Shown here in pieces: positions 1 through 57,819 of a DNA stretch of 57,819 bases. Positions within the stretch are counted from its first letter, which is position 1. Each line of letters opens with the position of its first letter. The position numbers were made by a program, and so were the translations under genes. The stretch comes from an uncultured Lachnospiraceae bacterium (GTDB taxonomy: Bacteria; Bacillota; Clostridia; Lachnospirales; Lachnospiraceae). The notes under the pieces were generated by a model. The model did no database searches and was not told the DNA's origin. It worked only from the letters and a program-made list of their open reading frames with translations. Location: assembly GCA_902781215.1 (NCBI GenBank), contig CACZIO010000012.1, forward strand, positions 1 through 57,819, read 5' to 3'.

Positions 1-1
1 T

Positions 2-229
2 GCCAATAAGCAGCTTTCCATATTTGATATCCTTGGCGAGTCGGAGGAGACACAGAACAAGCCATACAAAGCGGTCGTTACTACTGTCTATGACAAGACC
101 GGTGACGGCGGCGTGGATATGTTGGATGTGGCGGAGCTGTTCAAGTCGGGAGAAAACGAGCTGACGGAACTGAAAGTGATATGCTACCTCCAAGTAGGAC
201 ACCAACCTGAAGACCAGCTTCTCTCGTAA
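2..229 (+). CDS. 3' end of an unrecognised gene (5' end outside window)
   Basis: Frame 2 is open from the first base to a TAA at 227-229 and encodes about 75 residues beginning NKQLSIFDILGE and ending EDQLLS. The visible part is acidic, with a GDGGVDMLDVAELF stretch. I do not recognise the family. Short proteins opening with a KQLSIFDIL-type motif are often carried on integrative elements of Clostridia, so a mobile-element origin is possible, but that is only inference. The start codon is outside the window and the downstream gene is 139 bp away behind a possible terminator. Confidence 0.5.
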   Translation, partial: ANKQLSIFDILGESEETQNKPYKAVVTTVYDKTGDGGVDMLDVAELFKSGENELTELKVICYLQVGHQPEDQLLS

Positions 230-271
230 ATAACCGGTGTCTGGAGACGGGGCCCGCTTGCGTTATTTTTT
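229..271 (+). terminator. possible intrinsic terminator after the partial gene
   Basis: AAATAAC, directly at the stop codon, is complementary to GTTATTT followed by further T residues. The loop contains a smaller GTCT/AGAC hairpin. The stem is AT-rich and modest, so this is a weak call. Confidence 0.35.
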
Positions 272-367
272 ACAACCTCGCACCTTGCCATCCGGCAGAT
301 GATTTGAGAAAATATAGTTTAACGGTTTATGAATCATTTCGCTTTTGCGGTTCAGGAGGTAATCAAG

Positions 368-1660
368 ATGCACAGATTTTTAAAGAGAGGATTGATTGCG
401 TGTCTGGCAGCCCAGATCTGCCTGACAGGTGTGACGGCTTTTGCCGCGGAGAAGGCGGCGGCGCCTGCCGATCCGACTCAAAAGGAAGCTGCTCCGGCGG
501 CGCAGCCTGCAGCACCTGCCCAGCCTGCGGCACAGCCCGCTCCCGCACCGGCGCCGAAGCCGGCGGCAGGGGTCTGGAAGCTGACCCAGATGACGCTGGG
601 GGAGAGCACCATTACCACAGAGAGTCTGAAGGAGTCCGAGGCTCTGGGCGAGGTCTGTTATATGGAACTTCGCGAGGACGGGACGGCCACCTTCTACAAT
701 CTGCCGGATGATGAGGACGGCGCCGGGACCTGGGATGCCGCGTCGATCGTGCTGGACAGCGGGGCGGCCGCCTATACGCTGGGTGCCGATAACAATACGC
801 TGAACCTGCAGGCATACGGCAGCACCATGGCTTTTGAGCGGACGACGCGCGAGGCGGTCTACGCCATTCTGGGCTACAAGGAGGGCGTGCTGGACGCAAA
901 TGTCAAGTATGTGCAGGAAGATAAGAAGATCCTGAGCACTGACGATGTCCGGGTGAAGATCACCGGTTATAAGGCCGACATGAAGGGCTTCACGGTCAAG
1001 CTGCACTGCGACAACAAGGGAGAGCACAAGACCGTGATCAGCGCGGACAACAGCGCCGTGAACAAATATAATATCGAGACCGCCTGGTCGGTCAGCCTGG
1101 GCAAGGATGAGAGCTGTGATTCGGAGATCCTCTTCCCGGTGCTGGAGCTGGAAAAGCTTGGCATTACTGCCGTGGACGAGCTGACCCTGCGGCTGTCCGT
1201 CTATGACGGCAAGGACGGGGATGTCCTGAGTGAGAATTCTATTGCCACCGTCTATCCGACCGGCAAGAAGGCGGACCAGGTCGTGGCACCGGAGCGCAAG
1301 CCTGTGGACAAGGAGGCAGTCGTAGTCAATGATGCCGCCTGCACCTTTATTCTGCAGGGTCCGGTTCAGAAGGACGCGGTTGCCAGCAGCATTCCCTGCT
1401 ATATCGAGAACAAGACGGACAAGGTGATCAGCCTGGTCCTGGAAAACAGCACGGTCAACGGCCAGCCGGTCGAGGGTTTTGTCAGCATGGAGATCCTGCC
1501 CGGCACCCGCGGTTACTCGAGTGTCCTGTACATGCAGGATGCGCTCGCGGCCAAGGGTATCACGGATATCACCGGGATCGCGGCGACGCTCAAGGTCTAC
1601 TCCAGACAGGAAAGCTCCCTGGAGCTGGTCTCGGAGGCGGCGGTCAATTACGCGCCGTGA
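368..1660 (+). CDS. secreted lipocalin-like protein with Pro/Ala linker
   Basis: A 430-residue exported protein. ATG 368 is chosen over the upstream ATG at 329 because AGGAGGT lies 7 bases before it and the product then opens with a classical signal peptide: MHRFLKRG, a hydrophobic core, and a likely cleavage at AFA-A near residue 26. A linker of Ala, Pro and Gln follows to about residue 65. The next about 100 residues (GVWKLTQM..., EDGTATFYN, GTWDA) look like the lipocalin-like beta barrels common in secreted proteins of Lachnospiraceae. The remainder looks like two beta-sandwich modules. There is no lipobox and no sortase motif, so it is probably released or loosely wall-associated. Ligand and function are unknown. 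It is convergent with the aminotransferase gene, with a repeat array between them. Confidence 0.8.
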   Translation: MHRFLKRGLIACLAAQICLTGVTAFAAEKAAAPADPTQKEAAPAAQPAAPAQPAAQPAPAPAPKPAAGVWKLTQMTLGESTITTESLKESEALGEVCYMELREDGTATFYNLPDDEDGAGTWDAASIVLDSGAAAYTLGADNNTLNLQAYGSTMAFERTTREAVYAILGYKEGVLDANVKYVQEDKKILSTDDVRVKITGYKADMKGFTVKLHCDNKGEHKTVISADNSAVNKYNIETAWSVSLGKDESCDSEILFPVLELEKLGITAVDELTLRLSVYDGKDGDVLSENSIATVYPTGKKADQVVAPERKPVDKEAVVVNDAACTFILQGPVQKDAVASSIPCYIENKTDKVISLVLENSTVNGQPVEGFVSMEILPGTRGYSSVLYMQDALAAKGITDITGIAATLKVYSRQESSLELVSEAAVNYAP

Positions 1661-1681
1661 GAACGTGCTGTAAAAACGCAC

Positions 1682-1834
1682 CGTGAAACCACCTGGGACG
1701 TATCTAACCGGTTCTTTTTTGAACCGGGAGAATCGCCCTGGGTGGTTCTTTTTGAACCAGGAGAAACGTCCCAAGTGGTTTCTTTTTGAACCAGGAGAAA
1801 CGTCCCAAGTGGTTTTTCCAAGTGGTTTTTCCAT
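1682..1834. repeat. dispersed GGGACG-type repeat, hairpin plus 34-bp tandem units
   Basis: Member of the repeat family described under findings. AAACCACCTGGGACG near 1684 pairs imperfectly with the CCCTGGGTGGTT segment near 1737-1748, with an inner CCGGTTC/GAACCGG stem. Two 34-bp units follow, starting at 1754 and 1788 with GAACCAGGAGAAACGTCCC, then a duplicated AAGTGGTTTTTCC. It sits between convergent genes and may also serve as a bidirectional terminator. Confidence 0.8.
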
Positions 1835-1854
1835 GTTTTCACGTATGCGATTGG

Positions 1855-3078
1855 TCACCTGAAGGGCAGGTCATTGAACACGTACTCATCCAGACGCCTC
1901 ATGGCCTCGCGTACCCGGGCTTCGGGGAGGGCGAGGTTGATGCGGAGGTTCCATTGGCCGTTGAACATGGCGCCGTCCTGGAGGGCGACGCCGACGTGCC
2001 AGCAGAGCTGTTCGAGCTCGGTCAGGGTCCTGCCGTTGGTCCGGCACCAGTGTTGGCAGTCGGGGAAGAGCATGTAGGTGCCTTCGGGCTCGAAGAGGGA
2101 TACGCCGTGGAAATTTTCACGGATGTATCGGGCGGCAAAGCGGACGTTGCGGGTCAGGACCTGGCGGAGCTCGTCGACCCACCGGGCGCCTTCGGGGCTG
2201 TAGGCACCGATGAGGGCGTGCATGGAGAGGACGTTCATCTCGTTGTAGTGGCTGAGGGAGGACTCCTTGCGGATCCGGTCCCGGAGGGTGCGGTCGTAGA
2301 TGATGTGATAGCTGCCCACGAGGCCCGCCAGGTTGAAGGTCTTGGAGGGGGCGTAGAGGGCCACCGTCCTGTGGCGGGCGTCGTCGCTGATGCTCTGGCT
2401 GGGGATGTGGGTGTGGCCGGCTAGGACCAGGTCGGACCAGATCTCGTCGCTCACGACCTGGACGTCATATTTTTTGAAGAGGGCGTAGGCGCGCTCAAGC
2501 TCTTCGCGCTCCCAGACGCGGCCGCAGGGATTGTGGGGCGAGCAGAGGATGGCTGCGTGAATGTGCTTGTCGCGCAGCTTTTTTTCCATGTCGTCGTAGT
2601 CCATGCGGGGGACGCCGTCTTCGTCGGGGACGAGGGACGTGTGGACGATGTTCCAGCCGTTGTTGCGGAGGGTGTTGGTGAAGCCGATGTAGGTCGGTGT
2701 GTGGACGAGGACGTTGTCGCCGGGGGAGCACATGACGCGAAGGGCACTGACCAGGCCGCCGAGGACACCATTCTCGTAGCCGATGCATTCTTTTGTCAGG
2801 CCCTTGACGCCGTTGCGATTGGTCTGCCAGCGGATGATGGCGTTATAGTATTCGTCTGTGGGTGAGAAATAGCCGAAGGCGGGGTGGTCGATCCGCTTAT
2901 GGAGCGCCTCTGTGATCGAGGGCGCGGTGGGAAAGTTCATATCCGCCACCCACATGGGGATGAGGTCAAAGCCCTCCGCGGGGGCCTCCGGCGCGAAGCC
3001 GGGGATTTTGCCGACGGAGTCCACGGCGATGGCGTCGCGCCCGTGCCGGTCCATGATGGTCGTGAAGTCGTATTTCAT
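1855..3078 (-). CDS. patB: PatB/MalY-type PLP aminotransferase (putative C-S lyase)
   Basis: A 407-residue PLP fold-type I enzyme. MalY/PatB proteins cleave cystathionine and other cysteine-S-conjugates to pyruvate, ammonia and a thiol in the cytosol. Visible family marks are PMWVADMNFPTAP near the N-terminus, CSPHNPCGRVW, DEIWSDLV and the cofactor-lysine motif SKTFNLAG. ATG 3078 is chosen because AAGGAAGG precedes it. The open frame runs another 60 residues upstream, but only through a degenerate 9-bp tandem repeat that would encode a His/Asn/Arg-rich string absent from the family. The exact substrate cannot be told from the sequence; a plain aminotransferase role is possible. The gene stands alone, transcribed toward the secreted protein gene. 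Confidence 0.88.
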   Translation of the reverse strand: MKYDFTTIMDRHGRDAIAVDSVGKIPGFAPEAPAEGFDLIPMWVADMNFPTAPSITEALHKRIDHPAFGYFSPTDEYYNAIIRWQTNRNGVKGLTKECIGYENGVLGGLVSALRVMCSPGDNVLVHTPTYIGFTNTLRNNGWNIVHTSLVPDEDGVPRMDYDDMEKKLRDKHIHAAILCSPHNPCGRVWEREELERAYALFKKYDVQVVSDEIWSDLVLAGHTHIPSQSISDDARHRTVALYAPSKTFNLAGLVGSYHIIYDRTLRDRIRKESSLSHYNEMNVLSMHALIGAYSPEGARWVDELRQVLTRNVRFAARYIRENFHGVSLFEPEGTYMLFPDCQHWCRTNGRTLTELEQLCWHVGVALQDGAMFNGQWNLRINLALPEARVREAMRRLDEYVFNDLPFR

Positions 3079-3106
3079 TGAGATGTCCTTCCTTGTTCGG
3101 TTCATA

Positions 3107-3262
3107 CGAGTTGTATGAGCTGAATGAGCTGAACGAGCTGTATGATTCGCACGATTTGTATGACTTGTATGATTCGTATGATGTGCAGGTTTCATATGAT
3201 TCGTATGATGCGCACGATTTGCACGATTCACACGATTCGTATGATGCGCGATTCGCATACGG
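3107..3262. repeat. degenerate 9-bp tandem repeat upstream of patB
   Basis: Within the gene-free stretch 3079-3511, about 17 degenerate units of TATGATTCG or variants (CACGATTTG, TATGACTTG, GAGCTGAAT) run head to tail. Because the period is a multiple of three, several frames stay open, which produces spurious ORFs on both strands. The rest of the stretch shows no clear gene. Confidence 0.85.
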
Positions 3263-3511
3263 CCCTCTTTAGAGGGCGGCTGTTAAGTCTGATGATGAAT
3301 ACGTCCGGTATTCTCCAGAGGCCATTGTAACACAGACCGCGGCGTTGCGGCGGGAGATTCTTTTCCTTGCGTGACGGGTTGCGTGACGGGTGAAAAGCAC
3401 CTACAATAGAGAAGATGAATGATTCTTTGTGCTGTCTGTTACGGAGCGCTCCGCTATTTGGGGAGGCGCGGATCCGGCATGCAGCAGTCACACGGGCAAC
3501 GGAGGTGTGTA

Positions 3512-3910
3512 ATGAGCAAAATTCATGATTTTCTGAACGAAGCAGGTGTATTTTTCCTCGCGACAACGGACGGTGACCAGCCCAAGGTCCGCCCGCTCGG
3601 CTTCCACATGGAGATGGAAGGCAAGGAGATGTTCGGCGTGGGCAATACCAAGGATGTTTACAAGCAGATGGTCGCCAATCCCAAGGTGGAGATCGTCGCC
3701 GCCAAGCCCGACGGCCACTGGCTGCGCTACACCGGCAGGGTCGTTTTTGACACGGATCCCAGGTACGAGGCGGCAGGCCTGGAGGCCATGCCTTCCCTCA
3801 AGGATATCTACAATGAGAAGACCGGCCTTCATATGGCAATCTTCCACCTCGAGGACGCGACTGCAGTCGATATCCCCATGATGGGCCCCGGCGAGGACCT
3901 GCTGGCGTAA
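3512..3910 (+). CDS. pyridoxamine 5'-phosphate oxidase-like FMN-binding protein
   Basis: A 132-residue small split-barrel protein. ATG 3512 follows GGAGGTGTGTA, a strong ribosome binding site; the longer open frame to 3419 has no such signal. The opening IHDFLNEAGVFFLATTDGDQPKVRPLG is typical of the PNPOx-like/general stress protein 26 group, which bind FMN or F420 and reduce small substrates. Further marks are GVGNTKDVYKQMVANPKVEIVA and RYTGRVVF. Length fits the single-domain members. No substrate can be assigned. A 12-bp GC hairpin at 4021-4052 follows the gene and probably terminates it. Confidence 0.85.
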   Translation: MSKIHDFLNEAGVFFLATTDGDQPKVRPLGFHMEMEGKEMFGVGNTKDVYKQMVANPKVEIVAAKPDGHWLRYTGRVVFDTDPRYEAAGLEAMPSLKDIYNEKTGLHMAIFHLEDATAVDIPMMGPGEDLLA

Positions 3911-4020
3911 TAACAATAACGCAGAGAATAACACAGAGAAATGTAAAATCGGATAGAGGCGGTTCTGTCGACAGCAGCCATCGGCGGCTCCGGCAGGACC
4001 GCCTGTCTGTTCAGGGATGA

Positions 4021-4052
4021 AGGGGACCGGAGAATCGTCCCTCCGGTCCCCT
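4021..4052. repeat. GC hairpin related to the dispersed repeat family
   Basis: AGGGGACCGGAG (4021-4032) is perfectly complementary to CTCCGGTCCCCT (4041-4052) around an 8-base loop, AATCGTCC, that carries the family core. It lies 17 bases before the ABC exporter start and after the PNPOx-like gene. There is no T-run, so terminator function is uncertain. Confidence 0.75.
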
Positions 4053-4068
4053 GGATGACAGGATCAGA

Positions 4069-6313
4069 ATGAAAAACGCAGATCATCATACGGAAAAACT
4101 GAATAGGAGCGGGCCTGGAGCACTGCGGTTTCCGACCAACCGGAGCCTGACCATGTATTTTATGCGCGGCAGCATTGTCTTTTTTGCGGGCAGTGCCGTG
4201 TTCGCGTGTCTGGTCTCGATGTTTGACCTGGTGATCCCGCGGCTGATCCAGTGGACAGTGGACGCTGTCATCGGCGGAAACCTGGCGTCTCTGCCCGGCT
4301 GGGCAGCCGGGGCGCTCGATCAGCTGGGGGGTGCGGACTACCTGCGCTCGCACCTGTGGCTGGCGGCGGCTCTGGTCGCCGGGGCGGCCCTGGGGGGCGC
4401 GGTGAGCCGGTACGGCTTCCGGGTCAGCAATGAGCGGGGGGCGGAGACGCTGATGCAGCGGATGCGGGACGAGCTCTTTTCGCATCTTTTGGCCCTGCCC
4501 TACGCATGGATCGGGGAAAACAGCACGGGGGATATCATCCAGCGGTGCACGTCGGATATCGATACCATCCGCGTCTTTGTCTCCGAGCAGCTGACGCATC
4601 TGCTGCAGGTCAGCATCATGGTGGTCATGTCGCTGTATTTCATGATCTCCATCCATCCCATGCTGACGGCGGCGGTGGCGGTCTTTATTCCGATCATGGT
4701 CATCAGCTCGCTCGTTTTTTACAGGCTGATCGGGGAGGAGTTCGAGACGGTCGACAGCGAGGAGGCGAGGCTGTCCGCGATCGCCCAGGAGAACCTGACG
4801 GGCGTGCGGGTGGTGCGGACCTTCGGGCGCGAAGAGTTCGAAAAGACGCGCTTCGAGAAGCAGAACCGGTTTTATACCGGGCACTGGATCCGGCTGATGC
4901 GGGTTCTGGCGGGCTTCTGGGTCTCCGGCAATGTGATCGCGACGACGCGCAATTTGACGGTGGTGGTCTTCGGCGTGGTTTTGTGCGTGCGCGGTGAGCT
5001 GACGGCGGGCGGCATGATCGCCTTTTTGTCCTACAATGCGCTGATGTCCGTGCCGATCCGGCAGATCGGCCGCATTATCGCCGATATGTCCAAGATGGAT
5101 GTGTCCGTGGAGCGTCTGCGCTACATCATGAACGCGCAGGCGGAGGATGACGGGGATGACACCTCTCCAAAAACTTCTGTAGAAATGTCTGCGGAACCTT
5201 CTGCTGAAACGCGCGCGGAACCTTCTCCGGAAAAGATTTCTGAACCTTTTACAGAAAAAAACGCGGAATCTTCCGCAGAGTCATCATCGGGCTATTCCAC
5301 AGAGAGGGGGAAAATCAGGGGCCATGGCTTACGGCCGCCCATGAACCGCGATATTGTCTTTTCTCATGTGAAATTCCGCTACGGAGAGGGCGCGCCGGAG
5401 ATCCTGCGTGATATTCATATGACCATCCGCACGGGCTCTACGGTGGGCATCCTGGGCGCGACGGGATCCGGCAAATCGACCCTGGTCCAGCTCCTGGACC
5501 GCCTGTGGGAGCTGCCAGCGGACGGCGGCAGTATTACGATCGGCGGGATCGACATTCGTGACATCGACCGCGGCTGGCTGCGGTCCAACATCGGCATGGT
5601 CCTGCAGGAGCCCTACCTTTTCTCCAGGACACTGGGGGAGAACATCGCGATCGCGATGAATCCGGAAAGGAATCCATCGACGGCACAGGAAGGACAGTTC
5701 GCCGGCTCCTTCGGAAATCGGTCTGCAGAAATGACAGAGCCGGATGGGAAGGAACCAGAGGGACGGTTCTCCGGAACCAGAGGGACGGTTCTCCGGCCCC
5801 TCCGGAAAACAGCCGGCTGAAATGACAGAACTGGCAGAACTGGATGAGAAGGATCTATCGCCGAAAGAAACAACAGCGGAAGAAAATGTGGACGCGGAAG
5901 TCCGGCGGGCGGCGCGGATCGCCAGTCTGGACGGGGCAATCGAAAAGTTTACGGACGGATACGACACCTTTGTCGGTGAGCGCGGTGTGACACTTTCCGG
6001 CGGCCAGAAGCAGCGCGCGGCGATTGCCCAGATGCTGGTGCGGCGCACGCCGGTCATGATCTTTGACGATTCCCTGTCCTCTGTGGATGCCGAGACGGAT
6101 GCCCGCATCCGCAGGGCACTGCGCGAGAATACGTGCGACGCGACCGTCATCCTGATTGCCCACCGGATCACGACCCTGCGGGATGCCGACGAGATCTTTG
6201 TCCTGGACGACGGCAGGATCGCGGAACACGGCAGCCACGACGAACTGGTCGCCCAGGGAGGCATCTACAGCCGGGTTTACGCCCTCCAGACCGGGGCGGA
6301 GCAGGCTTCATAA
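4069..6313 (+). pseudogene. ABC exporter subunit 1 (TMD-NBD), frameshifted by a 22-bp duplication
   Basis: First half of a heterodimeric ABC exporter. Frame 1 (4069-5820) gives an N-terminal six-helix membrane domain, Walker A GATGSGKST near residue 462 and the Q-loop LQEPYLFS, then stops out of frame. The rest of the nucleotide-binding domain (signature LSGGQKQR, Walker B, H-loop AHRITT) continues in frame 2 to 6313. The break coincides with two perfect copies of a 22-bp unit at 5751-5772 and 5773-5794. Removing one copy rejoins the reading frames exactly. Walker B ends in Asp-Asp (IFDDSLSSVD) rather than Asp-Glu, the degenerate site typical of one subunit in YheI/BmrC-type pairs. Two non-family inserts are present: a Glu/Ser/Thr-rich linker (about residues 360-415) and about 60 residues before the signature motif. 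Unless expressed by slippage or reversion, the product is truncated. Confidence 0.88.
5751..5794 (+). repeat. 22-bp perfect tandem duplication inside the ABC exporter gene
   Basis: Two identical adjacent copies of a 22-bp unit (GGAACCAGAGG + GACGGTTCTCC). Since 22 is 3n+1, the second copy shifts the frame by one. The unit carries the GGGACGGTTCT core of the dispersed intergenic family. Confidence 0.95.
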
Positions 6314-6329
6314 CTTTTTCCATTTTTTG

Positions 6330-6541
6330 GAAACCACCTGGAACCACCAGGGAAACCACCTGGGGGAAACCACCCGGGACGGTTCTCCCGGTATAAAAGA
6401 ACCATTCAGAACCGTCCCAAACGGTACAATGGCAGGCGGAAAAAAGGACCGGAGAACCGTCCCCGCGGTCCCAGCGCTTTAACGGCAGGCGGAAAAAGGG
6501 ACCGGAGAACCGTCCCTGTGGTCCCCTCGCTGTGGTCCCTC
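6330..6541. repeat. dispersed repeat cluster between the two exporter genes
   Basis: Fills the whole gap between the exporter subunit genes. It contains several AAACCACC starts, one GGGACGGTTCTCCCGGTA...AGAACCGTCCC hairpin, and two near-identical tandem units GGAAAAAGGACCGGAGAACC that include GGAGAACCGTCCC. It is non-coding. Confidence 0.85.
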
Positions 6542-6557
6542 GTGACAGGAAATCAAG

Positions 6558-8378
6558 ATGAGCAGAGAAAGCATAAAGACAAACGATTCAAAAAAGCACA
6601 CGCCCTTCTTCGGGATCCCGCTGATCATGCCCTATGTGCGCCAATATGTGCCCACGGTGGCGCTGATGATCTTCCTGGGCGCCCTGTCGAGTCTGGCGGA
6701 CACGGTCTTTCCCCTGTTCAACAGCTGGGCCCTGGATCATTTCGTGGCGGACAGGAACCTGCATGGTCTCCCTGTCTTCCTGGGTCTCTACCTGCTGCTT
6801 ATGGTGCTGCAGGAGCTGGACAACTATTACTGCCTGTATCAGTGCGGGCGGGTCGAGGTCCTGATCGACCACGACCTGCGCAATGCGGCCTTCGAACACC
6901 TGCAGACCCTGTCCTTCTCCTATTTCAACCAGAATAGCGTGGGCTACATCCATGCGCGGACCATGAGCGACACGGAGCGCATCGGGGAACTGCTGGCCTG
7001 GCGGATGATGGACGTCGTGTGGAATGTCTCCTACATCCTCTTTGCCACGGTCGTGATGATCGTCGTGAATCTCCGTCTCGCCCTGTGCGTCCTGGTCGTG
7101 GTGCCTGTCGCCGTCGCGGCCATCATGTATTTCCAGAAAAAAATCGTCGAGGACAACCGGATCGTGCGCGAGATCAATTCCCGGATCACGGGAAATTTCA
7201 ACGAGGGGATCACGGGCATGCGGAGCATCAAGACCATGCGGATCGAGGATGTCATGCGGCGCGGCTTCGCGTCGGAGACAGATAAGATGAAGCATGCCTC
7301 GGTGCAGACCGTGCGCCACAGCGCCATGCTGACGTCGCTGATCACCATGCTGTCGTCGCTGGCCCTGGCCCTGGTCCTGTGGGGCGGCGGAGCGCTGACC
7401 ATGGAGGGCATCGTCCGGATCGGGACCCTGTCCGTCTTCATGTCCTACGCCGTGGGCATGCTGAGCCCGGTCCAGCAGATCATCAACTCCCTGTCCTCCC
7501 TGATCTCGATCCAGGTCAACATCGAGCGCTTCACGGGGCTCATCGCGGAGGTCCCGGACGTGGTGGACACGCCCGAAGTCATTGAGAAGTACGGCGACAA
7601 TTTTCACGCAAAAAAAGAAAACTGGGAGCCCCTGCACGGAGAGGTGGAGTTCCGGGATGTCTCCTTCATGTATCCGGACGGCAATGAGATGGTCCTGGAG
7701 CACTTCAACCTGAAGGTGCCGCAGGGGACCAATGTCGCGATCGTCGGCGAGACGGGCGCGGGCAAGTCGACCCTGGTCAACCTGGCCTGCCGCTTCTATG
7801 AGCCGACGCAGGGCCGGATCCTGATCGACGGCCGCGACGCCCGCGACCGGTCCCAGCTCTGGCTCCACAGCAGCATCGGCTACGTCCTGCAGACCCCCTA
7901 TCTCTTCTCCGGCACCGTCCGCGACAACCTCCGCTACGGCCGGCAGGACGCGACCGACGAAGAAATCCTCGAGGCCCTGCGGGTGGCCTCGGCGGAATTC
8001 ATCGTCGACAGGATGGAAAAAGGCCTCGACAGCGAAGTGGGCGAGGGCGGAAGCCTCCTCTCCACCGGCGAGAAGCAGCTCCTGTCGATCGCCCGCGCCA
8101 TCCTGGCCGACCCGCGGATCCTGGTCCTGGACGAGGCGACCTCCTCAGTGGATACCGTGACGGAAAAGGCCATGCAGGACGCCATCGCCGCCGTCATCCG
8201 GGGCCGCACATCCTTTGTCATCGCCCACCGGCTCTCGACCATCGTCGGCGCCGACGTCATCCTGGCCGTCCGCGACGGCAGGATCGTCGAGCAGGGCACC
8301 CACGGCGACCTCATGCGCAGAAAAGGCTACTATTACCAGCTCTACACCCGCCAGTACGAAGAGAGCGTCTGGGCCTAG
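6558..8378 (+). CDS. ABC exporter subunit 2, ATP-binding/permease (intact partner)
   Basis: A 606-residue membrane ABC half-transporter with a six-helix N-terminal domain followed by an NBD. Walker A is GETGAGKST near residue 397, the Q-loop LQTPYLFSG, Walker B ILVLDEATSSVD with the catalytic Glu, and the H-loop IAHRLST. The signature motif reads LLSTGEKQ instead of LSGGQ. A non-canonical signature here and a degenerate Walker B in the upstream subunit are the complementary asymmetries of heterodimeric exporters such as BmrCD or TM287/288, where only one ATP site is fully active. AGGAA precedes the ATG at 6558. Substrate unknown; drug or lipid export is the usual family role. With subunit 1 frameshifted, this protein may be without its partner. 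Confidence 0.9.
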   Translation: MSRESIKTNDSKKHTPFFGIPLIMPYVRQYVPTVALMIFLGALSSLADTVFPLFNSWALDHFVADRNLHGLPVFLGLYLLLMVLQELDNYYCLYQCGRVEVLIDHDLRNAAFEHLQTLSFSYFNQNSVGYIHARTMSDTERIGELLAWRMMDVVWNVSYILFATVVMIVVNLRLALCVLVVVPVAVAAIMYFQKKIVEDNRIVREINSRITGNFNEGITGMRSIKTMRIEDVMRRGFASETDKMKHASVQTVRHSAMLTSLITMLSSLALALVLWGGGALTMEGIVRIGTLSVFMSYAVGMLSPVQQIINSLSSLISIQVNIERFTGLIAEVPDVVDTPEVIEKYGDNFHAKKENWEPLHGEVEFRDVSFMYPDGNEMVLEHFNLKVPQGTNVAIVGETGAGKSTLVNLACRFYEPTQGRILIDGRDARDRSQLWLHSSIGYVLQTPYLFSGTVRDNLRYGRQDATDEEILEALRVASAEFIVDRMEKGLDSEVGEGGSLLSTGEKQLLSIARAILADPRILVLDEATSSVDTVTEKAMQDAIAAVIRGRTSFVIAHRLSTIVGADVILAVRDGRIVEQGTHGDLMRRKGYYYQLYTRQYEESVWA

Positions 8379-8386
8379 GAACTGCC

Positions 8387-8552
8387 TGGGAAACCACTTG
8401 GGACGGTTCTGGCGGTACAAAAATCGCAAGGCAGAAACCACTAGGGAAACCACCGGGGACGGTTTTGATGGTACAGTGGCGGTAAAAAACCACGAGAACC
8501 GTCCCGGGCGGCACACTGACGGTAAAAAACCACGAGAACCGCCCCTGGTGGT
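8387..8552. repeat. dispersed repeat cluster upstream of holB
   Basis: Two forward half-units (AAACCACTTGGGACGGTTCT and AAACCACCGGGGACGGTTTT) followed by two reverse half-units starting GGTAAAAAACCACGAGAACC and ending in CGTCCC or CGCCCC. A hybrid of tandem and inverted arrangement typical of the family. Confidence 0.85.
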
Positions 8553-8611
8553 AGCGCTCCGGACTTCAAATGGCATGGAAAAAACCGCCCGCCTGCGTTA
8601 TACTGTAGGTC

Positions 8612-9706
8612 ATGGATAGATTTTCGGAGATCATCGGGCAGGACATCGTCCTCTCCCATTTGCAGAACGCGCTGCGCACGGACAGTGTGTCGCACGCCTA
8701 TATACTGAACGGAGCAAAGGGCTCCGGGCGGCATATGATCGCCCGGAGTTTTTCTGCTGCCCTGCTGTGTGAGGAGAGGGAAATGCCCGGCACGGAGAAT
8801 CACCCTGTGCCGGCAGGGGCCGGGGCCGATGACCAGGAGACCTCCGTTCACATGCGCAGCCGTTGGATCGAGCCCTGCGGCCGCTGTCATTCCTGCCTGC
8901 AGGCCCTGGCCGGGACCAATCCGGACATCAAGATCCTGGAGCGGGAAAAAGAAAACAGCATCGGCGTGAATGATATCCGCAAAATGCGGACGGATGTCTG
9001 GATCCGGCCCTACAGCGCCGCCCACAAGGTCTACATCATTCCGGACGCGGAGAAGATGACCCCCGCCGCCCAGAACGCCCTGCTCAAGACGCTCGAGGAG
9101 CCGCCCTCCTACGCGGTTCTCCTCCTGCTGGACGACGGGACAGACAGCTTCCTGCCGACCATCATGAGCCGCTGTGTGACCCTGCCCCTGCGTCCCGTCC
9201 CTGAAAAGGACGTCGAGACCTGTCTGCGGGAGCGGTTCGAAGCGGATGAACAGCACGCCCGCCTCTGCGCCCGCTTTTCCGGCGGCAGCATCGGCCGTGC
9301 CGCCCTCCTGCTGGAAAATGAGCACTTTGCAGCTCTGCGCGACAGGACGATTACATTCATACGCGATATCGCGAAAAAAGACGCTGCAGATATCGCCGTT
9401 TTTGCCAAAGAGGCCGCCTCGGAGGATGAGACCCAGGACCTGATTGACTTCCTCCTGACCTGGAACCGGGATCTGCTCGTCTGCCGCAGCACCAAAAGCA
9501 CGGAAAACTTGATTTTTACAGATGAAGTACAGTATATTATAGAAGCCGCACGTGCCGCCTCCTGGCGGGGCCTTCAGGCCGCCTCCGAGGCCGTCTTCCG
9601 CGCGCGCAGGCGCCTTTTTTCAAATGTCAACGCGGAGCTCACCCTGCAGATGATGCTCCTGGAGATCCGCGCAGCTTACCGGACGGAAGAAAAAACAGCC
9701 AGATGA
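8612..9706 (+). CDS. holB: DNA polymerase III subunit delta'
   Basis: A 364-residue clamp-loader subunit. It opens MDRFSEIIGQDIVLSHLQNAL with the phosphate-loop remnant NGAKGSGRHMIA. The zinc module has its first Cys at LLCEE and the rest in CGRCHSC. Between them lies an insert of about 30 residues (GTENHPVPAGAGADDQ...) that ordinary delta' proteins lack. Further family marks are VYIIPDAEKMTPAAQNALLKTLEEPP and the SRC motif of sensor 1 (IMSRC). The protein joins gamma/tau and delta to load the sliding clamp. It heads the conserved holB-ricT-trmN6-rsmI order. The last 53 bp of the coding region are repeated twice more beyond the stop codon. No strong Shine-Dalgarno precedes ATG 8612. Confidence 0.93.
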   Translation: MDRFSEIIGQDIVLSHLQNALRTDSVSHAYILNGAKGSGRHMIARSFSAALLCEEREMPGTENHPVPAGAGADDQETSVHMRSRWIEPCGRCHSCLQALAGTNPDIKILEREKENSIGVNDIRKMRTDVWIRPYSAAHKVYIIPDAEKMTPAAQNALLKTLEEPPSYAVLLLLDDGTDSFLPTIMSRCVTLPLRPVPEKDVETCLRERFEADEQHARLCARFSGGSIGRAALLLENEHFAALRDRTITFIRDIAKKDAADIAVFAKEAASEDETQDLIDFLLTWNRDLLVCRSTKSTENLIFTDEVQYIIEAARAASWRGLQAASEAVFRARRRLFSNVNAELTLQMMLLEIRAAYRTEEKTAR

Positions 9707-9819
9707 TGCTCCTGGAGATCCGCGCGGCCTACCGGACGGAAGAAAAAACAGCCAGATGATGCTCCTGGAGATCCGCGCGGCCTACCGGATGGAAGAGAAA
9801 ACAGCCAGATAATGCTCCC
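9650..9819 (+). repeat. 53-bp tandem repeat, three copies, over the holB 3' end
   Basis: Copies begin at 9650, 9703 and 9756 with ATGATGCTCCTGGAGATCCG, and a fourth starts at 9809 before diverging. Copies 1 and 2 differ at two sites, copies 2 and 3 at two. Copy 1 is coding; the holB stop codon arises at the copy 1/2 junction, and since 53 is not a multiple of three the extra copies cannot extend the frame. Confidence 0.95.
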
Positions 9820-9906
9820 GCATTTCCGCAAAGGGTTGCAGGATTCAGCAGATAAATATCAAAAACATCAAAACATCAATATCAGAATGTAAGGATCTAT
9901 ATATCT

Positions 9907-11559
9907 ATGGAAAAGACCGAGAACGGCAAGATTAAAGTTGTCGGCGTCCGCTTCCGGACGGCAGGAAAAATCTATTATTTCGACCCGGGTGAGTTCGAGC
10001 TGACCCGCGGCAGGCATGTCATTGTGGAGACTGCCCGCGGCATGGAATATGGCTTTGTCGTCGGCAACCCCATGGAGGTCGATGCAAAGACTGTCCCGCA
10101 GCCCCTCAAGGCCGTCCTGCGCATCAGCACGCAGGAGGACGACGAGCGCGAGCAGAGAAACCGCGAAAAAGAGCGTGAGGCCTTCCGGGTCTGCCGCGAG
10201 CGCATCCGCCGCCGCAACCTGGACATGAAGCTCATCGACGCCGAATATACCTTTGACAACAGCAAGGTACTCTTTTATTTCACGGCGGACGGACGCGTGG
10301 ACTTCCGCGAGCTGGTCAAGGACCTGGCAGGCGTCTTCCGCACCCGCATCGAGCTGCGCCAGGTCGGCGTCCGTGACGAGACCAAGATCCTCGGCGGCTA
10401 CGGCAGCTGCGGACGGCCCCTGTGCTGCCACACCTGGCTGTCCGACTTCGTGCCCGTCTCCATCAAGATGGCCAAGGAGCAGAATCTGTCCCTCAACCCG
10501 GGCAAGATCTCGGGCGTGTGCGGCAGGCTCATGTGCTGCCTCAAAAATGAGGCGGAGACCTATGAGGAGCTCAACAAGGCACTTCCTCATCCCGGCGACG
10601 AAGTCGAGTCCTCTGACGGCCTCAACGGCCTCGTCGAGAGCGTCAACATCCTCCGTCAGACCGCCCGCATCATCGTCGAGGTGGATGACGAAAAGGAGCT
10701 GCATGAATATCATGTCGATGACCTGACCATCCTCCGCCGCCGCAAACGCGGCGCCAGCCGGCCTTCCATGAAAAAGAACGCCCAGCAGAACGGCGGGAAA
10801 GAAAAGGAAGGCAAAGAAGGCAAAGAAGGCGGCAGACACAGCGGCCGCGGCGGAAAAGAAGGAAAAGAAGGAAAAGAAGGCCGTGAGCCCCGCGAATCCC
10901 GCGAGGGCAGGAACGGACGCGAAGAACGCGAGGGCCGCGAAAACCGTGACGGAAACGGAGGACGTGATAATCGGGAAGGCCGCAGAGCCGCCCGGGAGAA
11001 TCGTGAGAACCGCGAAAATCGCGACGAGAGAGAAGGCCGCGAGGGCAGAAACAACCGCGAAAACCGCGAGGGCCGCGCCGGCCGCAGGGCTTCCCGTGAA
11101 AACCGTGAGAACCGCGAAGAGCGTGAAGGCCGTGAGGACAGAAGCGGCCGCGAAGAGCGTGAGGGCCGTGAAGAGCGCGAAGGCCGCGAGAGCAGAAGCA
11201 GCCGCAGACGCCGCGAACGTGAGCGCCGCCGCATGAACGCTGCAGGCGAGACAGCCGGCGAAAACAAGCCCGTCCCTGCAGATGCTGCTGAGCAGGCAGC
11301 AACTCCGGCATCCGCCCCTGCCTCTGCGCAGGCAGCAACGCCGGCGGCTGCCCCTGGATCCGTACCTGCCTCTGCGACGGAAGCAACTCCGGCATCCGCC
11401 CCTGAATCCGCACCTGCCTCTGCGCAGGAATCAGCGCCGGCATCCGCTCCTGAACCCGCGCCTGCAGCACCTGCAGCCACGGCAATTCCTGCCGCCCCTT
11501 CACAGGAAAATGCAGCTGCTCCCGCACAGGATAATGCAGCTGCGCCTGCGCAGGAATAA
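9907..11559 (+). CDS. ricT: PSP1-domain protein RicT (YaaT) with giant low-complexity tail
   Basis: Residues 1-285 are a standard PSP1/YaaT protein: IKVVGVRFRTAGKIYYFDPG, TKILGGYGSCGRPLCCHTWL, and CGRLMCCLKNE with the clustered cysteines of the family. In Bacillus, RicT works with RicA and RicF as an Fe-S-containing complex that directs RNase Y processing and helps sporulation and competence phosphorelay. Here the usual about 275 residues double to 550. Residues about 290-435 are Gly/Glu/Arg/Asn repeats (REGRENRE-like), and about 440-550 are Ala/Pro/Ser repeats (SAPASAQ-like). The first tail is strongly charged and probably disordered, possibly RNA-binding. AAGGA lies upstream of ATG 9907. 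The stop is 3 bp before the next gene, so the two are translationally linked. Confidence 0.92.
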   Translation: MEKTENGKIKVVGVRFRTAGKIYYFDPGEFELTRGRHVIVETARGMEYGFVVGNPMEVDAKTVPQPLKAVLRISTQEDDEREQRNREKEREAFRVCRERIRRRNLDMKLIDAEYTFDNSKVLFYFTADGRVDFRELVKDLAGVFRTRIELRQVGVRDETKILGGYGSCGRPLCCHTWLSDFVPVSIKMAKEQNLSLNPGKISGVCGRLMCCLKNEAETYEELNKALPHPGDEVESSDGLNGLVESVNILRQTARIIVEVDDEKELHEYHVDDLTILRRRKRGASRPSMKKNAQQNGGKEKEGKEGKEGGRHSGRGGKEGKEGKEGREPRESREGRNGREEREGRENRDGNGGRDNREGRRAARENRENRENRDEREGREGRNNRENREGRAGRRASRENRENREEREGREDRSGREEREGREEREGRESRSSRRRRERERRRMNAAGETAGENKPVPADAAEQAATPASAPASAQAATPAAAPGSVPASATEATPASAPESAPASAQESAPASAPEPAPAAPAATAIPAAPSQENAAAPAQDNAAAPAQE

Positions 11560-11562
11560 GCC

Positions 11563-12489
11563 ATGGCACAGAATCAGAATATGGAAACTGCCGGTAAGGC
11601 CAGCCACTCCCCTGCCGGGGATCTGTGCCGTCCCGGCGAAAGAATTGATGATTTACAGAGAAACGGGCTGAGGATCCTTCAGGATCCCGCCCGCTTCTGT
11701 TTTGGCATGGATGCAGTGCTGCTCGCCTCCTACGTGCAGATGAAAAAGGCGCGCCGCGCCCTGGACCTGGGGACGGGAAACGGCATTCTGCCCCTGCTGC
11801 TGTCCGCACGCACGGACTGTGCCCACCTGACGGGGCTGGAGATCCAGCCCGCCAGTGCAGACCTGGCCGCCCGCAGTGTCGCCCTCAACGGCCTCGAAGA
11901 CCGCATCAGTATTGTGCAGGGCGATATCCGCGAGGCCGGCCGCCTCTTTAAGGCGGCTTCCTTTGACTTCATAACCTGCAATCCCCCCTACCGTCCGACC
12001 GGTACCGGCAGGGTCTCGGGGAAAAAGCAGGCGGCGGCTGCCTCCGCAGCCGAGGGAGAAATACAGGCCGCCGGCACCGGCAGAGTTCCGGGACAAGACC
12101 AGCTGACTGGGATAGACCAATCAGCGGAAAACGGAGGCAAAGCAGATCTGCTGGAATCCTTCGACCCGCGCGCCATTGCCCGCCACGAGCTGCTCTGCAC
12201 ACTGGATGACGTCGTGAGTGCCGCGGCAAAGCTCGTGCGTCCCGGCGGACATTTCTACCTCGTCCACCGGCCCCTCCGCCTGGCGGAGATCCTGACGAAA
12301 CTCACCCTGGCGGGACTCGAGCCCAAGCGCATGCGCCTGGTCTATCCCCATGTGGATGAGGCCCCCAACATGGTACTCCTCGACTGCGTCCGCGGCGGCG
12401 CACCCGAACTGCGCGTCGAGCCGCCCCTCATCGTCTACGAGAAGGACGGCAGCTACACGCCGGAACTCAGAAGACTTTACTACGAGTAA
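11563..12489 (+). CDS. trmN6: tRNA1(Val) (adenine37-N6)-methyltransferase family protein
   Basis: A 308-residue class I SAM methyltransferase of the YabB/YfiC group, which methylate N6 of A37 in tRNA-Val. The opening RIDDLQRNGLRILQDPARFCFGMDAVLLASY is characteristic. Motif I is DLGTGNGILPLLLS and the catalytic N6-amino motif IV is NPPYRPTG. After NPPY comes an insert of about 50 residues containing a duplicated GTGRVSGKKQ / GTGRVPGQDQ block, before the family resumes at AIARHELLCTLDDV. The insert lies next to the active-site loop, so activity may be affected or the loop may be tolerated. It follows ricT by 3 bp and belongs to the same operon. Confidence 0.88.
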   Translation: MAQNQNMETAGKASHSPAGDLCRPGERIDDLQRNGLRILQDPARFCFGMDAVLLASYVQMKKARRALDLGTGNGILPLLLSARTDCAHLTGLEIQPASADLAARSVALNGLEDRISIVQGDIREAGRLFKAASFDFITCNPPYRPTGTGRVSGKKQAAAASAAEGEIQAAGTGRVPGQDQLTGIDQSAENGGKADLLESFDPRAIARHELLCTLDDVVSAAAKLVRPGGHFYLVHRPLRLAEILTKLTLAGLEPKRMRLVYPHVDEAPNMVLLDCVRGGAPELRVEPPLIVYEKDGSYTPELRRLYYE

Positions 12490-12507
12490 ACTGAAAAAAG
12501 GATGATC

Positions 12508-12610
12508 TGAGCGACTTCAGGAATCTGATTGAGTTGATTGAGTTGATTGACTTGAGTGATTTCAGTATCTGAGCAGTCTAAGTGATTTCAGTAATTCTAT
12601 AATTTGAGAA
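12508..12610 (+). repeat. short 9-bp-type tandem repeat between trmN6 and rsmI
   Basis: TTGATTGAG-like units repeat three to four times from about 12527 to 12555, followed by two copies of a longer AGTGATTTCAGTA motif. Similar in period to the array upstream of patB. No gene is apparent here. Confidence 0.7.
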
Positions 12611-12662
12611 AACAATAGCAGAATTGACAGAATTTCCGATTTTTTATAAGGAAGAACCAATT

Positions 12663-13517
12663 ATGCCCGGAACCCTCTACCTGTGCGCCACTCCGATCGG
12701 GAACCTCGGCGACATCACGCAGCGCGTCCTCGACACCCTGAATGAGGTCGATCTGATCGCGGCGGAAGACACCCGCAATACCCTCCGTCTGCTCAATCAT
12801 TTTGATATCAAAAAGCCCATGACCAGCTATCATGAGCACAACAAATACGAGAAAGCGCAGGAACTCCTGCGCCGGCTCCATCAGGGGGAGAATATCGCCG
12901 TGGTCACCGACGCGGGAACGCCCGCCATCTCCGACCCGGGCGAGGTCCTGGCCGCCCTCTGCATCGAGGACGGCATCCGCGTGACCTCCCTCCCCGGCGC
13001 CTGTGCCCTGATCACTGCGCTGACTATGTCCGGCATGCCCGCCCGGCGCTTCTGCTTCGAGGGCTTTCTCCCCTCCGACAAATCGGACAAGAAGGAGCGT
13101 CGCAGGATCCTGGACCAGCTCCGGACGGAAGAGCGGACCATCATCCTCTATGAAGCACCCCACCATCTGCGAGCCACGCTGGCAGACTTACGCGACAGTC
13201 TGGGCGGCGACCGCCGGATCACCCTCTGCCGCGAGCTGACCAAACGCTTTGAGGAGGCCCTGCCCTTCACCCTCGATTCCGCCATTCATTATTACGAGGA
13301 AAACGACCCGCGCGGCGAATATGTTCTCATCCTTGCCGGCGCCGACCCCGCGCAGCTCCAGAGTCAGACCCGCGCTGCCTACGAGACCCTCTCCATTGAG
13401 GACCACATGCAGCAGTACCTCGACCAGGGCCTCACGCAGAAAGAAGCCATGCGCCGCGTCGCCGCTGACCGCGGCCTTTCCCGCCGCGACATCTACCAGC
13501 AGATCAAGGTCAGATGA
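12663..13517 (+). CDS. rsmI: 16S rRNA (cytidine1402-2'-O)-methyltransferase
   Basis: A 284-residue tetrapyrrole-methylase-fold enzyme that 2'-O-methylates C1402 in the decoding centre of 16S rRNA using SAM. ATG 12663 is preferred to the in-frame ATG at 12624 because AAGGAAG precedes it and the product then opens MPGTLYLCATPIGNLGDIT, the canonical start. Other family marks are EVDLIAAEDTRNTLRLLNHF, VVTDAGTPAISDPGE, SLPGACALITAL and FEGFLPSDKSDK. The C-terminal RsmI HTH region (LSIEDHMQQYLDQGLTQKEAMRRVA) is present, so length is full. It is the last member of the holB-ricT-trmN6-rsmI block. Confidence 0.95.
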   Translation: MPGTLYLCATPIGNLGDITQRVLDTLNEVDLIAAEDTRNTLRLLNHFDIKKPMTSYHEHNKYEKAQELLRRLHQGENIAVVTDAGTPAISDPGEVLAALCIEDGIRVTSLPGACALITALTMSGMPARRFCFEGFLPSDKSDKKERRRILDQLRTEERTIILYEAPHHLRATLADLRDSLGGDRRITLCRELTKRFEEALPFTLDSAIHYYEENDPRGEYVLILAGADPAQLQSQTRAAYETLSIEDHMQQYLDQGLTQKEAMRRVAADRGLSRRDIYQQIKVR

Positions 13518-13812
13518 ATGGTTTGATCGGAAATGAACCTGTATTGCATGGGATCGATCAATGATTCCTCAAATGCGCTCATACAGTGCGCTCATATACG
13601 GTTTCGCCTGAAAACGCAAAATAATTATAGCTGTCCTTTTGCGGATGTGTCAGAATAGACGAGAACAAAGAACAAAAGATGCTGCAAATATATCAGGCAG
13701 AGGATAGCTGAAGAAAAGAGAAACCGGAACAGAATAAAGAAGCAGAAAGACCTGAAAAGCAAAACAGTAAAGGAATTAGGGGAAAAGGAAACAGAAAAGG
13801 AGAGCAGATATT

Positions 13813-14484
13813 ATGAAGCAGATGCTGAAACTGGCGCCGTCGATCCTCTCGGCGGACTTCAAGAACCTTGGCGCGGACATCAAGGCAGTGGAAGAGGGCG
13901 GTGCCCACTATCTCCACATTGATGTCATGGACGGTGTTTTTGTCCCGTCCATTTCTTTTGGAATGCCCGTCATCAAATCGATCCGCAGCGCCACCGGCAT
14001 GGTCTTTGACGTGCACCTGATGATCGTCGACCCCATCCGCTATATCGAGGAGTTTGCAAAATCCGGCGCCGACCTCATTACCTTCCACCTGGAGGCGGCG
14101 GAGGATCCGCAGGCAGTCATCGATGAGATCCGCAGGCACGGCTGTAAGGTCGGTATCTCCATCAAACCCAGGACACCCTTCGAGGATGTCGCGCCTTACA
14201 TGGACAAGGTCGATATGCTCCTCGTTATGACCGTCGAGCCCGGTTTCGGCGGCCAGAAGATGATGCCCGAGACCCTGGGCAAGGTCCGCGCCGCCCGCGA
14301 TTATGTGACGGAAAAAGGTCTCCCGACCGATATTCAGGTTGACGGCGGCGTCAAATACGACAACCTCCACCTCTTCCTCGAGGCGGGCGCCAATATTTTC
14401 GTTGCTGGCAGCGCCGTCTTCGGCGATGATCCCCTTGGAAACACCAGAAAATTCTGCGAGTATCTGGCAGAAAAGCAGGGCTGA
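13813..14484 (+). CDS. rpe: ribulose-phosphate 3-epimerase
   Basis: A 223-residue TIM barrel that interconverts ribulose 5-phosphate and xylulose 5-phosphate in the pentose phosphate pathway. Visible marks: KLAPSILSADF, the metal-binding HIDVMDG, FDVHLM, DMLLVMTVEPGFGGQ and the phosphate-binding VDGGV plus NIFVAGSAVFG. All catalytic positions appear intact and length is normal. AAAAGGAGAG lies 9 bases before the ATG. It is a single gene closed by a strong terminator. The 295 bases before it hold no gene; the only visible structure is a duplicated GTGCGCTCATA. Confidence 0.95.
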   Translation: MKQMLKLAPSILSADFKNLGADIKAVEEGGAHYLHIDVMDGVFVPSISFGMPVIKSIRSATGMVFDVHLMIVDPIRYIEEFAKSGADLITFHLEAAEDPQAVIDEIRRHGCKVGISIKPRTPFEDVAPYMDKVDMLLVMTVEPGFGGQKMMPETLGKVRAARDYVTEKGLPTDIQVDGGVKYDNLHLFLEAGANIFVAGSAVFGDDPLGNTRKFCEYLAEKQG

Positions 14485-14566
14485 ACATCACTGTGAATTG
14501 TGAGATTTTCTGCAGGGGAGAGAGGCGGGACTGACCGCCAACTGCGAGAGCCTGACAGGAAAAGTT

Positions 14567-14612
14567 AAAAAACTTCCGAATAACCATATCTGTGGTTTTC
14601 GGAAGTTTTTTC
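14567..14612. terminator. strong terminator between rpe and the AI-2E permease gene
   Basis: AAAAAACTTCCGAA and, after one bulged T, AACCA pair with TGGTT and TTCGGAAGTTTTTT. A T-run on both strands fits termination of both convergent genes. Confidence 0.9.
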
Positions 14613-14679
14613 TATGCGTATGTTTTTCCAACGGTATTTGCTTTTTTCCAGCATCAGCTGTTTATTTTGGGATCATTCA

Positions 14680-16173
14680 TTATAAAGGCTGATCCGCAGC
14701 AATTTTCGCGGTGTCACCTGCCGCCTCCCCGGCAGCGGTGTCTGCGGCGGCTTCTGCTTCCAGATTTATCGTATCAGCCTCAGCCCCCGCATTTTCACTT
14801 GAAGCTTCCGCAACAGTCTCTCCTGCTTCTGCATCCGCAGCGTTTCCCGCCGCCTCCCCGGCAGCGGCCTTGGCGGATTCGATGGCTGCGACGGCAGCAG
14901 CGGCGGCTTCTCCTGCTGCCTGCGCGGCTGCTGCGGCTTCCCCTGCAGCCTGGGCGGCGGCTTCTCCTGCAGCCTGTGCAACGGCTTCTGCAGTGATGCC
15001 GGACGCGGCTTTCATTCCTGAAAGCGCGGCTTCCCGCTGTTTGCGGCGCTCATTTTTCTGGATCTCCAGATTTTTGAGGACGTAATCGTGGTAGACGTAG
15101 TCACCAATTGCGGCGAAAGGAATCGCCAGAAGGATGCCGGCAACGCCCAGGAGCCGGCCGCCGACCACGAGGGCAATCAGGATCCAGACGGAGGAGACGC
15201 CCAGCTGTTCGCCGAACAGGCGGGGCTTGATCACATAGCCGTCGACGGTCTGCAGGACCAACGTGAAAAGAAGGAACCACAGCGCGTAGACGGGCTTGAC
15301 CAGGACCAGGATAAAGGCGCCGATCACCGCGCCCGCCATGGGGCCGAAGGTCGGAGCCAGGTTGGTGACGCCGACGACCACCGAAATGATCGCGACATAG
15401 GGCATCTGCATGATGACCATAAAGACCCAGTTCAGCAGGCCGATGATCATGCCGTCCAGGAGGTCGCAGGCAATGTAGCGGATCAGGATCGTGTTGCAGC
15501 GCCGCCAGAAGGAGGCCGAGCTGGCATACACGCCCGAGGGCAGGAGCGCGTGCAGCAGGCGCAGGAAGCCGTACCGCAGGTTCCGGCCGTCCAGCATCAG
15601 ATAGATCGCCAGAATAAAGGAGATGATCCAGTCAAAGAGCTTGGCGCCGAAGCCGTAGGATGCGTTTACGATCTTGTTCAGATTCTCCGGCAGGATCCGC
15701 GAGATTGACTGCAGCATCTCATCACTGGAGCTGATGAACTGGGACAGGTCGATGTCGTGGTGTGCCGCGAAGCTGCTCAGCTGGCGCATGAACTGCTGGA
15801 AGGAGAGTACATAGATATTCAGGTTTCCGACGAACATCACGATACTGTCGATGACCTGCGGGACCAGCGCCACCATCAGGATCACAAAGAACAGGACCAC
15901 GGACAGGACAGCCAGCAGGACCGACAGCGTGTGCCGCAGCTTTTCCTGCTCGACTCTGTGCAGCACGTATTTGGAGTACATGTCGACCAGGGGCGCCATC
16001 ACATAGGCGATCACCAGGGCCATGAAGACCGGCGAGCCGATCTTCCAGATCCCTGCCAGCAGATGCCCCAGGACGTTCAGATGCGTCAGCACCATATACA
16101 GCACGACCGCCGAGCACAGCGCCACTGTATAAGCAACCCATTTTTCTTTTAACAAATCCTTGTCAAATTTCAT
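14680..16173 (-). CDS. AI-2E family permease with Ala-rich repeat tail
   Basis: A 497-residue polytopic membrane protein of the AI-2E/YdbI/TqsA/PerM superfamily. Up to about residue 380 it follows the family: a short N-terminus, paired helices near residues 15-70, a long amphipathic stretch, and a C-terminal helical bundle with the conserved PxxGxxxG-type segments (VTNLAPTFGPMAGAVIGAF, VSSVWILIALVVGGRLLGVAG). Members export small molecules or act as Na+/H+ antiporters; the substrate cannot be assigned. Residues about 395-497 are a low-complexity cytoplasmic tail of AQAAGEAAA-type repeats that the family lacks. GAGAAGGA lies before ATG 16173. Confidence 0.88.
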   Translation of the reverse strand: MKFDKDLLKEKWVAYTVALCSAVVLYMVLTHLNVLGHLLAGIWKIGSPVFMALVIAYVMAPLVDMYSKYVLHRVEQEKLRHTLSVLLAVLSVVLFFVILMVALVPQVIDSIVMFVGNLNIYVLSFQQFMRQLSSFAAHHDIDLSQFISSSDEMLQSISRILPENLNKIVNASYGFGAKLFDWIISFILAIYLMLDGRNLRYGFLRLLHALLPSGVYASSASFWRRCNTILIRYIACDLLDGMIIGLLNWVFMVIMQMPYVAIISVVVGVTNLAPTFGPMAGAVIGAFILVLVKPVYALWFLLFTLVLQTVDGYVIKPRLFGEQLGVSSVWILIALVVGGRLLGVAGILLAIPFAAIGDYVYHDYVLKNLEIQKNERRKQREAALSGMKAASGITAEAVAQAAGEAAAQAAGEAAAAAQAAGEAAAAAVAAIESAKAAAGEAAGNAADAEAGETVAEASSENAGAEADTINLEAEAAADTAAGEAAGDTAKIAADQPL

Positions 16174-16176
16174 CGA

Positions 16177-16259
16177 TTGAATCCTTCTCAGGCGTCCCGC
16201 ATTGAAAATGCCAGGTAAGTTGAATCCTTCTCAGGCGTTCTGCATTGAAAAACGTCAGG
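16177..16259. repeat. 43-bp direct repeat upstream of the permease gene
   Basis: TTGAATCCTTCTCAGGCGT...GCATTGAAAA...CAGG occurs at 16177 and again at 16220. The first copy contains the ribosome-binding region of the permease gene (minus strand), so the duplication adds a second GAGAAGGATTCAA upstream. Confidence 0.9.
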
Positions 16260-16365
16260 TCAGTAGGAATTGACCGTCCGGACAACACTGATGGTCCGGA
16301 TGAAAACACTACATTAGTATATGCGAAAAACAGAGAAACTGCAATCGTGCCCCTGCGCCTTGAGA

Positions 16366-16475
16366 ATGGGACAGAACCGGGAGAACTGACCCGGGCCTTA
16401 CCTGCCTGAATCGTCCAGGCCGACTCTGGCATTTCACTGCCAAAAGAACCGGAAGAACCGTCCCTGCCGGTATAT
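16366..16475. repeat. dispersed repeat cluster upstream of pckA
   Basis: Contains GGGACAGAACCGGGAGAACTG near 16369 and AAAGAACCGGAAGAACCGTCCCTGCCGGTA near 16443. It is a degenerate, partly inverted member of the family inside the 558-base gap that precedes pckA. Confidence 0.65.
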
Positions 16476-16575
16476 TGTTGAACAATTCGGCCTGTTCGGG
16501 CAGGGCGGATCGGTGAAATGGCAGGAAATTCGCATATTTTCGCATAATTATAGAAGAAAAGCGATATCCAGTCGG

Positions 16576-16604
16576 TTGCGTTTACGCCTTCTTCTGTATA
16601 TAAT
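16576..16604 (+). promoter_or_regulatory. sigma-A-type promoter of pckA
   Basis: TTGCGT, a 17-base spacer and TATAAT lie 122 bases before the pckA start. The leader between contains a duplicated GTCTGTC(C/T)TATT(A/T)CCAAT block and three TTTCAAGAR repeats, which could be regulatory. Confidence 0.8.
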
Positions 16605-16731
16605 GTCACACAGGAAAAAGTCTGTCCTATTACCAATGATAAGGTCTGTCTTATTTCCAATATATAATTTCAAGAGGCTATAAGATTGGTTTCAAGAGTT
16701 ACAAGAAAAGTTTCAAGAAAGAGGTATGAGA

Positions 16732-18345
16732 ATGGCAAATCTTGATCTGACAAAGTATGGGATCACCGGTACGACCGAGATCATCCACAATCCTTCCTAC
16801 GAGTTCCTGTTTAATGAGGAAATGAAGAAGGATCTTGAGGGATTTGACAAGGGCCAGATGACCGAGCTGGATGCTGTCAACGTTATGACCGGTATCTACA
16901 CCGGCCGCTCCCCCAAGGACAAATTCATCGTCATGGACGAGAATTCCAAGGACACTGTCTGGTGGACCTCCGATGAGTATCCCAACGACAACCACGTCGC
17001 TTCCGAGGCAACCTGGGCAGCTGTGAAGGAGATCGCGCAGAAGGAGCTCTCCAACAAGAGGCTCTTCGTCGTCGACGCTTTCTGCGGCGCCAACAAGGAC
17101 ACCCGCATGGCCGTCCGCTTCATCGTTGAGGTCGCATGGCAGGCACACTTCATCAAGAACATGTTCATCCAGCCCACCGCTGAGGAGCTGGAGAACTTCG
17201 AGCCCGATTTCGTCGTCTACAATGCCTCCAAGGCAAAGGTCGAGAACTACAAGGAGCTGGGCCTCAACTCCGAGACCGCAGTCGTCTTCAACATCACCAG
17301 CCGCGAGCAGGTCATCATCAACACCTGGTACGGCGGCGAGATGAAGAAGGGTATGTTCTCCATGATGAACTACTACCTGCCTCTGAAGGGCATTGCTTCC
17401 ATGCACTGCTCCGCCAACACCGATATGGAAGGCAAGAACACTGCCATCTTCTTCGGCCTGTCCGGCACCGGCAAGACCACCCTTTCCACCGACCCCAAGC
17501 GTCTGCTCATCGGCGATGACGAGCACGGCTGGGACGACAACGGCGTCTTCAACTTCGAGGGCGGCTGCTACGCAAAGGTCATCAACCTCGACAAAGAGTC
17601 CGAGCCCGACATCTACAACGCCATCAAGCGCGACGCCCTGCTCGAGAACGTCACTGTCGACGCGGAAGGCAAGATCGACTTCGCTGACAAGAGTGTCACC
17701 GAGAACACCCGTGTCTCCTATCCGATCGACCACATCAAGAACATCGTTCTCAACGTCAATCCCGTTTCCGCGGGCCCTGCCGCTGACAACGTGATCTTCC
17801 TGTCCGCTGACGCTTTCGGCGTCCTGCCTCCGGTCTCCATCCTGACCCCTGAGCAGACCAAGTACTACTTCCTGTCCGGCTTCACAGCAAAGCTGGCAGG
17901 CACAGAGCGCGGCATCACCGAGCCCACTCCCACCTTCTCCGCCTGCTTCGGCCAGGCCTTCCTGGAGCTGCACCCCACCAAGTACGCTGAGGAGCTCGTC
18001 AAGCGCATGGAGAAGAGCGGCGCCAAGGCTTACCTCGTGAACACCGGCTGGAACGGCACCGGCAAGCGCATCTCCATCAAGGATACCCGCGGCATCATCG
18101 ACGCCATCCTCAACGGCGACGTCCTCAAGGCACCCACCAAGAAGATCCCGATCTTCGATTTCGAAGTTCCCACCGAGCTTCCCGGCGTTGACCCCGCCAT
18201 CCTTGACCCCCGCGACACCTATGCCAACGCATCCGAGTGGGATGAGAAGGCAAAGGACCTCGCAGGCCGCTTCATCAAGAACTTTGTCAAGTACACCGGC
18301 AACGAGGCCGGCAAGGCCCTCGTTCCCGCAGGCCCTCAGCTGTAA
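16732..18345 (+). CDS. pckA: phosphoenolpyruvate carboxykinase (ATP)
   Basis: A 537-residue cytosolic enzyme that interconverts oxaloacetate plus ATP with PEP, CO2 and ADP. Two in-frame ATGs are possible, 16726 and 16732; the second has the better distance to AGAGG. Family marks: [14 protein letters not shown], the kinase-1 P-loop [11 protein letters not shown] near residue 241, the metal-binding [17 protein letters not shown] and the C-terminal [14 protein letters not shown]. Codon use is strongly biased to C-ending codons with almost no rare codons, more so than in the neighbours, which suggests very high expression. In rumen and gut anaerobes this enzyme often runs toward oxaloacetate to feed succinate or propionate formation; direction here is inference. 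Single gene with its own promoter and terminator. Confidence 0.96.
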
Positions 18346-18376
18346 TTCCTTTTTTCGGCTGAAAAAGTAACCTTTG

Positions 18377-18417
18377 ACTGCCGCACCCGGTACGTGTGAC
18401 CGGATGCGGCAGTTTTT
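18377..18417 (+). terminator. pckA terminator
   Basis: ACTGCCGCA and CCGGT pair with ACCGG and TGCGGCAGT, followed by TTTTTAT. Near-perfect GC-rich stem placed 32 bases after the pckA stop. Confidence 0.93.
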
Positions 18418-19738
18418 ATGGGATTTCGCAACAGCTATGCCGGAGACGCCGCTGCCGGCTGTCCTTTTTTTGCTGCAGAGTTCCTGATCCGCGACCGGTT
18501 TTACTTAGTAATGCCGCAGACCCCGGCTTTTCTCTCGGACAGAGACGGTGAATACTGCCTTTTACCCGACTGTTTTTGGAAAAGAGACAGAGTAGAAGCA
18601 GAAAAGAAATACAAAAGCGTCACAAAAACGTTCACAAATAATTCAGTTTTTGACGCCTTTTTTGATAGGCCACAGGCTATAATTTTGCTAAAGATATATT
18701 TGTGGCACGTGTATGCGAGAAAGTAAAATCTGGTCTGCACTGTTGATGAGAATACAAAACAGCACTGTATGCTATAAGAAAGACTTGCCCATACACACCG
18801 CTGCAGCGGATCCTGCCGGCAGCCGTCCCAGATATTACCTTTGATAGGAGCTTCCCGTACAGGCAGAAGAGATGAATGTCACCAGAGCAGGGAACAATAG
18901 ACTGCGTTTATGACGTGCATAATCACTGCATAATGTTACAGGGACAACCCTATACAGTTACCTGTCGGTCAATCTGACGGACGACACGTGGGTCTGCCAG
19001 AGAGGAACACCCGGTTCCGGACCAACCGGATCAAAGCCGGGTCGGAATCAGAAAGGAGGCGGATACAGACTTATCCGGAGACACTTCCGTTTTCAGGTCC
19101 AACACAATATTCAGTCAACATCTGTGAATGCTGCAGGATGCCGATCGGGAAACACGTGACCGCGGACCAACGCAGCTCGTACCTGACGGCAGATGCGGAT
19201 GCGCAGAGAAAACAGGATTTACGCAGGCAGGGGATCAGGAAAACCGTTCCTTCGCCCCGCGCAGCTGACGGGAAGAAAGAACAACTGCTCCCGGAATGCG
19301 ATCCCGCCCATCAGACCGGACAGAAATAAAACCGGTTCACCAGAAGGATGGGAGTCTCTGAAGAAAAGATAAGTCGCCAGAAAAAAAGGCAACTGTTCAC
19401 AAGTACAAATACGTACCCGACACACACAAATGATTACCTGGTTCTGAAACCGGCATGACAAAGCCTTCTTAGTTTCTCCCGCTGTGAGGCAGAGAGGACT
19501 GTATTAAAGAAGAGCACAAGCAACATCAAATATGCTAAACATTGGAACAAGGTAACCAACAACTAATCTAGTCGGAAGGAAACCCTTCCATGTGCGCTCC
19601 GGCACTCCGCCGGACAGACAACGTAGTTTGCACTGTTCAACGCGAAGGGACTTCCAGGGACCGGCTTCCCCGGATCCACGGAAAGCCTGAGCATATAAAA
19701 AACATGGGATGGCGTGACCTCCCGAGAAAGGATAGCGT
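18418..19738. other. 1.3-kb gene-free stretch before the pilin gene
   Basis: Several ORFs of about 100 codons occur (for example 18418-18726 and 18988-19329), but none has a plausible ribosome binding site, domain or coding-type codon use. Composition shifts from GC-rich to AT-richer along it. TATAAT at 18678 lacks a convincing -35 partner. It may be a long untranslated leader, a decayed gene or a regulatory region for the pilin gene. I see no recognisable riboswitch. Confidence 0.5.
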
Positions 19739-21346
19739 ATGAAACGATTAAAAAAGATGATGGCTTTGGCGCTTGCCATGGTAATGGTACTGGCAATGAG
19801 CGCAACGGTATTTGCGGCTACGCAGACAAAGGCATTGAGCCCTGCAGATGCTGACAACGCTACGATTACCATTAATAACCCGGCAAAGGGTGAAACCTAT
19901 GAGCTTTATAAGTTATTTGATGCTACAGTAAGTGAAGATGGAAGTCAGATTTCCTATCAGGGAACAGTTCCGGACGGCCTGGCTGATTTCTTCGAAGCAG
20001 ATGCGCAGGGATACATTCATCCGAAGGATTCCATTGCTGACACCAAAGATGAGGATGGCAACATTCTGACAACTAAGATGACTGATGAGCTCAAAGCTGC
20101 ATTAGAGACATGGGCTGCATCGGCATCTGCAGTTAACAGTGAGACCAGTGATGGTAAAGAAGCACTTGCTTTCACGGGTCTTCCCTATGGTTACTATGTT
20201 GTAACAACCACTCATGAGGATCAGGAAGCGGCAAAAGCGCTTATCACTGTTGATTCTACAAAGCCGAACGCTTCTATTTACGACAAAAATGTAAATGAAC
20301 CGAGTGCAAGCAAGGAAGCCGATAAAGAAACCTACTCTATTGGCGATACAATTACATTCACAGCCACATTCGATACCACTAACTATATGGGCGAGGATGA
20401 AGACGCCAAGCAGGTTGTTGACTATGTAATCGAGGATACTCTTCCGCCTTATCTGAGTGATGTTACCGTTACCAAGATCACAATCGGATCAACTGATTTT
20501 GAAGGTGATACTCTTAATGTAACGAACTTCCCTGGCGTGACATCATTTGGAACTAACAAGACATTTACTATTCCGTGGGCAGACAAAGACACAAGTGTAA
20601 CTCCAAATAAGTTCACAAGCAAATATGCACAGGGTTCTCAGATTGTAATCACTTATACTGCAACGCTGACATCTACAACCAACATTAATGCTGCTGATAC
20701 CAACACCGTGTCCATTACACCGGAAGTAGATAATGACAATGGTGATAAGACTCCTTGGGATGAGAGCTGGGATGATTCTGCTGAGATTACAACCTATGCT
20801 GCAGCTATCCACAAAGTCGATGAAAATGGTGAAGATCTTGCAGGTGCACAGTTCACAATTGCTGGCCTGACGGTAGAAAATGTATCCGCTGGTGTTTACA
20901 GAGTTGTTTCTTATAACGCCGATAGTACTACAGCAAGTGCTGTTATGGATACTGATGGCGATGGTAAGCTTTACATCCTTGGCCTTGCAAGTGACGTATC
21001 CCTGACTGTTACTGAGTATAAGGCTCCGGATGGCTACAACAAGCTGACCGAGACCAAGACTCTTACACCGCAGGTTCTTGAGACTACCCTGTATGAGGCA
21101 TCTGGTACAAGAAAGTATGATGCTGATGGCAACCTGCTCGAAGAAACTGCAACAAGTGGTACATCGAAAACTGTTACAAGAAACCTTGACGAACTTGATG
21201 TTAATGCACTTGAAATCGAAAACAAAAAGGGTGCAGTCCTTCCGAGCACTGGTGGCATCGGTACCACAATCTTCTACGTAGTTGGTGCGATCCTCGTCAT
21301 CGGCGCAGGTATTGTTCTGGTTACTCGAAGAAGAATGGATGCATGA
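19739..21346 (+). CDS. LPXTG-anchored pilin / isopeptide-forming surface protein
   Basis: A 535-residue cell-surface protein. Residues 1-27 are a signal peptide (KRLKKMMALALAMVMVLAMS, cleavage near VFA-A). Residues about 165-350 look like a fimbrial isopeptide-formation D2 domain, preceded by a YDKN element resembling the pilin lysine motif. About 355-440 is a SpaA-like prealbumin fold (IHKVDENGEDLAGAQF) ending in an E-box-like VTEYKAPDGYNKL. The C-terminus has a sortase signal LPSTGG (501-506), a hydrophobic helix and RRR. It is probably the backbone subunit of a sortase-assembled pilus. AAGGA lies before ATG 19739. No sortase or tip pilin gene is adjacent, which is unusual. Coding sequence is clearly AT-richer than pckA or rsmI, consistent with transfer or different selection. 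Confidence 0.9.
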   Translation: MKRLKKMMALALAMVMVLAMSATVFAATQTKALSPADADNATITINNPAKGETYELYKLFDATVSEDGSQISYQGTVPDGLADFFEADAQGYIHPKDSIADTKDEDGNILTTKMTDELKAALETWAASASAVNSETSDGKEALAFTGLPYGYYVVTTTHEDQEAAKALITVDSTKPNASIYDKNVNEPSASKEADKETYSIGDTITFTATFDTTNYMGEDEDAKQVVDYVIEDTLPPYLSDVTVTKITIGSTDFEGDTLNVTNFPGVTSFGTNKTFTIPWADKDTSVTPNKFTSKYAQGSQIVITYTATLTSTTNINAADTNTVSITPEVDNDNGDKTPWDESWDDSAEITTYAAAIHKVDENGEDLAGAQFTIAGLTVENVSAGVYRVVSYNADSTTASAVMDTDGDGKLYILGLASDVSLTVTEYKAPDGYNKLTETKTLTPQVLETTLYEASGTRKYDADGNLLEETATSGTSKTVTRNLDELDVNALEIENKKGAVLPSTGGIGTTIFYVVGAILVIGAGIVLVTRRRMDA

Positions 21347-21421
21347 TTGGGAATAAGCTGAACATCAAATTATCATTATCCAAATAGTTGGCGATATCAA
21401 GTTACGACACTTCGTTATAAT

Positions 21422-21560
21422 TTAGTTGTAAACCGACGAAAGAGATAAGATAACCTGATTAGGTAAAGCCCTTCAGCCAGTGAAATCTGGCGAACAAAAC
21501 TGAACTTAAAGGCCAGAAGTTGAGAAGATGCAGGTCTACTCGTCTTCTGGCCTTTGTTTT
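21422..21560 (+). ncRNA. structured RNA with terminator downstream of the pilin gene
   Basis: Within the gene-free gap 21347-21801, two small hairpins (ACCTGATTAGGT; GCCAGTGAAATCTGGC) are followed at 21508-21560 by a 12-bp perfect stem AAAGGCCAGAAG/CTTCTGGCCTTT and a T-rich tail. The last stem is a good intrinsic terminator. The upstream hairpins could be a small RNA or a regulatory leader, but they match no riboswitch consensus that I can confirm. Confidence 0.45.
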
Positions 21561-21732
21561 AGGAGAAGGCACAGTCGCGTATATGGCTATAACGGAAGGT
21601 TGCGGACTGCGGACAATGAAATGGAGGCTTGCAGGGGCTTCATCTAAAGCGTGTGGAAGTTCAGCAACATTCACAGTGTGAGAGATAGCTACATCCTGTG
21701 TGATCAACAAGACGCGGTGCCTTTGTGAATAG

Positions 21733-21776
21733 CAATATCTGTTCAAAGGGGGATAGCCGCCTTCGAACAGATATTG
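21733..21776. promoter_or_regulatory. perfect 12-bp inverted repeat before the orphan membrane protein gene
   Basis: CAATATCTGTTC (21733-21744) is perfectly complementary to GAACAGATATTG (21765-21776), 25 bases before the start at 21802. There is no T-run. An operator or a leader hairpin covering the ribosome binding site region are both possible. Confidence 0.6.
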
Positions 21777-21801
21777 ATAGGCACAAGGGAAATGAAATTA
21801 T

Positions 21802-22482
21802 ATGAGAAATTATCGAAGCATATTCCGCCATTGTGTGGGAATTTCCACATTCCTCTTCCTCGTATTGTTAATTCTCCATATTAAAGGGGCTGATTGTTCC
21901 CGAGAAGGGATCTTCTGGTCAAATATTATACTCGGCGTGTTTAGTAGTTCTCTTGTTGCAGGAGCCACGGCTTTTATGAGCTACTGTGAGGATCGCATAA
22001 GAACATTAGAAAACTTTTCTATAAACACAAAAAAGATTTTGCATAGTTTGCGAAAATACGACTTTGAATGGGAAGAAGGGAGGAAGATACAGTTCTTCAA
22101 AGATTTTGACGACGAAGACCAGGATGCGTGGGATATGGCATATGCTGAAATCATCTTCATCTCTGAAGGAAAAACTCCCAATTCAGACCATGTATATATA
22201 TTTGAATGTATTTATAAGCCGATACAAGATTTAGTAATGATGGTGGACAGCTTCGTTCAGGATTTGAGGCTGGCAGATAAAGGCTTGTTGGAAGATTCGG
22301 AAGTTAAGCAACATCTTAAGGAAATTGAAGAAATTCTTGCACCGTATGAGAAATATGATGCTGAATTTGAAAAAGGCAAGATAACACATTGCAGTGGTCG
22401 ATGGGATTATTTGACAGTAAGAGTTTTAGAAGAACTGAATGGAAGGTATTACAGGATAATGTATCCTGGGAGGAATGAATAG
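21802..22482 (+). CDS. hypothetical membrane protein, two N-terminal helices
   Basis: A 226-residue protein I do not recognise. Two hydrophobic segments (residues about 12-28 and 38-60) anchor it, with the remainder cytoplasmic, acidic and likely helical; the region after residue 65 could form coiled coils. Two cysteines lie near the membrane helices (DCSREG, SYCEDR). The codon use is AT-richer than the housekeeping genes, like the pilin gene before it. CAAGGG lies 12 bases before ATG 21802. No partner gene is adjacent. The layout resembles small bitopic proteins of defence or mobile islands, but there is nothing to fix a role. Confidence 0.65.
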   Translation: MRNYRSIFRHCVGISTFLFLVLLILHIKGADCSREGIFWSNIILGVFSSSLVAGATAFMSYCEDRIRTLENFSINTKKILHSLRKYDFEWEEGRKIQFFKDFDDEDQDAWDMAYAEIIFISEGKTPNSDHVYIFECIYKPIQDLVMMVDSFVQDLRLADKGLLEDSEVKQHLKEIEEILAPYEKYDAEFEKGKITHCSGRWDYLTVRVLEELNGRYYRIMYPGRNE

Positions 22483-22609
22483 CTGTTAAACAATGTGATC
22501 GTAACTATCCACAGTGCATGTTGCAGGTACGAGCTATACTATCATAGATAATCTTGACTCAGGCAATAAAGATTATACTGAGATGATGTAACATCAACCC
22601 TGTGTCCCA

Positions 22610-23032
22610 TCAGATGATCTTTTTGATCAACGTTTTTAATCAGAAATGATTCCTGATGCAGGCACGAAGGAAAACAGCACAAAACAAACATATCCGGGGG
22701 CTGCTTAACTGCAGTCCCCGGGCAAATCAAAACATGAAATACCAGAAACCGCCTCTGTGTGGCATCTGGTATTTTTTTATTCCGAGTATTCATATATGCG
22801 GATATGTATCGGATATTGTATCTGCGGTGTATTGGATTTATAATAGGTAGTACCTGAAGAGCCCTGAAATCAGGTAATACTCCATTGTACTTGTTCGAAT
22901 ATGCAGGATTGGTGCTTTGAAATCAGAGTCTGTCTTGATCGTAATCTGACGGAATGTTGCTGGCTATACGCCAGTCTGAATTTAAAAGAACTGCAGTTTT
23001 TGTTTCGTGCAGGTATAAGGAGGAGAATTACA
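22610..23032 (+). repeat. 5' non-coding part of PDDEXK element copy A
   Basis: Matches, in inverted orientation, the region 28617-29032 upstream of copy B. It carries a strong GC hairpin (CCGGGGGCTG...CAGTCCCCGG near 22695-22722), a terminator-like hairpin and a ribosome binding site AAGGAGG at 23018-23024. Homology between the copies starts at TCAGATGAT (22610) and is lost just before it, so this is likely the element edge. Confidence 0.8.
22736..22780. terminator. terminator-like hairpin inside element copy A
   Basis: AATACCAGA pairs with TCTGGTATT followed by T residues. The same hairpin occurs in inverted copy B at 28871-28916, where both sides carry A/T runs. It may insulate the element from outside transcription. 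Confidence 0.75.
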
Positions 23033-23937
23033 TTGGGTGAAAAGGACTTGACGGAAAAACACTGGAAGCTTTTAACGATGTTTTTGCCGATATTATTAAT
23101 GGATTATTGTTCAACGGGGAACAGGTATTATAACAGGAATCATTGATTGATGCACAGACCTTCACCATGTACAAGGCGGACGGAAATCTGCATCATCAGG
23201 ACAGAGATGTCGCAAAATACTGGATTGACCAACATGGAGAGCGGATCACGGTGAGACTGGCATTTCTGGGAATTGAGAACCAGTCGAATTATGATCCGGA
23301 TATGCCGTTACGTGTAATAGGCTACGACGGAGCGGTTTATCGCGCAGAGCTGTCACAGAAGGACCGATATCCTGTCGTGACACTGGTGCTGTATTTCGGA
23401 GATAGGCCATGGGGGAAGAACAGGACAATCCATGATGTGGTGCAAATCCCGGAAAAGTTTCGGCCGTTTGTGAATGACTACAAGATTAATTTGTTCGAGA
23501 TTGCTGACCTCCCGGAAACAGCGGTTGAACATTTTCACAGTGATTTCCGGGCAGTTGTCGACTATTTCATTTCCAGCAGGAGGGAGCAGGTTTACGAACT
23601 GAAGAACTCTGCTGACTTCACGCACGTGGATGAACTGCTGTCACTGATGTCAGTGCTGACACAGGATGACCGGTTCGCAGAATCATTAGAAGGGGAAGGA
23701 GTCAAACCGGAGAATATGAGAGAAATATGGGATCGGATTGAAGAAAGAGGTCGTCAGAAAGGACTGGATGAGGGACATCGGGAAGGGCGTCAGGAAGGCT
23801 TCAGAGAAGGAGCGGACCAGAATCGTCTGGAAAATATCAGAAGTATTATGGAAACAATGAAGCTGACAGCAAAGCAGGCCATGGAGGCTCTGAAGATTCC
23901 GGAGTCAGAGCAGTCCAAGTATATCGCCAGATTGTAA
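23033..23937 (+). pseudogene. PD-(D/E)XK nuclease family transposase (Rpn-like), decayed copy A
   Basis: Compared with the intact copy at 27723-28616, this copy has lost one A from a six-A run near residue 11 (frameshift) and carries a C-to-T change that turns a CAA Gln codon into TAA about 65 bases later. After these two lesions the frame is intact to the end: DAQTFTMYKADGNLH, LAFLGIENQSNYD, VVTLVLYFGD, and the C-terminal RxKGLDEGHREGRQEG coiled region. Like copy B it would begin at TTG (23033) behind AAGGAGG. The family (PDDEXK_2, related to the recombination-promoting Rpn nucleases) is thought to assist DNA mobility. The 264-codon remnant could in principle be expressed but lacks the first 36 residues. 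Confidence 0.85.
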
Positions 23938-23961
23938 CATGTGTAACCAGTGATCAGCATG

Positions 23962-24061
23962 CAGGGACGTATCTCGCTGGTATAAAACACCAACGAGATA
24001 TGTTCCATGGGTTCCATGTACCTCACCGGAATAAAACCGGCGAGGTCCGTCCCTGGCGGTA
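23962..24061. repeat. dispersed repeat hairpins before rtcB
   Basis: AGGGACGTATCTCG-CTGGT pairs imperfectly with ACCAACGAGATATGTTCC, and CCTCACCGG pairs with CCGGCGAGG followed by TCCGTCCCTGGCGGTATAC. GGGACGTATC-type variant of the family, just upstream of rtcB. Confidence 0.75.
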
Positions 24062-24106
24062 TACATATGTGAACAGGTATCAGGCAAAACGGATTAAGGT
24101 AAGAAA

Positions 24107-25357
24107 ATGATCGAAGTAAAAGGAACATACAATACGGCAAAGCTGTTTACAGACACGGCCGACGATGCGACGATCGCACAGGTAAGGAATCTGATGAATC
24201 AGCCGTCCGCGAAAGGTTCGAAGGTCCGCATTATGCCGGACTGCCATGCCGGCGCCGGCTGTGTGATCGGTACAACGATGACGATCACAGATAAAGTCAT
24301 TCCGAACCTTGTCGGTGTGGATATCGGCTGCGGGATGCTGGCGACAAAGCTGAAGGAGCAGAGGATCAATCTGCCTAAGTTCGACAGCATTTCTCAGGCG
24401 GAGGTCCCCGCGAGCATGAAGATGCGCAGGACTGCCCACAGTCTGGCGGATGAAATATCGATCAGTGATCTGGCTTGCTATAAGAAAACCAACTGCCGCC
24501 TGTCGGAGGATGTCTTCCGGCTAAGCCTTGGAACACTGGGAGGCGGCAATCACTTCTGGGAGCTGGACCGGGATGAGGAAGGAAGCATCTGGCTGGTCGT
24601 CCACACCGGATCCCGGCGCAGCGGGAAGGATGTTGCGGAGTATTACCAGCGGCAGGCGTATGAGCATCTGAATGTAACCGGCGAAAGGTACCGCAAGACA
24701 CTGGCAGAGAAGCGGGAAGCCTTCATAAACCAGATGAAGGCGGAGGGCCGGGAAAAAGAGATCAGCCGCCTGCTTCCACAGTGGCAGAAGGCGCAGGGTA
24801 AGCCGGAGATCACGGTTCCATACGCGGTCGCATGGTGTGAGGGAAGCCTGTTTGACGATTACATCCACGATATGAAGATCATGCAGGCATATGCTAAGTT
24901 GAACCGCAGGATCATCACGGAAGTCATCCTCAGGAAATGCAAGCTCCATGCGGTGGAACGGTTCGAGACGATCCACAACTATATCGACACAGACCACATG
25001 ATCCTGAGGAAGGGTTCCGTCTCCGCGCGGGCCGGTGAACGGCTGCTGATCCCGATCAATATGCGGGACGGGGCGCTGATCTGCATCGGCAAGGGAAATG
25101 ACGACTGGAACCAGTCGGCACCGCACGGAGCGGGCCGGCTTATGTCCCGGACGGAAGCGAAGAACAGCATCTCCATGAAGGACTACCGGGAATCCATGAG
25201 CGGGATTTACACCACCAGCGTGAACAAGGGGACTCTGGACGAGTCCCCTATGGCCTATAAACCGATCGACGAGATCGTGGCAAACATTGAACCGACGGCA
25301 GAGATTATATCACATATCAAGCCGATCTATAACTTCAAAGCCGGCGACGAGGAATGA
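24107..25357 (+). CDS. rtcB: RtcB family RNA ligase
   Basis: A 416-residue Mn2+- and GTP-dependent ligase that joins 2',3'-cyclic-phosphate (or 3'-phosphate) and 5'-OH RNA ends in RNA repair. Family marks: MPDCHAGAGCVIG, the metal site VGVDIGCGM with Asp and Cys, LGTLGGGNHFWEL, VVHTGSR, and the guanylylated histidine in APHGAGRLMSR. All metal-binding and nucleotidylated residues seem present. AAGGTAAG lies upstream of ATG 24107. No archease or RtcR regulator is nearby; instead it sits between two inverted PDDEXK elements with an unknown small gene, so it may travel with them. Length is normal for the bacterial family. Confidence 0.95.
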   Translation: MIEVKGTYNTAKLFTDTADDATIAQVRNLMNQPSAKGSKVRIMPDCHAGAGCVIGTTMTITDKVIPNLVGVDIGCGMLATKLKEQRINLPKFDSISQAEVPASMKMRRTAHSLADEISISDLACYKKTNCRLSEDVFRLSLGTLGGGNHFWELDRDEEGSIWLVVHTGSRRSGKDVAEYYQRQAYEHLNVTGERYRKTLAEKREAFINQMKAEGREKEISRLLPQWQKAQGKPEITVPYAVAWCEGSLFDDYIHDMKIMQAYAKLNRRIITEVILRKCKLHAVERFETIHNYIDTDHMILRKGSVSARAGERLLIPINMRDGALICIGKGNDDWNQSAPHGAGRLMSRTEAKNSISMKDYRESMSGIYTTSVNKGTLDESPMAYKPIDEIVANIEPTAEIISHIKPIYNFKAGDEE

Positions 25358-25363
25358 GCGCCG

Positions 25364-25474
25364 TATAAAACCACCAGGGACGTATCTAAACGGTTTACAT
25401 TGCCCGTAAATCTATCAGGGACGTATTTAAAACGGTCTGCATTGTCCGTAACGCTATCTGGGACGTATCGCCAG
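25364..25474. repeat. three tandem GGGACGTAT-type repeat units
   Basis: Units read CCAGGGACGTATCTAAACGGTTTACATTG..., TCAGGGACGTATTTAAAACGG... and TCTGGGACGTATCGCC, about 40 bp apart. Family variant with GTATC instead of GGTTCT. They lie just before the start region of the next gene. Confidence 0.85.
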
Positions 25475-25490
25475 AGGAAAGAGGTGCCGT

Positions 25491-25964
25491 ATGACAGAAG
25501 TAGTACTCAATAACGAAATATCGATTTCTTATCCGGAAGGATTTCATGTGATGGACAAGGAGGAGCTGAAAGGCCAGCAGTTTCTCCAGGAGGGACCGGG
25601 CTGGTGCATCTCCGATCCGGACAGGCATATTGTCGTTTCCGCAGCCTGGAGAAAGACAAACGGGCTGATCGCGAGAATGCTCAATACCCGCGATGTCGCG
25701 AAAAACATGTCGGCCCAGATCAGAAAGCCCATGCAGAAGTTTGGATTCCAGCTCGAGGGGTTCCTTCAGAAAGAGATGGGCGGCCTGCGCGCGGACGGTT
25801 ACCTTTACCAGTATGTGGTTCAGGGAACCGGTATGGCCGGCGAATCCTTCTGCATCAAAAAAGGCAGCACCTTCTACTACATCCACTGCTATTTCCGGCA
25901 GGCGCTGAAGGATGAGAGCCTGGCTGTTCTGGAGGAGATCTTCCAGTCTGTCACCTGGAAATAA
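25491..25964 (+). CDS. hypothetical protein, PsbP/DUF1795-like length
   Basis: A 157-residue soluble protein without signal peptide or membrane helices. AGAGGAAAGAGG precedes ATG 25491. The start (NEISISYPEGFHVMDKEELKG) and end (LAVLEEIFQSVTWK) have the shape of small PsbP-like or DUF1795-type alpha/beta proteins, in which a beta strand, a YPEGF turn and a final xSVxWK strand frame the fold. This is a resemblance only. It may be cotranscribed with rtcB (133 bp apart with a repeat cluster between). No function can be proposed. Confidence 0.7.
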   Translation: MTEVVLNNEISISYPEGFHVMDKEELKGQQFLQEGPGWCISDPDRHIVVSAAWRKTNGLIARMLNTRDVAKNMSAQIRKPMQKFGFQLEGFLQKEMGGLRADGYLYQYVVQGTGMAGESFCIKKGSTFYYIHCYFRQALKDESLAVLEEIFQSVTWK

Positions 25965-26111
25965 TATGTGCCCGAAGGAAAGTCCTGAGAACGGCTTCGG
26001 GTGCTATTCGTTTATAGCATTGTGTTTAAGTGTAGTCCTGGTATGCAGACCGGACGGTCTCATGCAACAGTAAAAATGGGCGTGGAAAAGCGAACAAGTA
26101 CTTTTTCATCG

Positions 26112-27257
26112 TCACATCAGCTTGCGGAACATCTCCTCGTAGTCGGCGAGCGTTGCTTCTCTGGGATTTCCGGGGGCGCAGGCATCTGCGGCAGCGGACT
26201 CACAGAGGAAGGGCAGATCCTCTTCTCTGAGTTTCTCGAGCTTGGTCGGAATGCCGACGTCGACGGAAAGCTGGCGGACCGCATCGATCGCAGCCTTCCT
26301 GTAGGCCGCCTGGTCCATACCGGTGGTATCAACGTCAAAGGCTTCGGCGATGGCTTTGAACTTCTCGCCGGTGTAATCCTGGTTGAACTCCATAACGATG
26401 GGAAGCATCATGGCGCAGGCGACACCATGAGGCGTGTCATAGACCGCACCCAGCGTGTGCGCCATGGAATGGGCAATGCCAAGACCGACGTTGGAGTAGG
26501 CCATGGCGGTCACATACTGCGCTAGCGCCATGCCCTCGCGCCCGTCGGGATCATTTTCAACGGCAGCGCGCAGGTTCTTTGCGATCAGTTTGATGGCTTC
26601 CAGGTCAAGACAGTCGGACAGCGCCCAGGCGCCCTTCGTGGTATAGCCCTCGATGGCATGTGTCAGGGCGTCCATACCGGTGGAGGCGGTCAGGCCGCGG
26701 GGCATGGAGGACATCATATCCGGATCGACGACTGCCACATCCGGGATATCGTTGGGGTCCACACAGACGAATTTACGTTTTTTCTCCACGTCTGTAATGA
26801 CATAGTTGATGGTGGATTCCGCACCGGTTCCGCCGGTGGTCGGCACTGCAATCGTGAAGACGGTGCGCTTCTTTGTCGGAGCGACGCCCTCGAGCGAGCG
26901 GACATCATAGTATTCAGGATTGTTCACGATAATACCGATGCCCTTGCCGGTATCCATGGAGGAGCCGCCGCCGATCGTGATCATGAAATCAGCGCCGGAA
27001 GCGCGGTAGGCATCGACACCCTGCTGCACATTCTCGATGGTCGGATTCGGCTTGATGTTCGAATACACTTCATAGGCAATGCCGTTCTTTTCCAGCAGAT
27101 CCGTGATCTTGGCTGTCACACCGAACTTCACAAGATCCGGATCCGATGCCACAAAAGCTTTTTTAAAGCCCTTGGACGCAATGATCCCGGGAATCTCGTT
27201 GATCGCACCGTGCCCGTGGAAAGACATCCCGTTCAACACAAAACGATTGACTGCCAT
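26112..27257 (-). CDS. iron-containing alcohol dehydrogenase (FucO/lactaldehyde reductase-like)
   Basis: A 381-residue group III dehydrogenase that reduces aldehydes with NAD(P)H. ATG 27257 is preferred over the longer frame because AAAGGAGG lies 9 bases upstream. Marks: GGGSSMDTGKGIG (cofactor), PTTGGTGAEST, DALTHAIEGY, and the iron-ligand series GIAHSMAHTLGAVYDTPHGVACAM with three histidines. The N-terminal FHGHGAINEIP is typical. Substrate is likely a small aldehyde such as lactaldehyde, acetaldehyde or butyraldehyde; the family cannot be split further by eye. It is transcribed alone, toward the unknown gene, and has a 9-bp-arm palindrome in its promoter region. Confidence 0.92.
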   Translation of the reverse strand: MAVNRFVLNGMSFHGHGAINEIPGIIASKGFKKAFVASDPDLVKFGVTAKITDLLEKNGIAYEVYSNIKPNPTIENVQQGVDAYRASGADFMITIGGGSSMDTGKGIGIIVNNPEYYDVRSLEGVAPTKKRTVFTIAVPTTGGTGAESTINYVITDVEKKRKFVCVDPNDIPDVAVVDPDMMSSMPRGLTASTGMDALTHAIEGYTTKGAWALSDCLDLEAIKLIAKNLRAAVENDPDGREGMALAQYVTAMAYSNVGLGIAHSMAHTLGAVYDTPHGVACAMMLPIVMEFNQDYTGEKFKAIAEAFDVDTTGMDQAAYRKAAIDAVRQLSVDVGIPTKLEKLREEDLPFLCESAAADACAPGNPREATLADYEEMFRKLM

Positions 27258-27313
27258 GCTCTTACCTCCTTTGACGAATGATTGCAGATGTACCTGTTCA
27301 CTCTGCAAAAACG

Positions 27314-27340
27314 ATATTTTGTATACATTACACAAAATAT
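27314..27340. promoter_or_regulatory. palindrome upstream of the alcohol dehydrogenase gene
   Basis: ATATTTTGT (27314-27322) and ACAAAATAT (27332-27340) form perfect 9-bp arms with a 9-base spacer, 57 bases before the start codon. The inner TTGT...ACAA arrangement recalls redox (Rex) operators, but the 17-base spacing departs from the 18-bp Rex consensus. Probable repressor or activator site. Confidence 0.6.
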
Positions 27341-27438
27341 ACACCTTGCAGCTGCGAAAAACCGTGAATTCGCACAACCACCACTATAGTACCCAATATC
27401 CGCAGCATCTGTCAAGGAGATGGTAGAAGCGTTATTTC

Positions 27439-27711
27439 TTACAATCTTGCAATATATTTGGACTGTTCCGACTCCGGAATCTTCAGGGCCTCCATGGCCT
27501 GTTTCGCTGTCAGCTTCATCGATTCCATAAGGCTTCTAATATTTTCCAGACATTTCTGATCCGCTCCTTCTCTGAAGCCTTCTTGATGTCCCTCATCCAG
27601 TCCTTTCTGACGCCCTCTTTCTTCAACACGATCCAATAAACTGCTCATATTCTGAGGTTTGCCTCCTTCCCCTTCTAATGATTCTGCGAACCGGTTGTCC
27701 TGAGTCAGCAC
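27439..27711 (-). pseudogene. partial third copy of the PDDEXK transposase 3' end
   Basis: Encodes the last 90 residues of the same family (LTQDNRFAESLEGEGGKPQNM ... SEQSKYIARL) directly downstream of intact copy B and in the same orientation. It is closer in its final residues to copy A (SEQSKYIARL) than to copy B (ADQLKYISRL), so it is not a simple local duplication of B. No start signal; a remnant of a nested or recombined element. Confidence 0.85.
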
Positions 27712-27722
27712 TGATTTACAGC

Positions 27723-28616
27723 TTACAATCTGGAGATATATTTGAGCTGATCCGCTTCAGGGATCTTCAAAGCATCCATGGCCTGTTTCGCCGTCAGCTT
27801 CATCGTTTCCATAATACTTCTGATATTTTCCAGACGATTCTGATCCGCTCCTTCTCTAAAGCCTTCTTGATGTCCCTCATCCAGTCCTTTCTGGCGGCCT
27901 CTTTCTTCTATACGATCCAATAAGCTGCTCATATTCTGAGGTTTGCCTCCTTCCCCTTCTAATGATTCTTCGAACCGGTTGTCCTGTGTCAGCACTGACA
28001 TCAGTGTCAGCAATTCATCCACATGCGTGAAGTCAGCGGAGTTTTTCAGTTCGTAAACCTTCTCGCTCCTGCTGGAAATGAAATAGTCGATAACTGTCCG
28101 AAAGTCGCTGTGAAAATGATTAACCGCTTCCTCCGGCAGGTTTGCAATCTCAAACAGATTAATCTTGTAGTCGTTTACAAAAGGCCGGAGCTTCTCCGGG
28201 ATGTGAACCACATCGTAGAGTGTCCGGTTCCTGCCCCATGGCATGTCTCCGAAATACAGCACCAGTGTCACGACCGGATATCGGTCCTTCTGTGACAGCT
28301 CTGCGCGATAAACCGCTCCGTCGTAACCGATCACGCGTAACGGCATATCCGGATCATAATTCGACTGGTTCTCAATTCCCAGAAATGCCAGTCTCACCGT
28401 AATCCGCTCTCCGTGTTGATCAACCCAGTACTTTGCGACATCCCTGTCCTGGCGATGCAACTGTCCATCGGCTTTGTACATAGAGAAAGTCTGTGCATCA
28501 ATCAATGATTCCTGTTGTAATACCTGCTCCCCATCAAATAATAATCCATTAATAATATCGGCAAAAACATCGTTAAATGCTTCCAGTGTTTTTTCCGTCA
28601 TGTCCTTTTCAGCCAA
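27723..28616 (-). CDS. PD-(D/E)XK nuclease family transposase (Rpn-like), intact copy B
   Basis: A 297-residue protein beginning at a TTG (28616) behind AAGGAGG; the longer frame to an upstream ATG covers sequence before the ribosome binding site. It opens AEKDMTEKTLEAFNDVFADIINGLLFDG, followed by LIDAQTFSMYKADGQLHRQDRDVAKYW, LAFLGIENQSNYDPDMPLRVIGYDGA and VVTLVLYFGD, the expected nuclease core, where the acidic metal ligands would lie. The C-terminal quarter has the repeated GLDEGHQEGFREG pattern typical of Rpn/PDDEXK_2 proteins. It is the undamaged counterpart of copy A about 4 kb away in inverted orientation. Role in mobility is known for relatives but unproven here. Confidence 0.87.
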   Translation of the reverse strand: MAEKDMTEKTLEAFNDVFADIINGLLFDGEQVLQQESLIDAQTFSMYKADGQLHRQDRDVAKYWVDQHGERITVRLAFLGIENQSNYDPDMPLRVIGYDGAVYRAELSQKDRYPVVTLVLYFGDMPWGRNRTLYDVVHIPEKLRPFVNDYKINLFEIANLPEEAVNHFHSDFRTVIDYFISSRSEKVYELKNSADFTHVDELLTLMSVLTQDNRFEESLEGEGGKPQNMSSLLDRIEERGRQKGLDEGHQEGFREGADQNRLENIRSIMETMKLTAKQAMDALKIPEADQLKYISRL

Positions 28617-29032
28617 AACAGTTCTCCTCCTTATACATGCTCGAAACAAAAACAGTAGCTCTTTCAAATACAAACCGGCGTATAGCCAGTAAAATTCCGT
28701 CTGATCACGATCAGGACAGAATCTGATTTCAAAGCACTTTTTCTGCAAATTCGCGCAAGTACACTGGAGTATTCCCTGATTTCAGGACCTTTCAGGTACC
28801 TCCTATTATAAAACCAATGCGCAGTAGATACAATATCCGATACATATCCGCATATATGAATACTTGGAATAAAAAAATACCAGATTCCACACGAAAGTGG
28901 TTTCTGGTATTTTTTGTTTTGATTGTCCGGGGACTGCAGTTAAACAGCCCCCGGATATGTTTGTTTTGTGATGTTCTCCTCCGTGCCTGCACCAGGAATC
29001 ATTTCTGATTAAGAACGTTGATCAAAGCCATC
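28617..29032 (-). repeat. 5' non-coding part of PDDEXK element copy B
   Basis: Inverted counterpart of 22610-23032, sharing the GC hairpin, the hairpin at 28871-28916 and the final TCAGATGAT edge (as ATCATCTGA near 29028). Differences are scattered substitutions. The remaining bases to 29144 show no gene. Confidence 0.8.
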
Positions 29033-29144
29033 ATCTGAAAGCAGTCCTAAGATCCTCCAGCATTTCCTCTCGTGCAGCAGGCTTCTGCGCCTTCTGAGAC
29101 TGCGCTTTCCAACCACACACAGTTCCCCTGTTGTATTCTTGATT

Positions 29145-29756
29145 TTATCTCTTATATTTTTTCACGCATTCTGTATATTCCAGGGTAATTCTGGTGGCCA
29201 GGGTTTTTGCGTTCACGACACGCCAGCCGTGTTCCTCCAGGAAATGAAGGTATTCTTCACTGCTCCACTGATGCGCAAACCTGACGCCGGCCAGCTTCAG
29301 GATGCCGGACCAGATCCTGCTGACAAGACCTGTATTGTGTTCCACAAAGTTTGGCGCAATCAGGATGCCTTTGTCCTTCAGCACACGGTCAATTTCGGAC
29401 AGGACTTTTTCCGGATCGGGAACGATGTGCAGTGCGTTGGCAATGATGACCACATCGAAAGAATGATCCGCATACGGCAGGGCCATCGCGTCGGCCACCT
29501 CAAATGTCAGGTTATCCGGGCAGGTGCCCTTCTTTGCTTCCCGGATCATGCCGTCGGAAAAGTCGGTGGCGATTATGTGTCCGGCAGCATGCGTTACGTG
29601 CTTTGCCAGCATCCCGGGGCCGGTGGCGATTTCCAGGACTTCCTTCCCTTTGATCACCTTCGGGATCCTGTCATACATCTGCTTGTAGGTTTTCAGGTCT
29701 GAGCGCATGGCAAGTTCATAGACCGGTGCGTATAAATCCCACGTTTGCTTATTCAT
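29145..29756 (-). CDS. class I SAM-dependent methyltransferase
   Basis: A 203-residue methyltransferase of the UbiE/Methyltransf_11 type. Motif I is VLEIATGPGMLAKHV, motif II ATDFSDGMI, motif III FEVADAMALPYADHSFDVVIIANALH. Start chosen at the second of two ATGs nine bases apart (29765 and 29756), since GAGG is better spaced from it. The product ends with a helical KTLATRITLEYTECVKKYKR. Members methylate quinones, lipids, small metabolites or antibiotics; no substrate is indicated. It lies downstream of the Ldh-family gene on the same strand but a terminator separates them. Confidence 0.85.
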   Translation of the reverse strand: MNKQTWDLYAPVYELAMRSDLKTYKQMYDRIPKVIKGKEVLEIATGPGMLAKHVTHAAGHIIATDFSDGMIREAKKGTCPDNLTFEVADAMALPYADHSFDVVIIANALHIVPDPEKVLSEIDRVLKDKGILIAPNFVEHNTGLVSRIWSGILKLAGVRFAHQWSSEEYLHFLEEHGWRVVNAKTLATRITLEYTECVKKYKR

Positions 29757-29844
29757 ACCTCGCATACCTCGATGAAGTTCCTTCTAAAAGTTAGATTTCC
29801 CTAACCGTAGTACATGATAATTGTCTGGTTTTCAATGAAATAGA

Positions 29845-29877
29845 AGACCGCACCATCGGGAGTCGGTGGTGCGGTCT
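29845..29877 (-). terminator. terminator after the Ldh-family gene
   Basis: AGACCGCACCA (29845-29855) and TGGTGCGGTCT (29867-29877) form a perfect 11-bp GC-rich stem with an 11-base loop. On the minus strand it is followed by TCTATTTC, a moderate U-tract. Confidence 0.8.
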
Positions 29878-29958
29878 GTATCGCGATTAACAAAGAGACG
29901 CAGGCAGAATCCGCGTAGCAGCAGATTCATACAGGATTCATACAGAATCAAAGCAGTA

Positions 29959-31080
29959 TCAATACAGGCTGGCGTAGTATTTTTCGTCGGGGTGGATATC
30001 GCCGAAGAAATCGGAGAAGTCGATCTGCAGGTCGTTGGCCAGCTGCATCATTTCGATGACGGTCTTCATATCGACGGCGACGCCCTGTTCCTGGACGCGC
30101 TCCACAGCAAAATGTTCCTTTTCACCGTGTGTGTAGATTCTGTCCTGGCCTTCTGCCTTGGGGGCATCCCGGAGTTCCTGCAGGAAGACAGACAGGTGTT
30201 CGCGGATCTCCTGCGGATCTCCGAAGCAGGCGGGATCAATGGCGATAAAGCCATGGCAGGTGCCGCCCTTGCCGTCGATGTGGGTGTGATTGGAGGTGAG
30301 GCCCATGGACAGGATGGAGGTGAAGATCTCGCTGATCATGCCGTATCCATAGCCCTTGTGGCTGCCGGAGTATTCCTCGTTTCTGCCCAGGGGCATGATC
30401 CCGCCGCCTTTTTTGGCGGAGATGTTTTTCAGGACCCGGCCCGCGTCGTTGCAGGGCTTGCCGTTTTCATCCAGGGCCCAGCCGTCATGCAGGGGCTTCT
30501 CCGCCTTGTGGTACATCTCCAGCTTGCCTCTGGTGACGACGGTCGTGGAGGCATCGAAGAAGAAGGGGTAGGGATCCGCCGGAACTGCGATCGCGATGGG
30601 ATTGGAACCGAGCATGGCCTTTCTGGCGAAGGTGGGGACCATGATGGCCTCCGAGTTGGTAAAGGACATGCCGATCAGGCCCTGGTCGCTGGCCATTCTG
30701 GCATAGTAGCCGGCAATGCCGTAGTGGTTGGAATTGCGCACCGTGACGATTGCCATGCCGGATTTTTTTGCTTTTTCAATGGCCGTGTTCATTCCGAAGA
30801 CACCGATGAGCTGGCCCATCCCGTCGTGTCCCTCGATGACGGCGGACACGGGCGTCTCAAAGACGATCTCAGGCTTCGCGTCCACTTTGATGACCCCGTT
30901 CTTGATGCCCTTGTGGTAGCGCACCAGGCGCTGCATCCCGTGGGACTCGATGCCGTATTTGTCCGACAGGAGCAGGACGTCTGTAATGATCTGAGCCTCC
31001 TCCTTCGTGAATCCGAATCTCTGAAAAGCCTCCTCGCAGAACACCTTCAATACGTCGAGTTTGAGATAGATATGTGACAT
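29959..31080 (-). CDS. Ldh family NAD(P)-dependent oxidoreductase (malate/L-lactate dehydrogenase type)
   Basis: A 373-residue member of the malate/L-lactate/ureidoglycolate dehydrogenase (Ldh_2) family, which uses NAD(P)H but does not have a Rossmann fold. Marks: SDKYGIESHGMQRLVRY near residue 40, the catalytic VTVRNSNHYGIAGYYA, MSFTNSEAIMVPTFARKAMLGSNPIA, FFFDASTTVVTRGK and SHKGYGYGMISEIF. AAGGAGG precedes ATG 31080. Members oxidise 2-hydroxyacids such as malate, L-lactate or 2,3-diketogulonate-type acids; the exact substrate is not evident. Length is slightly above the usual 340-360. The upstream 800 bases hold no gene. Confidence 0.92.
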   Translation of the reverse strand: MSHIYLKLDVLKVFCEEAFQRFGFTKEEAQIITDVLLLSDKYGIESHGMQRLVRYHKGIKNGVIKVDAKPEIVFETPVSAVIEGHDGMGQLIGVFGMNTAIEKAKKSGMAIVTVRNSNHYGIAGYYARMASDQGLIGMSFTNSEAIMVPTFARKAMLGSNPIAIAVPADPYPFFFDASTTVVTRGKLEMYHKAEKPLHDGWALDENGKPCNDAGRVLKNISAKKGGGIMPLGRNEEYSGSHKGYGYGMISEIFTSILSMGLTSNHTHIDGKGGTCHGFIAIDPACFGDPQEIREHLSVFLQELRDAPKAEGQDRIYTHGEKEHFAVERVQEQGVAVDMKTVIEMMQLANDLQIDFSDFFGDIHPDEKYYASLY

Positions 31081-31131
31081 GGGTCCTCCTTATGAATCTT
31101 TGATTACCTTGCTGTGCTTATCTTGCTGCGT

Positions 31132-31240
31132 TCATGTCCTGTATCCTGATTCGGATGGGAAATCGTTGCTGTGGTCAGGCCGACTGTACTCATGTCCTGC
31201 ATCCTGATTCGGATGGGAACCCGCCGCTGTGGCCACGGCC
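31132..31240. repeat. 58-bp direct repeat upstream of the Ldh-family gene
   Basis: TCATGTCCTG(T/C)ATCCTGATTCGGATGGGAA occurs at 31132 and again at 31190, with GCTGTGG after each. Two copies of a tandem duplication that has since diverged slightly. Confidence 0.85.
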
Positions 31241-31367
31241 AAAGTCCATTTCTCAAAAACCAGTATCATCAAAGACTTGGCAGAAATAATTTTACCGTGT
31301 CTTCATGTATTGTATCATCCATATACTGGAAACTCTCTGCTTTTCTTCCTGTTTTCTGTTTTTTGTC

Positions 31368-31462
31368 TTATACAGAAGTTGAACATACTTACTATACAGA
31401 CGTTTTCGAAGAGCCTTTATACAGTTGCTTCTGCAGATTCTTTATACAGATCCTTATACAGA
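31368..31462 (+). repeat. five TTATACAG direct repeats, mostly 24-25 bp apart
   Basis: Copies start at 31368 (TTATACAGA), 31392 (CTATACAGA), 31417 (TTATACAGT), 31442 (TTATACAGA) and 31454 (TTATACAGA). Spacing of 24, 25, 25 and 12 bp suggests iterated protein-binding sites. They lie in the 801-base gene-free stretch before the integrase gene. Confidence 0.75.
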
Positions 31463-31881
31463 CCCCTTTTGCAGGCATGAACACAGACTGCCGGAAATAC
31501 AGGTGGTGTTAATGACCAATTGTGACTGATCAGCTTAAACAGAAAGGCGCAAGTGGTGTATGGGGATTGTCCGTTTGTCTGCTTTTATGTGCGGCAAAGA
31601 AGATTTCTTGATGGTGCCGGAAGTTGCTGTACTGTGACTTTCTGTGGCGAATGTAGTATTTCGACTTGCTGGAAGCATGGACATACTGAAATGCATAAGT
31701 GTTAACAGAGTTGACTTGTGAAAGCGCAGACATGCTGGTGAAAAATCCCAGGGATCAGTAGAATGGGGAGTAAAATGGCAAACGCTATGTCGGACAGAGG
31801 GCTGTGCAGGCAGAGCGGGAGCCGGATCAGCAGGTTTAACGGCAGACAGAACGGCGTGCGGCACGCCGGAAGGAGGACGAT

Positions 31882-33392
31882 ATGCGGCAGAGGGAGAAGC
31901 TTCCGTCAGGCTTCGGGACGATTCGATTTCTGGGGAGGGGGAGACGGAGGCCCTATGCGGTACATCCTTCCGCGGTGAACGGGAGGCGGCCGCCGGCAAT
32001 CTGTTATGTATCGGAGTGGCATGTGGGTGTTGGTGTGCTGCTGGCATGGAATGCGGGACAGTATACGCGCGGGCTGGAGGAAAAGATCAGCCGTGAGGCC
32101 GCCGGGAGCCGTAATGCCGGGATAGAGCTGGATGATTTTTGCAGCAGGCTGGTGAGGTATGCGAGGTGTTTCCCGGGAAATGCAGATGCCTTGCTGAAGG
32201 AAGGCGGCAAAGCTGAGATGAATGCGGACCCCGCGTGTCAGGGAGAAAGCGGTGCTGAGACAGTCATAGGCTCTGTGCGTCAGGAAGAAAGCAGAGCAGA
32301 GGCTGTCATAGGTTCCGCGCGACAGAAAAAAACGGGACTGAGGAATTCATGGATCCCGCGCATCAGGGAGAAACCGAAGTAAAAGACAGCACGGAACATC
32401 CACTTCGCGCAGGAGCTGAAGCTGACATATGTACAGAATACGCGTGCGCCGCCGGAAATATGTCTTCAGGAGATGCTTCTTTTACCCCGGGAGGGACCCC
32501 GATCAGGGAAGTCTTTGAGAGGTTCTATGCATATAAATTTGGGCCAAACGCGGCAAAAAGGCTGTCGCCGGAGACGGCGGCGAATGCGAGGAGTATTTTC
32601 AGAAAGCTGGCGGCTGTGGAGAAGCGGCGGATGGATGAGCTGAGTGTCGATGATCTGCAGGAGGTGGTGAACAGTGTCGGGCTGGGGAAGACGATGGTGC
32701 AAAAGACGGTCACCATGCTGCGGCAGCTGTACAGGTATGCGCTTGCGAGGGAGCTCTGTACGAAAAATCCGGCGCAGTATATCGTGATGCCGGATGTACC
32801 GGATCATGTGCACTGCCAGGATTTTACAGATGAGGAGCTGGGAATCCTGTGGGCGCACGCGCAGGATCCGGTCGTCAGGATGGTCCTGATCATGTGTTAT
32901 TCCGGCTTCCGCATCCGCGCGTATGAGACGCTGGAGACCAACCTGCGGGAGGGGTATTTCCGGGGCGGGGTCAAAACGGCGGCGGGAAAGGGCAGGATCG
33001 TGCCGATCCATAGTGCCATCCGGCCGCTGGTCATGCGGGCTCTGGAGGAGGATGGGGGATATCTGTGCGGTCTCCGGCAAGGGGCGTTCTGTATACGGAT
33101 GAAGAAGAAAATGCTGGAGCTGGGGATCGACGGAGGGGATGGAGCATCTGTAGGCAATGTTGGACAAAATGAAATGATTCCTCGAAATGGGATGCACAGA
33201 CACCATACGCCGCATTCCTGCCGTCATACCTTCAGCAGACTGTGTGAATCCTATGGCGTGAGGGAGGCCGACCGCAGGCGGATGCTGGGACATTCATTCG
33301 GAAATGATATTACAAACGGGGTGTACGGGCATCGTCGTGTGGAGGAACTGCGGGAACAGATTGAGAAGATCGAAATAAAAAGCACCAGTTGA
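31882..33392 (+). pseudogene. tyrosine recombinase/integrase split by a 1-bp loss in a tandem repeat
   Basis: Two overlapping frames make up one integrase. The first (31882-32382, ATG behind AGGAGG) gives the N-terminal arm-binding-type domain (KLPSGFGTIRFLGRGRRRPYAV). The second (32349-33392) gives the core-binding and catalytic domains: SGFRIRAYETL with the first Arg, HTPHSCRHTF, LGHS and the nucleophile in DITNGVYGHR. The linker is built of about 42-bp units at 32231, 32273, 32315 and 32356; the third is 41 bp, which shifts the frame by one. A seven-A run lies in that unit. Restoring one base would give one protein of about 503 residues, the normal arrangement of Tn916/phage-like integrases. 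Alternatively ribosomal slippage on the A-run could produce it. Confidence 0.85.
32231..32395 (+). repeat. 42-bp degenerate tandem repeat in the integrase linker
   Basis: Four units beginning CCGCGTGTCAGG, CTGTGCGTCAGG, CCGCGCGACAGA and CCGCGCATCAGG. The first two are 42 bp apart from their successors, the third 41 bp, which explains the frame change. In the first frame they encode 14-residue repeats (AETVIGSVRQEES / AEAVIGSARQKKT). Confidence 0.85.
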
Positions 33393-33431
33393 TTTAACTG
33401 ATGCTTCCATGCGTTTAAGATATGCAGAGGA

Positions 33432-33755
33432 TTACTTCAAATAACGTTTCAGTTCATCGTAGAAGTTTTCCCGGGTGCCCGCCATTATCACGACAATCAT
33501 TTCCGGCTCATCCGTGTTTTCTGTCTGTACATATTCTATTGTGTACGCCAGTTCATAATTTGTTTTATTGTGGTAGATATCATAGCTCCTGATTCCTTTT
33601 AGATCTCCAGTCTTTTCTTCCGCGATGAAGGGGTTTTCCAAAATAGCATCGATTGCATCCTGAAAAAGCTGGCGAAGCTTTTTGTCCTTTATTTTTTTCA
33701 GGTACCTGGCGGCGGGAGGCATGAATCGAAGATGATCTCTGGTTAGCTTTGACAT
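33432..33755 (-). CDS. RelE/ParE-family type II toxin
   Basis: A 107-residue basic protein: LRFMPPAARYLKKIKDKKLRQLFQDAIDAILENPFIAEEKTGDLKGIRSYDI, then NYELAYTIEY and IVVIMAGTRENFYDELKRYL. This is the RelE/ParE fold pattern, with the Lys/Arg-rich central strands and the terminal Tyr/Arg region. RelE-type toxins cleave ribosome-bound mRNA; ParE-type poison gyrase. Which applies is not decided by the sequence. Its start overlaps the antitoxin stop by one base (33755), so the two are translationally coupled with the antitoxin first. Confidence 0.85.
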   Translation of the reverse strand: MSKLTRDHLRFMPPAARYLKKIKDKKLRQLFQDAIDAILENPFIAEEKTGDLKGIRSYDIYHNKTNYELAYTIEYVQTENTDEPEMIVVIMAGTRENFYDELKRYLK

Positions 33756-34120
33756 TATGAATCCTCCGGACCAAATATGTCGTCATAGGTTGAGTATTTG
33801 GCGGCACCTTGTGCTACCGCTTTGGCTTCTGCAAGCATGGCCTCTACGCCGGTACGAACCTTAGCCTGCCTTTTTTTAAATTCATCGAGCAGTGTCTGGC
33901 CTGTATAACCTTCCGAAATCAGTTCTGCAAGAATCTGTTCAGAAAATTCGCCGCTGGACATCTGTGTCGCCGGACGGATGATCAAAAATCCGTCTCCCAA
34001 AATGCACAGAGCATCCTTGCTAAAGCCAAGTTCTTTATAGTACTTTTGTGGAATCGTAAACTGTCTTTTAGAAGTTATCTTCACATGCTTCTGCTCAGGC
34101 TGCTGTACGAGTGTTGGCAT
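33755..34120 (-). CDS. AbrB/SpoVT-type antitoxin
   Basis: A 121-residue protein with an N-terminal swapped-hairpin AbrB-type DNA-binding module (HVKITSKRQFTIPQKYYKELGFSKDALCILGDGFLIIRP) followed by a helical acidic C-terminus that would bind and neutralise the toxin. AAGGAGGTACTATT precedes ATG 34120. Such antitoxins usually repress their own operon through the promoter just upstream. Pairing an AbrB-type antitoxin with a RelE/ParE-type toxin is known but less common than with MazF/PemK or VapC toxins. It sits next to the broken integrase, a typical place for stability modules. Confidence 0.85.
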   Translation of the reverse strand: MPTLVQQPEQKHVKITSKRQFTIPQKYYKELGFSKDALCILGDGFLIIRPATQMSSGEFSEQILAELISEGYTGQTLLDEFKKRQAKVRTGVEAMLAEAKAVAQGAAKYSTYDDIFGPEDS

Positions 34121-34216
34121 AATAGTACCTCCTTAAATTATGCAAGGATTCCTTGTTTCCTTGTAATACAAGTATAGTTGAAAACAGGAAAAATGGCAAG
34201 CAGTAGGTTGAAGCAG

Positions 34217-35335
34217 TCATTCCCGCACTTCTCTCCGGCTGAAGTAGTAGACAGCCAAGAAGACGATGAAGACGTAGAGGACGGAGATCAGGATATTGAT
34301 GTACATCTGTTCCCGGAAGACGAGCATGAGGACGGCGAAGGCGGCGGAGATGCCGGCGACCGGGATCAGGAAGCGTTTGCACTGCTCCAGCTCCGCCTTG
34401 GCAAAGGAGAGGAGGGCGAACATGCAGATAAAGTACAACAGGAATGAGGCCGTCAGGAAGGCGGTCTTGGGCAGGATCGATATGTCCGGATTCCGCATGA
34501 ACTCCAGCGAAGTGGTGATGTTGTTCATGCTGAAAATGAGGAAGATGTGGATCATCATGTAGCTCATGCCGGAGGTCTCTCTGTCGCGGTCCAGGATCTT
34601 GTTGTAGAGGACCTCGTAGCTGAGGAAGAGTCCGGCGACAATGCCGAAGCTCATGGTGGCGAAATAGATGGAGGAGAGGTCGACGCCCTCTTCAAAATAG
34701 GCGGCGACGGCGATGATCATCTCGCCGAAGGTGAAGACGACGTAGAGCATGGCGCGCTCGGACAGGTGGTTGAAGTCGACCTGGGAGGTCTTTGACTTGC
34801 CCGCCAGGAGTCTCGTTGCCACGATGCCGTAGAGGATGGCGATTCCCGCGAAAGGAAATTCTGTTTTTCCCAGAAAGGGAATGGCGCCCAAAACGATCGC
34901 GGCTTCACCGAAGAGGGCGATGAGGAGGCCCTTGATCGTCTGCATGGCGGCAGGCTCGCCGCGGTGGTGCCGCATCTCGATCAGGTACTGGATCCCGATG
35001 TTGATGAGGATCAGGGCCCAGGCCAGGTGGAAGCGGCCGTGGTAGCCGTACCAGTGGCGCCGGATACCCTCCCCGATGAAATAGAGCAGGTACATGTTGA
35101 CGAAGAGGAAGATGTGCTCCCGCTTGCTGTTGCGGCCGTACAGATTGATATAGAAGGTCGTATAGTTCCAGATCTGAATGACGGCCAGGCTGCACAGGGC
35201 ATAGGCCAGAAAGGCGGAGCCGCTGATAAAGCCGTTTTCCACATCCTGAATCAGGGAATTGTTGCGGCCGATGATATATACAAAGATCAGGTCATAGATC
35301 AGTTCCAGGTATTCTACCTTTTTTTCTTCTGTCAT
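34217..35335 (-). CDS. low-temperature-requirement A (LtrA)-like membrane protein
   Basis: A 372-residue polytopic protein, about ten hydrophobic helices. The opening KKVEYLELIYDLIFVYIIGRNNSLI is the hallmark of LtrA (VxxLELFFDLVFVFAI). Later segments HLSERAMLYVVFTFGEMIIAV and REHIFLFVNMYLLYFIGEG also fit. LtrA was named in Listeria for growth at low temperature; the molecular role is unknown. ATG 35335 is used because it lies 13 bases after the upstream gene's stop; the longer frame to 35398 would overlap that gene. No clear Shine-Dalgarno is visible, which fits translational coupling to the ArsC/Spx-like gene. Confidence 0.85.
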   Translation of the reverse strand: MTEEKKVEYLELIYDLIFVYIIGRNNSLIQDVENGFISGSAFLAYALCSLAVIQIWNYTTFYINLYGRNSKREHIFLFVNMYLLYFIGEGIRRHWYGYHGRFHLAWALILINIGIQYLIEMRHHRGEPAAMQTIKGLLIALFGEAAIVLGAIPFLGKTEFPFAGIAILYGIVATRLLAGKSKTSQVDFNHLSERAMLYVVFTFGEMIIAVAAYFEEGVDLSSIYFATMSFGIVAGLFLSYEVLYNKILDRDRETSGMSYMMIHIFLIFSMNNITTSLEFMRNPDISILPKTAFLTASFLLYFICMFALLSFAKAELEQCKRFLIPVAGISAAFAVLMLVFREQMYINILISVLYVFIVFLAVYYFSRREVRE

Positions 35336-35348
35336 GGTGGGGATTCTT

Positions 35349-35696
35349 TCACTGCACTGTCTGGTATTCGGCTTCTTTGAATCCGACGAGGACGGCATCG
35401 TCTGTGACGAGGATGGGGCGCTTGACGAGCATGCCGTCGGTGGCGAGCAGGTCCAGCATTTCCTGGTCAGTCATGGTTTTCAGTTTGTCCTTCAGGCCCA
35501 TCTCCCTGTAGAGCATGCCGGAGGTGTTGAAGAATTTCTTCATGGGCAGACCGCTCTTTTTCTGCCAATCGGAGAGCTCCTGTGCAGTGGGATTCTCTTC
35601 CTTGATGTCGCGCAGTTCATAGGAAATGTTGTGGTCTTCGAGCCAGGTCTTCGCCTTGCGGCAGGTCGAGCATTTGGGATAGCAGATGAAAAGCAT
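35349..35696 (-). CDS. ArsC/Spx family thioredoxin-fold protein
   Basis: A 115-residue protein with FICYPKCSTCRKAKTWLEDHNISYELRDIKEENPTAQELSDW, the redox CxxC and thioredoxin-like start of the arsenate reductase/Spx group, plus GLPMKKFFNTSGMLYREM and LLATDGMLVKRPILVTDDAVLVGF. The last segment (xLxKRPILxxxxxxxVGF) is typical of YffB/ArsC-like enzymes, whereas Spx usually binds RNA polymerase; this copy looks like the enzyme-like subgroup. GGAGGAATCACC precedes ATG 35696. Probably first gene of an operon with the LtrA-like gene. Confidence 0.88.
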   Translation of the reverse strand: MLFICYPKCSTCRKAKTWLEDHNISYELRDIKEENPTAQELSDWQKKSGLPMKKFFNTSGMLYREMGLKDKLKTMTDQEMLDLLATDGMLVKRPILVTDDAVLVGFKEAEYQTVQ

Positions 35697-35854
35697 GGTG
35701 ATTCCTCCGTGTGGATATGGGCTGTTGTAAAACATCAAACCCCAACGGCATGACCGTTAAAAATCCTCCGTGGTAACAGGGGCTGATGCAGTACCCTTAT
35801 TTTGCACCATTTTTCAGATCCAGACAATGTCTTTCCCGGAGGGGAGCTGCGCTT

Positions 35855-35932
35855 AAAAAGAAACCGTCCGGGACGTATCCGGCGATACAAAAAAAGAAAC
35901 CTCCCTGGATGTATCCGGCGGTACAAAAAAGT
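35855..35932. repeat. two tandem GGGACGTATCC-type repeat units
   Basis: AAGAAACCGTCCGGGACGTATCCGGCGATACAAAAAA is followed by AAGAAACCTCCCTGGATGTATCCGGCGGTACAAAAAA. Part of the 613-base gap between the ArsC/Spx-like gene and the first lipoprotein gene; apart from this, the next hairpin and A/T-rich sequence, nothing was recognised there. Confidence 0.85.
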
Positions 35933-35967
35933 GCGTGATCAATCAGATCCATCTGCCTGAAAATATC

Positions 35968-36002
35968 AAAAAGAACCACGAGAACGTCCCGTGGTTCTTT
36001 TC
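35968..36002. terminator. hairpin with repeat-family core, bidirectional terminator-like
   Basis: AAAAAGAACCACG (35968-35980) pairs with CGTGGTTCTTTT (35990-36002... one strand T-run, other strand T-run). The loop AGAACGTCC carries the repeat core. It stands between divergent genes, so its use as a terminator is unclear. Confidence 0.7.
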
Positions 36003-36309
36003 AGGATGGGGCTGGATGATTCCGGAAGTCGCTGCGTCTCTACTTTTATCCCGGCATTTTTGCCTGCTTTTGGTAAGTCGGGATTTGGTACAAAGGCGGC
36101 GCTGAGTGGGAACATTTCATGTGAAGAGTTATACATGCCGGATTTAACATGCAAAAACGCAATAGAAAAGTATCAAATATAAGTATTTGAACATACATTT
36201 TTAAAAACATATAATGTTGATCAAGAAAAGAAGAAAAGAAGCTCGTAGAAGAAAGAAGCCCGCAGGTTTGTTCCTGTATGTTTGTGAGCGGGAGGTAATC
36301 GTCACAGAT

Positions 36310-36990
36310 ATGAAAAAAACAAAGAAGAAGCTGCCGGCAGTTGGTGTAATCGCGGCCCTTCTCGCCGCATCGATGATGATTCTGTCAGCCTGCGGCAGTA
36401 CGGTGCAGGAGAGTGCTGAGGAAACACAGCAAAAAGCGCAACTGACGCCGGAAGCCGGGACAGCGGAAACGACGGGAGAAACGCAGCAGGTGCCTGATGC
36501 CGGGACAGCAGAAAAGGCGGAAGCAGGGACTGGATCATCGGCAGCAGGAGTGACGCCGGCAGCCGGAGAGACAGCGATGTCCGGTGGAGAAACGGTGCAG
36601 CCGACTGAGGAGGACAGCATGACAAATCAGGATATGACAGAAATGACAATGAAAATCGGAGACACACAGGTGGCCGTGGAGTGGGCGGACAACGAGGCTG
36701 TAGAAGCCCTTCGGGAGCTGGTGAAAGAGGAACCGCTGACCATTCAGATGTCCATGTACGGCGGTTTTGAGCAGGTAGGTCCGATCGGGCAGCGCCTGCC
36801 GGTCAGCGATCAGCAGACAACGACGCAGTCCGGCGATATCGTCCTGTATACCGGCAGCCAGATCGTCGTTTTTTACGGATCAAATTCCTGGGCCTATACA
36901 AGGCTCGGGCATATCACAGACCAGTCGGCGGAGGATATGAAAAACCTGCTTGGAAACGGAGACGTGACGATCACGATCGGCAGCAAATAA
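36310..36990 (+). CDS. lipoprotein with cyclophilin-like fold domain
   Basis: A 226-residue lipoprotein. ATG 36310 gives a clean signal sequence, MKKTKKKLPAVG followed by a hydrophobic core and the lipobox LSAC; GGGAGG lies 13 bases upstream. Residues about 30-105 are a Thr/Glu/Ala/Gly-rich linker. The C-terminal 115 residues (MKIGDTQVAVEWADNEAVEALREL, MYGGFEQVGPIGQRLP, QSGDIVLYTGSQIVVFYGSNSWAYTRLGHI) match the small cyclophilin-like domain (Cyclophil_like2). In that family, peptidyl-prolyl isomerase activity is doubtful; roles in binding at the cell surface are suspected. It precedes a second lipoprotein with a related domain by 107 bp. Confidence 0.88.
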   Translation: MKKTKKKLPAVGVIAALLAASMMILSACGSTVQESAEETQQKAQLTPEAGTAETTGETQQVPDAGTAEKAEAGTGSSAAGVTPAAGETAMSGGETVQPTEEDSMTNQDMTEMTMKIGDTQVAVEWADNEAVEALRELVKEEPLTIQMSMYGGFEQVGPIGQRLPVSDQQTTTQSGDIVLYTGSQIVVFYGSNSWAYTRLGHITDQSAEDMKNLLGNGDVTITIGSK

Positions 36991-37097
36991 CAAATAACAG
37001 AGAAAAGGAAGCAAGACAGAAGCCGAGAAGCCGATAAAAATGCCGGACCGGCATGATCGTCGGGAAGGTTAGGTACGCATGTTATGGAGGAAGAAGA

Positions 37098-37811
37098 ATG
37101 AGAAAGAAACTGTTGGTTAAGAAACTGTCTGTGGCTCTGATGGCGGCGGTGCTGTGCCTTTCCCTGGCGGCCTGCGGGAGCAGCGGGAGTGCCGGCGCCT
37201 CCGGGAGCAGTGCAGACACAGAAGCCTCTGAGGACAGTGAAAGTCCCGCCGGGTCTGAGGACGGCGAAGCCACGGCTGTCTCCGGAAACAGTGAGGATGC
37301 CGCGGGAACATCCATGACGGCCGGCGGAAGCAACGGGGAAGCTGGCGCGCAGCAGGCGCAGGAGGATGAAGTGAAGAGAGTTGCGAGAGACGGCGCGGAT
37401 ATGCAGACAGAGGATAAGTCCATGCCGACCAGAGTCCCCATGGAAGGCGGCACGAAGATCAACATGTATTTCGGTGACACTGTGATCCCGGGCGTGCTCA
37501 ATGACTCCGAGACGGCCAAAGCCCTGATCGAAAAGCTGCCGATAACCCAGCATGTGAGCCGCTACTCCCATGATTTCTGCGGAGTCACGGAGGATCTGCC
37601 CTACAAGGAAGAGGATGTCCACTACGGCTGGCTGAACGGAGATATCGATTACGCGACCGACGCCCCGTATTTCACGATTCTTTTTGAGGACGAGGATGAT
37701 TCCGAGCAGTACGGCTATCAGGTCAATATCGGCGTCATCACCTGCCCGCTCAGCGAGATCGCGGAGCTGGAAGGCTCCTTTGATGTGCGGATTGAGCTGG
37801 CAGAGGAATAA
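37098..37811 (+). CDS. second lipoprotein, cyclophilin-like domain relative
   Basis: A 237-residue lipoprotein; ATG 37098 follows GGAGGAAGAAGA. Signal sequence MRKKLLVKKLSVALMAAVL ends in a lipobox LAAC. A Ser/Gly/Ala/Glu linker reaches about residue 105. The C-terminal part, TKINMYFGDTVIPGVLNDSETAKALIEKLP, HDFCGVTEDLPYKEEDVHYGW, IDYATDAPYFTILFEDED, has the layout of the cyclophilin-like domain in the preceding lipoprotein but is more diverged. The two are likely paralogues in one transcription unit, closed by a very strong hairpin. Function unknown. Confidence 0.8.
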   Translation: MRKKLLVKKLSVALMAAVLCLSLAACGSSGSAGASGSSADTEASEDSESPAGSEDGEATAVSGNSEDAAGTSMTAGGSNGEAGAQQAQEDEVKRVARDGADMQTEDKSMPTRVPMEGGTKINMYFGDTVIPGVLNDSETAKALIEKLPITQHVSRYSHDFCGVTEDLPYKEEDVHYGWLNGDIDYATDAPYFTILFEDEDDSEQYGYQVNIGVITCPLSEIAELEGSFDVRIELAEE

Positions 37812-37854
37812 CGGATTCTCCGCTGTGTGGAAGCAGCTTTAAAAGGCGGATATA

Positions 37855-37917
37855 AAACCACCAGGGACGTATCTAAACGGTACAAAAAGAACCGTTTAGA
37901 TACGTCCCTGGTGGTTT
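37855..37917. terminator. perfect 27-bp hairpin, full-length repeat-family member
   Basis: Left arm 37855-37881 (AAACCACCAGGGACGTATCT...) and right arm 37891-37917 are exact reverse complements with a 9-base loop ACAAAAAGA. It lies 43 bases after the lipoprotein stop and 9 bases before the stop of the convergent MarR gene, so it may terminate both. It is the cleanest example of the dispersed family's palindromic form. Confidence 0.9.
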
Positions 37918-37926
37918 CCGGTGGTT

Positions 37927-38376
37927 TTATTGCTTCATCAGTCCTTCCTCGCAGATTCCGCGCATATTGGAGGCGATGAGGTCGAGGCAGTGATACATAT
38001 TCTCGCGCATTTCATCGGTGATGCCCTGGCCGGCGAGGTCGAGGGCGACGGCTGCGCGCGCCCGGAGCTGGTCCGCCAGCGCCCGGCCGCGGGGCGTGAG
38101 TTTCGGAGTCACCCTGTACCTGGGGCCGTCGTACGGCTCCAGGATTTCTTTTTTCTGGAAGTCGGCGATGGCGCGGGAGACATCCGCCTTGTCGCGCTGG
38201 CAGAGGTCCGCCAGACGGGCGGCGGTGATCTCGCCCTCGTAGCTGTCGAGCATGAGCAGGTACAGGGCGTGCGTGCCGCGCAGGCCGTACTTTTTCATTT
38301 CTTCTGTCGCCAATTTGTTCCAGTATCTGGAGATGTTGAAAATATCAAGCGTGAAGTGTTCAAACCGGTTGTCCAT
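37927..38376 (-). CDS. MarR family transcriptional regulator
   Basis: A 149-residue winged-helix regulator. The region YGLRGTHALYLLMLDSYEGEITAARLADLCQRDKADVSRAIADFQKKEILEP gives the HTH (recognition helix DKADVSRAIADF), followed by the beta wing RYRVTPKLTPRGRALADQL and C-terminal dimerisation helix. GAAAAGGACGG lies upstream of ATG 38376. Ligand and targets are unknown. The 230 bases before the next gene contain three GAAGATACAT repeats but no clear palindrome. Nothing adjacent is an obvious efflux target. Confidence 0.9.
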   Translation of the reverse strand: MDNRFEHFTLDIFNISRYWNKLATEEMKKYGLRGTHALYLLMLDSYEGEITAARLADLCQRDKADVSRAIADFQKKEILEPYDGPRYRVTPKLTPRGRALADQLRARAAVALDLAGQGITDEMRENMYHCLDLIASNMRGICEEGLMKQ

Positions 38377-38606
38377 TTTGCCGTCCTTTTCAATTATGTC
38401 TTCAAATTAATCAGTAAGTCATCATATAAACCAGTCACGGGGGTCAGCCACATTGTGGAGTTATCATTTGCGGAACCATTCGATACAGTTATGGCGATCT
38501 TCCTCATTTTTTTAATGAAGATACATTGAAGATACATTTCGATGTAAATGCAGGAAGATACAGCCTGTTATGATCTGTACCGGGCAACAACAGCAAATAT
38601 ACAGCC

Positions 38607-39455
38607 TTATTTTACTTCACCGGATTTGAAATAGGCAACTGCAACGGCGCCGGGGCCGGCGTGGGTACCGATGACACTGCAGAGCTGGACGCAGTCCAGG
38701 GTGTCGACATGATCTTTCCAGAGGGCCTGGCTGTCCCGGATGTACTGGCGGAGCATGTCGTCGGAAAGGCCGGTGTAGCCCAGCAGGAGGGGCATGGAAA
38801 AATCGACGCCGTCCCGGTTGATCTGCTCGGCGAGGAGGTTGTTGGCCTTCTTTGAGCCGCGTGCCTTGCCGAGAATGGCGATCTCGCCGCCTTTGACGGT
38901 GATGACCGGTTTGATGTTGAGAACGCCGCCGGCGAGCGCGGCTGCGCCCGAGATCCTGCCGCCCTTTTTCAGGTATTCGAGGGTGTCGACCATGGCGACC
39001 AGGCCGATCTCCTCGCGCTTCTGCGTCAGGTGCTGTGCCAGTTCATCGAGCCCCATTCCATCTGAGGCGCAGCGCAGGGCGTACTCGGCGAGGACGCCGG
39101 ACGCGATTGAGACATTCATGCTGTCTACGACGCGGATATTCGGATAATCCTCCGCGGCGATGCGGGCGCTCTGATAAGTGCCGGACAGGCGGGAGGAGAC
39201 CGTGATCACGACGGCTTCCTCCCCCTTTTCCTGAAGTTCCCTGAAGACCTTCCCGAAGGCGTCGGGCGTCGCCTGGCTGGTCTTGGGCAGCTCCGCGCTG
39301 GAAACCAGCTTCTGATAAAAGTCCTGTTTGTTCAATGTGACACCGTCGATGTAGACTGTCTCACCGAAGGAAACGGTGAGCGGTACAACGGTAAAACTCT
39401 TTTTGTACTGTTCTGCGATATCCACGGTGGAATCGGTTACGATTCTGACTGCCAT
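38607..39455 (-). CDS. DegV family fatty acid-binding protein
   Basis: A 282-residue two-domain DegV protein: VRIVTDSTVDIAEQY, VPLTVSFGETVYIDG, LPKTSQATPDAF, ITVSSRLSGTYQSA, IRVVDSMNVSIASG and TLEYLKKGGRISG are all standard. Related FakB proteins bind a fatty acid and present it to the kinase FakA; with no fakA nearby, the partner must lie elsewhere. The GxGG tail HAGPGAVAVAYF matches the second domain. GGAGGTATATACAA precedes ATG 39455. A pair of palindromes lies 142 to 192 bases upstream. Confidence 0.95.
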   Translation of the reverse strand: MAVRIVTDSTVDIAEQYKKSFTVVPLTVSFGETVYIDGVTLNKQDFYQKLVSSAELPKTSQATPDAFGKVFRELQEKGEEAVVITVSSRLSGTYQSARIAAEDYPNIRVVDSMNVSIASGVLAEYALRCASDGMGLDELAQHLTQKREEIGLVAMVDTLEYLKKGGRISGAAALAGGVLNIKPVITVKGGEIAILGKARGSKKANNLLAEQINRDGVDFSMPLLLGYTGLSDDMLRQYIRDSQALWKDHVDTLDCVQLCSVIGTHAGPGAVAVAYFKSGEVK

Positions 39456-39596
39456 TTGTATATACCTCCATATTTGGAAAATGATATCCGTGATTAAGGG
39501 ACTGTAGCAAAATATACAGATTATTTCGCTACAGTTCCTGAGTCGGTGTCGCGTCTACTGAAAAACAAAGTTAAGAACCCATGGTTGATAATCGAT

Positions 39597-39647
39597 GTTG
39601 AAATATCAACGAGCAGGAGAATAACACTGTATTGTTGATATGTCAAC
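39597..39647. promoter_or_regulatory. two copies of a GTTGAWATNTCAAC palindrome
   Basis: GTTGAAATATCAAC at 39597-39610 and GTTGATATGTCAAC at 39634-39647, centres 37 bp apart, in the 392-base gap upstream of degV. The second extends to TTGTTGATATGTCAACAA. A stem GGGACTGTAGC/GCTACAGTTCC lies at 39501-39538 nearby. Likely operator pair for a dimeric repressor controlling degV. Confidence 0.65.
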
Positions 39648-39705
39648 AACTTATCGCACATGTTTTTTTCGATACTGCTTGACACAATGTTTTGCAGCAT
39701 GAAAA

Positions 39706-39826
39706 AACCACCCGGGACGGTTCTGGCGGTACAAAAAGTACCAGGAGAATCGTCCAGGGTGGTCTGTTTCAGGTGGTTTCGTCGCGGCGGTACAAAAGTA
39801 CCATGAGAACCGTCCCAAGTGGTTTT
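39706..39826. repeat. two dispersed-repeat hairpins in tandem
   Basis: ACCACCCGGGACGGTTCTGGCGG pairs with the later CCAGGAGAATCGTCCAGGGTGGT around GGTAC-AAAAA-GTACC. A second hairpin (AGGTGGTTTCGTCGCGGCGG ... ACCATGAGAACCGTCC) follows with the same GGTAC-AAAA-GTACC tip. Both lie after the SDR stop. Confidence 0.9.
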
Positions 39827-39847
39827 AGTCGCGGCGGGAGGTGGTAA

Positions 39848-40618
39848 TCACAGGAAGGCGCCGTTGCAGACCTGGATGACCTGGCCCTTGACGTGTCTGC
39901 CCATGTCGGAGGCGAGGTAGAGGCAGGCGTTTGCCTGGTCAATGGGGTCGCACTCCGGGCCGGGGAAATAGACGAAGTGTTTGCTGTATTCCAGCATTTT
40001 GGCGCCGCCGGGCTGTTCGCCGGCCTTGTTGGCCAGATGGGCGGGGGTGACGGTCGCGCCGGGCGCCACGGCGTTGATGCGGATGTTGGTGTCGATCAGG
40101 CGCATGGCGACGTTTTTGGTCAGGGTGTTGATCGCACCCTTGGAGGAGGTATAGGAGGCGCCGCAGAAGGGGCGGTCTCCATTGACGGAGGAGATGTTGA
40201 TGATGCAGCCCTCGTTCTTGGGCAGGAAGATCTTGAGCGCCTCGCGGATGAAGCGGAAGGGGCCGAAGACGTTGGTCTGGTAGACGTGCTCCAGCCATTC
40301 GTCGTCCGTTTCATCGATCATCTTCTGCTCGCCAATGGCAGCGTTGTTGATGACGATGTCCAGGTCGCCATAGACGTCCAGGGCGGTCTGGATGACCTTC
40401 TTTACGTCGTCGAGATTCTTGTTGTCGGCGACCACACCGGTCACCTCATAGCCCTGGTCGCGGATGGACTTGAAGGCAGCGTCCAGCTTTTCCTGTCCGC
40501 GCGCGGTCATGACGACCTTTGCGCCTTCTTTAGCAAAGAGCTCCGCCATGGTCTGCCCCATGCCATAGCTGGCTCCGGATACGATTGCGACTTTTCCTTC
40601 AAGCATTTTTTCTTTCAT
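39848..40618 (-). CDS. SDR family NAD(P)-dependent oxidoreductase
   Basis: A 256-residue short-chain dehydrogenase. ATG 40618 follows GGAGGATAAGAATT; the longer frame has no support. Marks: cofactor motif SGASYGMGQ, the NNAA motif, ISSVNG with the catalytic Ser, and the catalytic pair in YTSSK. The family includes oxidoreductases acting on sugars, steroids and hydroxy acids; the substrate is not evident. It is divergent from a LysR regulator gene, with 225 bases between, which is the classic layout for LysR control of the neighbouring gene. Confidence 0.93.
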   Translation of the reverse strand: MKEKMLEGKVAIVSGASYGMGQTMAELFAKEGAKVVMTARGQEKLDAAFKSIRDQGYEVTGVVADNKNLDDVKKVIQTALDVYGDLDIVINNAAIGEQKMIDETDDEWLEHVYQTNVFGPFRFIREALKIFLPKNEGCIINISSVNGDRPFCGASYTSSKGAINTLTKNVAMRLIDTNIRINAVAPGATVTPAHLANKAGEQPGGAKMLEYSKHFVYFPGPECDPIDQANACLYLASDMGRHVKGQVIQVCNGAFL

Positions 40619-40729
40619 AATTCTTATCCTCCGATGTTTTTCAGTGAAGACGCATACGATTGGCGTGAGAGTGCCAGGGTCTGTGATGTCCACTGTTATT
40701 TCCTGATAATGACTGCGGTTGTTAAGGCC

Positions 40730-40758
40730 ATTGTAAAAGCTCAAACAGCTATATTCAA
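40730..40758 (-). promoter_or_regulatory. putative SDR promoter
   Basis: On the minus strand TTGAAT, a 17-base spacer and TACAAT precede the SDR start by about 110 bases. A TATAAT at 40786-40791 on the plus strand could serve the LysR gene; the two promoters would be back to back. Confidence 0.55.
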
Positions 40759-40843
40759 ATGCTTATATCTGATAGTAAATCATGCTATAATTGCATAGGA
40801 AAGAAAAAGGTACCGTAACTTATTGATCAGGGAGGATGTCAGG

Positions 40844-41722
40844 ATGGATCTGAGAATTATGGAATACTACCTCGCCGTGACGAGGGAGGGAAATATATCC
40901 GCGGCGGCGGAGGCGCTGCACATCTCGCAGCCGGCGCTGTCCAGGCAGATCAGGGACCTGGAGGAGGAACTGGGGGTCACGCTCTTTGAGCGGGGGAGCC
41001 GCCGGATCCGGCTCACGGAGGAAGGGATGATCCTCCGCAGGCGGGCGGAGGAGATGGTGCACCTGATGCAGATCACGGAGGGAGAGATCCGCCAGGCCCA
41101 CAACAACCTGTCCGGGGAGGTCCATATCGGCGCGGGGGAGTCACGGGCCTTTCACCATATCTCGGAGATCGCCGGCAGGATCCACCGGGACTATCCGGAT
41201 ATCCGCTTTACCATCACGAGCGGGGACACGGCGGACCTCATGGAGGAACTGGAGAACGGCCTGATCGACGTCGCCCTGATCTTCACCGATTACGACCACA
41301 GCCAGTATCAGGGGATCCGCCTTCCCAAGGACGACCGCCTGGGACTTTTGATGCGCAGGGACGATCCCATGGCAGAAAAAAAGGCCATCGCCATTGATGA
41401 CCTGAAAAAGCTGCCCCTGATCATCCCCCGCGCCGCGGCGGATATGCTGTCCTCCGACCCGGCGCTTGCCGGCATCCGTACCGTTGCTGTCTACAACCTG
41501 ATCTACAACGCCTCACTTTTTGTGGAGGACGGCGTCGGCTATGCCATGGGCTTTGACGGCCTGATCAATGTGACCGGGGACAGCGCCCTGACCTTCCGGC
41601 CCCTGGAGATCCAGATCGCCCAGGCCGGCTCCGTGATCTGGAAAAAATACGAGGTCTTCCCGCCGGCGGTAAATCTGTTTCTGGAGTGCCTGAAGGGGTT
41701 CGGCAGGGAAATGATGCGCTGA
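40844..41722 (+). CDS. LysR family transcriptional regulator
   Basis: A 292-residue regulator. ATG 40844 follows GGAGGATGTCAGG; a TTG at 40823 would add seven residues. HTH: MEYYLAVTREGNISAAAEALHISQPALSRQIRDLEEELGVTLFERGSRRIRLTEEG. The effector domain follows with VHIGAGESRAFHHISEIAG and DLMEELENGLIDVALIF. It is transcribed divergently from the SDR gene and probably controls it, often also repressing itself. Effector unknown. Confidence 0.94.
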   Translation: MDLRIMEYYLAVTREGNISAAAEALHISQPALSRQIRDLEEELGVTLFERGSRRIRLTEEGMILRRRAEEMVHLMQITEGEIRQAHNNLSGEVHIGAGESRAFHHISEIAGRIHRDYPDIRFTITSGDTADLMEELENGLIDVALIFTDYDHSQYQGIRLPKDDRLGLLMRRDDPMAEKKAIAIDDLKKLPLIIPRAAADMLSSDPALAGIRTVAVYNLIYNASLFVEDGVGYAMGFDGLINVTGDSALTFRPLEIQIAQAGSVIWKKYEVFPPAVNLFLECLKGFGREMMR

Positions 41723-41727
41723 CAGAC

Positions 41728-41848
41728 CTCCTGGTTCAAACGGCGATATACGTCCCGGGCGGTACACCGGCTGGTATCCAAAAAGAACCGGCGATATACG
41801 TCCCGGGCGGTACACAAAAACCGGCAAAATACGTCCCGGGCGCTACAT
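41728..41848. repeat. three tandem repeat units after the LysR gene
   Basis: CGTCCCGGGCG(G/C)TAC-bearing units (ATATACGTCCCGGGCGGTAC twice) begin at 41742, 41790 and 41823. It occupies the gap between the convergent LysR and membrane protein genes; a variant of the GGGACGTATC type. Confidence 0.85.
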
Positions 41849-42363
41849 CATCTTTCGTACCGTATCTCCGCATCCCCGGGGACGCGGTTCAGGATGTATT
41901 TCCGGACAAATTCCAGGTCTTCCGCTGACGGGGCGTAGACGCGGACCTTCTTGATATATTTATTCTGCAGTTCTATGCAGTCTCTGTGCACGATGACGGT
42001 CCTGGCGTTTTTATAATAGAAAAAGACAGAGTTTCTGCCGGTTCCGACATGTATGTCAGTGTCTGACATCCAGAACTGTTCCATCGGGTCCTTGACAAGG
42101 TATATGGCCGGCCAGAAGGCCAGGAGCGTGATCAGCAGAAATACAAGGACGGAGCCGGCAACGATCAGCAGGGATTTCCAGTCATGGAAGCGCCAGGAGA
42201 GAAATACGCCATAGAACAGAAGGAAGGCACCTATTCCAAAACAAAGGTACATGCCCACCCGCATGTTGTGGCGATGGTATTCTACATCGATGGAGCATTG
42301 CCATTTGTAGGAGCCGTCCGGCTGCTGTGTGATTTGATCCGGATAGTATGTTAATGGATTCAT
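41848..42363 (-). CDS. hypothetical membrane protein with PH-like C-terminus
   Basis: A 171-residue protein with two adjacent membrane helices (about residues 38-55 and 65-88) and a C-terminal cytoplasmic domain (FWMSDTDIHVGTGRNSVFFYYKNARTVIVHRDCIELQNKYIKKVRVYAPSAEDLEFVRKYI). The helix pair plus a beta-rich domain with a final helix is the general plan of YcxB-like/bacterial PH proteins of Lachnospiraceae, inferred by shape only. AAGGTGG precedes ATG 42363. The gene is isolated; its stop abuts the repeat array. Confidence 0.75.
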   Translation of the reverse strand: MNPLTYYPDQITQQPDGSYKWQCSIDVEYHRHNMRVGMYLCFGIGAFLLFYGVFLSWRFHDWKSLLIVAGSVLVFLLITLLAFWPAIYLVKDPMEQFWMSDTDIHVGTGRNSVFFYYKNARTVIVHRDCIELQNKYIKKVRVYAPSAEDLEFVRKYILNRVPGDAEIRYER

Positions 42364-42481
42364 GGTCGACCACCTTGTTTATCTCGCAACAAGTTTACTG
42401 CTTTTTTGACAATAATTGGATGACTTAAAGTATATCATGCGGGGGTAGGGGCGCCAAGGTCGGAAAAGGGCTGATTACAGC

Positions 42482-42537
42482 GCTGTGATTGCTGTGCTGT
42501 GATTGTTACGCTGTGATTGCTGTGCCGTGATTACTGC
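42482..42537 (+). repeat. 14-bp tandem repeat, four copies
   Basis: GCTGTGATTGCTGT, GCTGTGATTGTTAC, GCTGTGATTGCTGT and GCCGTGATTACTGC stand head to tail, just upstream of the radical SAM gene. Not coding at this position. Confidence 0.9.
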
Positions 42538-42586
42538 GTTACTTATGATGCCTGTTCCTGGTGAGCTGAAAAAAGAGAAGAAGAGT

Positions 42587-43651
42587 ATGAAACAAAAAAT
42601 GCTTTCCGAGGCGCTGAAAGAGCGCTTCGGGACCAAGGTCTATAAGCTTTCGCTGACCAGCGGCTGTACCTGTCCCAACCGGGACGGGCATATACGCATG
42701 TCTGAGGACGACAGTGAAATTAAAAAAAACATTGAAAACACTGAAAACAGCGGACACTGCGGACAGGGTCTGACCGGCGGCTGCACCTTCTGTTCGGAAG
42801 GGGGCTCCGGGGAGTTCGCGGCGCCGCTCCTGCCGTTGGAGGACCAGATCCGGCTGGCGCGGCAGCGGGTGGATGCCAAGATCCCTGCCAGGATCCCTAT
42901 GTCGGAACGGAAATATATCGCCTATTTCCAATCTTTTTCCAATACATACGCGCGGAACGATGAAGAGCTGGCGCGGCTGAGAAACCTTTATATGGAGGCG
43001 GTGCGGAGGCCGGAGATCGTGGCCCTGTCCCTGGGGACGCGGCCGGACTGTCTGCCGCCGGAGATCCTGGACATGCTGCGGGACCTGCATGAGGTGAAGC
43101 CGGTCTGGGTGGAGCTGGGTCTGCAGACCATCCACGAACGGACGGCGGCAGCGATCCACCGGGGCTATTCCCTCCCCGTCTTTGAGGAGGCAGTCCGGAA
43201 CCTGAAGGGGATCGGCGCGGAGGTCATCGTCCACGTGATTCTGGGGCTGCCGGGCGAGAGCCGGGAGGACATGCTGGATACGATTCGGTATCTTGCCGGG
43301 TTGCATGTGCAAAATTTAGCCATCGACGGGATCAAACTTCAACAGTTGCAGATTCTGCGGGGCACGCAGATGGCGCGGGAATATGAAAAGGCATGGTCGG
43401 GCGAGGGCACACGGGTATATGAGGAGGCTCGTGAGAAGACATGCCCGGATGATGGAAACAGAGAGAGGTTCCACATCTTTTCGCTTGAGGAATACTGTGA
43501 ACTGATCCGGGACTGCCTGGAGATCCTGCCGGAGGATATCGTCATCCATCGGCTGACGGGAGATGCTCCCAAATCACTTTTGATCGAGCCTGCCTGGTGC
43601 GCGGACAAAAAGCTCGTGCTGAATACATTGCGCAGATATACGGGAGGATGA
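42587..43651 (+). CDS. TIGR01212-type radical SAM protein with enlarged cluster loop
   Basis: A 354-residue radical SAM enzyme of the YhcC/TIGR01212 group. ATG 42587 is used because it begins MKQKMLSEALKERFGTKVYKLSLTSGCTCPNRDG, as in the family; upstream is a 14-bp repeat. The cluster cysteines are in CTCPNRDG and GGCTFC, but between them lies an extra stretch of about 22 residues (SEDDSEIKKNIENTENSGHC) that relatives lack. Other marks: YFQSFSNTYA, LGTRPDCLP, WVELGLQT, VIVHVILGLPGE and DGIKLQQLQILRGTQM. The family has been linked to tRNA or rRNA modification; the reaction is not known to me with confidence. An extra cysteine (GHC) in the insert is notable. Confidence 0.9.
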   Translation: MKQKMLSEALKERFGTKVYKLSLTSGCTCPNRDGHIRMSEDDSEIKKNIENTENSGHCGQGLTGGCTFCSEGGSGEFAAPLLPLEDQIRLARQRVDAKIPARIPMSERKYIAYFQSFSNTYARNDEELARLRNLYMEAVRRPEIVALSLGTRPDCLPPEILDMLRDLHEVKPVWVELGLQTIHERTAAAIHRGYSLPVFEEAVRNLKGIGAEVIVHVILGLPGESREDMLDTIRYLAGLHVQNLAIDGIKLQQLQILRGTQMAREYEKAWSGEGTRVYEEAREKTCPDDGNRERFHIFSLEEYCELIRDCLEILPEDIVIHRLTGDAPKSLLIEPAWCADKKLVLNTLRRYTGG

Positions 43652-43970
43652 AGAGAAAATCATACAAGTGTATATGTCGCGGCCTAGCTGGTTCGGATAT
43701 TTGGCGTGTTTTTCTGCGGCTTCCGGAGCATATACAGGCCTGTTCAGGACCGCCACGCAGAGGGACCAAGAGGATCCTGGCGGTTGTTTTTCGCAGGGAA
43801 AACTGATATCGTTGATGGTGAGCAAAAGGTGATTCGGTAGTATTGAAAAGCACCGGTGCATTCTCGTGACTTAAGTCGCATGAGGCGTCACATCAGTAAT
43901 GTTTTTGAGAAAATCAGAAGCAGAGGCGGAGCTGCAGGAAGACCTTGTCATATATCGGAAGGGTTGTCAG
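43652..43970. other. 319-base gap holding a repeated upstream motif
   Basis: No gene is apparent. A hairpin of the CCTGTTCAGGACCGCC type follows the radical SAM stop. From 43843 to 43896 lies TTGAAAAGCACCGGTGCATT..., about 75 percent identical to 46362-46414 ahead of another gene; both contain CACCGG and TTCTCGTGACT. It could be a shared regulatory or attachment element. Confidence 0.6.
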
Positions 43971-45572
43971 ATGGATAGCATGGAAAGAAAGCTGCCGATC
44001 GGTGTGCAGTCATTTCCGGAGATTATACAGGGAAATTATCTGTATGTGGATAAAACTGAATATATTTTCAGGCTGGTCCATACTGGTAAGCCTTACTTTC
44101 TCAGCCGCCCACGCAGGTTCGGGAAGAGCCTTCTCCTGTCCACGATGCGGTCCTACTGGGAGGGCAGGAAGGAACTCTTTCGAGGACTTGCCATCGAAAA
44201 ACTGGAAGAGAAGAAGGGAGAGCCCTGGCAGCCGCACCCGGTTTTCTATTTTGACTTCAACAGAGATGACTATACGCGGGAATCTGCCCTGGAAGATATT
44301 CTGGAAGCGCATCTTTCCGACTGGGAGAACGAGTATGGTATTGAGAGGGAGGAAACAGCCGGCAGATCTTTGGCTGTGCGGTTTCAGAATCTGCTGAAAT
44401 GTGCTTCAGAAAAAGCGGGTAAAAAATGTGTTGTGCTCGTAGATGAATACGACAAACCGCTTCTGGATGCACTGGGAAAAGAAGAGTTGGTTGAACACAA
44501 CAAGGCGGTCTTCAAAGGCGTTTTCAGTTCACTCAAAAGCTACGAAGCTTACATTGCTTTTGTCTTTATCACAGGAGTGACCAATTTCAGCAAGATCAGT
44601 ATTTTCAGTGATCTGAACCAGCTCAGAGATATTTCCATGAATGCGGAATACGCGAATATATGCGGGATTACGGATCAGGAAATGCGGGAGACTTTTCTTC
44701 CGGAGATCAGAGAGCTGGCGGATGAACAGGGCTTCTCGACAGAGGAGTGCCTGGAAAAGCTTCGCCGGACTTACGACGGGTACTGCTTTCACCAAAATGC
44801 CGAGGGAGTCTATAATCCCTACAGCCTCCTGAACGCTTTTGCGGACAGGGAAGTCGATGCCTACTGGTTTGAGACCGGGACGCCCACCTTCCTCGTCAAA
44901 CGCCTGCGGGAGATGCATTTTGATGTCAGAAAGTATACAGACCGCACATTATATGCGAACAGGCGAATGTTGAAGGATTATCAGGAGGATAACCCGGATC
45001 CGATTCCGCTCCTGTATCAGAGCGGATACCTGACCATTGTGGGCAGTGATGCCCGCGGCGGTATTCTGATTCTCGGATTCCCCAATGAGGAGGTGCGGAT
45101 CGGTTTCCTGGAAAGTCTGATGCCGGCTTACGTGACCGGAACCGGCGCCGGATCAGGAAAAGACATCTATACATTGAGAAGCTATCTGGAAACGGCAGAC
45201 CTGGAAGGCATGAAAAATGTCTTTACCGCCTTGTTTGCCAGCATTCCCTATACAACAGCGGATGCGCCTTTTGAGCATTATTTCCAGACAGTGATCTATA
45301 TTGTGTTCACGCTGCTGGGCCAGTTCGCACAGTGTGAGATGCATACCTGGACGGGGCGCATTGACTGTGTTGTGGAGACAAAAAACTATATCTACATTTT
45401 TGAGTTTAAACGGGATAAGGGCGCGGAGGATGCCCTGCAGCAGAAAGAAAAGATGCGTTATGCAGAGCCATTTGCAGCGGATGCCCGAAGGCTGTTCAAG
45501 ATCGGCGTAAATTTTGATTCTGAATCCCGCATGCTGACGGAGTGGAAGGCAGTAGAACAAAAAAGTGAATGA
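43971..45572 (+). CDS. AAA-ATPase-like protein with PD-(D/E)XK nuclease domain
   Basis: A 533-residue protein of the widespread AAA-ATPase_like/PDDEXK family abundant in Clostridia and Bacteroidia. ATG 43971 follows GGAAGGG with 7-base spacing. Opening: RKLPIGVQSFPEIIQGNYLYVDKTEYIFRLV, then a P-loop variant SRPRRFGKSLLLST and Walker B-like CVVLVDEYDKPLLDAL. A signature FVFITGVTNFSKISIFSDLNQLRDIS follows. The C-terminal MHTWTGRIDCVVETKNYIYIFEFKRDKGAEDALQQ holds the PD-(D/E)XK core (D...E-x-K). Function is unsettled; these proteins are repeated in many genomes and may be selfish or defence-related. A single gene between two repair/RNA genes. Confidence 0.92.
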   Translation: MDSMERKLPIGVQSFPEIIQGNYLYVDKTEYIFRLVHTGKPYFLSRPRRFGKSLLLSTMRSYWEGRKELFRGLAIEKLEEKKGEPWQPHPVFYFDFNRDDYTRESALEDILEAHLSDWENEYGIEREETAGRSLAVRFQNLLKCASEKAGKKCVVLVDEYDKPLLDALGKEELVEHNKAVFKGVFSSLKSYEAYIAFVFITGVTNFSKISIFSDLNQLRDISMNAEYANICGITDQEMRETFLPEIRELADEQGFSTEECLEKLRRTYDGYCFHQNAEGVYNPYSLLNAFADREVDAYWFETGTPTFLVKRLREMHFDVRKYTDRTLYANRRMLKDYQEDNPDPIPLLYQSGYLTIVGSDARGGILILGFPNEEVRIGFLESLMPAYVTGTGAGSGKDIYTLRSYLETADLEGMKNVFTALFASIPYTTADAPFEHYFQTVIYIVFTLLGQFAQCEMHTWTGRIDCVVETKNYIYIFEFKRDKGAEDALQQKEKMRYAEPFAADARRLFKIGVNFDSESRMLTEWKAVEQKSE

Positions 45573-45626
45573 ATCGAATGCAGCGCAGGCATGCTGTGTG
45601 TATCATAACGAAGAATTAAGAATACT

Positions 45627-46346
45627 ATGAGTGAACAGACAAAAAGAAATAAAGTAAGCGAGTCGAAGACGACCCGAAAGACGGTCCGAAAGCCTGCCCG
45701 CGTCAGCCCCGCGAAGAAAAAGCTGGCGCTGGAGGTGATCGACCGCCTGAAGAAGGAATATCCGATTGCGGAGTGCACGCTGGACTACGAGAATGCCTGG
45801 CAGCTGCTGGTGAGCGTGCGGCTGGCGGCCCAGTGTACGGACGCGCGGGTCGACCAGATCACGCCGGTCCTGTATGAGAGGTTCCCGGATGTCGCGGCGC
45901 TGGCGGCGGCGGAGCCGGAGGAAATCGAGGAGATCGTCCGGCCCTGTGGTCTGGGGCGCAGCAAGGCGCGGGATATCAGCGCCTGTATGAGGGTACTCCA
46001 CGAGCAATATGACGACCATGTACCGGAGACCTTCGAGGAGCTCCTGGCCCTGCCTGGGGTCGGGCGCAAGAGCGCCAACCTGATCATGGGCGATGTATTC
46101 GGCAAGCCCGCGATCGTCACCGACACGCATTGTATCCGTCTGTGCAACCTGATCGGCCTGGTCGATGGGATCAAGGAGCCGACAAAGGTCGAGCGCGAGC
46201 TCTGGAAGATCATTCCGCCTGAGGAGGGAAATGACCTCTGTCACCGCTTCGTCCACCACGGCCGCGCGGTCTGTATCGCACGCCGTCCGCAGTGTCAGGT
46301 CTGCTGTCTGCGGGATATCTGCAGGCACGGAAAGACGGTTGAATGA
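45627..46346 (+). CDS. nth: endonuclease III (DNA glycosylase/AP lyase)
   Basis: A 239-residue base-excision repair enzyme that removes oxidised pyrimidines and cleaves abasic sites. The first 28 residues are a basic extension (TKRNKVSESKTTRKTVRKPARVS). Then LLVSVRLAAQCTDARVDQIT, the helix-hairpin-helix LPGVGRKSANLIMG with the catalytic Lys, the catalytic Asp in IVTDTHCIRL, and the 4Fe-4S ligand pattern Cys-x6-Cys-x2-Cys-x5-Cys in CIARRPQCQVCCLRDIC. An additional Cys follows the third. Full catalytic set, normal core length. Start at 45627 lacks a strong ribosome binding site. Usually a housekeeping gene. Confidence 0.95.
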   Translation: MSEQTKRNKVSESKTTRKTVRKPARVSPAKKKLALEVIDRLKKEYPIAECTLDYENAWQLLVSVRLAAQCTDARVDQITPVLYERFPDVAALAAAEPEEIEEIVRPCGLGRSKARDISACMRVLHEQYDDHVPETFEELLALPGVGRKSANLIMGDVFGKPAIVTDTHCIRLCNLIGLVDGIKEPTKVERELWKIIPPEEGNDLCHRFVHHGRAVCIARRPQCQVCCLRDICRHGKTVE

Positions 46347-46361
46347 AACGGTTAAATGATC

Positions 46362-46414
46362 TTGAAAAACACCGGCGTGTTCTCGTGACTACAGTTGTGT
46401 GAGCTTTCACAAGC
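46362..46414 (+). repeat. second copy of a 53-bp upstream motif
   Basis: TTGAAAAACACCGGCGTGTTCTCGTGACT... is about 75 percent identical to 43843-43896. Both have a small palindrome around CACCGG and a GTGA...TCAC element near the end. Confidence 0.65.
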
Positions 46415-46488
46415 ATTCAGCGGAGGCATACATCGGGAACATCTGGCAGGAACGTTCGGCAGCATGTCTCTTATGGAGAAGAACACCA

Positions 46489-47580
46489 ATGAAAATGATC
46501 GACTATCTGGACCGGGACAGGGACCGGATCCTGGCCGGGCTGAAGGGGGCGCATTCGCCTGCGGAGGCGCAGCAGTTTCTGGAAAAAGAGACGGACCGGC
46601 TGCTGCTGCAGTACAATGAGGACTGCACGAGCATGCGGGTGCGGGATGCGGCGGCCGGCATGATGCAGGCTGTGCGCAGCAGTGTGCCCTTTCTGGATTC
46701 GACGGGTGAGCCGCGGGTCTGGCGCCGTGAGGGTTATGGCAGCTATGGCGGCGGGAATTACGGCGGCTATGGAAATCCCGGGACTGCCGGCGGATCCGGC
46801 GCCAAGGGCGGTGGCTTCGGCAGGAATCTGTCCGGGATCCTGCTGGCCGTCGGTGCGGTCGTCACTCTGGCGGCCTTTGCAGTGCCGGCCCTGTCGGCGG
46901 GCGGGACCGCGGCAGCCGGAGCCCTGCTGAAGAGTATTCTGCTGCCCGTTGCGGGCGGCGGCTGCCTGTATCTGGCGGGGCGGACGGCCGGCTCGGGAGC
47001 CCGCATCGGAATCGGGAAAACGAGTGGCGCCGGTGCCGGTGCCGAGCGGATCGAGATCACGATCGATCCAGAGAAGCTGTGGAGCTCCCTGCGGGGTGCG
47101 GTGATGGTCGTCGACCGCAATCTGGAGCTGGCGCAGGAGGAGGAATCCTATGCGCGCCGCAAGGCGGCGGACACTGCGGGCGCGGAAGGCGGAATCGGAC
47201 TGTCCGCGGACGAGATCGAGCTTTTTTCCGGGCTTCTGGAGATGGCGGATGCCGACAGTCCCCAGATGGCGGCGGATATCCGCTACTACCTGCACAAAAA
47301 GGATGTCGAGGCAGTCGACTGGACGCCGCAGTATGCGGCCTGGTTCGAGCGGCTGCCGGCCCTGGCGGGAATGGCGGGAACAGGCGGTTCCCCGGGACCC
47401 AAAAGTTCTGCGGGAGGCTTCTCCGGAAGCACGGGTTCTGCGGGAGGCTTTCCGGGGCCGAAGGGCTCTGCGGGAGACAGCACTGGCTCCTTCAAGAGCG
47501 CAGATGAGGAGGTCGTGACCATCCGGCCGGCCCTGGTCCAGCACGGAAGACTGCTGAAAAAGGGAACCGCGGCGGGGTGA
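46489..47580 (+). CDS. membrane protein, likely partner of the adjacent Hsp70-like protein
   Basis: A 363-residue protein I do not recognise as a known family. ATG 46489 follows GGAG. Layout: a helical N-terminus (residues 1-70; DYLDRDRDRILAGL, ETDRLLLQYNED), a Gly/Tyr-rich stretch (about 80-110), a hydrophobic region of two helices (about 117-165), an acidic/amphipathic domain (IEITIDPEKLWSSLRGAVMVVDRNLELAQEEE) and a region with tandem 15-residue units rich in Gly, Ser, Pro (SPGPKSSAGGF..., FPGPKGSAG). It ends VVTIRPALVQHGRLLKKG, reminiscent of the final IRPAxV segment of GrpE. It stands 176 bp before an Hsp70-like gene on the same strand. Co-function as a nucleotide-exchange-like membrane partner is inference. 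Confidence 0.7.
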   Translation: MKMIDYLDRDRDRILAGLKGAHSPAEAQQFLEKETDRLLLQYNEDCTSMRVRDAAAGMMQAVRSSVPFLDSTGEPRVWRREGYGSYGGGNYGGYGNPGTAGGSGAKGGGFGRNLSGILLAVGAVVTLAAFAVPALSAGGTAAAGALLKSILLPVAGGGCLYLAGRTAGSGARIGIGKTSGAGAGAERIEITIDPEKLWSSLRGAVMVVDRNLELAQEEESYARRKAADTAGAEGGIGLSADEIELFSGLLEMADADSPQMAADIRYYLHKKDVEAVDWTPQYAAWFERLPALAGMAGTGGSPGPKSSAGGFSGSTGSAGGFPGPKGSAGDSTGSFKSADEEVVTIRPALVQHGRLLKKGTAAG

Positions 47581-47756
47581 CCGTCATGACAGCAGGATTT
47601 TTTGTGGAACGCGGACACTGCCTGAAGTCAGGAGTATGTCTGTCTCTGAAAGTCCGATCAAGCGGCAGGAACTGTTTTTGCGGAACAGGCTGCAGGGACA
47701 GTCAGTCATAGGGAATCAGAGCATAGAGCAGTAGACGAACAAACGGGGACCGGGAA

Positions 47757-49712
47757 ATGGAACGTTATTACGGATTTGATCTCGGCGACGCGGAGAGCGC
47801 AGTCACTTTTTTGAATAAAAACGCGCAGACGGAGCCGGAGGTGGTGCCGGTCCGGGAGGCGGGGAGCTTTATCACGGCCTATGCCAGGCTCCGGACGGGC
47901 GAGCTCCTGATCGGGGAGGCCGCCTGTTACGCGCCGGACGCGGTGGAGCGTCAGCTCCGCTTCAAGAGCCGGTTCCTGACGGATCCGACCGTCTCGCAGG
48001 ACATCAAGAGCTTCGCGGGCGGTGTGCTGGGTGAGCTCTATATGTCCGGCGGGCTCGTGAAGGGCGAGGACACCTGCTTTTATATCGGCTGTCCCGCGGG
48101 CTGGGACAAGGCTCAGCGGGAGCGCTACCGGGAAATCTTTGAGGCGGCGGGCTATCCGCCGGTCCGGATCGTCTCGGAATCGCGGGCGGCCCTGATCAGC
48201 GCCTGCCAGTCCAGGCACTTCCAGGTGGGATATGATATCCTGTCCAGGCCGGTCCTGGTCGTGGACATGGGGTCGTCGACGACGGATTTCGCCCACGTGA
48301 GCAGCGGGCGGGAGGTCGAGCTGCAGACGGCCGGCGAGGTCCGGCTGGGAGGCGGCATCATGGACGAGCTCCTGTTGGATCTGGCCGTGGAGGCTGCGCC
48401 CGACCGGGACCGCGAGGCCCTCAGGAACCTCTTCCGGGAGAGCCCGCCCTGGCGGAGCTACTGTGAATTTGCCGCCCGCCGCCTCAAGGAGAAATATTTT
48501 GCGGACGAGGATTACTGGAAGGAGCGAGCTTGCCTGCAGACCGTGAATATCCCTGTCGGAACGACTGGCTGGCTGGGCAGGACGAAGACAAAAATGCTCC
48601 GCCTGCAGCTGCGGATGGACGCGGAGACGGCGGAGAAACTGCTGGACAGCCCCGCGCAGCAGCTGGGCGGCCGGTCCTTCCACGAGGTTTTCGCGGACAG
48701 CCTGCGGCAGATCCGGGACAGGCTGGAGAAGCAGGAATCCCTGCCGGAGCTCCTCTTTCTGACCGGCGGTGTCTCCAAAATGCCCGCCCTGCGGGCCTGG
48801 TGCCGGGAGACCTTCCCCGACGCGGTCGTCATCACGGGGGCGGAGCCGGAGTTTTCGGTCTCCAGGGGCCTCGCCTACAGCGGCCGGATCGACGAGGAGG
48901 TCCGCGCTTTCCGGGAGGAGGTGCGGGAACTGGTCGAATCCTCCATCGTGGAGCGGATCGTCGAGGAGCACGTCGAGGACCTCTTTCACAGGACGGTCGA
49001 CACCCTGGTCGAGCCCATCCTGCGCAATGCCGCGATTCCGGTCTTCGACCGCTGGCGCAGCGGTGAGATCCGGCGCCTGTCGGACATCGACGGGGAGATG
49101 GAGCGCGAGATCGAGGCCTGGCTCCACTCGGAGGAGGCAGCGGACCTGCTGGTAAAGCCGGTCACGGCCTGGCTGAGGCCGGTCGCCTACCGGCTGGAGG
49201 AGCACACCATGCCCATCTGCGTCCGCCACAATGTGCCCTACCGGGCGCTCAGCCTGACCTCCTACCTGTCCCTGGCGGAGATCGATGTCCAGGTCAATGC
49301 CCGCGACGTCTTCGCGGTGGAGGAGCTCACCTGGATGGTGAACACCATCATCTCCATCCTGGTCGGCCTTTTGTGCGGCGGCAGCGGGATCGCCCTGATC
49401 TCCAGCGGCTTTTCCGGCATTATAGCCGGGGCCATGATCACCCTCCTGGTCCTCTTTCTGGGGCGGGAGAAGATGGAGTCCGCCTTTATGCACGCCGACA
49501 TCCCCGGCGTCATGCGGAAACTGGTCCCGCACGGCTATTTTGAATCCAGGCTGGAGAAGATCAGCGGAGAGGTCAAAAAGACCTGTTTTGAAAAGCTGGA
49601 GAAGGAAAAGAGCGACGAGGTCGCCCGCCGTATGATCGCCGAGATCTCCGGCCAGATCGAAGACTGTCTCATGCGCATGGCGGAAGTCGTGGAGATCCCC
49701 CTGGGGAAATGA
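47757..49712 (+). CDS. Hsp70-like ATPase with C-terminal membrane anchor
   Basis: A 651-residue actin-fold ATPase. Phosphate-1 motif YYGFDLGDAESAV, phosphate-2 VLVVDMGSSTTDFAHV, adenosine motif LLFLTGGVSKMPAL. The ATPase domain covers about 1-380; there is no typical DnaK substrate-binding domain. A long acidic helical region follows (VRELVESSIVERIVEEHVEDLFHRTVDTLVEPIL) and two membrane helices at about 525-568 (MVNTIISILVGLL, ISSGFSGIIAGAMITLLVLFL), then a C-terminal helical domain to 651. This is unlike DnaK or HscA and resembles sporadic bacterial Hsp70-like proteins. It would sit on the membrane with the ATPase in the cytosol. Client unknown; it follows the membrane protein gene, a likely partner. 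Confidence 0.85.
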   Translation: MERYYGFDLGDAESAVTFLNKNAQTEPEVVPVREAGSFITAYARLRTGELLIGEAACYAPDAVERQLRFKSRFLTDPTVSQDIKSFAGGVLGELYMSGGLVKGEDTCFYIGCPAGWDKAQRERYREIFEAAGYPPVRIVSESRAALISACQSRHFQVGYDILSRPVLVVDMGSSTTDFAHVSSGREVELQTAGEVRLGGGIMDELLLDLAVEAAPDRDREALRNLFRESPPWRSYCEFAARRLKEKYFADEDYWKERACLQTVNIPVGTTGWLGRTKTKMLRLQLRMDAETAEKLLDSPAQQLGGRSFHEVFADSLRQIRDRLEKQESLPELLFLTGGVSKMPALRAWCRETFPDAVVITGAEPEFSVSRGLAYSGRIDEEVRAFREEVRELVESSIVERIVEEHVEDLFHRTVDTLVEPILRNAAIPVFDRWRSGEIRRLSDIDGEMEREIEAWLHSEEAADLLVKPVTAWLRPVAYRLEEHTMPICVRHNVPYRALSLTSYLSLAEIDVQVNARDVFAVEELTWMVNTIISILVGLLCGGSGIALISSGFSGIIAGAMITLLVLFLGREKMESAFMHADIPGVMRKLVPHGYFESRLEKISGEVKKTCFEKLEKEKSDEVARRMIAEISGQIEDCLMRMAEVVEIPLGK

Positions 49713-49923
49713 CCTCCCGGCCTGTAAAGTGGCGTGATCCGCAGCTTTGCGGCTGCCCTTCGAGGAGGTATAAACGGATTCGGGATCGGAAATTATTTCG
49801 AACTTCGTAAAAAACAGTTTTATTCTTTCTCAGCCACATGTTACAATAAGTATGTTCCTCAATTAGATACAAATTTTAAAATGACTTTCACTACCAGTGA
49901 TTGAGGAAAGGGGGCATATTACT
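49713..49923 (+). promoter_or_regulatory. leader of the double-glycine peptide gene
   Basis: A TACAAT hexamer sits near 49843 with a poor -35 (TTTATT) 17 bases upstream. The rest is AT-rich with a strong AAAGGGGG ribosome binding site at 49909-49916. No other structure noted. Confidence 0.4.
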
Positions 49924-50229
49924 ATGTCAGACAATTTCAAAAAGCTTACTGAAGAAGAACTGATGAATGCAGCCGGTGGTGTAGATGGCAAGGTCGGCCT
50001 GGATCCCGACGGCCCCTGGAAGACGGTGAGCGGCCTGGAGACTGGATGGCTCGCCCTGAGATCGGATTTCACCTATGATTACAGCAATGAGATCGGTCAG
50101 TTGTCGAATGGCATGAAGGTGCAGGTCGTCGGCAATGGCACCAAGGGTAAAGACGGACGTTCTTATACATGGGTTTGGTCTCCGGATCTGAATAAGAGCG
50201 GATGGGTCAACAGCAACTATATCAAATAA
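49924..50229 (+). CDS. double-glycine-leader peptide with SH3-like domain
   Basis: A 101-residue protein. ATG 49924 sits 8 bases after AAAGGGGG. Residues 1-19 (MSDNFKKLTEEELMNAAGG) match the double-glycine leader pattern: Leu at -12, Thr at -11, Glu at -8, Leu at -7, a small residue at -4, Gly at -2 and -1. Such leaders are cleaved and exported by peptidase-containing ABC transporters (bacteriocin and quorum peptides). The remaining 82 residues end in an SH3b-type pattern (SNEIGQLSNGMKVQVVGNG...YTWVWSPDLNKSGWVNSNYI), as used for peptidoglycan or surface binding. No transporter, immunity or maturation gene is adjacent. Function unknown; a secreted wall-targeted miniprotein is inferred. Confidence 0.85.
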   Translation: MSDNFKKLTEEELMNAAGGVDGKVGLDPDGPWKTVSGLETGWLALRSDFTYDYSNEIGQLSNGMKVQVVGNGTKGKDGRSYTWVWSPDLNKSGWVNSNYIK

Positions 50230-50270
50230 ATTGCTGTGCAGCAGCTTTACCCGCTGAACCACGGATGATT

Positions 50271-50315
50271 CAGCCGGACAGTCGCAGGATCGGGGATCCT
50301 GTCGCTGTCCGGCTG
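50271..50315 (+). terminator. strong hairpin after the double-glycine peptide gene
   Basis: CAGCCGGACAG (50271-50281) pairs with CTGTCCGGCTG (50305-50315), and inside it CAGGATC pairs with GATCCTG. Two stacked perfect stems; the following bases are not a T-run, so termination may be weak or Rho-like. Confidence 0.75.
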
Positions 50316-50367
50316 CTGTGTGTCTGTGCGGAAACACAAGTAAAGATGAGGAAGGCAGAGGCAGAAT

Positions 50368-50958
50368 ATGTTCAGAGAAATGAGGAGAAAGGGCCAGCAG
50401 ATCGCGACAGAGGAGTGCATGGAGATCCTGCGGCGCGCCACAAGCGGTGTGCTGGGCGTATATGGAGACGACGGATATCCTTATACGGTACCGCTGAGCT
50501 TTGTCTATTCCGTTCCGGAAAAGGGGGCGCAGGCGAAGGAACCGGATGAAAGCACGGAAGGAGCCCCTCTGGGAACCATCGGTTTCCACTGCGCGACGAC
50601 CGGCCATAAGATCGACGCCATCCGCCGCAATGAAAAGGTCTCCTTCACGGTCATCGACCGGGATGAGGTCATGCCGCGGGAGCGGACGACCAAATTCTGC
50701 AGCGTCATTGCTTTCGGGCGGGCGCGGATCCTGGAGGGCGAGGAAAACCTGCGCCGCGCCGCCAACAAGGTCGGCGCGAAATATTCCGCCGGCTACGAGG
50801 ACCTCTACATGGAGGAGACCGAGGATACGATCCGCCGCGGGACCCTGTGCTGCGTCGAGATCACGATTGACCATATGACCGGCAAGATCGGCAAAGAGGT
50901 CATGAAGGAGCGGAGGCTGGCCGGACAAAAGACCCGCCGGGACTTAGACTGTCAATGA
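50368..50958 (+). CDS. pyridoxamine 5'-phosphate oxidase-like (Nim-type) protein with loop insert
   Basis: A 196-residue protein of the PNPOx-like/nitroimidazole-resistance (Nim) group: REMRRKGQQIATEECMEILRRATSGVLGVYGDDGYPYTVPLSFVY, later GFHCATTGHKIDAIRRNEKVSFTVI, TTKFCSVIAFGRARILE and LCCVEITIDHMTGKIGKE. Relatives bind FMN and reduce nitro or related compounds; resistance is not implied by sequence alone. Between SFVY and IGFHCA is an insert of about 20 residues (PEKGAQAKEPDESTEGAPLG) absent from typical members. No strong ribosome binding site precedes ATG 50368. It is the second split-barrel flavin protein in the window (compare 3512-3910) but from another subgroup. Confidence 0.88.
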   Translation: MFREMRRKGQQIATEECMEILRRATSGVLGVYGDDGYPYTVPLSFVYSVPEKGAQAKEPDESTEGAPLGTIGFHCATTGHKIDAIRRNEKVSFTVIDRDEVMPRERTTKFCSVIAFGRARILEGEENLRRAANKVGAKYSAGYEDLYMEETEDTIRRGTLCCVEITIDHMTGKIGKEVMKERRLAGQKTRRDLDCQ

Positions 50959-51045
50959 ACAGTTGTGCAGGCATTAAAAGGGAAACCACAAAAAAGAGAA
51001 GATAAAAAGAGAAACCAACAGAACAGGGAAGGAAGTAACAGTACT

Positions 51046-51465
51046 ATGAAATCGATCAGAGTTTACGATATTAATCTGTCTCCGGAGATGGAGCCGGCGG
51101 ATTCGGCGGTCGGCGCGGAATACAGGCGTGTGAGCACCATGCTCTATACCCTGGAGTCGCGCGGCGCGGACGCGAAATATCTGAACCTGCACAAGGACGC
51201 GCTGACATTTATGGAGAGTCCTGCGGTGCAGCAGATCATGCGCAGCGCCGGCATGGACGGCTTTCCCTGCATGACGGCGGATGAGGAGATCGTCGTCTCC
51301 GGCCGCTATCCCACCAATGAGGAGATCCTGGAACAGCTGGATACCGATGTGATCGAACTGCTGGCGCGTCCTTCCGCAGCCTTTGCCGGCAGCGGCTGCA
51401 ACGGTGTCTGTTCCTCCTGCCATGTGGCGGGATGCGGCCCGGCCGCGGTAACGGGGAACGCCTGA
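51046..51465 (+). CDS. ArsD-like protein lacking the N-terminal cysteine pair
   Basis: A 139-residue protein. ATG 51046 follows GGGAAGGAAG. It aligns with ArsD, the arsenic metallochaperone/repressor: SIRVYDINL (MKTLxVFD-like), STMLYTLESRGADAKYLNLHKDALTFMESPAVQQIM, GMDGFPCMTADEEIVVSGRYPTNEEI. ArsD uses a vicinal Cys pair at positions 12-13; here that place reads PEMEP with no Cys. Instead the C-terminus has five cysteines in GCNGVCSSCHVAGCG, suggesting a different metal site or role. No arsA, arsB or arsR is nearby. Thus function may have diverged; I would call it only ArsD-like. Confidence 0.8.
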   Translation: MKSIRVYDINLSPEMEPADSAVGAEYRRVSTMLYTLESRGADAKYLNLHKDALTFMESPAVQQIMRSAGMDGFPCMTADEEIVVSGRYPTNEEILEQLDTDVIELLARPSAAFAGSGCNGVCSSCHVAGCGPAAVTGNA

Positions 51466-51601
51466 TTGTATATGCTGGATTTCGAATCGCCTCCGGGCAA
51501 TTGGCTTTGAGGCCTGTGCAGACCTTCCCAATCATGCCGGAGTACGTAAGTGCCCCGGTTCTGAGGTACTGTCGGTATGATGATTCATGGAACCGGATGG
51601 C

Positions 51602-52030
51602 TTATCTGCCGGATGAAATACGGCGGTCATCGTCGTCCGGTTCTTTTTTAAAAAGTCCTCCGATCAGCAGGAGGAAGCCGCGGATCACAGCGAAGATCAC
51701 GAAGAGCAGCATGAAGCCGGCCAGGCCCGAGATGATGTCATCCAGGTCCATATTTCCGGTGCCGGTATAGCCCTGCCCGATCTCGATCGCGAAGGATACG
51801 ACGATGAGGATGGTGATCACATAGATCCAGGCAATGATGAGGACATGCTTTTTTGACAGCGCGAGGAATAGCGGGTACACCACAAAGAGGAGCCCCATTC
51901 CCAGAAGCCCCATCACCACAAAATGCAGCTGTTTGTCCGTGAGGAAGAGTTCATAGGAGTCATTGAGCTGCAGAAGTTTTACGTGAATGCGCGCGATCTC
52001 ACGCACGCAGAAATATAAGAAATCAACCAT
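51602..52030 (-). CDS. VanZ-like small membrane protein
   Basis: A 142-residue protein with three to four membrane helices: VVMGLLGMGLLFVVYPLFLAL, VLIIAWIYVITILIVVSFAIEIGQ, ISGLAGFMLLFVIFAVIRGFLLLIGG. The stretch FAIEIGQGYTGTGNMDLDDIISGLAGF fits the VanZ-like pattern (E-x2-Q...G-x3-D-x2-D-x2-x-N/S). VanZ gives low-level teicoplanin resistance in enterococci, but most homologues have no assigned role. AAAGGATCG lies upstream of ATG 52030. It is convergent with the ArsD-like gene. Confidence 0.8.
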   Translation of the reverse strand: MVDFLYFCVREIARIHVKLLQLNDSYELFLTDKQLHFVVMGLLGMGLLFVVYPLFLALSKKHVLIIAWIYVITILIVVSFAIEIGQGYTGTGNMDLDDIISGLAGFMLLFVIFAVIRGFLLLIGGLFKKEPDDDDRRISSGR

Positions 52031-52080
52031 TTCATCGATCCTTTCAAAGATTCCAGAATCTGTTCAATCAATGTTCAACC

Positions 52081-52113
52081 AATCCCCGGAGACTGTCAGT
52101 CCCGGGGATTTTT
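52081..52113. terminator. GC hairpin with T-run upstream of the VanZ-like gene
   Basis: AATCCCCGG (52081-52089) and CCGGGGATT (52102-52110) form a perfect stem followed by TTT on the plus strand. There is no plus-strand gene directly before it, so either it stops readthrough or it is a minus-strand leader element. The gap 52031-52489 otherwise holds a degenerate dispersed-repeat trace at 52268-52320 and a promoter. Confidence 0.65.
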
Positions 52114-52267
52114 GAGTATAGCACAGCAGGATATGACCTGCCACAGCGTCACAGGAAAATTCATGGACAATTCATCAATTGCCCACCGTCTAAGCATACG
52201 CGTATAGGCGGTAGTCTTCTGCGGAGATATGATCATCCAGGGGATCAAGGGATGGCGCCTCGGTTCC

Positions 52268-52320
52268 TGAGAACCGTCCAATCCGCACTTTTTTAGGAAA
52301 ATCTTGGAACAGAGAACCAT
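52268..52320. repeat. degenerate dispersed-repeat trace
   Basis: GGTTCCTGAGAACCGTCC and, after a spacer, AGAGAACCATTTTGCCGG recall the reverse half of the family (AGAACCGTCC...CGGTA). Low similarity. Confidence 0.4.
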
Positions 52321-52390
52321 TTTGCCGGTGTCGGATCGCCTCTTCGGTCCTCTGTTTATAAAATTTTCATTTCTGATCGATTTCGAAATT

Positions 52391-52419
52391 TTGACAAATT
52401 ATTAATTATCATGTATCAT
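52391..52419 (+). promoter_or_regulatory. sigma-A-type promoter of the solute-binding fusion gene
   Basis: TTGACA, a 17-base AT-rich spacer and TATCAT, 70 bases before the chosen start. Confidence 0.8.
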
Positions 52420-52489
52420 AAATGTTACAAATATTACGAAATGTTAAATTCTGGCAGGTATGCCGGGGTTCAGGAAGGAAAATCTGCGA

Positions 52490-55375
52490 ATGGCGAAAAA
52501 CCAGAGAAGCAATACAAACCACAGAGAAAGAACAATGAACAGGAACAGAGGAAAAGGGTGTAACGGCAGGGAGAAGAAGCAGACCAGATCAGCCGGGGCG
52601 GTTTCAATCGCCCTGGCGGCCCTGCTGGTACTGGCCCCTTTCCGAGCGCTGGCAGCAGGATCCACCGGCCAGCCCTCTATGCCCGAACAGACCGCGCAGG
52701 CAGAACAGCCTGCAGAGGCCGGACAGGCAGAGCAGCCGGAAGAGAAGGAATCTGTCAGCGTCCACCTGGCGGGTGAGCCCGGTGATCCGGTTCCCGGCAA
52801 GGTCATGGACGCGGATACGGCGAGCCTGCTCAAGCAGGTCAGCGAGGGCCTGGTCACGCTCGATGAGTCCGGCCAGCCGGTGCCCGGCAGCGCGGAGAAA
52901 TGGAAGGTTTCCGAGGACGGCCTGCGCTGGGAGTTCACCCTGCGCGACGACCTGCGCTGGGCGGACGGAGAGGAAATGGATGCCTCTGATTTCGAGGCCC
53001 TTTTCCGCAAGATCGCGGATCCGACGTCCGAGGCCCTGTACGGCAGTGACCTGACAGGGAACATTGCGGGCTACGAGGATGTCCTCAAGGGGGACAATGA
53101 GGCGCTTGCAGTCTCCACGAAGGGTGACGACAAGCTGGTCGTGGAGCTGAGTGAGCCGGATCCCGATTTTGCCAGGAAGTGCGCCTCCTGGGCCCTGCTG
53201 CCCATCCGGGAGCAGGTGCGGGAGGACAGTTCAGACCATGTGACGGCGGACTGGGAGAAGATCACCGGCAACGGTCCCTATGTGATCGCGTCGACCGATC
53301 CCGGCCGGGAATATGTCCTGCAGAAAAACCCCTATTATCACGGCAGCACAGACGCAGAGAATCAAGAAAACCGGGAAGATACAGAAAAAGCGCAGGAAGC
53401 GTCCGCAGATGAGAGCAGCGAAAGTGCTGATACAGAGACCGCGTCCGCAGGTGCGTCGGCCCAGGAGCCCTTTGAGGAAGTCCGCTGGAAGACCAGCGGT
53501 GACGCAAATGAGGAATATTCGGATTTCCTGAACGGTGAGATCGAGGCAGTGGCGGAGATTCCCGAGGGAGAGACGCCGGAATATCAGGAGCGTGTTGTCG
53601 CTGATACGCTGGGGATCCTCTTTAACTGCCGGAGTGAGGCTCTGGAGAATCCGCTTGTGCGCAGTGCCATGGCGGCGGCAATCGACAGGGACTTTATCTC
53701 CTCAGAGATCCTGAGCGACGCCTATGTACCGGCGGATGTTTCCAACATGACCGCTTTCTCCACTTCTGAGCCTGCAAAAGAAGAAAATGCAAAGGCCGGA
53801 GATATGGAGGACGCGCAGAAGCTTCTGAAGGAAGCCGGACGCGAGGACGGCAAAGGCATGCCGACCCTGACCTGCATCGCGGACGAGAACGGCGGCGCGA
53901 AGGTCGTCGCGGAATATCTGGCTTCGGTCTGGAAGGACCTGGGCATTGATGTAAAAGTGGAAACAGCGGATGCGGAGGACCTGGCGGAGGAAAAATCTGC
54001 GGGCACCTTTGATATCATCTGCGGCAGCCTTCTCCTGGCATCGGATGTACCGGATGCCGAACTGGATCGTTTTGTCTCGGAGAGCGACAGGAATGTCACC
54101 GGCTTTGCCTCCGGTGAATACGATGACCTGATGGAGCAGGCGGCGCAGGAGACCTCCCTGAAGGAGTATGAGGAGAGCCGCCGCGACGCGCTGCAGGTTC
54201 TGGAGGAGGAGCAGCCCATGGTGCCGCTCGCGGAGCGGCGTGTATCCTGGTTGCGCCAGGACACGGCAGAGGGCATCTACTGCGACGCGACTGGCTGCTG
54301 GCAGGTCTGGAAGACCCCGGGAACGACCGGCGGCAGCGCATTCTCCACACAGACAGAAAAAACATCCGGTGGCAGCGCAGGTTTTGCAGAGACAGATCAA
54401 ACTGCCGGCAGCGTTACAGCTTCCGTACAGACGGAAGCGGCTGCAGACAACAGCAGCGCCAGTGAGCAGACGGCTGCATTTACAGTGCCTGCATCGGCTT
54501 CCGGCACGCTCACAGCAAGCGGCATGAAAGTCGTCTCTCTGCGGGCAGTCTCAAACGGTGTCAATACGGTGGCCGGCAACCTGGCAGACACGATCTCCGG
54601 CGGCGGGCAGGCGGATGTGGCGGCAGTGTCCGATTCCGCAACACCCCTGACGCAGCTTCGGCAGTCGGCGGGATATTTCACCAGGACAGACCAGCGCGCC
54701 TGGCTGACCGGTCAGGCCTGGGTCATGGACGCAGCGGATCCGGGCGCTGAAAAACTGATTTCCCTGCCCAAGTATTCGGAAGTCCACCTGGTCGGGACTG
54801 ACAATGAGCGCTATGCCAGGATCGAGCAGGACGGCAGGCTCCGCTATCTGGACGTCTCCTGTGTGACGACAGATCCGGCTGTGATCGAGAACCTTCGCTC
54901 CGCGGAGGAGGAGACAGTCCAGCAGAAGGAAATGCTGACAGCCTCCATTCATCCCGCCAGGGAGAGCGAGCTGGTGGCAAATGCGGCACAGATGCGCGCG
55001 GAGACCGAGAAGATCCGCGAGGCGATCGCCCGCCGGGAGAAGCTCCGCACCCAGACCCGCAACCCCGACTGGGGCGGTGCCGTGCTCTCCAGGGGCAACG
55101 GATCCGTCCGGGGACCCAGCGGTAAGGAGACCTACTACAACCTGAACATGAGCGGTGTTGTGAGCATCATGCGCCGCATGGGCAATAACGATGAATACTG
55201 GGTCCGCGACGACGGCTGCAAGATGCTGGGCGACTACATCATGTGTGCCGCCAATCTCCGCGTCCACCCGCGCGGAAGCCTGGTCGAGTCCAGCCTGGGC
55301 ACCTGTATCGTCTGCGATACCGGCGGCTTTGCCAGCGGCAATTCCCAGCAGCTTGACATCGCGGTGACCTGGTAA
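52490..55375 (+). CDS. secreted peptide-type solute-binding protein fused to SH3 and barwin-like domains
   Basis: A 961-residue exported protein. ATG 52490 is used because AGGAAGGA lies 11 bases before it; an ATG at 52535 is an alternative. Signal: SIALAALLVLAPFRALA near residues 40-58. Residues about 85-625 are an SBP_bac_5 oligopeptide-binding domain (SLLKQVSEGLVTLDESGQPVPGSAEKWKVSEDGLRWEFTLRDDLRWADGEEMDASDF), with a 50-residue Glu/Ser/Ala insert near 290. After a Ser/Thr/Ala linker, about 725-800 look like a bacterial SH3 (YFTRTDQRAWLTGQAWVM...). The last 90 residues (GKETYYNLNMSG, GDYIMCAANLRVHPRGSLV, LGTCIVCDTGG, LDIAVTW) are a barwin/3D-type double-psi barrel, typical of wall-remodelling proteins. 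No ABC permease genes adjacent. The combination is unusual: a peptide sensor tied to a wall-acting domain is one hypothesis. Confidence 0.88.
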   Translation: MAKNQRSNTNHRERTMNRNRGKGCNGREKKQTRSAGAVSIALAALLVLAPFRALAAGSTGQPSMPEQTAQAEQPAEAGQAEQPEEKESVSVHLAGEPGDPVPGKVMDADTASLLKQVSEGLVTLDESGQPVPGSAEKWKVSEDGLRWEFTLRDDLRWADGEEMDASDFEALFRKIADPTSEALYGSDLTGNIAGYEDVLKGDNEALAVSTKGDDKLVVELSEPDPDFARKCASWALLPIREQVREDSSDHVTADWEKITGNGPYVIASTDPGREYVLQKNPYYHGSTDAENQENREDTEKAQEASADESSESADTETASAGASAQEPFEEVRWKTSGDANEEYSDFLNGEIEAVAEIPEGETPEYQERVVADTLGILFNCRSEALENPLVRSAMAAAIDRDFISSEILSDAYVPADVSNMTAFSTSEPAKEENAKAGDMEDAQKLLKEAGREDGKGMPTLTCIADENGGAKVVAEYLASVWKDLGIDVKVETADAEDLAEEKSAGTFDIICGSLLLASDVPDAELDRFVSESDRNVTGFASGEYDDLMEQAAQETSLKEYEESRRDALQVLEEEQPMVPLAERRVSWLRQDTAEGIYCDATGCWQVWKTPGTTGGSAFSTQTEKTSGGSAGFAETDQTAGSVTASVQTEAAADNSSASEQTAAFTVPASASGTLTASGMKVVSLRAVSNGVNTVAGNLADTISGGGQADVAAVSDSATPLTQLRQSAGYFTRTDQRAWLTGQAWVMDAADPGAEKLISLPKYSEVHLVGTDNERYARIEQDGRLRYLDVSCVTTDPAVIENLRSAEEETVQQKEMLTASIHPARESELVANAAQMRAETEKIREAIARREKLRTQTRNPDWGGAVLSRGNGSVRGPSGKETYYNLNMSGVVSIMRRMGNNDEYWVRDDGCKMLGDYIMCAANLRVHPRGSLVESSLGTCIVCDTGGFASGNSQQLDIAVTW

Positions 55376-55380
55376 GTTAA

Positions 55381-55430
55381 AAACAGAGCCGAAAAATTCC
55401 CATTGAGGACGCTTTCAGCTCTGTTTTTTT
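55381..55430 (+). terminator. terminator of the solute-binding fusion gene
   Basis: AAACAGAGC (55381-55389) pairs with GCTCTGTTT (55418-55426) and is followed by TTTT. Confidence 0.9.
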
Positions 55431-55455
55431 GTAACAGAGAGCTGTTCAGACAATT

Positions 55456-55878
55456 CAGACGCTGTCAGAAAAAGCGTGTGAGAAGCAGCTGGGGATCAGC
55501 AGCAGAGTCTGCGGCCTGTCCATCCCCCTGGGCTCCACGCTGAATATGGACGGCACCTGCGTACAGCTGGCTGTCTTTGCCCTGACCATGGCAAATGTCT
55601 ACGGCGTGAAGCCTTCCCCGGGCAGCCTGGTCATCCTGGGGATCACGATCATCATCCTTTCCATGGGGATGCCCGGCATTCCCGGCGCAGGTGTGATCTG
55701 CCTGACCGTATTGCTCCAGCAGCTCCAGGGTCCCACGGAGTCGGTCAGCCTCGTCATGGGGATCGCGCTGCTGGTGGGCATGTTCCTGTGCATGAGCAAC
55801 TGCACAGGCGACGTCGTCGTGACGGCCATCGTCGCCCGGAGCGCGGGAGAGATCGATCTGGATGTCTATAAGGCGTAG
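55456..55878 (+). pseudogene. C-terminal remnant of a dicarboxylate/amino acid:cation symporter
   Basis: An open frame reading QTLSEKACEKQLGISSRVCGLSIPLGSTLNMDGTCVQLAVF..., ending DVVVTAIVARSAGEIDLDVYKA, matches the last about 140 residues of DAACS/GltP-type symporters: the conserved PLGSTLNMDGT helix-7 motif, the GMPGIPGAG HP2 loop and the CTGDVVVT helix-8 segment. The first about 270 residues, with all of the N-terminal helices and HP1, are missing. The homology begins just after the terminator of the preceding gene, so a deletion joined it there. No start codon or ribosome binding site suits the fragment. It is closed by a strong hairpin. Confidence 0.88.
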
Positions 55879-55886
55879 GATGAAAG

Positions 55887-55938
55887 AAAAGCCCTTCACA
55901 ATGTTTCTGATCTCTCAGGGCCATTGTGAAGGGCTTTT
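55887..55938. terminator. 17-bp terminator hairpin after the symporter remnant
   Basis: AAAAGCCCTTCACAATG and CATTGTGAAGGGCTTTT are exact reverse complements around an 18-base loop. T-run present in both directions. The gap to 56291 otherwise holds only the repeat array. Confidence 0.93.
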
Positions 55939-56128
55939 CCACATAAAGGGGGAGTATGAAAATCTATGGTTTGAAACGAAATAACGAAGGGGGAAATCTG
56001 TCGTTCTCTTTCGCTTACAATAGACATGATACACTATGATTCTTAAATCACAATTTCGGATTTCTAAAAAGAAGATAAAATAAGCGGATACAATCGGTAA
56101 AATAGGAATCCGGGGGCTTTGCCAGCAC

Positions 56129-56281
56129 GAAAACCTCCCGGGACATATCCCGATGGTTCTATTTGAAACGGAAGAACCGCCCCGGGTGGTTTTTCGGATG
56201 GCCTTTTTTGAACCGGGAGGACCGCCCCGGGTGGTTTTCCGGATGGTCTTTTTTGAACCGGGAGAACCGCCCCGGGTTGTC
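56129..56281. repeat. dispersed repeat with three 45-bp tandem units
   Basis: CCGCCCCGGGTGGTTTT begins at 56177, 56222 and 56267 (the last diverged), each with TTTTTTGAACCGGGAG between. Preceded by AAACCTCCCGGGACATATCC. It is immediately downstream of the MFS gene's stop, so it is an additional candidate terminator. Confidence 0.9.
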
Positions 56282-56291
56282 TTTCTGATCA

Positions 56292-57530
56292 TCATTCGCG
56301 GTTTTTGTTCCGCTCCTCCGGACGTCGCAGCGCAAGGAAGATGACCAGCGACAGGACGACAGCTCCCGCGAGCAGGAAGAGGGCGCCCATGTAGGAGTGG
56401 GTGCGGTCGTAGATCCTGCCGGCCAGGACTGAGGCAAAGGAGGTAAACAGGGCATTGGTCGGGACCAGGGACATGTTTGTGGCGTACCAGGTCCTGCCGT
56501 AGAAGTCGGCGACAAGGGGCGGGATGATGGAGGCGTTGCCTCCGTAAGCAAAGCCGCCGGTGATAAAACCGATGATGAGCAGGGGAAAAATCCCGGTCCG
56601 GAGGGCCAGGATCAACGTGACGGCCGCGATTCCGAAGGAGGTTATGATCATGAGCATGGTGACGCGGTAGCCGAACCGGTCGAAGACGATGCCGGTACAG
56701 ACGCGGCCGGCAGCGTTCAGGATGGAGATCATCCCGACAGCAGTCGCGATGGTGGACCCGGAGAGGGCGGGGGCAGTCTCGCCGGCGATGCCGCTCGCCT
56801 GGGAGACCAGCATGAGGCCTGCCGCGGTCAAAAGAGAGACCCAGATGTAGAAGAGCCAGAAAGAGCTTGTCCGCAGCATGGCAGAAGTAGGAATGTCGCA
56901 GGCCGGCTCGCGGGCGGGTTTCTTCCTGACGGTGTCGGCAGTGTCCGTATGGAGGACGAGTTCCCCCTCTTTGGGAGTCCGCATGACCGCGATGCCAACG
57001 GCCAGAACGGCCAGAAGCAGGCCGGCGAGGACGCGGAGCCCGGCTGCCCAGAGGCGGCTTCCGTCCGCCGGGGCAAAGGCGGCAAAGAGTTTGCCGGCGA
57101 TGAAGCTGCTCAGACCGAAGCCCGCCAGGAGCGTGCCGGAGGTGACGCCCTGCCGGTCCGGGAACCAGGCGGAGACGGTGCTGACCGTCGCGTTGTAGCA
57201 GAGCCCCGCGGCAAAGCCGCACATGGCACCGAAGCCGATATAGAGGGGCGCGGGGCTTTGGGCCGTGGATGCGATCAGCATGCCTGCCGGAAACAGAACA
57301 GCCCCTGCAGCCAGGACCGGCTTGGGTCCGGTCCGTCTGACGACGATCCCGCTCGCCATCCCCCCGAGGGCGTAGCCCATCATAGTGATGGTGAAGGTCA
57401 TGGACAGGGCCTGGGCACTCCAGGCCGGATAGGTCGCTGAAATCGATTTGGCGATGATCGTCCAGGTGTAGACGGTGCCCGCCAGGAGCATGATCATTGT
57501 GCCGAGGATGAGGTATTTTGTGCGTTTCAT
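56292..57530 (-). CDS. OFA-type MFS transporter
   Basis: A 412-residue twelve-helix major facilitator, OFA (oxalate/formate antiporter) branch: KRTKYLILGTMIMLLAGTVYTWTIIAKSI at the start, then RRTGPKPVLAAGAVLFPAGM, GFGAMCGFAAGLCYNATVSTVSAWFPDRQGVTSG, and the second-half FDRFGYRVTMLMI and FITGGFAYGGNASIIPPLVADFYG. The R-x2-G motif between helices 2 and 3 is present. OFA members move oxalate, formate or other small organic acids; the substrate is uncertain. ATG 57530 follows AAGGAACC. It is divergent from the last gene in the window. Confidence 0.92.
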   Translation of the reverse strand: MKRTKYLILGTMIMLLAGTVYTWTIIAKSISATYPAWSAQALSMTFTITMMGYALGGMASGIVVRRTGPKPVLAAGAVLFPAGMLIASTAQSPAPLYIGFGAMCGFAAGLCYNATVSTVSAWFPDRQGVTSGTLLAGFGLSSFIAGKLFAAFAPADGSRLWAAGLRVLAGLLLAVLAVGIAVMRTPKEGELVLHTDTADTVRKKPAREPACDIPTSAMLRTSSFWLFYIWVSLLTAAGLMLVSQASGIAGETAPALSGSTIATAVGMISILNAAGRVCTGIVFDRFGYRVTMLMIITSFGIAAVTLILALRTGIFPLLIIGFITGGFAYGGNASIIPPLVADFYGRTWYATNMSLVPTNALFTSFASVLAGRIYDRTHSYMGALFLLAGAVVLSLVIFLALRRPEERNKNRE

Positions 57531-57660
57531 GTCGGTCGGTTCCTTTTTTATCCTATCTCCGCAGAAGACTCCCGCCTCTACAGGCGGTGAGATGAATGCG
57601 GTTTTTGTCAATATATCTTGAAATGTAGACAAGTTTTTTCCAGATGATACAAACGTGTGT

Positions 57661-57689
57661 TTGCGAAAATATGTTCTGTATGGTATAAT
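57661..57689 (+). promoter_or_regulatory. sigma-A-type promoter of the gene at the right edge
   Basis: TTGCGA, a 17-base spacer and TATAAT lie 62 bases before the start at 57752. A hairpin with ACAGAT/ATCTGT arms follows in the leader. Confidence 0.8.
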
Positions 57690-57751
57690 AAAGTGTCCGG
57701 TACACAGATAGTACAGGTGATCTGTACAGTTCCGAAAAGGGAGACACACAT

Positions 57752-57819
57752 ATGTACCATGTTGAATGCATTGACATCCATAAAGACGATCCCCTGTTTC
57801 CTTATGTCGACAGGGCGTG
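57752..57819 (+). CDS. 5' end of an unrecognised gene (cut by window edge)
   Basis: ATG 57752 follows AAAAGGGAG. The visible 22 codons read MYHVECIDIHKDDPLFPYVD and run off the window. Too short to assign. Confidence 0.6.
   Translation, partial: MYHVECIDIHKDDPLFPYVDRA

Follow-up and report, generated by a model that had tools for sequence, protein, structure and literature searches.

A dispersed family of REP/REPIN-like hairpin repeats in a Lachnospiraceae genome and its linkage to RAYT genes in relatives

The window analysed here, a stretch of 57,819 nt from an uncultured Lachnospiraceae bacterium, carries a family of short dispersed repeats that are best read as RAYT-type REP/REPINs of unusual build, in which the core lies in the loop and the stem is variable. 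With a probability of about 0.85 they are non-autonomous hairpin units that a RAYT, an HUH-Y1 enzyme of the TnpAREP class, probably copies by way of single-stranded DNA. In each unit a short, sequence-variable stem encloses a loop with the core GGGACGGTTCT, and two facing units, a plus core and then a minus core, would form a REPIN, the likely mobile unit.

With at most one mismatch, GGGACGGTTCT occurs at 19 sites in the window (1.03 expected) and GGGACGTATC at 15 (3.05 expected). The four loop variants pooled give 32 sites, compared with a mean of 3.85 and a maximum of 7 over 20 shuffles. The sites form 14 clusters of one repeat family, which bears out, locus by locus, the first-pass annotation of a dispersed and nearly wholly intergenic family at about 14 loci. 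By the gene calls of a simple caller written for this analysis, 13 of the 14 clusters lie outside genes, the exception being two tandem 22-bp units within an ABC exporter reading frame (5751-5796, plus strand; tandem period and gene calls). The repeats have no Rfam match at the gathering cut-off.

The perfect 27-bp hairpin claimed for 37855-37917 was confirmed by folding (z -13.1) and is a perfect REPIN of two inverted TATCT units with 27-bp arms. Another REPIN (39703-39765) is accompanied by one more minus unit (39703-39825; z -7.1), and pattern sites reveal an inverted pair of a plus TATCT unit and a degenerate minus unit at 23962-24066. Core pattern sites mark one plus unit followed by three minus units at 6350-6535 and two plus units followed by two minus units at 8387-8560. 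Single units fold more weakly than the perfect hairpin. They comprise, all on the minus strand, a REP hairpin with a 12-bp stem and the core GGGACGATTCT at 4021-4052 (z -3.6), a REP unit at 16443-16477 (z -2.5) with a more degenerate unit at 16374-16395, and a hairpin with a 12-bp stem and a shortened core at 35967-36003 (z -6.0), which is terminator-like too. Folding, proposed as a check by the first-pass annotation, supports only part of the units: z is below -3.5 in four of the 10 stretches folded and between -2 and -3 in two, and the remaining four are not significant.

Tandem arrays, for which periods of 33-48 bp had been claimed, were found with periods of 22, 34, 36, 42 and 45 bp. Apart from the exporter pair they include, on the plus strand, a TATCT-loop unit followed by three inverted tandem units (1682-1816; period 34; loops GGGACGTTTCT and one degenerate) and an array of TATCT-type units (25364-25470; period 42), both from pattern sites and tandem-period analysis. 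The latter analysis also yields a two-unit tandem (35855-35930, plus strand; period 36) and a degenerate plus unit followed by three minus units (56127-56289; period 45), and pattern sites yield three minus-strand units with spacings of 48 and 33 (41735-41850). The core pattern site at 52268-52282 (minus strand), already called weak, is doubtful; it is a one-mismatch core (52270) without arms and may be of chance origin.

The family is neither confined to the window nor without a common consensus. The 3.33-Mb genome holds 232 exact copies of GGGACGGTTCT against a single one of the reversed pattern, a count that excludes chance hairpins, and the window is denser in exact cores (11 per 58 kb) than the genome as a whole. 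Only three of 113 sampled exact cores lie within called genes, and seven lie at stretch edges. Neighbours at most 120 bp apart in the sampled genome stretches are convergent in 34 cases, tandem in 45 and divergent in one. Like REPs and REPINs in the broad sense, the family consists of short palindromic units dispersed in many copies, mainly outside genes, and units face each other in inverted pairs.

Each unit is a short hairpin of variable stem with the 11-nt core in its loop, and variant loops on the same arms are also present in this genome. A contiguous-stem test in the same genome gave a small excess (3.71 versus 3.18; largest of 200 shuffles 3.40), and because of this small excess a pairing test anchored on ACC/GGT was added. 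Stem covariation in the latter is modest, being confined to outward positions 1 and 3 of 6 (85 anchored of 159 sites), and is not seen among 21 TATCT sites. Within-genome shuffles reveal a stem excess in three other genomes (G190, G160 and G009) and in a pool from six RAYT-less genomes, but not in G150 or G045, whose sampled copies resemble one another in their stems.

The evidence for a partner enzyme comes from relatives. Removal of near-identical proteins reduced 172 loci with a RAYT match to 150, among them 79 of 80 named loci. An exact core is found at most 400 bp from 40 of the 79 named RAYT genes and from 16 of 71 Lachnospiraceae RAYT loci, with none in the shuffled controls of either set, and the five commonest 8-mers around the 150 loci are pieces of the core. 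The exact core is also found in the two outer 800-bp ends of 10 of 60 named loci, so that part of this linkage could reflect general density. The loop GGGACGTATCT was not found in the stretches examined around four RAYT loci (L105-L108), nor around two RAYT fragments, from G193 and G202. In the genus sample, at least 20 exact copies occur in nine of 10 genomes with a core-carrying RAYT and in only one of 16 whose examined RAYTs are without the core, in a comparison that covered part of each genome's RAYT loci and counted two genomes with RAYT fragments only (G155 and G159) as without a RAYT.

The RAYT gene of relatives has a plus unit upstream and a minus unit downstream, and would thereby occupy the place of the short spacer of a REPIN. 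Across the 55 exact-core RAYTs with enough context the stems covary (mean 4.22 bp versus 2.25, sd 0.15). Arm identity is 0.75 between the flanks of the same RAYT and 0.39 between RAYTs, and arms are at least 0.7 identical in 28 of 38 same-RAYT pairs versus 42 of 1406 between-RAYT pairs. Judged from sequence, the two flanks of one RAYT have common arms while different RAYTs mostly do not, and the core loop is common to many Firmicutes, while the stem differs between the putative partner enzymes. A genome may contain several stems, one per RAYT (two in G190, three in G201).

The relatives' enzyme has the HUH motif and the Y---NP signature of TnpAREP class 2, and H60, H62, Y119, N123 and P124 are invariant in 24 and in 35 RAYT sequences. 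All of five RAYTs match the NCBIfam model REP_Tyr_transpos, one of them above the 80-bit cut-off. The closest structural match of a RAYT model is the E. coli TnpAREP 4er8, which is also the sole PDB sequence match at E <=0.01. The predicted structure has helices at the C-terminus, where eight of 10 RAYTs have weak HTH matches, none above a curated cut-off; Bac_DnaA_C is not matched by any of the 10. The RAYT tree comprises 129 full-length loci.

We interpret these patterns as pointing to an enzyme that would read the loop plus the stem, with copying that would pass through single strands. A further, tentative suggestion, to which we give somewhat less than even odds, is that a large clade of RAYTs, reported to be without REPs, uses an address code of two parts, in which the 11-nt Firmicutes-wide loop would be the common handle and the RAYT-specific stem the identity tag of each enzyme.

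The first-pass annotation had envisaged a REP-like element tied to a Y1 transposase, which holds in kind, as the core-flanked RAYTs of relatives indicate, but not for the genome of the window itself. Two RAYT profiles detected no RAYT in its assembly (94.67% complete, 132 contigs), so the family looks orphaned there, unless a gap hides the gene. A weak RAYT-profile match (E 0.01) was set aside, as its ORF looks to us like a sigma-type HTH protein. Of 97 exact copies sampled from this genome, 92 fail to reach an arm identity of 0.7 with any RAYT examined. The genome may have lost its RAYT after the repeats had spread, leaving behind an orphaned population that would now change by mutation and tandem slippage. 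Neither empty sites nor transposition were seen.

That the family is not orphaned, its cognate RAYT being hidden in an assembly gap because repeat-flanked genes tend to break contigs, seems to us unlikely, if a serious contender. The state of the assembly would allow it, and the repeats of RAYT-less genomes look no more decayed than those of RAYT-bearing ones, the exact share of near-exact cores failing to separate 10 RAYT-bearing from eight RAYT-less genomes. However, two repeat-rich genomes of the genus with 97 and 98% completeness (G167 and G197) also have no RAYT-profile match, and eight of 35 genomes holding at most a RAYT fragment are repeat-rich. The repeats could alternatively be selected regulatory hairpins that terminate transcription or stabilise mRNA, having multiplied by recombination and persisted for their function with no transposase involved, which we consider improbable. 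Convergent regions hold 19 of 72 loci while making up 54 of 482 intergenic regions, and 26 of 37 loci in tandem regions are closer to the upstream 3' end, so that the 3'-end placement which the first-pass annotation proposed to test shows up as a bias. Together with the terminator-like unit at 35967-36003, this bias is what remains of its suggestion of terminators spread by copying, which leaves the RAYT linkage and the per-RAYT stems unexplained. Moreover, avoidance of gene starts is expected for any insertion, divergent regions hold about their share of loci (10 of 72, for 57 of 482 regions), and the T-rich stretch beside the units is, by its letters, located at the tip of the REPIN.

An origin as MITE-like derivatives of the IS200/IS605 elements of the same genome was rejected as very improbable. 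Four full-length IS200-like TnpA genes are indeed present, and by size and context the full-length Y1 genes of this genome are short TnpA of the IS200/IS605 type. Other hairpins, however, are found in their examined flanks, where the single core observed lies about 0.8 kb from one TnpA and past another gene, and the repeat-rich genomes G197 and G199 are devoid of Y1_Tnp matches. Local slippage is evident in the tandem arrays, which slippage scars, another early suggestion, can explain; they do not account for the dispersed copies. As an account of the whole family, chance hairpins or slippage scars of no common origin have a negligible probability, given counts that greatly exceed those of shuffles and of reversed controls, and one orientation rule common to the units.

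The RAYT-linked reading invites comparison with the GTAG REPs/REPINs and their RAYT (TnpAREP), described mainly from Proteobacteria (PMC3733652, PMC6006769, PMC8266576). According to these accounts, GTAG REPs are likewise short, dispersed, mostly intergenic hairpins, mostly in inverted dimers, with a single-copy Y1 transposase gene flanked by its own repeat family, but they carry the tetranucleotide GT(A/G)G on the 5' side of the stem, and their loops are usually short. In the family described here no such foot is seen, and the shared part is the 11-nt loop sequence. The test drew on 54 exact-core RAYTs with enough context; among 40 RAYT-flanking units whose stems measure at least 5 bp, none has GTAG 5' of the stem (shuffled mean 0.8) and one has GTGG (shuffled mean 1.1). 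CGTC REPs (PMC3733652) resemble the family in that CGTC is contained in the complementary core AGAACCGTCCC and inverted dimers predominate; theirs are described with an unpaired CGTC end tag, a loop of 4-5 nt and no linked transposase. Here, by contrast, CGTC sits in the loop; of 40 units, none has it within the 8 nt that precede the stem on its 5' side, and two have its complement there. The loops of RAYT-flanking units span 11-17 nt, and in relatives a linkage to RAYTs is seen. RAYT-less E. coli genomes likewise hold REPIN populations in the absence of a RAYT gene (PMC8049555); those were reported for strains of a single species whose RAYT is known, whereas here species of one genus are concerned and the candidate cognate RAYT was not found in this genome. 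In the accessible part of the open-access literature GGGACGGTTCT is mentioned in 7 papers and GAACCGTCCC in 23, none of which deals with bacterial repeats, to judge from titles and the opening of abstracts; the family may have been described elsewhere.

The combination of constant loop and variable stem would make the common read-out of such an enzyme separable from its identity read-out. Within the genus, species that bear a RAYT can be set against repeat-rich species that have none, and if the two-part code holds, the repeat-rich RAYT-less genomes, this one included, would offer natural experiments on what becomes of REP populations once they are orphaned.

The weak HTH-like tails suggest that the relatives' RAYTs resemble the HTH-tailed TnpAREP subclass 2.1, ranked second in size within the TnpAY1 family (PMC6006769); if they belong to it, this subclass gains a substrate that is defined and open to testing. 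RAYT-like genes with HTH-like tails and GGGG-rich inverted repeats as flanks are a likeness shared with this subclass (PMC6006769) and with the TIRtrons/TIRYT (PMC3733652), and some TIRs are reported to build moderate families (PMC3733652, PMC6006769). The survey of subclass 2.1 reported no REP-like sequences beside its members (PMC6006769), in contrast to the up to hundreds of dispersed copies and the stem-loop covariation found here. The TIRtron motif GGGGWSAS, as given in PMC3733652, is not fitted by GGGGACGG, which differs at the seventh base; GGGGACAG fits it and adjoins 18 of the 79 named RAYTs.

With at most one mismatch, GGGACGGTTCT occurs at 19 sites in the window against 1.03 expected, and a pooled count of four loop variants comes to 32 (shuffled mean 3.85), in 14 clusters of which 13 lie beyond called genes. 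The family of about 14 mostly intergenic loci proposed in the first-pass annotation is thus real, and it extends beyond the window. Exact cores in the window's assembly (3.33 Mb, 132 contigs, 94.67% complete) number 124 + 108, reversed controls 0 + 1, and this genome has the highest copy number among all 61 genomes of the genus sample. The loop GGGACGTATCT is present 16 + 16 times in the assembly (control 1 + 0). A sample of about 0.7 Mb of this genome contains further loops, GGGACGTTTCT with 6 copies and GGGACGGATCC/T with 34, of which some copies lacking arms probably represent chance.

Among 159 sampled sites with at most one mismatch, the core is bordered on the left by a consensus close to RRAACCACC-N and on the right by one close to C-N-GG(T/G)GGTTCTTTT. 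At the 85 sites that could be anchored on ACC and GGT, outward positions 1 and 3 covary (paired in 36 vs. 20.5 and 39 vs. 27.0 sites, each 0 of 1000 shuffles); covariation is absent at positions 2 and 4-6, and likewise in 21 anchored sites with the TATCT variant loop. Neighbouring units no more than 120 bp apart are arranged convergently in 34 cases, in tandem in 45 and divergently in one. The hairpin at 37855-37917, originally described as perfect, folds as a perfect REPIN, i.e., two units facing each other; among ten stretches folded, four form strong hairpins and four are not significant.

A bias towards gene 3' ends, which had been suggested for checking, is seen in the sampled loci. The 72 repeat loci comprise 37 tandem, 19 convergent and 10 divergent locations, four stretch edges and two genic sites, against a background of 482 intergenic regions with 54 convergent and 57 divergent ones, as delimited in stretches partly picked for hits by a simple caller of our own, which predicted 544 genes with 82% of the sequence coding. 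The upstream 3' end is the nearer one in 26 of the 37 tandem loci. One ABC exporter gene (4069-6313) falls into two reading frames, the break coinciding with a tandem pair of 22-bp REP units (5751-5796). Of the 137 positions of Pfam ABC_tran, the first frame matches just 1-80, and the signature-like part belongs to the second frame. The repeat number at this position might act as a switch, and an assembly error could also account for the split.

In relatives the units are linked to RAYTs, the HUH-Y1 transposases (TnpAREP) that are candidate partner enzymes of REP units. A scan of species genomes pointed to at least 581 RAYT relatives, and most records among the 80 best are named as Firmicutes groups. 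Across 150 distinct RAYT loci, all of the five most frequent 8-mers in the 400-bp flanks are pieces of GGGGACGGTTCT, and CCGTCCCC is present in 68. The exact core flanks 40 of 79 named loci, with copies both upstream and downstream in 32, and it is also beside 16 of 71 loci from Lachnospiraceae genomes, with none in shuffled flanks of either set; the two outer 800-bp ends of the same loci contain it in 10 of 60, so that dispersed copies contribute some background to this linkage. The outermost copy (at most one mismatch) is in + orientation in 54 cases and - in two upstream of the RAYT, and - in 51 and + in seven downstream. Beside other RAYTs the same places are occupied by GGGACGTG, GGGACGGGGT, GGGACGGAG or CCTCTGGGG instead. 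On a quick tree of 129 RAYTs, loci with the same loop label group together (34 changes vs. 64.2 shuffled, 0 of 200), a clustering aided by near-copies. In ten genomes that yielded named RAYT loci, exact cores number 5 to 105 per genome and reversed controls 0 to 3.

Within the genus, another group of RAYTs (loci L088, L092, L101, L103 and L117) is accompanied by units whose loop is CCTCTGGGG or CCTCTGAGG, not the GGGACG core (3 changes vs. 14.5 shuffled on the tree). Exact GGGACGTATCT cores number 29 and 59 in the genus genomes G193 and G202 (loci L109-L114), where the stem is TGTGTCA...TGACACA in all 15 copies sampled; this loop was not found in the fetched RAYT stretches of the two genomes.

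The loop is fixed and the stem varies from RAYT to RAYT. When each RAYT contributes a single copy, stems average 4.22 bp vs. 2.25 (sd 0.15) for shuffled partners, and stems of at least 5 bp are formed in 28 of 55 RAYTs vs. 6.9%; stem positions 4 and 5 are paired in 45 and 41 of the 55, with all four pair types. Taking the best copy for each RAYT, 40 of 54 reach at least 5 bp, with loops of 11-17 nt. Arm identity is 0.75 when the copy upstream of a RAYT is compared with the one downstream of it, and 0.39 between different RAYTs. Two RAYTs of genome G190 have the stems CTCACACAG and AGCGCGC, and 24 of 28 sampled exact copies there match the arms of its own RAYTs or of a similar G150 enzyme at 0.7 or better. 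Three RAYTs of G201 have the stems TGAGTCA, TTGTCAG and GGAGACAG; the core that goes with TTGTCAG differs by one base.

The HUH and Y---NP residues do not vary among the aligned RAYTs. A structure predicted for the Desulforamulus putei enzyme (mean pLDDT 91.1) has its best structural match in E. coli TnpAREP 4er8 (E 1.9e-7), and no other PDB entry matches by sequence at E 0.01 or better. Weak C-terminal HTH-like matches occur in eight of ten RAYTs and are absent in two.

The linked RAYT-like (Y1) transposase that the first-pass annotation proposed to look for is present in relatives, but profile searches detected none in the window's genome. A profile of 24 relatives' RAYTs, which finds some match in 28 of the 61 genus genomes, gave no match there, and a second profile (35 named RAYTs, E up to 10) gave one weak, unrelated match. 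Pfam Y1_Tnp has six matches in this genome, two short pieces and four full-length genes (open frames 128-175 aa) that we read, by size and neighbours, as IS200/IS605 TnpA; three weak matches of NCBIfam REP_Tyr_transpos coincide with three of these places. The arms of 92 of 97 sampled exact copies in this genome were matched by no examined RAYT at 0.7.

Across the genus, 26 genomes have a RAYT match longer than a short fragment, and in 10 of them the core (at most one mismatch) flanks an examined RAYT. At least 20 exact copies are found in nine of these 10 vs. one of the 16 others (Fisher p 3e-5). The remaining 35 genomes have no RAYT or just a short piece of one; eight of them hold 36-232 copies, and the other 27 no more than 6. 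In the proportion of near-exact cores that are exact, RAYT-bearing (0.21-1.00) and RAYT-less genomes (0.55-0.88) do not differ, which argues against the family being long dead, or else for a hidden enzyme. PMC8049555 records E. coli genomes that contain REPINs and lack a RAYT.

The family appears REP-like in its working, and it is RAYT-linked in relatives. It differs from GTAG REPs: within 8 nt 5' of the stem, GTAG occurs in 0 and GTGG in 1 of 40 RAYT-flanking units with stems of at least 5 bp, and we therefore file it as a new variant, neither GTAG REP nor CGTC REP. TnpAREP of two groups use GTAG plus bulge or loop bases, according to PMC8266576. For subclass 2.1 (HTH-like tails), PMC6006769 reports REP-like sequences from neither automatic nor manual searches, the former requiring GTAG or GTGG and, for short hairpins, loops of 2-5 nt. 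TIRtrons carry the motif GGGGWSAS according to PMC3733652, in whose main text Firmicutes and Clostridi do not occur.

The window contains other repeats. A large inverted duplication (22610-23942 and 27438-29038; 732-nt arms, 88% complementary, plus further segments) surrounds an RtcB-like gene, one side having a 284-bp tandem duplication. Tandem arrays at 9647-9818, 10846-11556 and 3140-3249, with periods of 53, 93, 48 and 9 bp among others, lie partly within long open frames.
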